NCBI GenBank assembly: GCA_037783545.1
Contig: JBBELK010000977.1
Span: 47,281 to 111,280 of the forward strand
From: Henricia sp. BOLD:AAB3569
Lineage: Eukaryota > Echinodermata > Asteroidea > Spinulosida > Echinasteridae
Length of the DNA stretch: 64,000 nt
Direction: 5' to 3'
Numbering within the stretch: position 1 is the first letter of the stretch; the number at the start of each line of letters is the position of its first letter. Positions 1-64,000 of the stretch are shown here, piece by piece. The notes beneath the pieces are model-generated. The model saw nothing but the letters and a program-made list of their open reading frames with translations. It was not told the DNA's origin and did not search any database. The position numbers and the translations under genes were made by a program.

Positions 1-2426
1 AGATTAATTACCAGACGTATTAACACGACTAAATTTCTCTCACCAGTCAACAGTGTATTAAAACGAACATGTTCTCTCCCATTATCGTAAATAATTACTG
101 AAACTGAACTTTGCTGTCAGGATACCTGTTTGTAATACATGAACTGAAAGAACTATAATTCATTGACCTAAGATTTTACTTCGAGTTGACAAGAAAACAA
201 AACTTATTGAAAGATTTGACAACAACGGTATTAAACAAACACGACATGGGTTTATTTCTGTCCAATATGGTACTTTCTGTTAGAAACTAACAACTGATTT
301 TTTTAAATGTGCGAGCACGCACATTTTTTACCATTCACTTATATTTCGATAAATACTTCTGCACAGTTTACTAAATACTTTCTTTTTTATAATGTTATCC
401 CCTTATTCCAGGAATCAGTAAAATGTTCTATCTTTAATTTTAGTAAAAGTAATAATTAAACATCTTTAAGGCAAATATCTCTATTGATCGCTTAATATTT
501 GAGAAAGCAAATCACAAATTTTCTTCCATAATTTCTAGCATTCAGAAAAAAATAAAACTAGTAGGTTTATTCATGCTCTATGGTTTATTCCAAGCAAACT
601 GAGAGACGGTATAGATAATGACATGGTTCCCCGATGTCCCATTAGCCGTATAGGAATTTCGAGAGTCCAAATATTTATGCACTTCCTGTTGTGCAGCTTA
701 CGTAACAGGCACAACGTGAAGCCTGTTAAAAGTGTTATACTTCGCGCTTTTCTGGACTGGGTGACAAAATGTGCTACGTTGTGATTTTGGTTCATTTCAC
801 ATGACATTGCAATTGCGCACTTTACATATAAGGTTAAAATCAGTATTGGGTTATACATCAGTTTAAGTTTTCGCTGAAAATGCAAGGTGACAAATTCAGA
901 ACATTTCCAGTTAGACTTTTGTGTGTAACATATGCATAATGGCTGCGCCGGTACCCCGAATTCTTTACTTTCAAATGGAGGTGCAGTTTGGAAAGTCCAC
1001 ATACTATGTTGTTGTTGTTGGTATGTGGTGCACGCCAATGCCTAGCTACCAAATTTTTATAGTCTGGTTGCTTTATGGCTTTATGGCATTCTGTTATTCT
1101 CTATACGGCGAACACGGTGTTGATTCTGTACTTCACACCTGCTGCGTGCACCACATAGCAACAAACAATTAGTCTGGTCAAGTAGATACTAAGTATGCAT
1201 GTGAAAGGAAGAACGCCAGTACACCAGACGTAGTAATCTGCACGTGAAACGCGCAAAAGGCTATTTTGAAAAATTGTCCATTACCCAAGTTCACATATCT
1301 TGCATTTCTGACAGACACCATTACACACACGTAACAATTTCATTTAGGCCTATGCATGTAGTTGGCTGCTTTTTCTGCTATATTTCTTGTCCCTTATAGA
1401 ATTGTTATCGTCAATTTTTACCGCTATTTTATCGATAACGTTTTGTATAAGTTATATATTTTATGGTACTGATGATTATGCAAACATTCCTTATCAGTTA
1501 CAATCAAAATGTGTCCAAAAAAGTTACTGTCCACAAAATGCAACATAGTATATATTTCAGGAGAAAAGCTTTGCATCCTTTACACGTTACCTAATCTACT
1601 ATCGTAACAAAAACCAAATGTCAATCAACTCTATTGATGACATAATTATTCGTAAATCTTTAGAACGACACAGTGAACGCACCACAAAGACTGGATGGGT
1701 GATAACAGACAGCTGAAATCCCCTCCTAAACCGGTCAATTCAATTATGGCTATTGTGTTCGTGTCAGCACCAATCAACTCCCGAGGTCTCCCTCGCTTAT
1801 TGATGGGCACACCCAAACAAAAGACCATCCCTGCTGCCCTGTAGGGGAGACACTGTGGATTAGGGCATGGAGGTAGTGATTAGGGGAAGTGACAGCCAAG
1901 GTACACTATGTATCTTGTCAAACGGACACTGACCGGATTACAAAATGCATTTTAGCTTTCGCTACACGCAAAAATGGTGAGTCACAACGATTTTTGCGAC
2001 AACACCAAAACCTTGTATAGGGCAATACTTTGGGCGCCAAAAAAATACCCCTTTTTTCAGACAAAATGGCGGCGCCCATACTAAGGCGTTGCTGCAGTTG
2101 CCTTTTGTTGTGAAATTCATACCCACTTTTCAGGGGGCTATTTTCTTGTTATTTAATCTTCGTGTAACAAAAATGTACAGGTTGAGATTGTTTAACACAG
2201 TTTGTTTCGTTTCTCTTGGGATCCCTCGAACTACGAATATTACCCATCGTTCGATGGACTCGAAAGTAAGCCAAAAACTGCCTTATAAACTAACCATATA
2301 CAGTAACGAACACAATACATATATCTGATGGTCTCGGGTTCAAATCCCTATTTTTTTCCTATCCATAGTTGGTTATTTTATTTCCATTGTAATCTATGGT
2401 GCCAAAGTGTCCATGTGTAAACATTA
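1..2426. other. No gene recognised
   Basis: AT-rich sequence with only short open frames. A B-box-like word (GGTTCAAATCC) at about 2337-2347 may be a SINE remnant. If the receptor gene starts upstream, this is intron. Confidence 0.5.
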
Positions 2427-2648
2427 GGGAGGTTTCGGTCGCATACGGTTAGGCAAAACGACGACTATTAGTGAATTTTACGTCATCGATTTGTGCGTAC
2501 TTGTGGCGTTTACACAAATATTCCAAGTGTTGTTTACACTGATAGCAACGCCTCTACACCTTAGTGAGAAACGGACAGCGAAAGGTAACGATTTTGAGGT
2601 TTGGCTAATCGTAGTCGTAATCACTAACCGTGCACACCGAAACCTCAC
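2427..2648. mobile_element. MITE, GGGAGGTTTCGG family, copy 1
   Basis: The ends are GGGAGGTTTCGGTCGC and GCACACCGAAACCTCAC, with TA outside both ends. About 95% identical along its length to 37063-37291. Confidence 0.75.
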
Positions 2649-3231
2649 TAATGTCTCCGATATCGGTCATTGAAAACATTTCACCAACTGATTGATTGCT
2701 ACAACCTCAGAATAAAACCACGGTTGAAAGATAGGCCTATCGAAGAAATGTCATGTGCATAGACTCCATTGATCTGAGACTTGGGTTTTCGCGACCATAA
2801 CTAGAAACACGTTTCTGGCGCAACCACCAATGGCCGACGACCAAAGCTAACCATTGGTCGAGTCCACAGTTACGGCAGAAGCATGTTTCTGGTTAAGGTT
2901 GCAAACTGGCGCGAAACCAGTTCGTTCCATTACAGACGCTTCAGCTCAAAAATTCTAAGCAACATCAGACGATTTCAGTAAAGATCTACATGTAACTTCA
3001 ATGTAACAGGCACAATAATGTATGCACCACGCAATACAAAAGGCGTCACGTATATTTAACCGAATTTAACCGGCTTGGCGCCAAATGTTGACTAACTTGA
3101 TCGACCAACTCGATTAACGAATCTCTGGTGAAATGTGAACGGTTAATTCACACGCATGAGATATATTTAAACAGACACGACATCACTGTTATATACGGTA
3201 AACGATTCCAAAAAGCAACAGTTGGCATTAA

Positions 3232-3359
3232 AGGCACAGGCTCGTCAGCAATGCGCGCGTGCCAAATTCGTGCCACGAAATATGCAGCTCCATGCTTTGC
3301 TATGGAGCTGCGTATTTCGTGGCACGAATTTGGTGCGCGCGCATTGCTGACGAGCTTGT
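3232..3359. mobile_element. Palindromic TTAA MITE (AGGCACAGGCTCG), copy 1
   Basis: Near-perfect 130-bp palindrome centred on about 3298, preceded by TTAA (3228-3231). The right terminus has lost its last bases. It sits about 90 bp upstream of the CUB exon. Confidence 0.8.
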
Positions 3360-3450
3360 AATGGGCACATTAGAAATGCTTGAAAAGCAACGATATTCGA
3401 ATCCCATAATCGATTTTTCGTCTTCGCATCTCCACCCAGCTTTTGTACAG

Positions 3451-3642
3451 AAACACATAAATGGTGAATGTTGGCAGTACGTGACCCATAAGGGAGGCCG
3501 GATCGTGTCTCATGCGAGCAGCGGGCGGTATGCGGACAACACGGACTGCAAAGTGACTGTCACTGCGGACGCAGGCAGCAGGATCCGCCTCGTGTTTGAG
3601 AGCTTTGACCTGACTGAATCCATCAACTGCTACCAAGATGAG
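3451..3642 (+). CDS. CUB domain exon, first half
   Basis: Acceptor tttgtacag precedes 3451 and donor gtaggt follows 3642. It encodes 64 codons in phase 0, including the first CUB cysteine pair and the FESFDLTESINCYQDE segment typical of CUB beta-strands. A palindromic MITE (3232-3359) lies just upstream, so the long open frame starting at 3259 is mostly not coding. Confidence 0.8.
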
Positions 3643-6600
3643 GTAGGTGGGGCATACAGGCACCGTGTCAATGGGGGACTTCTGAGACACTTGGGGCCTT
3701 TTCCAAATCTCGACTTGGGCTCAGGCTCCGGCTCCATGTGAACCCTATGGAGACGGAAACGGAGACAGAGACGAAGCCGAGATTTGGAAAAGCCCCATGC
3801 AGTGGCAGCAAACATATAAAAAAAAACGTGCGCACTGTAGCACATCAAACAAGTGGACTGGTCACGTGGGACTGTAAACATGTTTGCTGCCACCAAGTGT
3901 CTCACATTCTTTAATGGTCAAAGTGACGAGTATAACGAGACCACTGACCTATTTTAATGGACCGGGTTAGGCGAATCCCTGAATGAAGCAACCTTCCGCC
4001 ATCTTGCTCCAGCAAGACAATGCCCTGCTTGGACTGGTTATACAGTCACTGTATACTTTTTTTTTTCCATTTTCCAGAAAATGGATTTCGTTCAAACCTA
4101 ACAATCATATATAAAATAATTTCCCCGAAATACTATCCATGAGAAGATAACAGGAAATTTGCAATCCCCAGTTTGGATATGGAAGCAAAAAAGTGTGTGT
4201 AATCACTGCACTCTTTATGTAATCGGATAAATTAGTTTACAAAACACCGGACGGTGGATTTCTGACGATATCCCTGGAAATATACGGACTGAGAGCGCGA
4301 AATTTCAGAATGATAATATCTGTATATTTTCAAAAACATTTTTTGGGTAAATTAATCTATAGTATCCTGTTCTATAAAGCAATGCAGTGGTTATACCAAC
4401 CATTTTGCTTAAACATCCAAATTGAAGATTGCAAATTTCCTGTTTTCTTCCCATATATAGGTGGTATTTTATATGATTGTTAACTAAGATTAGATCAAAA
4501 TCCATTTTCTGGAAAAATATGGACGCTTCTTTAAATAACCAATAAAACATGCAACGCTCCTTTGTCTTATTTAAGTGAAAGCTGGTTGACACTATAATAT
4601 GTTAGAGGGGTCCTGTACAAAATATATTAAACAAATCAGCTTATTCTACGTTTTGTGTCGATTACGAATTTTGTATGTACACATGAACAATTTTTGAACT
4701 ATATGGTTAATAGGTTATCTAAACGTTTACTTAGGTAATCGTGTACGATGGCCGGTATTTCTCCAGCCTCATGCTGAGCGGAGCCCCGTACGGTCTGTGC
4801 GGTAACGAGCTGGAACAACGCCACCGCGTGCTTGAGACTACGGGCAGTGAAATGACTCTCAGGTTTATTACGGACAACGTCAGGTCGAGGAATAAAGGGT
4901 TCACTGCAGTCTACACCACGTTCATACCGGAGGACACGAAAACAGGTAAGGCTTGGCGAATTTAGACAGATTGCAGGGTTGGAAAATGTTACTAACGGTG
5001 TTATCTTCATAAGCCAGCTCAGCACCTCATCAATACGTTCCGAGGTAACAATGAAAATTTGTGTCATGCGTTCAGGAAATTGTACGAAGCATATATAGGG
5101 CCTAGTATCGTGTGCACACGCATTTACCTACATAAATTCGTCTTCAATTATCTTTTAGTCATAAAAATGATATCTTAGGCTGAATGCATTGGACCACTTT
5201 CATCTTCATTTCAGTAAGGTGTTTTTCCCCTGGTTTTCTAGGGAAATGGTTAAAGATGTATATTGTCCGTGCGTTTTGGGTGTGGCACCTCGAAAAATAT
5301 TTTCCCCTTATCAAAGTTATTCGCTTTCAAATGAGACAAACGGGGGAAAAAATCGACCAACGTTTAGTTATCGAACATGCAATTACTGTCAATATTTCGA
5401 ATTATTGGCGGTCCGCCAATATTCAAACTCACAGTATAGGCATAGACTTGCCCAAGTCTGACTTCCCGTGTTTGGTCTGTAATGCGCAGTGTACAGCATG
5501 CCCTCTTGACTAGTGGCCTGTGTAGTCTGTTTTCTTCTTTTCGAACTATAACACGGGAAGTCAGACTTGGGTAAGTCTAGGTAAGGCGCAAGTGAGTACT
5601 GGTAAGAAATATGCAGACATCCACTACGGGGGTACACTCTAAAAACAGATTGGTACGGGGGTACACTCTAAAAACAGATTGGTTGAATTCAACCAATGTG
5701 GTTGGTAGATATGTGTCCAACCAATATATTGGTTAAAATAACCAATCATATTGGTTAAAATAACCAATCATATTGGTTAACCAATACGGATTGGTCATTT
5801 AAACCAACATAGGCCTATCTACCAACCACATTGGTTGAATTCAACCAATCTGTTTTTAGAGTGTCTGTTGTTTTTATATTTATTTCAAGTCTGAGATCGC
5901 GTATACCAATTACGGGAAGTACCTTATGCATAATTGGTACATACACGAAGTCAAACGACAGGACATACCCCGCAGTGGATGTCTGCAAATAGACTGCTGA
6001 AGTGAATACGTCACCTTTTGTTGGTTGCCTAGGCAATAATTGGCTCTAATCTAAAAATCACTGAACCGTGTCCCCGTGCTTTTCCAATAGTACGTTTGCC
6101 GACGGCCATGATAGTTTAGAGCCAATTGCCATGGCAACACGTCACACTTCAGCTGTCTATTTTCTTACCGATGTCTGAAACACAAAGTAGGCTGTTTTGT
6201 TCGTTAAAATAAAGTAAATGCTTTAAAAAAGACGTCAACTGATTGATAACATGGAAAAGTCTTTCGATAAATTAGGGTCCATTTTTTGTGTCCTCCGTTA
6301 CATCCGAAATTGTTTTAAATTTTTTTTTTAAATCCCTATTTATGGAAAGACTCAATTGATCACACGGAAAAGCAATTTTTACAAATGCATTAAATGTCAC
6401 ACTTCGTTTTCCCCGATATCCTAATTTGAAACGGTTCTCCGCAGTTGACCGCACACAGATGCAGTAATCATTGCACATAATGACTGATTACTATTCCAAA
6501 TGGACTACTCGTGCAATACAAATCATTCGTTTTGTCAAGCTCAAATTAATTTCACCTTTCCAAACTAGCGCGCAACTATAATGGGCCCGTGTCTGTATAG

Positions 6601-9600
6601 ATGCATTACATAGTCAGTCTTCCCCCAAGGAAATTATTTCCACAGCGTTATCTGTCAATTATAAACCTCGCAAGTGCATGATACATTTCTGTATTATCAA
6701 ATCTTCCCCACATGAAAATGTGCGTACACCAATAAATCTGACAAACAGTCGTCAAACAGTATGGAAGATACAACATTTTGCTCTATTCACAAAAGTGGTT
6801 GAACATTCAGAAAACTCGTGACCTATTCACAAAAATGCAGGGTATATATTCATAAAACGATTGATTGTAACAGGTTATGAGCCGTGACAACCGTAGTCAG
6901 AGGGAGGCAAACGACTAATTACTGTAATGCATGGGCTTACAGATAATTCCCGAGACTATCAAACAACGCATAGTCGCCACAAACTAATCTAGATATTGCT
7001 AGGTGTAGACACGAGATGCAGTGATATGCGCCGTGTTCGCGAAAGGCTTTTTGGGAAAAATGACAAACTTTGCCACACACGTTGTACGAAAACGTACTTT
7101 TTAGAGAGTCACTGTGGGTTCGGAGAGATAGGCTTAGAATGGACTAGCCATACAACTTTGAAATACCAAAGTGACTTTATTTAGGCTGCACGATAATTTC
7201 TACCGTGCTTTGCCGTTTTGCGTGGGCTGTGGAACACAGGGTTTTAAAATGTCTCCTCTGTGGCTTGTATTGATTTTTCGTTGTGTTCTGTGACAGCCAA
7301 GGACAGATGTTTCAACTGCGTTGACGGTTCAATGTGCATCGACAGCAGCCTGACGTGCGATTCCTTGCAAAATTGTCCAGACGGCAGCGACGAGGCCTTG
7401 CAACTCTGCTCAGGTCAGTATAGTAATAAGAATGTCCCACCTTCACTTGCTACATGTATAATTGGTCGAATTGTACACAGTAAAGGGGGACATTTTGGCA
7501 AAACTGACCATATTTTCGAGGAAATACCTTTGTTTGGTCTCAAAATAAAAGAAATAAGTTTAAGTTGTTCTGAAGAGATAACTTAGGCCCAAAAAGGGTT
7601 ACAAATAGTGTGACAACATGCCTTTAAAAAAACCCTGTGTACAACTTTCCAATATACGCTCGTAACTGGGACGGACACTTGTTACATTTTAGGCCGTCCC
7701 GGTTACGAGCGTATATAATGTAAATGTGTACACAGGGTTTTTAGAAAGGCACGTTGTCACACTGTTTGTAACCCTTTTTGGGCCTACGTTATCTCTTCAG
7801 AACAATTGAAACTTTTTTATTTCATTTTGAAACCAGACAAAGGTATTTTCTGGGAAAATATGGTCTGTGTTACCAAAATGCCTTTACTGTGGAAAGACCC
7901 ACTTACATGTATGTTTCTTCTTTTCTTAGATAGGCAAAATTATGAGGCTTGTTGTACACAATATTTCACAACACAAGATAATCAATTATGGCACTTCCAA
8001 ATCACTTTTATATGGTTAATGTTACATTTTCTTTGGTCAAGTCCTGCTGCTGTGTAAAAACACTGTTAAGGCTGCTGCTGCGGTTAATGCTGATGCTTTG
8101 GCTGCTGTGTTTAACACTTCTGTTGCTGTAGTTAACACTGCTGCTGCCACGGTTAACTTCACTGCTGATGTGGTTTACACTGCTGCTGCTGTGGTTAACA
8201 CCTCTGTTGCTGTAGTTAACACTGATGCTGCCACAGTTATCTCTGCTGCTGTAGTTAGCACTGCTGCTGTCAAGGTTAACTTCACTGCTGCTGTGGTTAA
8301 TACTGCTGCAGTTAACACACTTTTGCTGCTGCGGTTAACACACTTCTGCTGCTGCGGTTCACACACTTCTGCTGCTGCGGTTCACACACTTCTGCTGCTG
8401 CAGTTAACACTGATGCTGCCACAGTTATCTCTGCTGCTGTGGTCCATACTGCCCCTGCCGCAATTATCACTGCTGCTATGGTTAATACTGCTGCTGCTGC
8501 CGCCATGGTTAACACTTCTTCTGCTTCTGTGGTTAACACTTCTTCTGCTTCTGTAGTTAACACTGTCACTGCCGTGGTTAACACCGCTGCTGCTTTGGTT
8601 AAAACTAATGTGCTGCTGTGGTTAATACTGCTGCTGCTGCTGTGGTGAACACTACTGCTGCCGCTGTGGTGAACACTACTGCTGCCGCTGTAGTTAACAC
8701 TTCCGCAGTTAACATCATTGCTGCCATTGTTGATACTGCTATGCTACTGTGGTTAACACTTCTGTGGTTAACATCAATGCTTCTGCTGTGGTTAGCACTT
8801 CTGGTTAACATTCACTGCTGCTATGGTTAATACTGCTGCTGCTGTGGTTAACATTGCTGCTGCTATGCTTAACACTGCCACATCCACAGTTAACACTTAT
8901 GTTGCTTTAGTTAACATTGCCATTGCCAAGGTTAACATCACTGCTGCTGTAGTTAACACTGCTGCCACAGTTAGTACTATCACTGCTGCTGTGGTCAACA
9001 CCTCTGTTGCTGCAGCTGCTGCTGCTGTAATTAACACTGTCGCCATCGTGGTTAAAATCACTTCTGCCCCTGTGGTTAAAACTGCTGCTGTTTTAGTTAG
9101 CACTGCTTCTACCGCAGTTAACATCTACCGCAGTTAACATCATCGCTGCTGTTGTGATTAGTGCAGTTAACATTACTGCTGCCACTACTATGGTTAACAC
9201 TTCCGCTGCTGTGGTTAGTTAAAACTGCTGCTGCTGCTGCTGCGGATAACATTTTGGCTTAACACTGTCACTTCCGTGGTTAACATCAATACTGCTGTGG
9301 TTAATACTGCTACTGCTGCCATGGTTAACACTTCTGCTGCTGTGGCTGACACTATCCCTGGCATGCGTACATCGCTGCTGCTTTGGTCGATACTGCTGTG
9401 CCACTGTGCTCAACATCGCTGCTGCTGCTGTGGTGGTTAACACTTCTGCTGGTGTAGTTAACACTGCTGTGCTACAGCAGTTGTTAACACATTAATTATC
9501 GTGGTTATAACTGCACTATGGTTAATACTGCTGTGGTTAACACTTCTGCTGGTGTAGTTAACACGGCTGCTGCTATAGTTAGCTTCTGCTGCTTTGTTTA

Positions 9601-10573
9601 ACACCGTCAATGCCACAGTTAACATCAATGCTGATGTTCTGGTTAACACCGTCACTGCCACACTTTTACGGCTGTGGTTAACACTTTTGTTACTGTAGTT
9701 AACACATACTGCCATGGTTTACATCGCTGCTGCTGCTGCTGTGTTTAACACTGCCCCTACTGCTGCTTACATCACTGCTGCTGCGATTAACACTTATGCT
9801 GCTGTGGGTACAGTTAATACTGCTACTGCTGCGGTGGTGGCGGTGTCGACGCGCATCTGCTGCTGCTGTTATGATTAACACCGTCACTGCCGTGGTTAAC
9901 ATTACTGCTGCTGCTACGGTTAACCCTTCTGCTGGATGGTCAACACTGTTGCTGCCACAGTTAACACTGCCTCCTTTGTGCACTTCCTTGATTAAGTTGC
10001 CAAATTCTCAGTTTTCTCAATTTCATTACAGCACCAACAACAGAAACCCCGGCACCTCCTAGCGGGTCACTCGCACGGATGGGGACCCTGGTGGCAATCA
10101 CCGTAGCAACCGTAATCATTCTCTTCGTCTCCGTCGCCCTCTTCTGCTGCTGCTGCAAGAGCAAAACCAGTTCCCCCACAGGGAACTCCCAGTCCAATGC
10201 GGTCAGGGGGCAGGGAACTGCATCGTCGGCGCCACCGAGTAGCATTAGTTCCTCCAGTAATAACAGCAGTACTTCAAGTCCGAACTACAGCGAGATGATC
10301 CCGAGGCGGCCGCAAAGTGGGGTACAGGTCTTCAATATGGAATCGGAAAGGGCGCCTAATGGCGGACACCACATGATATATAATTACCCGGCACCGAATG
10401 GGAGAGATAGGAGTGGGATGTATGGGTGTCAATCAGGCGCTCCGGTGGCAGCATACTACCCCATGAAAAGGGACATTAATCCGTGTTATAAAATGGAGCA
10501 GGAATACTCACCTGAACAGAAATACAGCATGGGACCTAATGGGCACTGTGTTATAGGCATGCCAACGAACTGA
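3451..10573 (+). CDS. CUB-LDLa-transmembrane receptor, 3' part (Neto-like layout)
   Basis: Four exons join in phase: 3451-3642, 4735-4945, 7297-7413 and 10032-10573 (1062 nt, at least 353 residues, stop at 10571-10573). In order they encode a complete CUB domain with four cysteines, one LDL-receptor class A module, a short Thr/Pro-rich stalk, one hydrophobic helix followed by a CCCC stretch (possible palmitoylation), and a Ser-rich cytoplasmic tail of about 140 residues ending GMPTN. CUB plus a single membrane-proximal LDLa module is the layout of Neto-type auxiliary subunits of glutamate receptors, which carry two CUBs, so a first CUB and the signal peptide would lie upstream of the window or in exons not recognised here. 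Other CUB/LDLa receptors (the LRP10/12 group) are alternatives. The domain calls are secure; the Neto assignment is inference. Confidence 0.8.
4080..4520. repeat. Inverted dispersed repeat (TAATCACTGCACTCTTTATG family)
   Basis: 4080-4260 and 4290-4510 are inverted relatives (AGGAAATTTGCAATCCCCAG versus ATTGAAGATTGCAAATTTCC). Related copies occur at 27550-27800 and 42700-42990. Receptor intron between the CUB exons. Confidence 0.6.
4735..4945 (+). CDS. CUB domain exon, second half
   Basis: The acceptor is tacttag before 4735 and the donor gtaagg after 4945; the exon ends in phase 1. It starts VIVYDGRYFSS (the DG turn of CUB domains), contains the LCGNE cysteine and ends with the RNKGFTAVYTTF strand that closes a CUB fold. 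Confidence 0.82.
4946..5440. other. Receptor intron sequence
   Basis: Intron between the CUB and LDLa exons; nothing recognised up to the inverted repeats at 5.4 kb. Confidence 0.5.
5440..5585. repeat. Inverted repeat around AGACTTGCCCAAGTCTGACT
   Basis: TAGACTTGCCCAAGTCTGAC and TTCCCGTGTT (5445-5473) recur inverted at 5552-5583. Just before it TTGGCGGTCCGCCAA forms a small perfect hairpin at 5404-5418. Confidence 0.6.
5604..5995. mobile_element. Outer inverted repeat interrupted by a palindromic element
   Basis: ATATGCAGACATCCACTACG at 5609 is matched by the inverted CGCAGTGGATGTCTGCAAAT near 5971. The 5663-5864 palindrome sits between. Receptor intron. Confidence 0.55.
5663..5864. mobile_element. 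Palindromic MITE with ACACTCTAAAAACAGATTGG ends
   Basis: 202 bp, almost completely self-complementary, made of TTGGTTRAAWWAACCAAT blocks. A 29-bp end fragment plus flank (TACGGGGGTACACTCTAAAA) is duplicated directly at 5624-5654. Confidence 0.82.
6035..6170. mobile_element. Repeat family with CCAATTGCCATGGCAAC core, copy 1
   Basis: Shares AAAAATCACT, GTGCTTTTCCAATAGTAC and TAGTTTAGAGCCAATTGCC with 33140-33290, 41990-42180 and 44874-45052 in either orientation. Ends read like caatagactgaagtg. Confidence 0.55.
6260..6480. mobile_element. Decayed relative of the 20.96-kb MITE
   Basis: AAAGTCTTTCGATAAATTAG then GGTCCATTTTTTGTGTCCTC resembles the left end of 20964-21208. No matching right end. 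Receptor intron. Confidence 0.4.
7297..7413 (+). CDS. LDL-receptor class A exon
   Basis: The acceptor is gtgacag before 7297 and the donor gtcagt after 7413, phase 1 to phase 1. The 39-codon exon carries six cysteines and the calcium-binding signature CPDGSDE. Symmetric phase-1 boundaries are normal for shuffled LDLa exons. Confidence 0.85.
7477..7892. mobile_element. Long fold-back element, full copy
   Basis: Two arms of about 190 bp, 7477-7665 and 7695-7892, are inverted copies. They contain ATACGCTCGTAAC, ACCCTGTGTACA and GGCCCAAAAAGGGTTACAAA. It lies in the receptor intron 85 bp after the LDLa exon. Partial copies at 12180, 29973 and 60669. Confidence 0.8.
8085..9985 (+). repeat. Degenerate 21/18-bp minisatellite (GTGGTTAACACTGCTGCTGCT)
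   Basis: About 1.9 kb of head-to-tail units with consensus GTGGTTAACACTGCTGCTGCT, often shortened by one GCT. Many units keep GTTAAC. Read on the plus strand it gives VVNTAAA heptads, but frame shifts break every long reading. It fills the receptor gene's last intron. Confidence 0.9.
10032..10573 (+). CDS. Stalk, transmembrane helix and cytoplasmic tail exon
   Basis: The acceptor is tttcattacag. The exon reads a TTETPAPP stalk, then a helix of about 23 hydrophobic residues, then LFCCCCKSK as a stop-transfer anchor. The tail is Ser/Asn-rich with Tyr motifs such as PNYSEM and YKMEQEYSPE that could serve as phosphorylation or adaptor sites (inference). The stop is TGA at 10571. Confidence 0.82.
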
Positions 10574-11880
10574 GTCATTAGGAAACAACTACATGGGCAA
10601 GTTAGAGCAACCACTACTGTTTGATCAGAATCCCTTGAACGAAGGGTAGTATCCAAAGTTTTTTCGAACTTGCTCACTCAAGTCGTAAAAGTGGAATACA
10701 AGTACAGTAGAAAGCTAGTACATGAATAATGAACATAGCGGTCTCCTTTTAAAATGTTATTTTATATTACAATGTATATGTTATATTAATACATGTATAG
10801 TGACTGTTGGTAATAGTGAACAAAGGAAGGCCTTAACATTATTAAACCAAGGCCAATGGCCTCATGCCCTGCTGAGTTGGTCCTGATATGGGCCAACTTG
10901 GCCAGCATTCCCTATCCTCTTAATAGCAGTTGGCCTCTGTATCCTTTAAAAATGGGACAACATTGAGACTGGAGTGACCCGGCCGTCCCAATTCTGATAT
11001 CATCGAGGCTCGACAAGGGAATATGTTACAATTTGGTAGTTGTTCACTGTATCCAAATACATGTATTCATGTACACATGTATAGTGATGTTCATTATGTA
11101 TATCCCCTTCAATTATCACAATGTACATTTGTTGAAAAGGACTTATTTTTCTGTCCAAATTCCTGTGACTAAAGGGGATATGAATTTTGCTATATTGGTT
11201 ACAAAAATGTAAAAAGTGTACAGGAAATTTAAGCATAACACAAAACTATGGAGCTTTCAAAAAGTTCAAAATGTTAAAAGAAAATTACTAGAATGCATCA
11301 TTAAATGATTAAATTCAAACCGGGGATATTTTGTAATTAAAATTTTTACTCTGTATAGATGTATATAAGTTCATATAACTGTAAGCCATTTTACAGGATT
11401 CAATCTGGCTTTGCTGAATTAGATCTGGGTTTGATCGGGCATTTTGTACCAATACGAGTTGAAGCCGGGTATGGGCTAGCCCAAGTGTGAACACAAAAGG
11501 TGAATTAAAAAAAAAAAAAAAAATCAGATTCGAGTCCAATTCTTTTTTTAAAACCACCTTTTCGGTAGGGTTAAACCTGGCAATTGTTGAACAAGACTGG
11601 TGTAAATGCTACCCAAATACAGATTCAGCAATCTGCGCATTCTTAGCGCATAGCTTGTGCAGTGCCTGCTGTGTGGTAGATTTAACTGATAAATCCAGTG
11701 CCAACTGTACAATGCAAAACCTTGCATGCGTTACGTGATCTTTGCGGTTAGGAAGGGAAATTGGGACATTGTTTAAACACAACAAATTTTGGCTGCAATA
11801 AAAATGCCAGATTTTAATCCATTTTCACCGTTTCGAGCGTTAAAAGACTGCAAAATCTTTTCAACCCGTGTTTACATATG
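10574..11880. other. 3' flank of receptor gene and intergenic DNA
   Basis: Probably begins with the 3' UTR. No strong AATAAA close to the stop. A 15-A run at 11509-11523. No gene recognised. Confidence 0.5.
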
Positions 11881-12057
11881 CAGCACGATATGTGGCAAAC
11901 GGGCTCCCCCTACCATTGTTCCCCTATAATTGTGTCTCAAACATCCACGGAATACCAAAGGTATCTTTAAGTTTTTAGGGGGATTGGTGCGTTAACAAAA
12001 GGAAAGAGTGTTTGAGGTATAGGAGCATGGGGGGACCCTCTGCCACATATCGTGCTG
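11881..12057. mobile_element. MITE with CAGCACGATATGTGGCA ends
   Basis: CAGCACGATATGTGGCA and TGCCACATATCGTGCTG are perfect inverted ends. A related sequence occurs at 41800-42012. Confidence 0.7.
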
Positions 12058-12177
12058 GGTATACGTGTTTACCCGGCAGATATGTTGTAAAATAAGGATG
12101 GGTTCACCCACTCTGCCACCTCTAAAACGCAACATTTCTTCATCTTCTCTCAAATGGGTCTTTTAGAGTTAGACCTC

Positions 12178-12375
12178 TAGGTTACGAGCGTATATTGGAA
12201 ATTTGTAAACAGGGTTTTTAGAAAGGCATGTTGTCACACTATTTGTAACCGTTTTTGGGCCGAAGTTATCTCTTGAGAACAAACTTATTTCTTTTATTTT
12301 GAGACCAGACAAAGGTATTTTCTGGAAAGTATGGTCTGTGTTGCCAAAACGCCCCCTTTACCGTGGCAACACTCA
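12178..12375. mobile_element. Fold-back element, right arm only
   Basis: Matches the right arm of 7477-7892 from GGTTACGAGCGTATATTGG to GCCCCCTTTACCGTGG. The left arm is absent. Confidence 0.7.
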
Positions 12376-13369
12376 AAACAAATTTGTAATTTGCATTGTA
12401 ATATTGCTATTGATTTTTAAATGAAATAAATAAAAACGTTGTCTTCTTATACAGTATTGCTGGCTTTTTGCATTTTTGAAGTCTACATTGTGACCGTCAA
12501 AGTGAAGTGTTGACAACACTGTAGCCAACACCACGGCCCAAAGACCATGGCCAACAAAAAATAAAATTCACTGGAGAATTTTTCCAAGTTATGAAAAAAA
12601 AAAATCTGGAGTTGCTGAATATTGCATAGGCCTACAATTAAAATGGAATAAGAAAACAGACAAGTACCTGGCTCTTGATGACAGTAGTGAAGAAGATCCA
12701 ACTTGTACTCTTTAAAACATCCTTTATTACCATGTCTTGGAAAGTCTGTAAAAAGGGTTGAACAGGTGTGACAGGTGTATAATTGATTGACAAAACTAGA
12801 TTAAAAATAAATTAAAGAGGTGGGGACATGCCTGAGTCACTCATTCTAAATCCATTTGAATTTCTTCCATTTTGATGCCGAAAGCACAATAAAGTATTAC
12901 TCCATCTATGTGGCTGTAATTTCTACAAGACAGTTTATCAACATTATTCAGTTAGGTAAGGCTGTTGTTCATGGAATTCATTAACCCTCGGAACAGAATA
13001 AGTACTGTTGACGTAGTGCAAATTTTAATGACTAAAAAAACCTTTCGGCCGATAGCGCTTAAACCCCAGGTATTCCTCAATCAAACCTAGTTTGAGCCTG
13101 CACAGTCACATTTACCCTGCTGGGGTTCACCCAGCAAGCACACCGATCCTGAGAAAAAGTGTGTCTCCGGGTAATCCCGAATGACTTGTGTACAAAATGT
13201 GATCACCATGCTTGCCGCCCTTGTTTGGGCTGGCAACCAATCACCTATGCCTTCTAAGTGCCTGAATGCAAACAACTGCTTTCTTTTGTGATGAAATTTG
13301 CAAATAAAAAGACGTGCATCCTAATACAGTGGCTCAGCACAGCATCTCAACTGAGGCTGCCAGTGCTAA
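12376..13369. other. Intergenic, nothing recognised
   Basis: AT-rich with short frames only. AAATAAATAAAAA at 12424 could serve as a polyadenylation signal for a plus-strand transcript. Confidence 0.4.
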
Positions 13370-13735
13370 TTGATCACGTTTAAATGACGTCACTTCCTAC
13401 AATTTGCCACGTGCATCATGATTTTGAGCGTATTTTTTTGTGACGCGCATTGGTAGTCTGGTACCCGGACCAAAAATTGTTTGACTAGACTGAATTGTAT
13501 GTAAAATATGTGGAGCGGGAACCAGTCTATGCATTGGTTGCGCCGTATTTCGAACAAATTTCGAGCAACACGCGCACGTGTTTGGAACATGTTTGGAACA
13601 TGTTACAGCCTGTGCGTGCCACGGACGTATATATACATTTATATATACGTCCGTGGTGCGTGCGCGTACTTTATGGCGTTTAATATGCAGTAGCATTTTT
13701 TCCTACGAAGATGGCGTCTGTGAACGTGATCGAAA
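13370..13735. mobile_element. GATCACGTT-ended repeat, copy 1, with perfect hairpin
   Basis: Shares CAAATTTCGAGCAACACGCG, GGAACATGTT and AAGATGGCGTCTGTGAACGT with 17706-17872 and 38503-38737. Contains the perfect hairpin CACGGACGTATATATAC / GTATATATACGTCCGTG at 13619-13656. Confidence 0.7.
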
Positions 13736-15741
13736 TGTTTCAATAAAGTGTCTAAAACTAAATCTTGATGATACCGATGCAAGTCTAAAACGATAATAAA
13801 AACAACTTTGCAAAGGCCTAATTTCAAGCAAAATTTGTTCACCTTTTCCTCAGATTTTATGGTTGTTATATTCAAGAATAGAGCTCAATTTCGTGGCATT
13901 GTTTAGCAAAAAATGCAAAATTAGAACAGAAAAAACAAAACGGGTAAAATTTCATGTTATCCGTATAGCAATAATTTCAATGGCATCATGCATTCCAACA
14001 CTTACGAGTTCTCACCAGTAAAAGACGTAAGAAGAGCATATTGGTTACACTAATATCTGTACTTTTATCTTGCTTTTTACGTTGTGTTGAATAAGATACT
14101 TCTTTAGTCTTTCTTTGGGCTCCATTGTGAATCAAAGAGAAAACACTTGGGGTTTTACATGCTCAATTTCAAGGTGTTTTTTAACATAGGGCCTACGGTT
14201 ATTTGTAAAGAATTATTTGCAAGCGTAACCGGCCAACTGGTGACAGTTTCTTTGCAATTTTCTTTGAATTTCTTCTTCACAAAAAAAGTGTAAAGTAGTA
14301 CTTTCTGCTAAACAGTGCCATGCAATTCGGCCATGGACTACAACTTTGCTGCTTTGTAGTAAATGTCAAATTGGGCAAATTACAATTATTCGAATAACCA
14401 TGGTAATCACACAAAGCAAAAACCTTTATTTCCCCACAAAATAAAATCTGTAAGCACAAGCGACATCTTACTCAAACTGTAAGGGCCAAAGTTCATTCTA
14501 TCTTCCATAATTTCTTATTTACCCCAGCCCTTGCGCACCATTTTCTTGTCAAATTCACATGAAGTTGTCAACAAATAATATGTAGGCTAATTTTTTTTAA
14601 AAATAAAACACCAAAAATAAAGTTTAATAAAACACGAAAAATAAAGTCTAATAAAAAAAATTGTATCATACTGTCATTTTTCATGTTAAAAATACAGCTA
14701 ATATTTACAAAAGTTCAACAGTTCAACTGTATGATCGTGCACAACGTACTATACATTACCCTGCCCTGGGCAGAAGGTTGACATAAATGGGTCACAACGT
14801 TCATTTTGTGACCTAGACGAGTCGTCAGCTGCACCTGCTTAAATCGCAAGAAACTCGACTTCGCGTGTCTTGCGTCTGATAATTCCACCCTAGCTTGAAA
14901 CAGGGCGGAGGACGAGTACATTGACATCTGCAAATTGAGAGAAGAAAAATGGTCACAATACCACTGCACAATGTATACAAGTTATGGCTGAAAAAAAAAA
15001 TAGGTGCAAGAAATAAAATTGATACGTAGTTCTCATCAAAAAGTGGTAAAAAATATAAAATGTGAATAGTAGCTCAATGTTTTGATCAGAGGGAAAAAAG
15101 TAAAAAAATGAAGTGAGATTTATTTTGTATCTTTATCAAAATGAAAAATATGCAATATTCTTTGCCTTATGGTGCCTTTCTTAGAGAAATGAACAAAAAT
15201 CGCACTTGAAAGCATCATACTGCTTGTGTGCAATTTTCAGAAGTACACATTTGAGGCAAATATAGCCCAACTTCAGAAAATTTAGACTTCAGAGTTGTTG
15301 ATCATTTGATAACACAAGCAGATCAAAGAACTAAAGCCATACACGTAGGGAATACAGTAAATTATATCACATTAATCTCTCTGCATGGACAGGTAGCCAA
15401 CGACAAAGAAATTAGTCGCCAGGCACTTAAAAAAAACGTAAAGAAAATCTTAAAAAGTAACTATTTTATGGCCGACCCACTCCTTTTGGTTTTAATACCT
15501 TCGCATTATCTCCACATCCGGCAATAGAGACATGGGACCTGTGTTTAAGACAAAAAAATCCATCGTTAAGAACAATAAAAACAAATTGGTTTTGAGAATC
15601 GAAAAACAGAAAACATTTTAACTCAATATATCAACTACATCTATTTTAATGCAATAATCCTTGTCATGTTATCCTACTATCTTAAAGCCGTTTACTTAAT
15701 GGAACAATAACAGTGCCAATATAATATACACACCGGTTTAA
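13736..15741. other. Intergenic, nothing recognised
   Basis: AT-rich, with direct duplication of an AAAATAAAGTYTAATAAAA motif at 14600-14660. No coding signal. Confidence 0.4.
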
Positions 15742-16561
15742 AGGGACACACCGGCTTACTGTTTACATAATGTAGCAATCTAGCATCCTCGACAATAATT
15801 TTTCAATGGTCATTGTGAAAAATAATTATCAAAATGTCACGTAATTAACTAGAAATGTTTAAAATTAACAAAAAAGACAAATGTTGGGCTATACGCTTTA
15901 CCAGCCATCGCGATGTATTATGTATCATGTGTTTGTAAAAAAAAGTGGCGTTCGATATGGGTCAACACATGTTTAACCTCGATTCCTTGTTTTCCCTGAC
16001 TCATCACACCTTGCATGATCCCTCAGGTCAGCGCTGATTCGAGGAAGCAACTCGAACGCAACGTTTTGGTGTCTGTAGCGCCCTCAATAGGCCTATGCTG
16101 TTTATTCCTTCGGATATTATTTATTGCCGCGAACGCGAAGCGAAGACACGAAAATCTAAGATATTCTCTCGTCCTTATCAACACCCAGAAACCCTTCTTA
16201 TGAAATCTGTTGGCAGATTTGTGTACAAATTGGAAAATATGGTAGGCCTATGTACATAGCGTTCGTATTATTTTCCAACAAGAAGAGAAACCAACCGCGA
16301 ATGACAAAAGCAACTCGCACTTCGCGCTGGTTTCTACAGCTGGAAATACAACTAATGTAACTCACAAGACCACGTGACTTTTCGGAACCAGAATCTGGTT
16401 CCGAAAAGTCATGTAACCATGGTTTTTTGAAAAATTTAAAAAAACTGCCAAATTTGACGGCGTCTTTTCAGGATATATCTAATTTACTCTGGAAAGCGCT
16501 TCAGAATAATGTATGGGTCTATTTCGAGCCTAAAATAGCCCAACAAAGCCGGTGTGTCCCT
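15742..16561. mobile_element. TTAA MITE, AGGGACACACCGGC family, copy 1
   Basis: 820 bp with terminal repeats AGGGACACACCGGCTT / AAGCCGGTGTGTCCCT and TTAA on both sides. Contains an internal hairpin at 16366-16417 with arms CACGTGACTTTTCGGAACC and GGTTCCGAAAAGTCATGT. Confidence 0.88.
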
Positions 16562-17264
16562 TTAAGGAAGTTAATACTAAAGAAAGATTACATGTAATCT
16601 GGAACAAGTACGCAATGTGAAACTCTCTGAATAGTTAAAGATACATTCTGTCTAGACATTCGTGGATTTTTTGTACCTCAAATTAACGTCTTGATTTGGT
16701 TCAATAAAATCAGCATAAATTTAACTAAAATGTTAAAATACATGACTCAAGCTGCAAATACAATGAACCAGAAATTGCCCTTACACCAAAGTTGGTGGTG
16801 TTTTGTTTTCTGAAAATTTTTCAATATCAAGCAGAATATATCTTTAAAAATAACGTTTAGAGCCCTTTCATTTTCCTCTTGGATAAAAAATTAAACACTG
16901 CCAAACCTTGCAGTTTTTACATTTTTAAATATGTTCCAAAGAATTAACATATACTCAACAAAAAGGAAACGCACATCTGCTGTCATCCGCCTATTTCAAT
17001 TCAATTTGGCAAACCCAACAAGGTCACAATCCCCAAAAAAATTGGTGCAGATGAAATTAACCATACTTCACATGAATGGTGTAAAATTTTGCTGCTCCGC
17101 CGTGGTGGATAATATGCAAAATATTGGCAGTTGCAAAAATGTGCATTTCTTTTTTGTTGAGGATATCATCATCTAAACTGATCCGGATAGCAGACATAAG
17201 TAACATCATATAATGCAAACATATTTGAAAATAAATCTGAATCATATAATTGAAAGTGTTACTA
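16562..17264. other. Intergenic, nothing recognised
   Basis: AT-rich sequence between two MITEs. Short frames only. Confidence 0.4.
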
Positions 17265-17412
17265 ATAGACCGTATCGAATAGCTGCCATCTTGTGGGGCA
17301 TCTTTTGTTACTTAAACTGTTCAACAATGTAAGCACAATATGTGCAACCATGCATGTCCTCAGCAAACAAAGAAACTGCCCCACAAGATGGCGACTATTC
17401 GATACAGTCTAT
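17265..17412. mobile_element. MITE with ATAGACCGTATCGAATAG ends
   Basis: 148 bp; the 35-bp ends contain ATCTTGTGGGGC / GCCCCACAAGAT and are near-perfect inverted copies. Confidence 0.78.
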
Positions 17413-17705
17413 AGCATTAATGCTGGAGTCCCATTTAGAGCACATATCAACCATGCAAGGTATTCATGGCACGGCGCTGATAACATTGTTATCCCTGATC
17501 ATTGAGCTCACTTATTTCGTTTTTTCTAAGGTCCCTCAGAGGATACAATGCTGCAGTTGTTGGTTAGGCGCTCATGGGTTAAATATCACCTACTCCTGGG
17601 TGACAATTGATTGGAAATTGCATTGCCCAAAGGAAATTAAAAGGAGCAAATGTCCGTTTCTGAACTGCACAATTTTTCTGAAGGCCTTCACAATTTATTT
17701 CTCTC

Positions 17706-17872
17706 AAATGACGTCACCTACATAATCTTTCTGTCGTGCATCGGGTACGCCGTATTTCGATCAAATTTTGAGCAACACGCTCGTTTGGAACATTCTCCAG
17801 GATGTGCGTACACGTGGTTGATGGCATTTTAATGCAGCTGTATTTGTCCTACAAAGATGGCGTCTGTGAGAG
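17706..17872. mobile_element. GATCACGTT-ended repeat, copy 2
   Basis: ATGACGTCACCTACATAATC, CGCCGTATTTCGATCAAATT and CAAAGATGGCGTCTGTGAG align with copies 1 and 3; the ends are eroded. Confidence 0.6.
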
Positions 17873-19251
17873 TAGTCACTAGCTAAACAAGGAATTAGTA
17901 TGTGCTGCACACAGTGCACATAGTGTAACATTTTGAAGGAAAAAAATAAAATCTGGCTTCATTTAGCAAGTGACAAATGTGGGAAGAGAACTAAAATGAA
18001 AAAAACAAAACCTGTTCTGTGTACTTACTCTTATTCTACTGTCAACATAAAAGAAATATCACAAATCATTAAACAATAACTACAAATTTTCATGGGCAAT
18101 TTCCCTCATTAAATAATCCATGATTGAATTCTGGGTTTAAAAAAAAAGGAAAAACATCTTTAAATCTTGGATGCACATAAAGTGTGAGGATCCCTTTGAG
18201 CTTGCTTTTAAGTTGTGCGTCGGCATTGGAATATATGCGTTTAACCAGTTCTATCTTGGCTGGTTCTAATTTGAGTAGGTTTTAAACATTCTCAGTAGAA
18301 ACATTTGGTATGCCAGTTTGGTGCATCGAATGCATTCTGATAGTAGTTTGTGGCATATGCACAGTGGCAAAATACCAAATCTAAAATAATTTTTTTTGTT
18401 TTTTTTGTTTTGTTTTTTGTTTTGTTATATCCATGTAGTTTGGCATCTAAAAACAAAATTGGTAAATAAAGATTCTTTCTCCCAAAATTCGGGGGGGGAA
18501 AATTAGCTGCGACAATTAGCGACGACTGGCTCTTTACAGAAAAAAATGTTTTTGTAGTATTCTATGTACATACGTGTATATCTCTCGCTGTACGTTTATC
18601 ACAGTGTTCTTCAAACAAAATTAGTGGATTCATTTAGATTTACACCTCCCATTAAAGTATGTGTAATATGTTTAAGGAAATATAATAAAACACTGGAATA
18701 AATTCCTGTTATATGTAAGTCATAATTTAAATTGGTGGTAGATTAAATGTTCTAGAACATGTATTCAATTCAGGCGTTTCACAATAAGAGCGCCACCAAG
18801 AGTTTCTGTCGGAGAGGGCAGAGCGGTTGACATCGGTGTATTCGTTTACTGCACAAATGACTCGGATTTGATTTTAAAAACGAATACCTGATTTAGAGGT
18901 TGAAGTTTATTTAGGAAGCCTAGATTATTTAAACAAGATTAACAATTTGTTTTCAAAGAAAAAAGTTCATTTAGTGCTCATTTTTGGAGAATAAACATAA
19001 TAATATACTTTATCATACGTTTAAAAGTGCTCGTGTCAACCTTATTTACCCATGCATGACGCGCGCGCACATCGAATGCAACCTATCCGCGTCAAACCCT
19101 TGGTGGCGCTTTCATTGTAAAACACCAGAATTCAATCTGCCAGAAAAATCGCCACAAAATTCACCACAAATGAGTTAATACAAATAAAACAATAGAAATG
19201 TGGACAAATGTCCATGAGTTTGGGGAATCTGGATGCAGTGCAAAAACAATC
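17873..19251. other. Intergenic, possible PRPF4B 3' UTR
   Basis: Downstream of PRPF4B on the minus strand. TTTATT at 18907 (AATAAA in the gene's sense) is a possible polyadenylation signal. A T/G-rich run lies at 18389-18425. Nothing else recognised. Confidence 0.4.
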
Positions 19252-19324
19252 TGGCACCACCAAGATTCGAACCGCAGACCTTCTGCTTAAAGTGCAGATG
19301 CCCTACCAATTGAGCTACAAAGCC
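19252..19324 (-). pseudogene. tRNA-Lys(UUU)-like sequence, probably degenerate
   Basis: The 73-nt length is exactly that of a tRNA. It has D arm TAGCTCAATTGGTAGGGC, a 5-bp anticodon stem TCTGC/GCAGA with loop ACTTTAA (anticodon TTT), and T loop TTCGAAT. The T stem has two mismatches and two wobbles, and the acceptor has a T-T mismatch, so it looks like a tRNA pseudogene or the head of a tRNA-derived SINE rather than a working tRNA. Confidence 0.5.
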
Positions 19325-19397
19325 AACTAGTGGTCTCGAAACATGGTGCTGCAGTTGTTCCTCACTGATTGGGATTGGCTATCACGTGAGCTTAGCA

Positions 19398-19455
19398 AGC
19401 CCTACAGAGGGATAACCCCTACAGAGGGATAACCCCTACAGAGGGATAAACCCTT
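19398..19455 (+). repeat. Short tandem repeat CCTACAGAGGGATAACC
   Basis: Three consecutive 18-bp copies and a decayed fourth (CCTTCAATGAGATAACC), 100 bp downstream of the PRPF4B stop. Confidence 0.8.
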
Positions 19456-19554
19456 CAATGAGATAACCACCCCTCCCAGAGATCACTTAAGATACGACCC
19501 AAACCCCTACTGACTTGCCCCAATAAAAGTTCACAAGACCTGCCTGTCCACAGT

Positions 19555-37925
<18,371 letters not shown>

Positions 37926-38114
37926 TTTTTCAGCAACAAAATTGTGTCGTTGGTACATATGGTCCGCGCTGGTCCGGGTACCAGGCTCCCGTGTTTTAAT
38001 GCAATGTCTTTTGGACGAGACACGAGCTACGGCGAGTCGGAAAACAGACCCCAAAAACCATGTGCACGATCACCAACAGAGGGCGGGCTTTCTTTTTGCC
38101 GTGGCCGGCTGTGG

Positions 38115-38777
38115 CACAGACTTATAAACCTATAGACCACCAGGTCCTTTTCAAAACTACACGGCATTTCGTGATTTGAGCGGCGCCCGACTAAAACAAA
38201 ACTATGGGCAAATTCACCCCTTGGTATAGGGATTTTACGCACAGTCAAACTGTTCCAGTCAAAAAGTTGTATGAAGCCATGTACTAACTATGTTTCATGT
38301 GGATTACAAATTGTTCGGTTTCTGTGTGAAAAATGAAACATTGAGCGATTTTCAGACTAAAAAATAATTTTAAATTTCAATCCTCGCGTGCGCTACCTTT
38401 TCAGTCCGCTTTGCGCTCATCGTGCGTCCATCGCCCATACTTTATAGGAGCGCGTAGAATACGCACGGCGTACGCGCGTTTTAGAATAGCCGCATACATT
38501 TGCCAATTGATCACGTTCACAGACGCCATCTTCGTAAGAAGAAATGCTACTGCGTATTAAACGCTATCAAGTACGCGCACGCACACGCTGTAACATGTTC
38601 CAAACACACGCGCGTGTTGCTCGAAATTTGTTCGAAATACGGCGCAGCCGAAGCGCGTCACACAAAAAATACGCTCAAAATTCTGATGCACGTGGCGATT
38701 TGTAGGAAGTGACGTCATTTGAACGTGATCAATACTTTTTCAATGCACGATCGTTGATCTATAGGTTTATGTCTGTG
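38115..38777. mobile_element. MITE with CACAGACTTATAAACCTATAG ends
   Basis: CACAGACTTATAAACCTATAG and CTATAGGTTTATGTCTGTG are inverted ends. The interior is interrupted by the 38503-38737 repeat. An inverted partial copy lies at 40703-40997. Confidence 0.68.
38503..38737. mobile_element. GATCACGTT-ended repeat, copy 3
   Basis: GATCACGTTCACAGACGCCA and TCATTTGAACGTGATC are inverted ends; the interior matches 13370-13735 in reverse. It interrupts the 38115-38777 element. Confidence 0.72.
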
Positions 38778-39237
38778 GTTAATGCACAGATATATAAACG
38801 TATAGATAAACAGTCGTGCACACATATTTCTAACAGCTAGATAAGAAATACTGTGGCACATCACCGAAACCGGTTTCAGGCGGTTTGGAACGCGAGATCG
38901 TTACAAACATTGAGAAAGTGCGCATGCGGGAGGTTTTACGTGTAATTCAATGGGGAAGTGCCCAAAACCATGCAAATGTGCCCAAAACTATGCAAATGTG
39001 CCCAGAAATATGCAAATGTCCCAAAACTATGCAAATTATGTATATGTCTCTTCTCAAGACGTTCTCATATGGTCTGTAATAACAACGAATAGTGCTCCAG
39101 GACCATTATTGTAGGCCAGAACCTCATACATGCGCCTTTTTCGAACTGCGAGGCAATTCTTATGTTTTTCTTTATAATCGCTACCGAATTCGGTAGCAGA
39201 AATCAGACAGTCACGTGCAGGTCATCCCCCAGATAGC

Positions 39238-39712
39238 CACAACCAGTGGCCCACTAGTGGCATACGAGCGGCGCGCGACGAGTGCCACCCGTGACCGACA
39301 GTGGCCCGACAGTGGCCCGACAGTGGCCCACTGTTACAGTCGAGAGCAACAAGTGCCACCTACCTGTGGCCAACATTGGCCCGACGGTGGTCCACTGTTA
39401 CGCTCCAGCACACGGTGAGTGCCACCCGTGACTGACAGTGGCCCGACGGTGGCCCACTGTTACAGTCTAGAGCAACAAGTACCACCTACCTGTGGCCAAC
39501 AGTGGCCCGACGCGGTGGTCCACTGTTACGCTCCAGCACACCCGTGACCGACAGTGGCCCGACGGTGGTCCACTGTTACAGTCGAGAGCAACAAGTGCCA
39601 CCTGTGGCCAACATTGGCCCGACGGTGGCCCACTGTTACGCTCCAGCGCAATGAGTGCCACCCGTGGCCGACTCAGTGACCCGACGGTGGCCGATTGTTA
39701 CGCTCCAGATAA
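39238..39712 (+). repeat. Satellite of ~65-bp units in a ~130-bp higher order
   Basis: Alternating units: type A ends GTTACAGTCGAGAGCAAC, type B ends GTTACGCTCCAGC; both carry GTGGCCCGACGGTGGYCCAC. Two to three A+B pairs are visible. Confidence 0.85.
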
Positions 39713-40013
39713 TTGTTTTAGGCTTTACGTCGTAACCACGCACTGCCTGATTTCATATGTATGTACTTTTGTATAAAAAACCCATCTATAGTCTAAAAAG
39801 TCAATATTTTGAAGAAATAACGGGAAAATGTGGTTTCCAGTGTCCGTGAGTACCGTGACTACATACGAAGGAACAGGAAGTGACTGGTATCAAGAGCCCT
39901 GGAACTTCAGGTAAGCGATTAGTTGATATGTAATTACGCATTGGAAATATTCCGATTACGTCATTGATTCCGATTACGTCATTGATTACATCACAATTGC
40001 GTCGGTTAATTGG

Positions 40014-40240
40014 CCTCTGTTGACCCGCCAGTGGGCCGCTGGTTTGCCACTGTTGGCCCGCCAGTGAGCCGCTGTTTTGCCACTGTTAACCCGCCAGCGG
40101 GCCGCTAGTTTGCTACTGTTGACCCGCCAGCGGGCCGCTGGTTTGCCGATGAGCAAGAACACTAGTGGGCCAACAGCTGTGGCCAACAGTGGGCCACCAA
40201 TAATTGTACTAGTGGGCCACCAGTGGACCACCGCCATTGG
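40014..40240 (+). repeat. 33-bp tandem repeat, then GTGGGCC-rich tail
   Basis: Four consecutive 33-bp units containing CCGCCAGYGGGCCGCTGGTT followed by TGCCACTGTTGA (40017-40150), then shorter ACTAGTGGGCCAACAG/ACCAGTGG words. The words GTGGCC/CCACTGTT are shared with the 39.2-kb satellite. Confidence 0.83.
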
Positions 40241-40702
40241 CTGGCTGGGCCTATGCAAATTGCGTCGTGAGCTCCTACATATACAAACAAGGGAGGTAGG
40301 CTTACGCTTTTAAATTCACTGGGTAAATTAAACAGCAAATAAATAAAATCAAATGGAAATTATATTCGTTCCGAATAAAACTTATATGTAATAAACAATT
40401 TGTCAAATTTAAACGCATTTACATGTAGCTCAATGGGGTATTTTCGAAGTAAATGTAAGTGCCGTACCTACATTGATAATGAACGAGTCCACAACGCCGC
40501 AGGCGATATGATTGGTCGGTGGGAACGTAGGTGACGTAATGAATAATGTAGCAGTAGCCAGTTCGTAAAAGGCTTTATGGCAAGACAGAAGACATAACGT
40601 TCGCCCAGCTTTTTTATACTCCGCTCAAGACGCTCACTTATCCCACATTTTACCAAACAATATAACCCCAAAGCCATAAAGCCTTGCTAAAAGGCTACCC
40701 CT

Positions 40703-40997
40703 ATGCTGAAGTTGGGCGATGGGCACACGACGCGCGCAAAGCGGACTGAAAGCGCACATGTGGATTAAAATTTAAAATCCGAATATCGCTTTATTTTACA
40801 TTATTCACATCTACGTGAACCATAGTTAGTACATAGGATGTTTTTGTTAAAATTGAAAACTGGCTTCACACAATTTTTTGACTGTACCGAGAGGTGAATT
40901 TGCCCATACTTTTGTTTTAGTCGGGCGCTGCGCAAATCACGAAACGCCGTGTAGTTTTTAATAGGACCTTGTGATCTATAGGTTTATATGTCTGTGG
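40703..40997. mobile_element. Partial inverted copy of the 38.1-kb MITE
   Basis: Matches 38115-38440 in reverse, from GGGCGATGGGCACACGACGC to CTATAGGTTTATATGTCTGTG. Confidence 0.65.
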
Positions 40998-41158
40998 GTT
41001 AGTGGTTGGTGCAGGTGGCGTTTTCCTAGGTACCATTTTACACAGAAAAAAACACGTGGTGTTTGTTACCATTGCTATCAACACTTTTATTCGAGTTTTT
41101 CATGTCAACTCGTGAAGTAAAATTTTAGGTAACTGCAAATGATGCATTGGGGCTTTAA

Positions 41159-41290
41159 AGGCAGAGGCTCGTCAATAATTGCAATGCGCGCGTTAGGCCA
41201 AATTTGTGCCACGAAATACGCAGCTCCATAGCAAAGGTGTATTTCGTGGCACGAATTTGGCCTAAAGCGCGCATTGACGAGCCTCTGCCT
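41159..41290. mobile_element. Palindromic TTAA MITE (AGGCACAGGCTCG), copy 3
   Basis: 132-bp palindrome flanked by intact TTAA on both sides (41155-41158 and 41291-41294); ends AGGCAGAGGCTCGTCA and TGACGAGCCTCTGCCT. Confidence 0.85.
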
Positions 41291-41430
41291 TTAATCACGC
41301 GAATCGTGGGAAATTATTTTATTTTGCGCGCGCCTGTGCTTGTGTGCAGCGCATTCCTCGCAGAGCACGTGGTTACAAAACGGTGGGCGGAGCCACGAAT
41401 GCGAACAATAATTCAACACTGATAATTTAA

Positions 41431-41530
41431 AGGCACAGGCTCGTCAGCAATGCGCGCGCGCCAAATTCGTGCCACGAAATATGCAGCCCCATGCCTTTGC
41501 TATGAAGCTGCGTATTTTGTGGTACGATTA
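41431..41530. mobile_element. Palindromic TTAA MITE, copy 4, truncated
   Basis: Starts after TTAA with AGGCACAGGCTCGTCAGC and runs through the palindrome centre; the right arm ends at about 41530. It lies only 140 bp from copy 3. Confidence 0.7.
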
Positions 41531-41799
41531 ATGTTGACGCATATTTTCGCAAAATGTTGGCATGACTTTTAAATGTTGATAGACTGTTTGAAACTGGCAT
41601 ATACCGTGCAAAAGTTGGCAAGTTTTTAAAATTTTCAGACTTGTTTTTCAGGGTTGATGGCAAAATTATCAGTGTTGAATTATTTTCGCTTTGGCGTGCC
41701 ATATAGTATGAACACAGTAATGGCGGATAGCAACCGGTTGTCAAGCCAAGTGAAACCCAAGAATACCTCAACACAATCTTCCTTTTTTGTGAACGCACC

Positions 41800-42012
41800 A
41801 ACCCCCTTCCCCACCCCGCTCCCCCTAAAAACTGATAGGAATTTCTTTGCAATTATTTGGACGTTTGAGACACACTAATGGAAGGGCGTGCCATGGGCGA
41901 GCGTACCCTCTGCCACATATCGTGCTGCATCTGAACTAGCTCCAACCTCACCCCTAAAACCCGTAAAAGGAATTAATTCCTTGGATGTTTGAGACACAAT
42001 GGGGGGAACAAT
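41800..42012. mobile_element. Rearranged copy of the CAGCACGATATGTGGCA MITE
   Basis: Two halves (ending ACGTTTGAGACACACTAATGG and ATGTTTGAGACACAATGGGG) around TGCCACATATCGTGCTGC at 41911. Confidence 0.5.
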
Positions 42013-42180
42013 AGACAGCCGAAGTGTGACGTGCGTTGCCATTGCAATTGGATCTAAACTATCAGGGCCATCGGAAAAAGTACCATTGGAAAAGCACTGG
42101 GACACGGTTGAGTGATTTTTAGTTTAGATCCAATGCATAGTTCCGAGATTGCCCAGTTAACCCCGCCCCTTAGATATTGT
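41990..42180. mobile_element. CCAATTGCCATGGCAAC-core repeat, copy 3
   Basis: AAAAAGTACCATTGGAAAAGC and GTGATTTTTAGTTTAGATCC are shared with copy 2; GAAGTGTGACGTGCGTTGCC resembles copy 4. Confidence 0.55.
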
Positions 42181-43337
42181 TGCTATGCGCTCACAAGCCA
42201 TCGCAAAACAATGGCGACACACAACGTACAAAGCAACGGGACTCGGCATAGAAAGCACAGATTCATTGGAGAAAACTATGTTTTAGGGTCGACAGTTACC
42301 GTAGCACACACTGAGCGAAGGGCTAGTAATGCAGGGATGACATATTGTTATAAAAATGCGCTTTCCTACCTTTGAACAGCGAATCGCCCGACATTGAAAC
42401 CAAAATTTACCCGGTCCCTGGCGCATACATCATACAAACTGTATGGGCAGAAAATCGCGTGATTGTGTGATGATTGCATCACTTTGACCTATGTGGGCGC
42501 CGTCTGCTAGCTCTGTTGTGATTGGTCGGTGGGTTCGGCTTGATTGACAGGTCGGAACTACGCATTCCTTGAACACAATGGAAGTGAGCTATTTCTCGAT
42601 TGCATGCAGCCGCTAATAATTTGGACCTGCCGTGGGTCGACCATGAAAACCAAAAATCTTGATTTTTAACAAAAACAATAAAACAAAAGGTGTCCAAATC
42701 ACATTTTTGCATCCTCCATTTTTCCCATGGATGTTGAGATTTTGATACCACATCATTTGTCATACTGTTCTCATTACCTTTCCGAAATTTCGCGCTCTGA
42801 ATCTGTATATTTTTTAAAGATATCGTCAAAAACCACCCATGTTTTGTAAACTAATTTATCCGTTCCATAAAGCAGTGCAGTGATCACCAACCTTTTTGCT
42901 TATAAAATTGGAAATTGTCAGTTTTCTTCCCATGGGTAGCATTTTGGGAAGGTATTTTATGATTGTTATGTTAGAACGAAATCCATTTTCTAGAAAAACC
43001 TGAACAAGCTCCTTTTAATACAAAATGCAAACGAAAATCATGGAATTTGTTTAATACAATACATGTATTAAACTAGTACTATACATATGCAAAAATAAAA
43101 TATTTTAAATATTTGCACTAGTAGATTAGTAGGGCTCTTAGTAAAAAATAATAATTGCATAGTTTGTACAAAATACAAAAAGTATTTATCAAAATAATCG
43201 TTAAAACACTTATTCACACAGTGTAAAACTAACACACACATTTAGGATTCCACAGCAAACAGTAAAAAACATAATTTATGTCAATTACAATTATCACACC
43301 AATTCAGACACTATGTGAATCACAAGTTCGTATATGC
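42181..43337. other. No gene recognised
   Basis: 42620-43010 (GATTTTGATACCACATCATT, GTTTTGTAAACTAATTTATC, ATTTTGATCTAATC-type words) resembles 4080-4510 and 27540-27800, so it is a decayed dispersed repeat. Confidence 0.5.
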
Positions 43338-43341
43338 TTAA

Positions 43342-44143
43342 AGGGACAAACCGGCTTACTGTATACATAATGTAGCAATCCAGCATCCTTGACAATAATA
43401 TTTTGATGGTCGTTGTGAAAAAGAAATTATCAAAATGTCACGTAATTAACTAGAAAGGTTTAACATTATAAAAAGAGACAAATGTTGGGCTATACGCTTT
43501 ACCAGCCGTCGCGATGTATTATGTATCATGTGTTTGTAAATAAAGGTGGCGTTCGATATGGGTCGACACGTGTTTAACATCGATTCCTTGTTTCCCCGAC
43601 TCATCACAGCTTGCATGATCCCTCAGGTCATGTCAGCGCTGACTCGAGGAAGCACATCAAACGCAACGTTTTGGTGTCTTTAGCGCCCTCAATAGGCCTA
43701 TGCTGTTTTTTCTTCGGATATTATTTATCGCCAAGAACGCGAAGCGAAGACACGAAAATCTGAGAGATTCTCTCATCCGTATCAACACCTACAAACCCTT
43801 CTTATGAAATCTGTTGGCAGATTTGTGTACAAATTGGAATAGTGTTCGAAGGACATTATTTTCCAACAAGAAGATAAACCAACCGCGAATGACAAAAGCA
43901 ACTCGCAATTTGCGCTGGTTTCTTCGGCTAGAAATACAACGACTCACAAGACCATGTGACTTTTCGGAACCAGAATCTGGTTCCGAAAAGTAACGTGACC
44001 TTGAATTTTTGAAAAATGCAAAAAAACTGCCAAATTTGACGGCGTCTTTTCAGGATATATCTAATTTACTCTGGAAAGCGCTTCATAATAATGTATGGGT
44101 CTATTTCGAGCCCAAAATAGCCCAACAAAGCCGGTGTGTCCCT
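43342..44143. mobile_element. TTAA MITE, AGGGACACACCGGC family, copy 2
   Basis: 802 bp, colinear with 15742-16561 including the internal hairpin, flanked by TTAA at 43338-43341 and 44144-44147. Confidence 0.88.
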
Positions 44144-44205
44144 TTAACTATTTAGTTATTGCTTTTGGGTAAAAACAAACGATTGTACCGGTAGTGTATT
44201 TATGT

Positions 44206-44355
44206 GGACGCTACTATAGAGCTTCTGCACCGGCGGCCATGACAGGGGGCAGGTTTTCATATTTAAATGATGTAACAATGGATCCACAAAGTGCCTACTC
44301 ATGCATAGCACAATGTGATTGCCCCCTGTCATGGCCGCCGTGCAAAGGCTATGCA
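44206..44355. mobile_element. MITE with GGCGGCCATGACAGGGG ends, copy 1
   Basis: GCACCGGCGGCCATGACAGG and CCCCCTGTCATGGCCGCCGTGC are inverted ends; ATTTAAATGATGTAACAATG inside. Confidence 0.7.
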
Positions 44356-44642
44356 CTCAGTGCATATGTCAGATCCATTAAAATACAGGATCTGTATTTT
44401 AATAAGGATGGATTCACCACGGGTACTACAAAGAAAGCACCTGAGACCTTATTATGGAATGTTGTAGCAAATTTGTTATAAAAACCTGCGGGTACGGTAC
44501 CTTTACAACTCTCCATTTATCAAGCAAATTCAAAATAATTCTGCCCTCTTCTCCCCAACCCCCCTCCTCCCAGCAAGTACTTGGACCTTTATCAGGAAAC
44601 ACAATCTGGTATTGGGCCAGCTAGACCCCACCAGTTGGTAAT

Positions 44643-44782
44643 AGACCCTTTGCACGGGCGGCCATGACGGTTGCAGTCACATTGTCACTATGCATCATGC
44701 ACGTGTACGCACTTTGTGGATCTATTGTCGCACCATTTAAAAACAAAAACCTGTCCCCTGTCATGGTCGTCGGTGCAAAGTG
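44643..44782. mobile_element. MITE with GGCGGCCATGACAGGGG ends, copy 2
   Basis: ACCCTTTGCACGGGCGGCCA and TGGTCGTCGGTGCAAAGTG; the interior (TTGTCACTATGCATCATGCA) is in inverse order to copy 1. Confidence 0.65.
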
Positions 44783-44873
44783 TCGATATGGCATGCCCTT
44801 ACTGCAGAGAGTTTGCGACTTGATTCAAATGAACAGCTTTGCTGTGCATTTGACCGTGTGATTGGCATAATAG

Positions 44874-45052
44874 ACTACTAAAGTGTGACGTCGGTTACCA
44901 TGGTAATTGGGTCTAAACACTCGCTGGTAATCTGAAACGCCCGTTGGTAAAGTGCGCAGGACAACAGTTCGCTGGTTTTAGTGTAGACCCAGTAACCCAG
45001 TAACACACAAAGGGTGACGTTTTCACTTCAGTATAGTCTATTGAAAACCACA
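44874..45052. mobile_element. CCAATTGCCATGGCAAC-core repeat, copy 4
   Basis: AATAGACTACTAAAGTGTGACG and CACTTCAGTATAGTCTATTG form inverted ends of about 180 bp element, with TTACCATGGTAATTGGGTCT inside. Confidence 0.6.
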
Positions 45053-45251
45053 CACAGCACCCAGAGCATTCTACGCTTGATGTGCATGTGAAACCAGGCC
45101 ATCGTGGCGTTACACAGCTAAACTTAACATTCGGTAGTGGTTGCTTGATGTGAACAGCATGCTTTTCGTTTGATCTTCGTTAACCCCAAATCCCTAGGGT
45201 GTATGCAAAATCGTATTGATTTTGGAGGATTGAGGAGTGTGGGGTTAAAGG

Positions 45252-46445
45252 TAGCCTTGTCCAAGGCTATGAAATTGTGTGAATCCGTGAAGAATTTGCC
45301 TGTATGCTATGCAGCGAAAGTGCACCATCGCGCAGTGAATTGTAGCCAACTGCAAAATAGTCTGGTTACCAAAATATCTTGGTCTGAATCCTGACTTCTC
45401 GGGCGAGGCTATATCATAGCCTTGTTCTTTCTGTATTCGATTTCTTATGTGTCTTTTATATCTGCGTTCGAAATCCGACGCAATTACTTATGCGAAACCC
45501 GAGTGCTTATAAATAATCATATCAGAGCACATCACTACTCGGGTCAAATGGAGCGTGTGACCGGTTTGCAAGCATAAACGTTTGTACGTCGTACATGTGT
45601 AGTGTTGTTGTTGTTGTAGTACATTTATGGCACGTACGGCAAACGTAGTGCCCACTGTGCCATCATGTGTAGTGTTGTTGTTGTTGTATATTTTATGGCA
45701 TCTTCGGCAACTAAGGCCCTTTATGCCATCAACTATACGGTTTTAGCTTTAACTATACTATTATCAACTTGAGATGACGAAGAAGGAGTTGCAGTTTTAG
45801 AAGTGGGAGGAAAACCCCCAGAGAAATGCCCCAGGGGAAAACCCACGCGGTCAAGTAGGGACTGCAAACCCAATCCACATAGACGCCCCGGATTCGAACC
45901 CGGGACCCCAGAGGTGAAAGGCGAGGAAAGAACCCGTACGCCAACCCGACCGCCCCAAATGTGTAGTGTACAGTATGTAGGCCTGTCTGATGCAATTATG
46001 GCGACATCACACGTAGTGTTACAACTGAGGAAATCAACGGTAGTTTGAATTATGCAGCCTACAAATTGCAAATTGATGACTTTCACGAAGACCAGAAGAT
46101 ATCCCTCACATATTTTCTGTAAAGGTATGACGTGTTTGTGAACTTACCAACTGGGTATAGGCTACGTACATAAAATCTGCTATTTTTCAAACGGCACCGT
46201 ATTGTTCTGTCAAAACAACCGTTAACCAATGAGCTTTCGCGTCTCGTAAAAACACATCGAATACAGAAAGAACAAGGCTATGATATAGCCTCGCCCGAGA
46301 AGTCAGGATTCAGACCAAGATATTTTGGTAACCAGACTATTTTGCAGTTGGCTACAATTCACCGCGCGATGGCGCACTTTCGCTGCATAGCATACAGGCA
46401 AATTCTTCACGGATTCAAACAATTTCATAGCCTTGGACAAGGCTA
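45252..46445. mobile_element. 1.2-kb inverted-repeat element with perfect 9-bp duplication
   Basis: Terminal repeats of about 190 bp (45252-45440 and 46262-46445) beginning TAGCCTTGTCCAAGGCTATG. GGTTAAAGG flanks both ends (45243-45251, 46446-46454). A 9-bp duplication with long TIRs fits a Mutator-like element. The interior includes the tRNA-like SINE; no transposase is seen. Confidence 0.85.
45595..45960 (-). repeat. tRNA-derived SINE-like segment with TTG repeat
   Basis: On the minus strand a B box GGTTCGAATCC sits in a hairpin-forming T arm (CCCGGGTTCGAATCCGGGG) after an A-box-like TTGGCGTACGGG; GTTGTTGTTGTTGTA blocks lie at 45603 and 45671. It sits inside the 45252-46445 inverted-repeat element. 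Confidence 0.45.
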
Positions 46446-46451
46446 GGTTAA

Positions 46452-46985
46452 AGGCCCTGTAGATGATCTGTTTTTGAGCGATTCTGCGAATAAAACCATT
46501 ATAAATCAAAAGAAATTTACATCAACAAACTCATCCGAAGAAATTTCAGCTTTGTCAAATGTACCACGTTTAAAAAAAAACATGAAAATCCATATATGCA
46601 TTTTCCTGGTCTTGGCGGGGTGTTTCAAATATTAATTCTCAGTTGATCGGGTATACTATGTGGCTTGCGTCATGCACTCTGTGGCGCACATCATATACTG
46701 CGTGTGCGCGCGATCCATAAAAATGCATCGCGTTGGAACACGCACACGCAGTACACAGCGCCCATGCATTTTGGACTGCGTAGATGCAAACCAAAAATAA
46801 GTAAATTGTTTGCAAACGATCTAAATAATTTCATCTTTACGGATTATTTTCTGGTAAAATTATATCATTTTGAGCGGAAACCTTTCATTGGGTAGTTGCT
46901 ATTAATTCAATCTTTACTTTCAGAACATTTCCCTGTAAACTCGTCGATTACTTTTTGGGGTCATTGCAAATGATACACTGGGCCT
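46452..46985. mobile_element. TTAA MITE, AGGCCCTGTRGATG family, copy 1
   Basis: 534 bp between TTAA at 46448-46451 and 46986-46989, ends AGGCCCTGTAGATGATCTG and CACTGGGCCT. Its left boundary carries the target duplication of the 45252-46445 element. Confidence 0.85.
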
Positions 46986-47343
46986 TTAAGTTAGATGTCC
47001 ACATAGGCTTCAGTAAATAACAATGATAAATGCCTAACTAATCTGCGTCAAACGAACCTATTTCCCTAATGCAGAGCTGCCAGCTTTCCCAGATTTTGAA
47101 ACAGATTTCCCAGAAAATAATTGATCTTGTGACTCGATCCTGACACAGATAAAAACCTTGGATTGTCAATTAGCAACCTCAGAGATTTATAGATGTATCT
47201 GAAGTCAGGAGATCAGCCCACTTTGCATGTGTCTTCTTTAAAAGCTGAGAAAGTTGGAAGTTCTGCTAATGTAAACGGGGTCAATGACTTGTGAGAACGT
47301 GCAACTGGCTTGACTACAGCACTGCCTTTGAACAGTATTACAT

Positions 47344-48655
47344 TCAGCTTTTGGTCGTTTTTCTTTGTTTTGCCTTCAGCCTAGCAGATTTGACTCTAAG
47401 TGGTTTGGAATTCATCTTGGCCGCACTTGTGCTAAGTGGCTCATCCGTCAAAGATTTCTTTCGCTGAGAAGTAAAACTTTTTCCCGGCAACAGAGAATCC
47501 CTCCCAATTTTCCTGGAGTGACAACAGCCCCCTGAAGTTGCAGTCCTGGGTCTCGAAGGCCGATCTCCACTAGCATCAGGCGTAGAAGACAGTCTTAGTT
47601 TAGCCATTTTGCACGAAATGTTCTTAGCCATCGCCGAAACTGGCCGCGGTTTTTTCACCCGTTGTTTTGTGCTATTGAATGTCGCAAATGCGGATTTCGG
47701 TCGGCCAAGGGTCGTCACATTTTCATTAATGGTGGATTTTTGAGTTGAGGTTCGGGTCGAGGTGCAAGTCCTGCACGATTTGGGTTTTGGTGGGGGGTCT
47801 TTCTCTTCCTGTCTCAGTTGTCTTACATAGAGATGATAGCCGAACTCCGTACAGGAACCTTTGCAGTACTCCTGTGAGCAACGTGGACATCCGTCGTTCG
47901 GAAAATCTTGCCGGTTTGTGCAGTTCCCGACACATAAGGGTTGCAGACATTCAGAGGAGCAATTCTTGCTCCGTTGGGGCCTAGCTAGGGCACTCTGTGC
48001 CCGATCAGTGGGCAGGGATGCGACGGAATTCCAACCTTTCCTAATCTGGGTTGCTGATGCTGCTCTCTTTGGTGGGGACATCTCCTGGCCGCTCTCCCAT
48101 TCCACGCTAGCAATTTGCAACCGCTCCATCTCGATCAAGCGATCAATTAATTTCTCTTCAAGTTCGTTAGGCAGGGCCCTGACGGCATTCCTCCAATCTT
48201 CCTTCAGTAGACTTAGCTCGAGCAAATCGAAGTAACAGTAAGGTTTACTCAGGGCTTCGGGGTAAGGCTCCTGTTTTTTCTTACTGGCACTCGAGGAACG
48301 ATACAAAAACCTTCCCCTGTGACCGTGAACATCCAAGTCTTCCGGGAGTAGATCGAAGTTTGGTGGGGTTCGAACTCTCAACTCACGAGAATCTTTGTCA
48401 GAGTCGGATGCAGAATGGCTATCGTTGTCACTTACGGTAAAATCCGGTTTTGCATTGTTAGAAACGAAATCGAACGGTCCTGGGTGCGTGGGATCAATGT
48501 CGGGGTGGTTCTCACCACCGAGGGCATGGATTATTCTGGGGGTGAGATGGTCAAAATCTCCAGCAGCATGGGATCCGTTGAGGGCTGTGGTTGAATGCGG
48601 TCGTTGATTAAGCTCTGGTGCTGTGTGTCTCACAGCAACTGACGAGTGTGGCCGT
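47344..48655 (-). CDS. Terminal exon of unrecognised gene (Cys cluster, basic tail)
   Basis: A 1312-nt open frame, the longest in the window, starting after acceptor ccactgtag and ending at a TGA at 47344. Its length, non-repetitive composition and motif content make it clearly coding. Confidence 0.85.
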
Positions 48656-51583
48656 CTACAGTGGATTAACAAGTATTTAAATATAAGCAATTCATCAAAC
48701 ACAAAGTATAATGCCACTGACAATCACAAATCGAGTCACAAATTGCGTCACATCGAAACAAAATATTCGAATAATGATTATTTCGTATTTGAATATTTTA
48801 AAAGGTTGATGAGTGATGAGTTGTTATTTAAGGTTTGTTTTGCCCGTACCCGACGTAATTAATAACACTGTATACTCAGTGCTTTCCTGTATATAGCGTG
48901 CTCGGGTGAGACTCGAACCCACGACCTCCTGCAAACAAGGCAGACGTCTCAACCACTTGTTCCGTAAATTGGGAGAAAAGGAACCACTTGACAGCGCCCT
49001 CACGCGATCAGGAATACGGCCTATACAGATTAATGCATAGTGCTCAGTAGAAACACTGCATGACCTCACCTCCTTTGTGACGTTTGAATTGGTTTACATT
49101 GAAGGACTGTTGCCTGAATGTTAGCAGTATCTACGGCAGGGCTGGAACTAATGCTAACCGGTCGCTGGGGTAAGCTTGCAGCTAGCTGGGTAGGACGTAT
49201 GACAGGAACATGTTTCTCTCCGTCTGAATAAAAGCTCTGATGGTACAAATGTAGACATAATTATTGGCATAATTATTTTCACAAACATAAGTGGACTACA
49301 GTGATCGATACAACAGACGCAATAATTACGTCAATTCATTTTGTGGCAGTCCAGCAGAAAACCATTTGGGTTCTCCACGTCAACACAAGAACGGCGGTCG
49401 GAATGTCAAGGGCTTTTTTCGGGAATAGGCCAAAAAAGCTCGAATTTCATGACAGCATTGGCCTTCACCTTTGCTGCAATGCCCTTGGGCCAATTTCATA
49501 GAGCTGCTTAAGCATGAAAAATTGCTTAAGCATGAAAAACCTTGCTTGATAAAATGAGGTTCCCACTAAAAATTTCATGCGATTGTCATGGAAATGAAAC
49601 AGTCCTCTAACACTGGTAATACACTATTTCTATCACATGAGGATTTAACTGGTAACGTTCTCTACTAAGCAAGTGTTTTTTGTGCTTAAGCACATTTTTG
49701 TGCTTAAACACCTCTATGAAATTGGGCCCTAGTAATCTTTGGGGCTGGCAAATTTTGGATGAGCTGCAGCAGGACAAATGCGGGACAGTAAAGAAATTGA
49801 AGGGGTAGGGAGCATGTCATCCCGCAAAAGATCCTTCATAAAGAGCCCCGAAAATTGACTACTAAAGATGGTTTTGACATGGATAGGGTTGGGATTATCA
49901 AAGAAACTGGTAAATTGCAATGATTTTTATTTCTAAAATATATGTCAGAAATATCTAAACCCTTTATATGGTTTACGGTAGATATGGTTAGTAAAAAAAG
50001 TCACAAGTCTACCAGGGGTTTTATCACTAGTCACAAAGTATTCAGACCAACAAAAGACATTAATTCATTTAAAGGGCCCCTAAAATGGTGTTTTTATCAA
50101 TGAAATCTGTGCTATGGAACTAGCCCATTAATTTACAATCATAAAAACCCTACTTGAAAGTTGTTTGGGGGGTTAAAATCAAGGTTTTTGATTTTTATGC
50201 TAATGAAAATTTACATATGCATGAGCAAAGTGGTGATGTCACTTTAGGAAAACACAGGAAAATCTCATTCAACTGTTCACAAAAGTTTCCACAATTTTCT
50301 CCAACTTGTGTAACCCATGATGGTTTAGGTTTGTTTTACATGTTGCCTGTTGCAAACCATGAAAAAAACTAAGGCTGGAAACTGCAGCATTTTTGCACAA
50401 TTCCAGTTTAAAGTCTTATGTTTTTTCTTTGCTTTTCTGCTTTGTGTTCCTAAAGTGACATGCCCCAAACAGCGCCCTCCGTCTGTAAGTTTATGTGAAG
50501 AAATTTTCAAAGTTGAAAAATGCCACTTTTTATTCATGGGGCATCAAAATGAACAGTAGTATTGTCTTTCTACACAAGTAATCCTTCATATGCAGCAGAA
50601 ACTGTGCATTTTAGGGGCCCTTTAACCGACTTGTGGCTAAGACCCATATACACTCGACAACAAAATTCTGTCACCAGTAAGACATTTATAGATATTTATT
50701 ATTAAATTGGATTTAATGTAGGAAAATAATATATCAAATTTTAGCTGAACATATCACTCAAAGGAATAGAGCTCAAGAGAGATCATGATGGCAAGCTTCA
50801 CTGAACAGGAATGCAACAAAGGAGTGTGGGGTCAGAATGAAAAACACCAAAGAACAATGCAACTTGTGATTTGGGCAATTTGTGTGTAGACAATTAGGAA
50901 ATTTTTAAGTGAGTTTGGATTTATCAATGTCTTGTCAAAAACATCCAAATCAAAATGGTTAAATTGTCCAATCTGAATCGTGCCATTGCATTAGGTATGG
51001 TGGAAGCAAAATACTGAACTGTAACTCCCCTTGCTTGAGTGCAATAAAGTTGACATCGTTGTTTTTTTGTGTTTTTATTCTGACCCAACACTCGTTTGTT
51101 GCATTCCTGTTCCGTGAAGCTTGCCATCATAGACTCCGTTGAGCTCTATTCCTTTGAGTGACATGTTCAGCTAAAATTTGATATATTATTTTCCTACATT
51201 AAATCCAATTTCATAATAAATATCTACAAATGTCTTACTGGTGACAGAACGTTTTTGGTCGAGTGTACTTGTGAGGAGTGCAAGGCTTTGTAGTTGCTTT
51301 TACAGGGCACATAATAATGGTATAATAAACCTTAGCATCCTACCTTAAATCCATTGGTGTGATATCTGCTGAGATGTTGGCCAACCTCTTGCACCTGGGC
51401 GGAGAGTTTTCGGAAAGTGTCCTGCATTTAACAAAATGGATAAGGGCTGTCTATTTAAGTACACAGGCACAAGGGGAGGACTACTACCACACTACTCATT
51501 GCTACGTACAAAACGGAACATTCTCCGGATAGCCGGAACAAATTGCAGCATGCTTACCTGCGTGATTTTGTAGAGTGTGACAT
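47344..51583 (-). CDS. Unrecognised protein with Cys cluster and RPxSA motifs, 3' part of gene
   Basis: Four exons join in phase on the minus strand: 51583-51558 (26 nt), 51421-51344 (78 nt), 49236-49070 (167 nt) and 48655-47344 (1312 nt with stop), about 527 residues in all. I do not recognise the protein. Visible features: a predicted helical N-terminal part (DTFRKLSAQVQEVGQHLSRY), Pro/Ser-rich linkers, a conserved-looking block YCYFDLLELSLLKEDWRNAV with a following Leu/Glu helix, a cysteine cluster (CSSECLQPLCVGNC and CPRCSQEYCKGSC, about nine Cys), and a basic C-terminus with repeated KSA/QSA/VSA motifs (RPKSA, RPVSA, RVKSA). Such basic motif-rich tails occur in cytoskeletal and ciliary proteins, which is only a guess here. 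The 5' exons were not identified; they should lie above 51.6 kb or beyond the window. Confidence 0.72.
48880..49000 (-). repeat. tRNA-derived SINE-like segment
   Basis: The minus strand reads A-box-like AGTGGTTGAGACGTCTGCC, then a perfect-loop T arm GTGGGTTCGAGTCTCAC with B box GGTTCGAGTC. No matching 5' acceptor strand exists, so it is tRNA-derived rather than a tRNA gene. It sits in the intron between the last two exons of the unrecognised gene. Confidence 0.5.
49070..49236 (-). CDS. Exon of unrecognised gene (Pro/Ser-rich)
   Basis: 167 nt encoding SFYSDGEKHVPVIRPTQLA onward to PIQTSQR. It ends in phase 2 at a gtgagg donor, completing an Arg codon with the first base of the terminal exon. 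Confidence 0.72.
49487..49729. mobile_element. MITE with GGGCCAATTTCATAGAG ends
   Basis: 243 bp; inverted GGGCCAATTTCATAGAG / CTCTATGAAATTGGGCCC and internal TGCTTAAGCA hairpins. Intron of the unrecognised gene. Confidence 0.78.
50073..50621. mobile_element. TTAA MITE, AGGGCCCCTAAAATGG family, copy 1
   Basis: 549 bp, ends AGGGCCCCTAAAATGG and TTTTAGGGGCCCT, TTAA at 50069-50072 and 50622-50625. It lies in the intron between exons 51344-51421 and 49070-49236 of the unrecognised gene. Confidence 0.86.
50651..51265. mobile_element. Tc1/mariner-like element without transposase
   Basis: 615 bp with terminal repeats of about 190 bp starting CACTCGACAACAAAATTCTG, flanked by TA on both sides. The middle carries only short frames. 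It lies in an intron of the unrecognised gene. Confidence 0.75.
51344..51421 (-). CDS. Exon of unrecognised gene (helical segment)
   Basis: 78 nt, 26 codons in phase 0 on both sides, from DTFRKLSAQVQ to HTNGFK. The acceptor is taaatgcag and the donor gtagga. Confidence 0.65.
51558..51583 (-). CDS. 26-nt microexon of unrecognised gene
   Basis: A strong polypyrimidine acceptor (ttttctctgacttacag) and a gtaagc donor bracket 26 nt that read VTLYKITQ into the next exon in phase. The call rests on splice-site quality and frame only. Confidence 0.55.
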
Positions 51584-52690
51584 CTGTAAGTCAGAGAAAA
51601 CAAAAAACAGTCATCAAAACTATTGTTGATCTAAAGGTTATATCTCGAATCACACAGAGCCTTTTCAAGCGTTTATGTATACATACAATTGATGCGTGTT
51701 GCATGCTGTGAGAAAACTTAGCACAGAGAGAATTTAGAGGGAAATAAATGACGGACTGAAAACAGAATCAACTTGGGTAACATTTGTTTTTGTGGTGCCA
51801 ATTTCTCTTCGCGAAATGTTTTCTCTCTAAGTGCGTCAAATTTACACATGCTAACAGTGAAAATGTGCAGTGCGAATTCAGTTGTAAGGCACTTGCCATG
51901 TTGTGCACAATGCAGCTGAATAAATTGCACAAATGCAGAACTGCTTAGGGAGAAGGTTGTTGGGTAGAATTTCTTTGTTTTTCTTTACACAATAGACGAA
52001 TCCCAAATTAGCTCGTTCTGCGCACTTCCACATTGAAACCGAGGGTCCCCGTGTCAAGTCGGCAGTACACATGCGCTACAGGTAAATACGTGCTGTTCCT
52101 CGTAACGTGTAGGACTTTTTGTGCCTTCACGTGCGTACATTAGTTCACTTGCGGGTTTAATACATTACGAGAAATTTGTGAACTGCCCGTGTGAAATGAG
52201 GGCGCTGTATACGTTTTGCGCACGTGACGTATTTTTTAACATGTAACTAAGGCCAAAGTGCACTTGCGCTTTGCACGCGCTACATAATGCACGATCAGTG
52301 CTGCATTACTGTATACGTAGTTAGAGTAGAGTAGGTTTGTCATGCCAATGTACACTGTACAAGTTCACTTAACAAGATTTGTTTTCGTTGAATATACCCC
52401 CTTTATTGAAACTATTTGCACATTTGCTAAGGCTAGCCATTTTCTCGGCAGAAAGCCCTATAGTCCGGCATATTGTACGCTTACATGTGCCTTTTGTGTC
52501 ACAAATCATTGCACAAATGGGGTGATTTTCACATCATGTACAGTATTTTCGTCTAAAATTAGTACTTTCGTTCTGTTCGTTGGTGTGCACATCATGACGT
52601 ATTTTTTTCAATATTTGACATTGACATTTGTAACCCGGCTGTGCGTGTCAAACATATCCAAATGTAAATAAAGTACATTGCCTAAAGCAC
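51584..52690. other. Upstream of known exons of the unrecognised gene
   Basis: Expected to hold further exons or its promoter; none could be identified from splice signals and frame. Confidence 0.4.
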
Positions 52691-52717
52691 AGGAAGCGAC
52701 ACTTAAGAATGGGTGTC

Positions 52718-52828
52718 GTGGGGGGGAGGGGGGGGGGGGGGGATGGGGGGGGAGGATTGGGGGGGGGGGGGGGGGGGGGGGTGGGGGGGTGGGGGGGTGG
52801 GGGGGGGGGGGGGGGTGGGGGGGTGGAG
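52718..52828 (+). repeat. Guanine tract of about 110 bases
   Basis: Almost pure G with scattered T and A. It can form G-quadruplexes on the plus strand. The Gly-rich open frames over it are artefacts. Assembly length is unreliable here. Confidence 0.9.
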
Positions 52829-53261
52829 GTTTATAGGGTTTATCATACCATTGCTATCAACACTTTTAGTCGGATTTTACTTGTCAACTCGTGAAGGAAA
52901 ATTTTGGGTAACTGCAAATGATGTATTAATAAATAAAACAAATAATTTCTGAAAGCTAATTGTGGTGTTGATAATGAAAAGTAATTTTCATTGTGAGCGT
53001 CCCCCAATTATTAAATAATTCAGTGCATATAGACAATTATTGCTGCGTACCGCCAGCTGTGAAATGCGCGTTGCCTTTGTTTAGTCTTCGTTACACTCAA
53101 TTTGACACGGTGATTATAGTCAAACAACACAATGCCGGGACGCCTCACATTATATCTTGATGAGACAGATTATGCTATAGTTGACTGGGCAACTCTTAAT
53201 ATCTGTATGCACTGAATTATTTAATAATTGGGGGACGCTCAATGAAAATTAATTTTCATTA

Positions 53262-53577
53262 GGCCAAACAAAATAAATGGTGCGTTTACGGTAACGGCTT
53301 AAAAAAAATCCAGGTAGGTAGGTAGGAAAATAATTTTATTTTGTCATTTTCTTTTTACATTTCAGTTCATGCATTTGCGTGTTGTTTTGCAATATTTGAA
53401 ACTCACTATTAACACTATTAACAGCTTCAAGTGTAGAAAATGTTATGTTCGTTTGAAATTATTGCAAAAATTGCTCATTAAAAATTATCAACTTGAAAAT
53501 TGGCAATAAAAGGTTTTGGCCTCACCAATTCTAGGTCGGTCGGGTTACCGTAAACACACCGTTTATTTTGTTTGGCC
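53262..53577. mobile_element. Harbinger-like MITE with TTA duplication
   Basis: 316 bp with ends GGCCAAACAAAATAAATGG and its approximate complement, flanked by TTA on both sides (53259-53261, 53578-53580). The flanks rejoin to TTTTCATTATCAACACC, matching uninterrupted copies (reverse strand) near 52971 and 55130. Confidence 0.8.
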
Positions 53578-53756
53578 TTATCAACACCGCAATCAGCTTT
53601 CAGAAATTATTTGTTTTATTTATTAAAGCACAATACAACAGTTGCAGTTACCCAAAATTTTCCTTCACGAGTTGACAAGTAAAATCCGACTAAAAGCGTT
53701 GATAGCAATGGTATGATAAATCCCATATACCTCGCCTCCCCGATCACCATTCTTAA

Positions 53757-54200
53757 AGTTGCATTGCCCGTGTTTCGGTGAAAGGATTAAAAAAATTAAT
53801 TTACACAAGCGAACAGAATTTAGAAAGTTTTACGTGTCTCTGTAACGAAAAATATCAAAAACTTAAATTTCCGACGTCGGGAATTGGAGATACAAGCCTT
53901 TTTCTTGAAACGTGCTTCACATGTTGTACATGTGCCCGTACGCTCATATGTACATAGTATGTGTACAATGTACACATGTACGCACACATGTACATTTACG
54001 TCATAACCCTGTCGATTAAATGACCTGCCAGCCATTTAATCATTTCTTGTTTTTAATCGACTGGCATTAATCCTTGACGGATTTTTACGTTCGTGGTACC
54101 AAATGAAAGCTGATAACTTTTTCTATTCTAGAAAAATACCTATTTAACTTTTAAAAAAAAATTGTACGCCCAAATCGGCCCAAACACGGGCAGTGCAACT
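53757..54200. mobile_element. TTAA MITE, AGTTGCAYTGCCCGTG family
   Basis: 444 bp with ends AGTTGCATTGCCCGTGTTT / AAACACGGGCAGTGCAACT and TTAA on both sides. The flanks rejoin to GCGACACTTAAGAATG, a sequence present uninterrupted at about 52697, 54948 and 56140. Confidence 0.9.
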
Positions 54201-54229
54201 TTAAGTGTCGCATCCTGTGCGTTTGGGAG

Positions 54230-54965
54230 GGGGTAACGCTTAAAGTACATGTACCCCCCAAAAGTGACTTTTAATTAGAGTTTCGCACACAGACACCATT
54301 CTAGCAGGAATACATAGTATTCGTTGAGCTGATCAATAATCAGTAACTTAAGAACGACATATTCCGTGCTTAAAGGTACACACCGGCCTACTGTTTACAT
54401 GATTTAGTGATACGGCAGGCTACGGTGGAGTGTAGGATGTTTGCCCAGCGCAGCACGGCAAATAGATGCTCTGGTGTACATTCGTGAAAAAAAAAACATG
54501 ATGCTAACTCCTCCAAAGAAAACGGAAATTCCTTTTCGGTCGTCCGGGCTGTCCAGTGAAATCGTGAGCAGAAAATTTTAGATATCCCGAGTAGGAGAAG
54601 AGCGCATCTTTTGTGACTATATAAGTCGTGAGGCTTGAGTGTAGTTGCAACGGCTGGTAAAGCGTATAACCCGCCTTTTGACTGTTTTTGTTAATTTTAC
54701 ACTTCTTTAGTAAATTACGGGATATTTTGATGATCTTTTTTTACAACGACCATTAAAAAGGTATCTCAATGCTGCTACATCACTAAATCATGTAAACAGT
54801 AGGCCGGTGTGTACCTTTTAAGCACGGAATGCACGGGATATATGTCATTCTTAAGTTACTGATTATTGATCAGCTCAACGAATACTATGTATTCTGCTTG
54901 AATGGTGTCTGTGGGTACTTTGAGCGGTACCCCCTCCTAAACGCACGGGATGCGACACTTAAGAA
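54230..54965. repeat. Palindromic host repeat split by a TTAA MITE
   Basis: The left arm 54230-54373 (AGTCACTTTT reversed, ACACCATTC, ATACATAGTATTCGTTGAGC, GATCAATAATCAGTAACTTA) is repeated inverted at 54818-54965; a third copy of the arm lies at 55975-56155. Confidence 0.72.
54374..54817. mobile_element. TTAA MITE, AGGTACACACCGGCC subfamily
   Basis: 444 bp, terminal repeats AGGTACACACCGGCCTACTG and its complement, flanked by TTAA. The interior is reduced compared with the 800-bp copies. It sits at the dyad centre of a palindromic host repeat (54230-54965). Confidence 0.83.
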
Positions 54966-55365
54966 TGGGTGTCGTGGAGGGGTGGGGGGGTTTATATGGA
55001 GTTTATCATACCATTGCAACACTTTTAGTCGGATTTTACTTGTCAATTCGTGAAGTAAAATTTTGGTTTACTGTAACTGTTGTATTGGGGCTTTAATAAA
55101 TAAAACAACTAATTTCTGAAAGCTAATTGCGGTGTTGATAATGAAAAGTAATTTTCATTGTGAGTGTCCCCAATTATTTAATAATTCAGTGCATATAGAC
55201 AATTATCGCTGCGTACCGCCACCTGTGAAATGCGCGTTGCCTTTGTTTAGTCTTCGTTACACTCAATTGGACACGGTGATTATACTCCAACAACACAATG
55301 CCGGGACGCCTCACATTATCTTGATGAGACAGATTATGCTATAGTTGCCTGGGCAACTCTTAATA
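54966..55365. repeat. Second arm of the 52.7-kb host repeat
   Basis: Starts GGGTGTCGTGGAGGGGTGGG and follows 52845-53215 closely, without the Harbinger-like insertion, so it serves as an empty-site reference. Confidence 0.75.
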
Positions 55366-55430
55366 TGACAAAATAATATTCAAAGTCATTGAAACAGCAA
55401 AAACAATTTTTTAAATGCTCACGTTCCAAA

Positions 55431-55842
55431 ACATGTTGATACATGTATATAACGCTATGTTGATACATGTATATAACGCTATGTTGATACATGTATAACG
55501 CTATGTTGATACATGTATAACGCTATGTTGATACATGTATAATGCTATGTTGATACATGTACAACGCTATGTTGATACATGTACAACGCTATGTTGATAC
55601 ATGTACAACGCTATGTTGATACATGTACAACACTATGTTGATACATGTACAACGCTATGTTGATACATGTACAACGCTATGTTGATACATGTACAACGCT
55701 ATGTTGATACATGTACAACGCTATGTTGATACATGTACAACGCTATGTTGATACATGTATAACGCTATGTTGATACATGTATAACGCTATGTTGATACAT
55801 GTATAACGCTATGTTGATACATGTACATCGCTGTTGTATAAC
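55431..55842 (+). repeat. 22-bp satellite GCTATGTTGATACATGTACAAC
   Basis: About 18 head-to-tail copies of a unit containing TTGATACATGTA. Outer units read TATAAC and central ones TACAAC, so homogenisation is strongest in the middle. Confidence 0.92.
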
Positions 55843-56585
55843 GCTATATATAGAATAACGCTATACACAATTTATGCATGGCGCGCACGGTACTCACACA
55901 ATGCATATACATACACATGTATATTCTGAAGGATTTTGCGCATGCACAAACCGTAACACCGCCCTTCGAGTCGTTCTTAAGCACGGAATGCACGGGATAT
56001 GTCATTCTTAAATTACTGATTGTTGATCAGCTCAACGAATACTATGTATTCCTGCTAGAGTGGTGTCTGTGCGCGAAACTCTAATTAAAAGTCACTTTTG
56101 GGGGTACTTTGAGCGGTCCCCCCGCCCAAACGCATGGGATGCGACACTTAAGAATGACCGTTCTGAAGGTTAGACACCCCCACCTAGCCACCGACACCAT
56201 CAAACCTTTTGTGCGTAAAACTCTAATTAAATCGTCACAGGCTCTCAGACTAAAGGGGATTAAACTATTTGTAATGGTTTACCAATCATGTGTTCTATCT
56301 TTTAGCAACAGAAGTGCACAGATCGGTCTCAAATTGGTTAATTTGGGATTCATCTACATGTATACAGTTCTGCTTTTGTAGAAAAGTTACTTTTTGTAAT
56401 CAAAATTTTAGGGACAATAAATGATTTTGCCCAACATACCAGTTTTGTCATTTTCTTGGAAATTCGTCCAAGTCTGCCACTTGTATGTTGCCTAGGAAAC
56501 CAAAACAAAATCTGTCATTAACATTGTATGAAATCGCTATGACAAATAAGATTTTAACCATCGGTCCTCCCAAAACTATCTTTAA

Positions 56586-57097
56586 AGGCCCTGTGGATGA
56601 TCTGTTTTTGAGCGATTCTGCGAATAAAACCATTATAAATCATAAGAAAGACATCAACAAACTCATCCGAAGAAATTTCAGCTTTGTCAAATGTACCACG
56701 TTTAAAAAAAACATGAAAATCCATATGCATTTTCCTGGTCTTGGCGGGGTGTTTCAAATATTCGTTCTCAGTTGATCGGGTACTATGTGTGGCTTGCGTC
56801 ATGTGTGGCTTGCGTGTGCGCGCGATCCATAAAAATGCATCGCGTTGGAACACGCACACGGAGTACACAGCGCCCATGCATTTTGGACCGCGTAGATGCG
56901 AACCAAAAATAAGTAAATCGTTTGCAAACGATCTAAATAATTTCATCTTTACGGATTATTTTCTGGTAAAATTATATCATTTTGAGCGAAAACCTTTCAT
57001 TGGATAGTTGCTATTAATTCAATCTTTACTTTCAGAACTTTTCCCCTGTAAACTCGTCGATTTTTTTTAGGGTCATTGCAAATGATCCACTGGGCCT
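56586..57097. mobile_element. TTAA MITE, AGGCCCTGTRGATG family, copy 2
   Basis: 512 bp, over 90% like 46452-46985, flanked by TTAA at 56582-56585 and 57098-57101. Confidence 0.87.
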
Positions 57098-57293
57098 TTA
57101 AGTCTTTTACTGCAAACATTTTTCAAGGTCTGTGACGTAATCCAAAGACAATGAAGGCCAGATTCATAAATAAATGAACGAACTAAATAATAACAGTAAC
57201 AATTAACCTAATAAGCTCAAGCAGCCTAAATCTTTATATTATAATTTTTTTTAGGCCTACAGTCAAACTTGTATTTAGTTAAAATCTGATCCC

Positions 57294-57769
57294 ACACACC
57301 GTGTTTACACTGGTCCCGAGCTCGGGATCAAGATTGGTCCCCTGATAAGAATGCGTCAGTGTTAACCGCAATGATCCCGAGTGCCGCGTTTACATTCTGT
57401 AGTTGATCTCGAGCGCGGTGCCAGAAGTTGCCTTCAAAGGTCATGCTTTGTGTGTGTGCATATACTGATCAATGTCTGCATGGGTTGTGCATGTACTAGT
57501 GTACAAGGCCACTTGAATTTCGCGGGCTTTTCCCCCGCTACGGCAGTGGAGCGGATGTGGCAGGTTGAGGTAAAGATTAATTGCTTATCTAACCGCAAAC
57601 TGATCACGAGCTCGGGATCGAACCCTCTGCCAACGCGATACCAACATTTTGGGGTTTGATCCGGGGCCAATTTGGTCCCCAGAGCATTTACACTCAGTTT
57701 GTGATTCAGGGCTGATCCCGAGCTCGGTGTTCGACCCCGAGCTCGGGATCAAATGTAAACAGGGTGTAA
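57294..57769. mobile_element. MITE with CCCGAGCTCGGGATC repeats
   Basis: ACACACCGTGTTTACACTGG and TGTAAACAGGGTGTAAGT are inverted ends; six or so CCCGAGCTCGGGATC palindromes lie inside near both ends. Confidence 0.72.
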
Positions 57770-57861
57770 GTACATGTAGGTTGATTTATTGAGGCAATTT
57801 ACTGTGTGTGGCCAGATTATCCAGGTTCAACTGCAATAGGAATGTTTGTAAACACAAATAT

Positions 57862-58276
57862 CAGGGGTCGAAATTAACACTGCATGGTCCTGTGGTCTGA
57901 GACCAGTAAAAAATCAGAAGGACCACTAGATCTGTCAAAGACGCTGCTCTGATGGACCAGTGAAAACATTTCATGACTCATGGAAACATAGTAAACATTT
58001 CTTACTTAATGCAAATAATTCCTGGTTACCAAAAACGTTTCCTTATCGCTTTAGACATTTTCAGATACATTTAGTTCTCTGATCCCTGCAGTGTTGGATC
58101 AAAAAGAAATTCCATCCATCCTGCACTCAATGACCTTAAACCAGAAAGTGTTGCAGTATCTCGATGCCATTTTAAAAAGCATCAGGGGACCACCAAATTT
58201 TCAGCAGGACCAGTAGAGTTCTCTAATCTACTGGTCCTTCTGACCAGCATGAAATTCAGGTTAATTTCGACCCCTG
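57862..58276. mobile_element. MITE with CAGGGGTCGAAATTAA ends
   Basis: 415 bp; inverted CAGGGGTCGAAATTAACAC / TTAATTTCGACCCCTG; AATAT flanks both ends. hAT-like ends. Internal GGACCAGTAGA words are inverted copies. Confidence 0.75.
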
Positions 58277-58292
58277 AATATATCCTAGTGCC

Positions 58293-58995
58293 CTGGGGCG
58301 GTATTCACAAAACTCAATCTGAGCGGGGTACTTAAGTCTGTCTTAAATCTAAGCACCCCGCTAAGATAAGTGGGGCACTCAACTTCGTATTCACAAAAGA
58401 TTTAAGCGCCCCACTTACCTTAGTGGTGTACTTAATCAATCAGTGCACGCTTAACTCTGCACGTCATAATGTCTCTGCAATCAAAACAGCGCAGACCACG
58501 CGCGGACGTTTCAAAAACATTCGATTACTACGCGCGTGCATCATACGCGCACATTACGCGCGTGTCGTGCACACATACGCGCGCATGCACGTACCACAAT
58601 AGTAGACGACGTACGTTGTGCTATGCGATATGGTAGTCATGGTCAGTGGCGAACAAAGACGGAAAACAAAGGCTTTTTAAGGTCAGTAAGAATAGAAATT
58701 GAAATCTGTTGTAATCTCCCAATGTCTAAATTGTTTAGGCGTTCTCTAATCAATCATAGCCGTTTTTCGATAACACACTGGGCAGAAAAACAATGCAATT
58801 GCAGACGGTTTACCCAGCGTTAAATGCACTTAAGACAGGTCAGACCACACTTAAGTTTAAGTCTCAAAAATAAGCGGGCCACTAAAAGAAAACGCGCTGT
58901 GAATACCACTTAACTTTATGATTTGACTTAAGTCTAGAATTTAAGCGGGGCGCTTAAATTTCATGACTTAAGTCGTTTTGTGAATACCGCCCCAG
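58293..58995. mobile_element. MITE with CTGGGGCGGTATTCAC ends
   Basis: 703 bp; inverted CTGGGGCGGTATTCACAAAAC; flanks GCC on both sides. Arms rich in CTTAAGTC and AAGCGGGG words. The GC-rich middle (58490-58600) is non-repetitive. Confidence 0.78.
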
Positions 58996-59537
58996 GCCAC
59001 TTGCCACATTAGACAGGTGCTATAATACCAAGGATCTACCTCCATATGATTGTGTACAAACATATTTGGGACATGTGGCCTCTTTATAAAGGTGGTCTTA
59101 ATTGATTGCTTTCCGGTGACGTCACCCCTTCCATCCACCATTTTGGTGGGCATTTTTCATGACCCACGTGGCTCGAGTAATAACCGGCAAGAAAAGCGCA
59201 TTGGTTGCACTTACCTCTGTTGCTTGACCTTGCTTTATGTTGTTACGCCATGGCTGTTGTATCGAGAAAGATAAAAACGCATTTCTTCAGGCTAAAAATC
59301 GCGATCAACTAAAAGACTTTCGTTTTTACAAGCCGAGTGCGTGCTCAATTATCACAACGCTCGCGTGCGGCATCTTCGAATGAAAATACGTTGGTGAGTA
59401 TTTTTTACGCGTGTTCATGTGCGTCCATTGGCACGTGCGTGTACGCGCGTGACTGTTGCCCACCACACATTCCCGGATGTTCTACGTCATCGAAAGCAAT
59501 CAATAGCAGGTTTGAACAAATAAAAACCCAATCTTAC
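58996..59537. other. No gene recognised
   Basis: Unique sequence between a MITE and the candidate exon. Nothing supported. Confidence 0.4.
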
Positions 59538-59783
59538 CTGATCTAAACTGGAATGCCTTGAAGGGATTAAGTTCAACACTGACCGTCTAGGTGATTGCCG
59601 GTTTTGTGCAGGAAATATACCTTTGCCTTGACAGCTCTGCAGAGCATTTCTTCCCAATATCTGGCCAGGACTGCGATTTTTGGGTTGATGGAGTTTGTAT
59701 CCCTGGCTAACTTTCCTGATGGACGAATACAACACAAAAAGAACAAAAATACCATACATGTTCACCAGTTGAGACTTCTCCAT
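59538..59783 (-). CDS. Candidate first exon of a secreted or membrane protein
   Basis: An 82-codon open frame begins MEKSQLVNMYGIFVLFVLYS, a hydrophobic stretch usable as a signal peptide or signal anchor, then a basic region NRSPGQILGRNALQ. It runs in phase 0 into a good donor (CAG|gtaaga) at 59537. No downstream exon was found, and the start codon lies in a short sequence repeated in inverse orientation at 61586-61620, so it may be part of a mobile element. The product is not recognised. Confidence 0.25.
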
Positions 59784-60668
59784 GCACTAAGTCTATGGAG
59801 TAAGACTACGGGATACATAGGGTCATTCCATGTCAATTCAACGAGCTTTTAGACCTGACCCTCACAGATTGAAATGAAATTTGGTGTGCTGATTGGACTC
59901 CTTGAGAAACCCCGAGAACTGAAATTTTATATCATTTGGTCAATTAATGTTTGAGATACGGGTCAACGAACTTTGACTAATTAGCATGACCTGCTATGTT
60001 TGGACATGCAGTTATATCTCTAAAAGTAATGGACTTAGAGAGATAAACTTTACATCATTTTAAAGCTCTTGAAATGGCCTTTATTTTATAAGTTATGTAA
60101 ATTTATAACCTTTGCAAAAATTTGTATTTGTCAAAATGCGTAATTTTTTTTATTTGTTAGCTTAAGATGTAAGGAACATTTCCTGAAAGATTTGGGATCC
60201 TAGGCACTCTTACAGTTTTTGAGTTATGATAATTTTAACATTGGCTAACATGTAAATAACATGTAACTATATATGTTATCACCCATAGGTAGAAGCGTGA
60301 TTTAGCAATATGGTCATGCAGCAACTTTAACAGGCAGACATTAAAACATGGCTAGCGATAACCCGCTGCCCAATCCTCACCAAACTTTGTCTGATAGTTC
60401 TTGAGAACATCACCGGTACCTTGCATGTGTCTATGGATTTTTGGCAGAATTTGTCAATTTAATTGTCGAAAATCCAAAGTTTAGGCCTATAACAGTAGTA
60501 CTATAAGTCAATGACAACAGTATGTCATGCAAAAAAGTGCATGTTGCAACTGCTAGCTGCTGTTGTTTGACAAATTTTGCCAAAAATCCATAGACCCATG
60601 CAAGGTAAGCTTAGGTTCTCAAGAACTATCAGACAAAGTTTAGTGGGGATTGGGCAGCAGGTTATTTC

Positions 60669-60932
60669 ACTTGTGTTACATTTTAGGCCGTCCCGGTTAC
60701 GAGCGTATATTGGAAATTTGTACACAGGGTTTTTAGAAAGGCACGTTGTCACACTATTTGTAACCATTTTGGGGCCTACGTTATCTCTTTAGAAAAACTG
60801 AAACTTATTTCTTTTATTTTGAGACCAATAGCCGATTTCAATTCCTGCAATTTTTCGTGAAATCGGCTGCTGACAAAGGTATTTTATGGAACCGTGTTGC
60901 CAAAATTCCCCCTTTACCGTGGAAAGACTCAA
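60669..60932. mobile_element. Fold-back element, right arm with 50-bp insertion
   Basis: Starts TGTGTTACATTTTAGGCCGT and runs to CCCCCTTTACCGTGGAAAG. A small hairpin segment with AGCCGATTTC / GAAATCGGCT (60830-60869) interrupts the copy. Confidence 0.7.
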
Positions 60933-61227
60933 TTCATACCAAGAGTTTGTCGGGGAGAATAAACTAAGAGTTTAAAACTAAGAGAATAAACTTAGACAGA
61001 AAGCATTTTTGTGATTTTGATGCGCATCAAATTTGAATCCACCTTCGTATATACTCTACACCTTTGCCACTAATTCTTCCTAATACGACATGATATTATA
61101 ATGCCCTAGAAAGGGTAAATTTGGTTAGGAAACATGATTTTAGCAATAAGAAAGGGTATTTTTTTCGTATACATTGAACAAAGATTTTAAGGAAATTACC
61201 TCCTGGAATCAACACATAATGTCATTT

Positions 61228-61486
61228 TAAGATATACTTCCCACTTGCACTTTTGTCGCAAATGTTGCTTTTCTGTAGAAAAATCACGTTTTCTTCCTCA
61301 AAAATTACCTTCAGTTAGTGCACAAGATAACCATTCACGCGCGCGTGCAGCGCCCTCTGTTGTCGCGCTTACGCACAGACCGCTCGCCACGTCATTTTGT
61401 GCATTACTTTATGCAGTAATTTTATCATTTATTTATCTCAGAAATGCAACATTTGCGACGGAAGTGTCAGTGGGAAGTATATCTTA
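61228..61486. mobile_element. MITE with TAAGATATACTTCCCACT ends
   Basis: 259 bp with inverted TAAGATATACTTCCCACT ends, then GTCGCAAATGTTGC / GCAACATTTGCGAC. A decayed relative lies at 36566-36830. Confidence 0.75.
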
Positions 61487-61901
61487 GAATTGAATAAGCT
61501 ATCGATTCCAACATATAAATTTACCCAAATCCGTGTTCAATGTATATGAAAAAATACCAAAGAAAATATCAAGTTTTTCTTTGAAAACTCCATAGACTTA
61601 TAGTGCATGGAGTCTCAACTGGTAAACGTGCAAGTTAGTTTTTCCTCCGCTTTTCACTTGCAAACAGCAAGCAGTGAAGCACAGACTATTGAATTAAAAT
61701 TACCCAGAAAATCCCTGCTTTTCGTGTCTGTTGGAAGCTGGTGCTGGCCAACTCTGACTGTATACAGTGGTGAGAAGGTTCATTCTGAGCAATGGTACAT
61801 CATCAGGCCTTCATACATGTATCACTCCATGTTTGTGTACATGTCCACAGTCCACCACTACACACCTAGTGTGAAAAGAGGAACAGCATGTTTATATTTA
61901 A

Positions 61902-62417
61902 AGATACTGTACTAGTATTATACATGATTGGTAAACTGTTACAAATAGTTTTATGCCCCTGTGTGATTGAAGATATATGCATGATTAAAACCAACCTGAG
62001 CAAAAACCAGCTCCGTACTTCGTCTAACTTTTGAGAAAACAGTCAAAAAAGGGTTTGCAGTCATTTCGCCCCAAAACCACTTCGCCCTGAACCATTTTGC
62101 CCTGAACCAAGGCCTGTGCACTAAGTGGTTTTGGGGCGAAGTAGCATTTGGGCGATGTAGTGTTTGGACGAAGTGATTTGGGGCTAAGTGGTTTTGGGGC
62201 GAAATGGCACTTGGGCGAAATGGTTTTGGGGCGAATTTAATTTTCGTCTCACGAGACGAAAACTAATTGTTTTACTCATTTCTCAAAGACTATAGCACTT
62301 TAGACAAAAAAATTCAGGGGAAGTTTTCTACTGTCATCATGTTTATATTGTGTATAAAGTTAGGCGTAAATCTGTGAACATTTCTGATTTTCGAGATACC
62401 AATCATGTATACTGCCT
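61902..62417. mobile_element. TTAA MITE with TTCGCCCC sub-repeats, copy 3
   Basis: 516 bp, same orientation as copy 2, flanked by TTAA at 61898-61901 and 62418-62421. Confidence 0.84.
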
Positions 62418-62529
62418 TTAAATATAAAAATTCAGAAGTTGACCATGTACAATATTTGCCTTATGCACCTTTTAATTGTTTCGCCACTCTCCCCCACCCC
62501 CCACCCCCACCCCCGGGCTGCCCCACTCT

Positions 62530-62919
62530 ACCGGTGTGAAGTTGGTTACTTATTCGACGTTCGACGTTCGATATTCAATAAGGAGCTGTTACTTATTTAA
62601 CATTCAATAAGGAGCCGTTACTTATTCGACATACAAATGCACAGAACATTTTATTTCAAAGGGTCAAATGCCCCCACCCTGGGGCATGAAAAACGTGACC
62701 AAACCCCCAACTAGGAGATGGGACAGCGAGGGGGGATGCGGCAGCGCGGGGTACAGGTGGGGGGTGGGGACCAGTCCTAAGTAACAGCTCCTTATTGAAT
62801 GTTGAATAAGTAACACTAACAGCTCCTTATTGAATGTTGAATAAGTATACAGCTCCTTATTGAATATTGAACGTCGAATGTCGAATAAGCATGGAATAAG
62901 TAACCAACTTCACACCGGT
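62530..62919. mobile_element. MITE with ACCGGTGTGAAGTTGGTTAC ends
   Basis: Inverted ends followed by several TTCAATAAGGAGCTGTTACTTATT units. It is set in sequence with GCCCCAGGGGTGGGG repeats (62940, 63019, 63050). Confidence 0.7.
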
Positions 62920-63282
62920 GGATTTGGTCACGATTTTCATGCCCCAGGGTGGGGACCTTGACACATAGCTAAATCAAATTTTCAGCGCACCTGGGGAAAA
63001 AAACATGCGTATTTTTCCCCCAGGGGTGGGGAATTTGTCACCCAAATTGTGCCCCAGGGGTGGGGATTTTGTCACGCAAAAAGTGACAATCCCCATGTAC
63101 TTCTTAGGTGGGGAAGCCCGGGGGGAAAACAATTGATAGGTGCACCCATTAAGAAAGAATTCCGTTTACTGGTCGCCACTTATTCTCCTTATAACTGAAT
63201 AACCACCAAAATGTGTTGAAGTTCAGGCGTATATATGATATAGTGTTTCTTCCTCCATGGTGGTACTACGGTTGTCGGACGC

Positions 63283-63483
63283 TTCGCCCCATTTCCACTT
63301 CGCCCCATGTCAGTTCGCCCCATACCACATCGCCCCATTACCACTTCGCCCCATCGCCACTTCGCCCCATTACCACTTCGCCCCATTGCCACTTCGCCCC
63401 ATTACCACATCGCCCCATTACCACTTCGCCCCATTGCCACTTCGCCCCATCGCCACTTCGCCCCATTACCACTTCGCCCCACC
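63283..63483 (+). repeat. 16-bp tandem repeat CCACTTCGCCCCATTA
   Basis: About 12 units of CCACTTCGCCCCATTR. The core TTCGCCCC is shared with the interior of the TTAA elements at 26.3, 33.6 and 61.9 kb, but here there are no TIRs. Confidence 0.88.
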
Positions 63484-64000
63484 TATGCTATTTAGCCGGC
63501 AGTCAGTAAAAAAAAAAAGGAAAAGTCTATAATAACTAACCGTTCGTGGATATTTTCGTTGAGGTCTCATTTGAAAGTGAGGTCTCATTTGTTAGCGTCC
63601 ACTTTTTGAATGATTCAGTCAGGGCAAAGTTCTCACAGCTTTTAGCAAACTGTTTTCTAAGTAAAAGTGGGGAACGTGATGGTGCTTACCCATTCAGTGA
63701 CACGGCCTTTCTGGTCGACTTGTTTTTATTGTTTGAAATAAAATATGTTATTTTAATTTCAAAATTTAAGTGTGTCCAATTGTTCCGTTTTACTGGGTTT
63801 ATTTTACATTGGTAATATGGGATGGGATGTGGGTGGGTTTGTGCATGGAGGAAGAAACTCCATGGTTTGTGCGAGTAAACGTTTTTCAGTTCCTTTTGGT
63901 GAAGCAGGAGCTAGCTTTCTAGGCTACTAGTAGTCTGCCCATGATCAGCTGCGGGTGGGATTCGGGAGAATTCGGGTGACTCGCTTTGGTTTCCTTGAGC
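63484..64000. other. No gene recognised
   Basis: A short open frame at 63546-63815 has no recognisable feature. A GAGGTCTCATTTG word is duplicated at 63561 and 63580. Confidence 0.4.

Follow-up and report, generated by a model that had tools for sequence, protein, structure and literature searches.

The short, TTAA-flanked repeats at this locus raise the question of which transposase moves them. The original prediction described six families of such elements in the window, by which we mean the whole 64,000 nt of contig C977 (JBBELK010000977.1, Henricia sp. BOLD:AAB3569) analysed here, and considered an unusual branch of piggyBac as their possible source of mobility. Every predicted family was recovered with its copy number (A 4, B 3, C 2, D 2, E 3 and F 1, n=15), and the 15 copies cover 6,729 bases, or 10.5% of the window. 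The elements are indeed short and devoid of a long frame, the longest open frame in any copy having 123 codons. Among the matches listed from four genome-wide protein searches, none is on C977, in agreement with the claim that the window contains no transposase; five window frames were also analyzed with Pfam.

AG forms the left end of every copy in all six families. Family A, a near-perfect hairpin of roughly 130 bp, is present on the forward strand at 3232..3355 (A1, TTAA at 3228-3231, right terminus decayed), 33342..33473 (A2, TTAA on the left), 41159..41290 (A3, TTAA on both sides) and 41431..41527 (A4, right-truncated, left TTAA at 41427-41430). The family B copies, also on the forward strand, are B1 (15742..16561), with TTAA followed by AGGGACACACCGGC at both ends, B2 (43342..44143), with TTAA on both sides, and the diverged B3 (54374..54816), with flanks CCGTGC-TTAA and TTAA-GCACGG. 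TTAA is likewise found on both sides of C1 (46452..46985, +), C2 (56586..57097, +), D1 (50073..50621, +), E1 (26266..26755, -, with internal TTCGCCCC repeats), E2 (33608..34124, +), E3 (61902..62417, +, right TTAA at 62418-62421) and F1 (53757..54200, +), and on the left of D2 (29090..29707, -). By mechanical count, exact TTAA adjoins 26/30 ends and both sides of 11/15 copies. The exceptions are the right flanks of A1 (TTGT), A2 (TTGA), D2 (CTAA) and B3 (TTTT); in B3 the right TTAA starts one base further out. A4 is truncated, and its right TTAA is therefore no terminus; with A4 dropped and B3 admitted, the number of properly bounded copies is again 11.

TTAA-bounded inverted ends occur in the window more often than by chance. 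With an edge rule requiring the outer flanks of a pair to differ, we counted 14 inverted-end pairs for TTAA and 0 to 5 for each of the other 15 palindromic tetramers. TTAA pairs in 60 second-order Markov sequences averaged 1.10 (maximum 4), and for TTAA pairs starting with AG, 9 were observed versus 0.08 in the Markov sequences (maximum 1). Two further tests were weaker: with the edge rule removed, AATT pairs (23) outnumber TTAA pairs (17), and TTAAAGG is found 28 times in the window versus 11-14 expected from Markov simulations, with a maximum of 30 in 100 first-order simulations. Copy-to-copy homology also stops at TTAA when TTAA is not presupposed, for example between B1 and B2 (15738-16565 versus 43338-44147). 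Past AG/AGG, the similarity of ends between families is not significant (best 14/20 positions, P = 0.16). The motif concerned, a subterminal one common to C and E, was dropped, since 16% of 5,000 random trials with AGG-starting 20-mers reach the same score.

TTAA-flanked short repeats are real and common in the genome. All six families were found again in 200 kb of another contig, and 58/68 ends mapped there and in the window adjoin TTAA. The proposed sharing of the target and of a leading AG by several families is supported. Exact matches to TTAA plus the family end number 13,181 for A and 2,519 for F genome-wide. Precise excision to one TTAA, a suggested check, has its counterpart in empty sites for F1 (paralogous sites at 54915-55041 and 52681-52729) and for one C copy, which carry one TTAA, either exact or differing by one base; the alignment of the C empty site spans 117 columns without gaps.

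We consider it very probable that families A-F belong to the Kolobok superfamily as miniature non-autonomous elements similar to T2-MITEs. The observed basis consists of AG inverted ends, TTAA duplication, empty sites (two families), genome-wide amplification (two families), and a Kolobok with TTAA/AG ends, transposase and KolX in the same genome. Koloboks are described as having TTAA duplications and, unlike piggyBac, 5'-RR ends (PMC9587614). The present families have both, a TTAA-specific 4-bp target duplication (from the copies, ends and the F and C empty sites above) and 5'-RR termini in the form of AG. Full-length Xenopus Koloboks have AG ends in 10/10 cases, non-AGG ends (AGCG, AGTG, AGAG) occur among Xenopus Koloboks, and T2-MITEs carry TTAA plus AGGRR (PMC6004289).

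The Xenopus T2-MITE family, a member of the Kolobok superfamily, resembles A-F in its TTAA target, its AG(G) ends and its many coexisting short subfamilies, and Xmix/Xstir have an internal repeat segment, as does family E. It differs in belonging to another genome and in its AGGRR motif, from which five of the six present families deviate. The exception is B, with AGGGA in B1 and B2 (B3 has AGGTA); the others start with AGGCA (A), AGGCC (C), AGGGC (D), AGGCA or AGATA (E) and AGTTG (F). The Repbase rule for a superfamily asks for similarity at positions 1-11 with one mismatch (PMC4455052), and in a comparison with 12 Xenopus ends every A-F end falls outside it, the best with 4 mismatches. A description of A-F was not found in the available text of the surveyed literature (PMC6004289, PMC9587614, PMC2872659, PMC5199201, PMC6428116, PMC4455052), and we do not claim their absence from print.

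The genome carries Kol0-type Koloboks. A PF20700-positive exon (Kolobok-like transposase) has 82 genome matches, query included and many of them diverged, and the KolX-like P2RX7_C domain has 58. Of the latter, 15/58 are located at most 7 kb from a transposase match, all in convergent orientation, versus 0.09 expected; some of these are near-identical copies. One element of 10,470 bp encloses transposase and KolX matches, has TTAA followed by AGAGCTGCTTTAAC at both ends with perfect TIRs of 14 bp, and is 99.2% identical to a second copy over 9,731 columns. Another transposase/KolX pair (L036) has an open frame of 623 codons with GDG, TTDRH, DVWH and GNLEVYH motifs (assigned by eye). No enclosing pair of TTAA-AG ends was found for it in 8 kb, and it may be an immobile or domesticated copy, or have its ends outside the 8 kb. 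The Kol0 group (Kolobok-1_XT type, transposase plus KolX), represented here by the ~10 kb element with its convergent matches, shares TTAA duplication and AG ends with A-F, whereas A-F are non-coding and have other TIR sequences, and a link to a repeat containing pieces of transposase exists for E alone.

Longer DDE-coding copies with the same ends, which the original prediction suggested looking for, were found only in part. A repeat that contains fragments of a Kolobok transposase has two copies in the genome which stop exactly at TTAA followed by AGGCAGTATACATCATTGGTA, the end of family E. Their main blocks are 94-98% identical, and the last 141 bp are 77% like E; the E end is present at one side, and no recognisable left TTAA/AG end was seen. 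Kolobok-driven mobility is best supported for E because of this shared end. On contig C921, 50 bp of the C end is located 1.1 kb from a PF20700 transposase exon. This place may hold an autonomous C element; the other C end was not found in the 9.5 kb searched, and the transposase looks intron-split. Genome searches found no complete transposase-coding element with A-F ends, and no parent of A, B, D or F.

Could A-F instead be moved by the piggyBac transposases of this genome, from a branch using AG-ended elements? The TTAA duplication would fit, and 116 PF13843 matches were scored of 422 candidates. As 105/116 have no inner stop and many have near-equal scores, piggyBac is abundant and looks recent; open piggyBac frames far outnumber the open Kolobok frames seen, which counts against the Kolobok assignment. 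However, the piggyBac hallmark is CC[CT]T (PMC2872659), and it is present on 0/30 window ends, as anticipated by the remark that the usual CC is lacking. TTAA pairs with CC[CT]T are also absent from the window plus 200 kb, where the four CC pairs are three CCAA and one CCCC, and the genome contains a Kolobok with AG ends. Coral CMITEs, which are piggyBac MITEs, resemble A-F in being short, with TTAA duplication and several TIR families, but their ends retain CC[CT]T (PMC2872659) and those of A-F begin with AG. For the terminus of one piggyBac copy, nothing clear was seen in 380 bp upstream. The piggyBac explanation is weaker because TTAA plus 5'-AG is the published Kolobok signature and CC[CT]T pairs are absent from the window and the 200 kb; we regard it as quite improbable, and the unusual piggyBac branch is thus not favoured. 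TTAA by itself does not imply piggyBac; its distinction from Kolobok lies in the bases with which the element starts, and transposases of both groups occur in this genome.

Sola3 is TTAA-specific. That some families, for example F, whose AGTT ends depart from AGG, are moved by it or by a further superfamily with TTAA as target appears very improbable: F retains AG, and Xenopus Koloboks likewise include non-AGG ends (PMC6004289). Least credible of all is a true duplication of TA (Tc1/mariner-like) or TWA (Harbinger-like), in which case the apparent TTAA would include bases that belong to the element itself. TTAA is palindromic, and TA with an A-starting end looks identical at a single site, but the outer T and A are kept across independent insertions (58/68 ends), and the empty sites of F1 and the C copy hold one TTAA or its one-base variant.

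We therefore infer that Kolobok transposases move A-F. A Kolobok DDE transposase would be supplied from elsewhere in the genome, recognise the inverted ends and excise the element, which would then insert at TTAA with duplication of the four bases. A bolder version, in which this lineage has one or a few Kolobok transposases that accept nearly any TIR following TTAA-AG and cross-mobilise ten or more unrelated short families, which even reuse each other's duplicated TTAA as targets, seems doubtful to us. The data add an animal genome of 740 Mb to the record. Kolobok-like MITEs account for about one tenth of the window, and a transposase/KolX element is present elsewhere in the genome. As both occur in one genome, it is directly testable which transposase moves which MITE.

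Several other candidates were tried and dropped. V (TTAA followed by GTGTCGC, 54205-54958) resembled another family, but its TTAA is located within a larger repeat and served as the target of F1. G (45252-46445) has a 9-bp duplication, GGTTAAAGG, from insertion into the left junction of C1, and a 61-bp TTAA-CCCC pair (45184-45244) belongs to a decayed repeat, with these ends missing from its other copy. Exact-pattern scans of viral contigs for the ends of A, B, E and C gave one match, a stretch of 57% GC with only 22 bases common to the window, which was taken as chance; a scan of bacterial genome contigs for the B end gave no match. The original prediction did not name a seventh, decayed family, H, with TTAA/AGGAG ends (H3, 42684..43013, -; relatives near 4070-4516 and 27544-27862), and a weak further candidate element at 16639-16843.

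All six TTAA-flanked miniature families (A-F) of the original prediction were recovered in the window (G000:C977:47281-111280, within a genome of 740,731,340 bases; CUB and FAM217 matches indicate animal DNA) with the predicted copy numbers, and a decayed seventh (H) shares the TTAA target. Copies measure 124-132 bp in family A (one truncated), 442-820 bp in B, 512-534 bp in C, 549-618 bp in D, 490-517 bp in E and 444 bp in F, together 6,729 bases or 10.5% of the window, and the longest frame inside any copy has at most 123 codons. By a mechanical count, 11 of 15 copies have an exact TTAA on both sides; this count includes the truncated A4 and misses B3 (TTAA present after one extra base), so that the properly bounded copies likewise number 11.

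With outer flanks required to differ, the window contains 14 inverted-end pairs at TTAA, versus 0 to 5 at each of the other 15 palindromic tetramers under the same rule and a mean of 1.10 TTAA pairs (maximum 4) in 60 second-order Markov sequences. Nine of the 14 start with AG (0.08 in the simulations, maximum 1). Without the edge requirement the test did not discriminate (23 pairs at AATT versus 17 at TTAA), because long palindromes hold many inner pairs. TTAAAGG was about twofold enriched in the window (28 versus 11-14 expected), with one first-order simulation reaching 30.

Independent copies were sampled in 200 kb of another contig (C1). Families A, C, E and F occur there again at full length, nearly all TTAA-flanked on both sides, B as one 669-bp copy with both ends, and D through its ends. 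Over the window and the 200 kb, TTAA adjoins 58 of 68 mapped ends (A 25/28, B 7/9, C 8/8, D 4/5, E 10/14, F 4/4). Of the ten ends without an adjoining TTAA, three (window 54816, 61913, 26274) reflect overhanging alignments, TTAA being visible there by eye, and seven are mutated, decayed or belong to fragments. Genome-wide, exact TTAA-plus-end matches number 6,547 + 6,634 for A and 1,243 + 1,276 for F, and reversed-pattern controls gave 0. Mean pairwise divergence was 0.033 for F (n=2), 0.034 for C (n=4), 0.057 for E (n=6), 0.064 for D (n=2), 0.086 for A (n=12, two being identical neighbours) and 0.215 for B (n=4, diverged B3 included). We regard the assemblage as real and, as far as apparent, the families as new.

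Clean empty sites were found for two insertions among 34 joined flanks; the others had no usable spanning paralogue. Other copies of the F1 host repeat (54915-55041, 81.7%; 52681-52729, 81.6%) cross the site with a single TTAA. For family C, one insertion in the 200 kb interrupts a high-copy repeat; an unoccupied copy of that repeat aligns ungapped over 117 columns with TTTAAA at the site, and further empty copies read TTTTAG or TTTAGA there. Neighbours with one common TTAA in the 200 kb (F beside A; A beside a 1,607-bp element) imply that duplicated TTAAs are reused across families.

The window also holds other repeats. F1 and B3 are inserted in nested long inverted repeats (52600-56230) that also hold a 22-bp minisatellite in 18 copies (55433-55832) and a G-rich run (52720-52823). 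An element with 190-bp inverted ends (98%; 45252-46445), which we take to be Mutator-like in form, sits in the left junction of window copy C1, with a 9-bp duplication GGTTAAAGG (45243-45251, 46446-46454) and an inner stretch resembling tRNA-derived repeats. A tRNA match at 19252-19324 (minus strand; Rfam, 39.1 bits), unreported by ARAGORN, is perhaps a tRNA-derived SINE. A free-standing 16-bp tandem array CTTCGCCCCATTACCA (63282-63481), 0.9 kb from E3, shows about 75% similarity to the internal TTCGCCC repeats of family E and is reminiscent of the MITE-derived Xstir repeats of Xenopus. A four-copy family with long inverted arms (7476-7891, 12180-12377, 29972-30218, 60668-60930) has no TTAA at its aligned edges.

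Two kinds of transposase were considered as the source of mobility. PMC9587614 describes Koloboks as making TTAA duplications and having 5'-RR ends, unlike piggyBac, with the Kol0 group encoding a transposase and KolX, which resembles the P2X7 C-terminal domain; according to PMC6004289, Xenopus T2-MITEs carry AGGRR next to TTAA, and ten full-length Koloboks have AG ends. Scanned de novo, the 200 kb gave 35 TTAA pairs (20 AG, 14 TT, 1 GC), none starting with CC; several of the AG pairs are cross-pairings between A copies. Four more AG families were found there: AGGAGCTTGTTCAGAT, with decayed relatives in the window, AGGAACGTGACCAGAG, AGCGGGCCTCCCACTG (2,400 bp) and AGGGGCTATGTCACGG (1,607 bp). 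AGGRR fits three of these four and is broken by five of the six A-F families, whose ends match none of 12 Xenopus ends at ≤1 mismatch over 11 bases.

Genome-wide, PF20700 gave 5 matches, a PF20700-positive exon used as query 82 (itself counted) and the KolX-like P2RX7_C domain 58. Fifteen of the 58 have a transposase match no more than 7 kb away (expected 0.09), all convergent, although near-identical sets by scores and spacing (C195, C258 and one on C62; C254 and C478; C192 and C388) make these pairs partly non-independent; the other 43 lack a neighbour of this kind and may include P2X7-like host genes. We read these PF20700 proteins as Koloboks, a reading supported by this pairing and by an open 623-codon frame whose motifs (assigned by eye) follow the order D-D-DxxH-E. 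At L030-L033 (C871:237806-250585), three units stand in tandem at intervals of about 4.5 kb, each with a PF20700 transposase match that has an in-frame TAG; they are reminiscent of KolobokP multimers.

Kolobok copies on contigs C195 and C62 share 99.2% identity across 9,731 columns, and their sequences part one base past the right-hand TTAA. The C195 element runs from TTAA|AGAGCTGCTTTAAC on the left to TTAA|AGAGCTGCTTTAAC on the right, 10,470 bp apart, and encloses the KolX match together with the transposase exons; the C62 copy has about 0.7 kb of additional DNA near the left, its own left end lying beyond the stretch read. At L036, a good transposase/KolX pair, no enclosing TTAA|AG ends were found within 8 kb. 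A repeat with transposase fragments, including GDGRNDSPGHSAQYLTYTFMD, was read in two copies (C210, C24), both of which stop at TTAA|AGGCAGTATACATCATTGGTA, the family E end, with differing DNA beyond; the final 141 bp are 77% like E. The left boundary is not TTAA/AG and a second E-like end lies about 970 bp inside, so the repeat is not a clean parent. Contig C921 has a C-like end (50 bp, 76%) close to the PF20700-positive query exon, with no partner in 9.5 kb.

The original prediction had raised an unusual piggyBac branch as a possibility. PiggyBac transposases are abundant genome-wide (116 scored matches among 422 candidates, 105 without inner stop), and TTAA cutters of both kinds may therefore be available; no clear terminus of one piggyBac copy was seen in 380 bp upstream. 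What favours Kolobok is solely the AG ends and the link to family E; the piggyBac branch is not favoured, and the assemblage most likely consists of Kolobok MITEs, a known kind. Serial open piggyBac frames (PF13843) of near-equal score, spaced about 8-8.5 kb or more on C1249, C153 and C296, apparently reflect a recent expansion.
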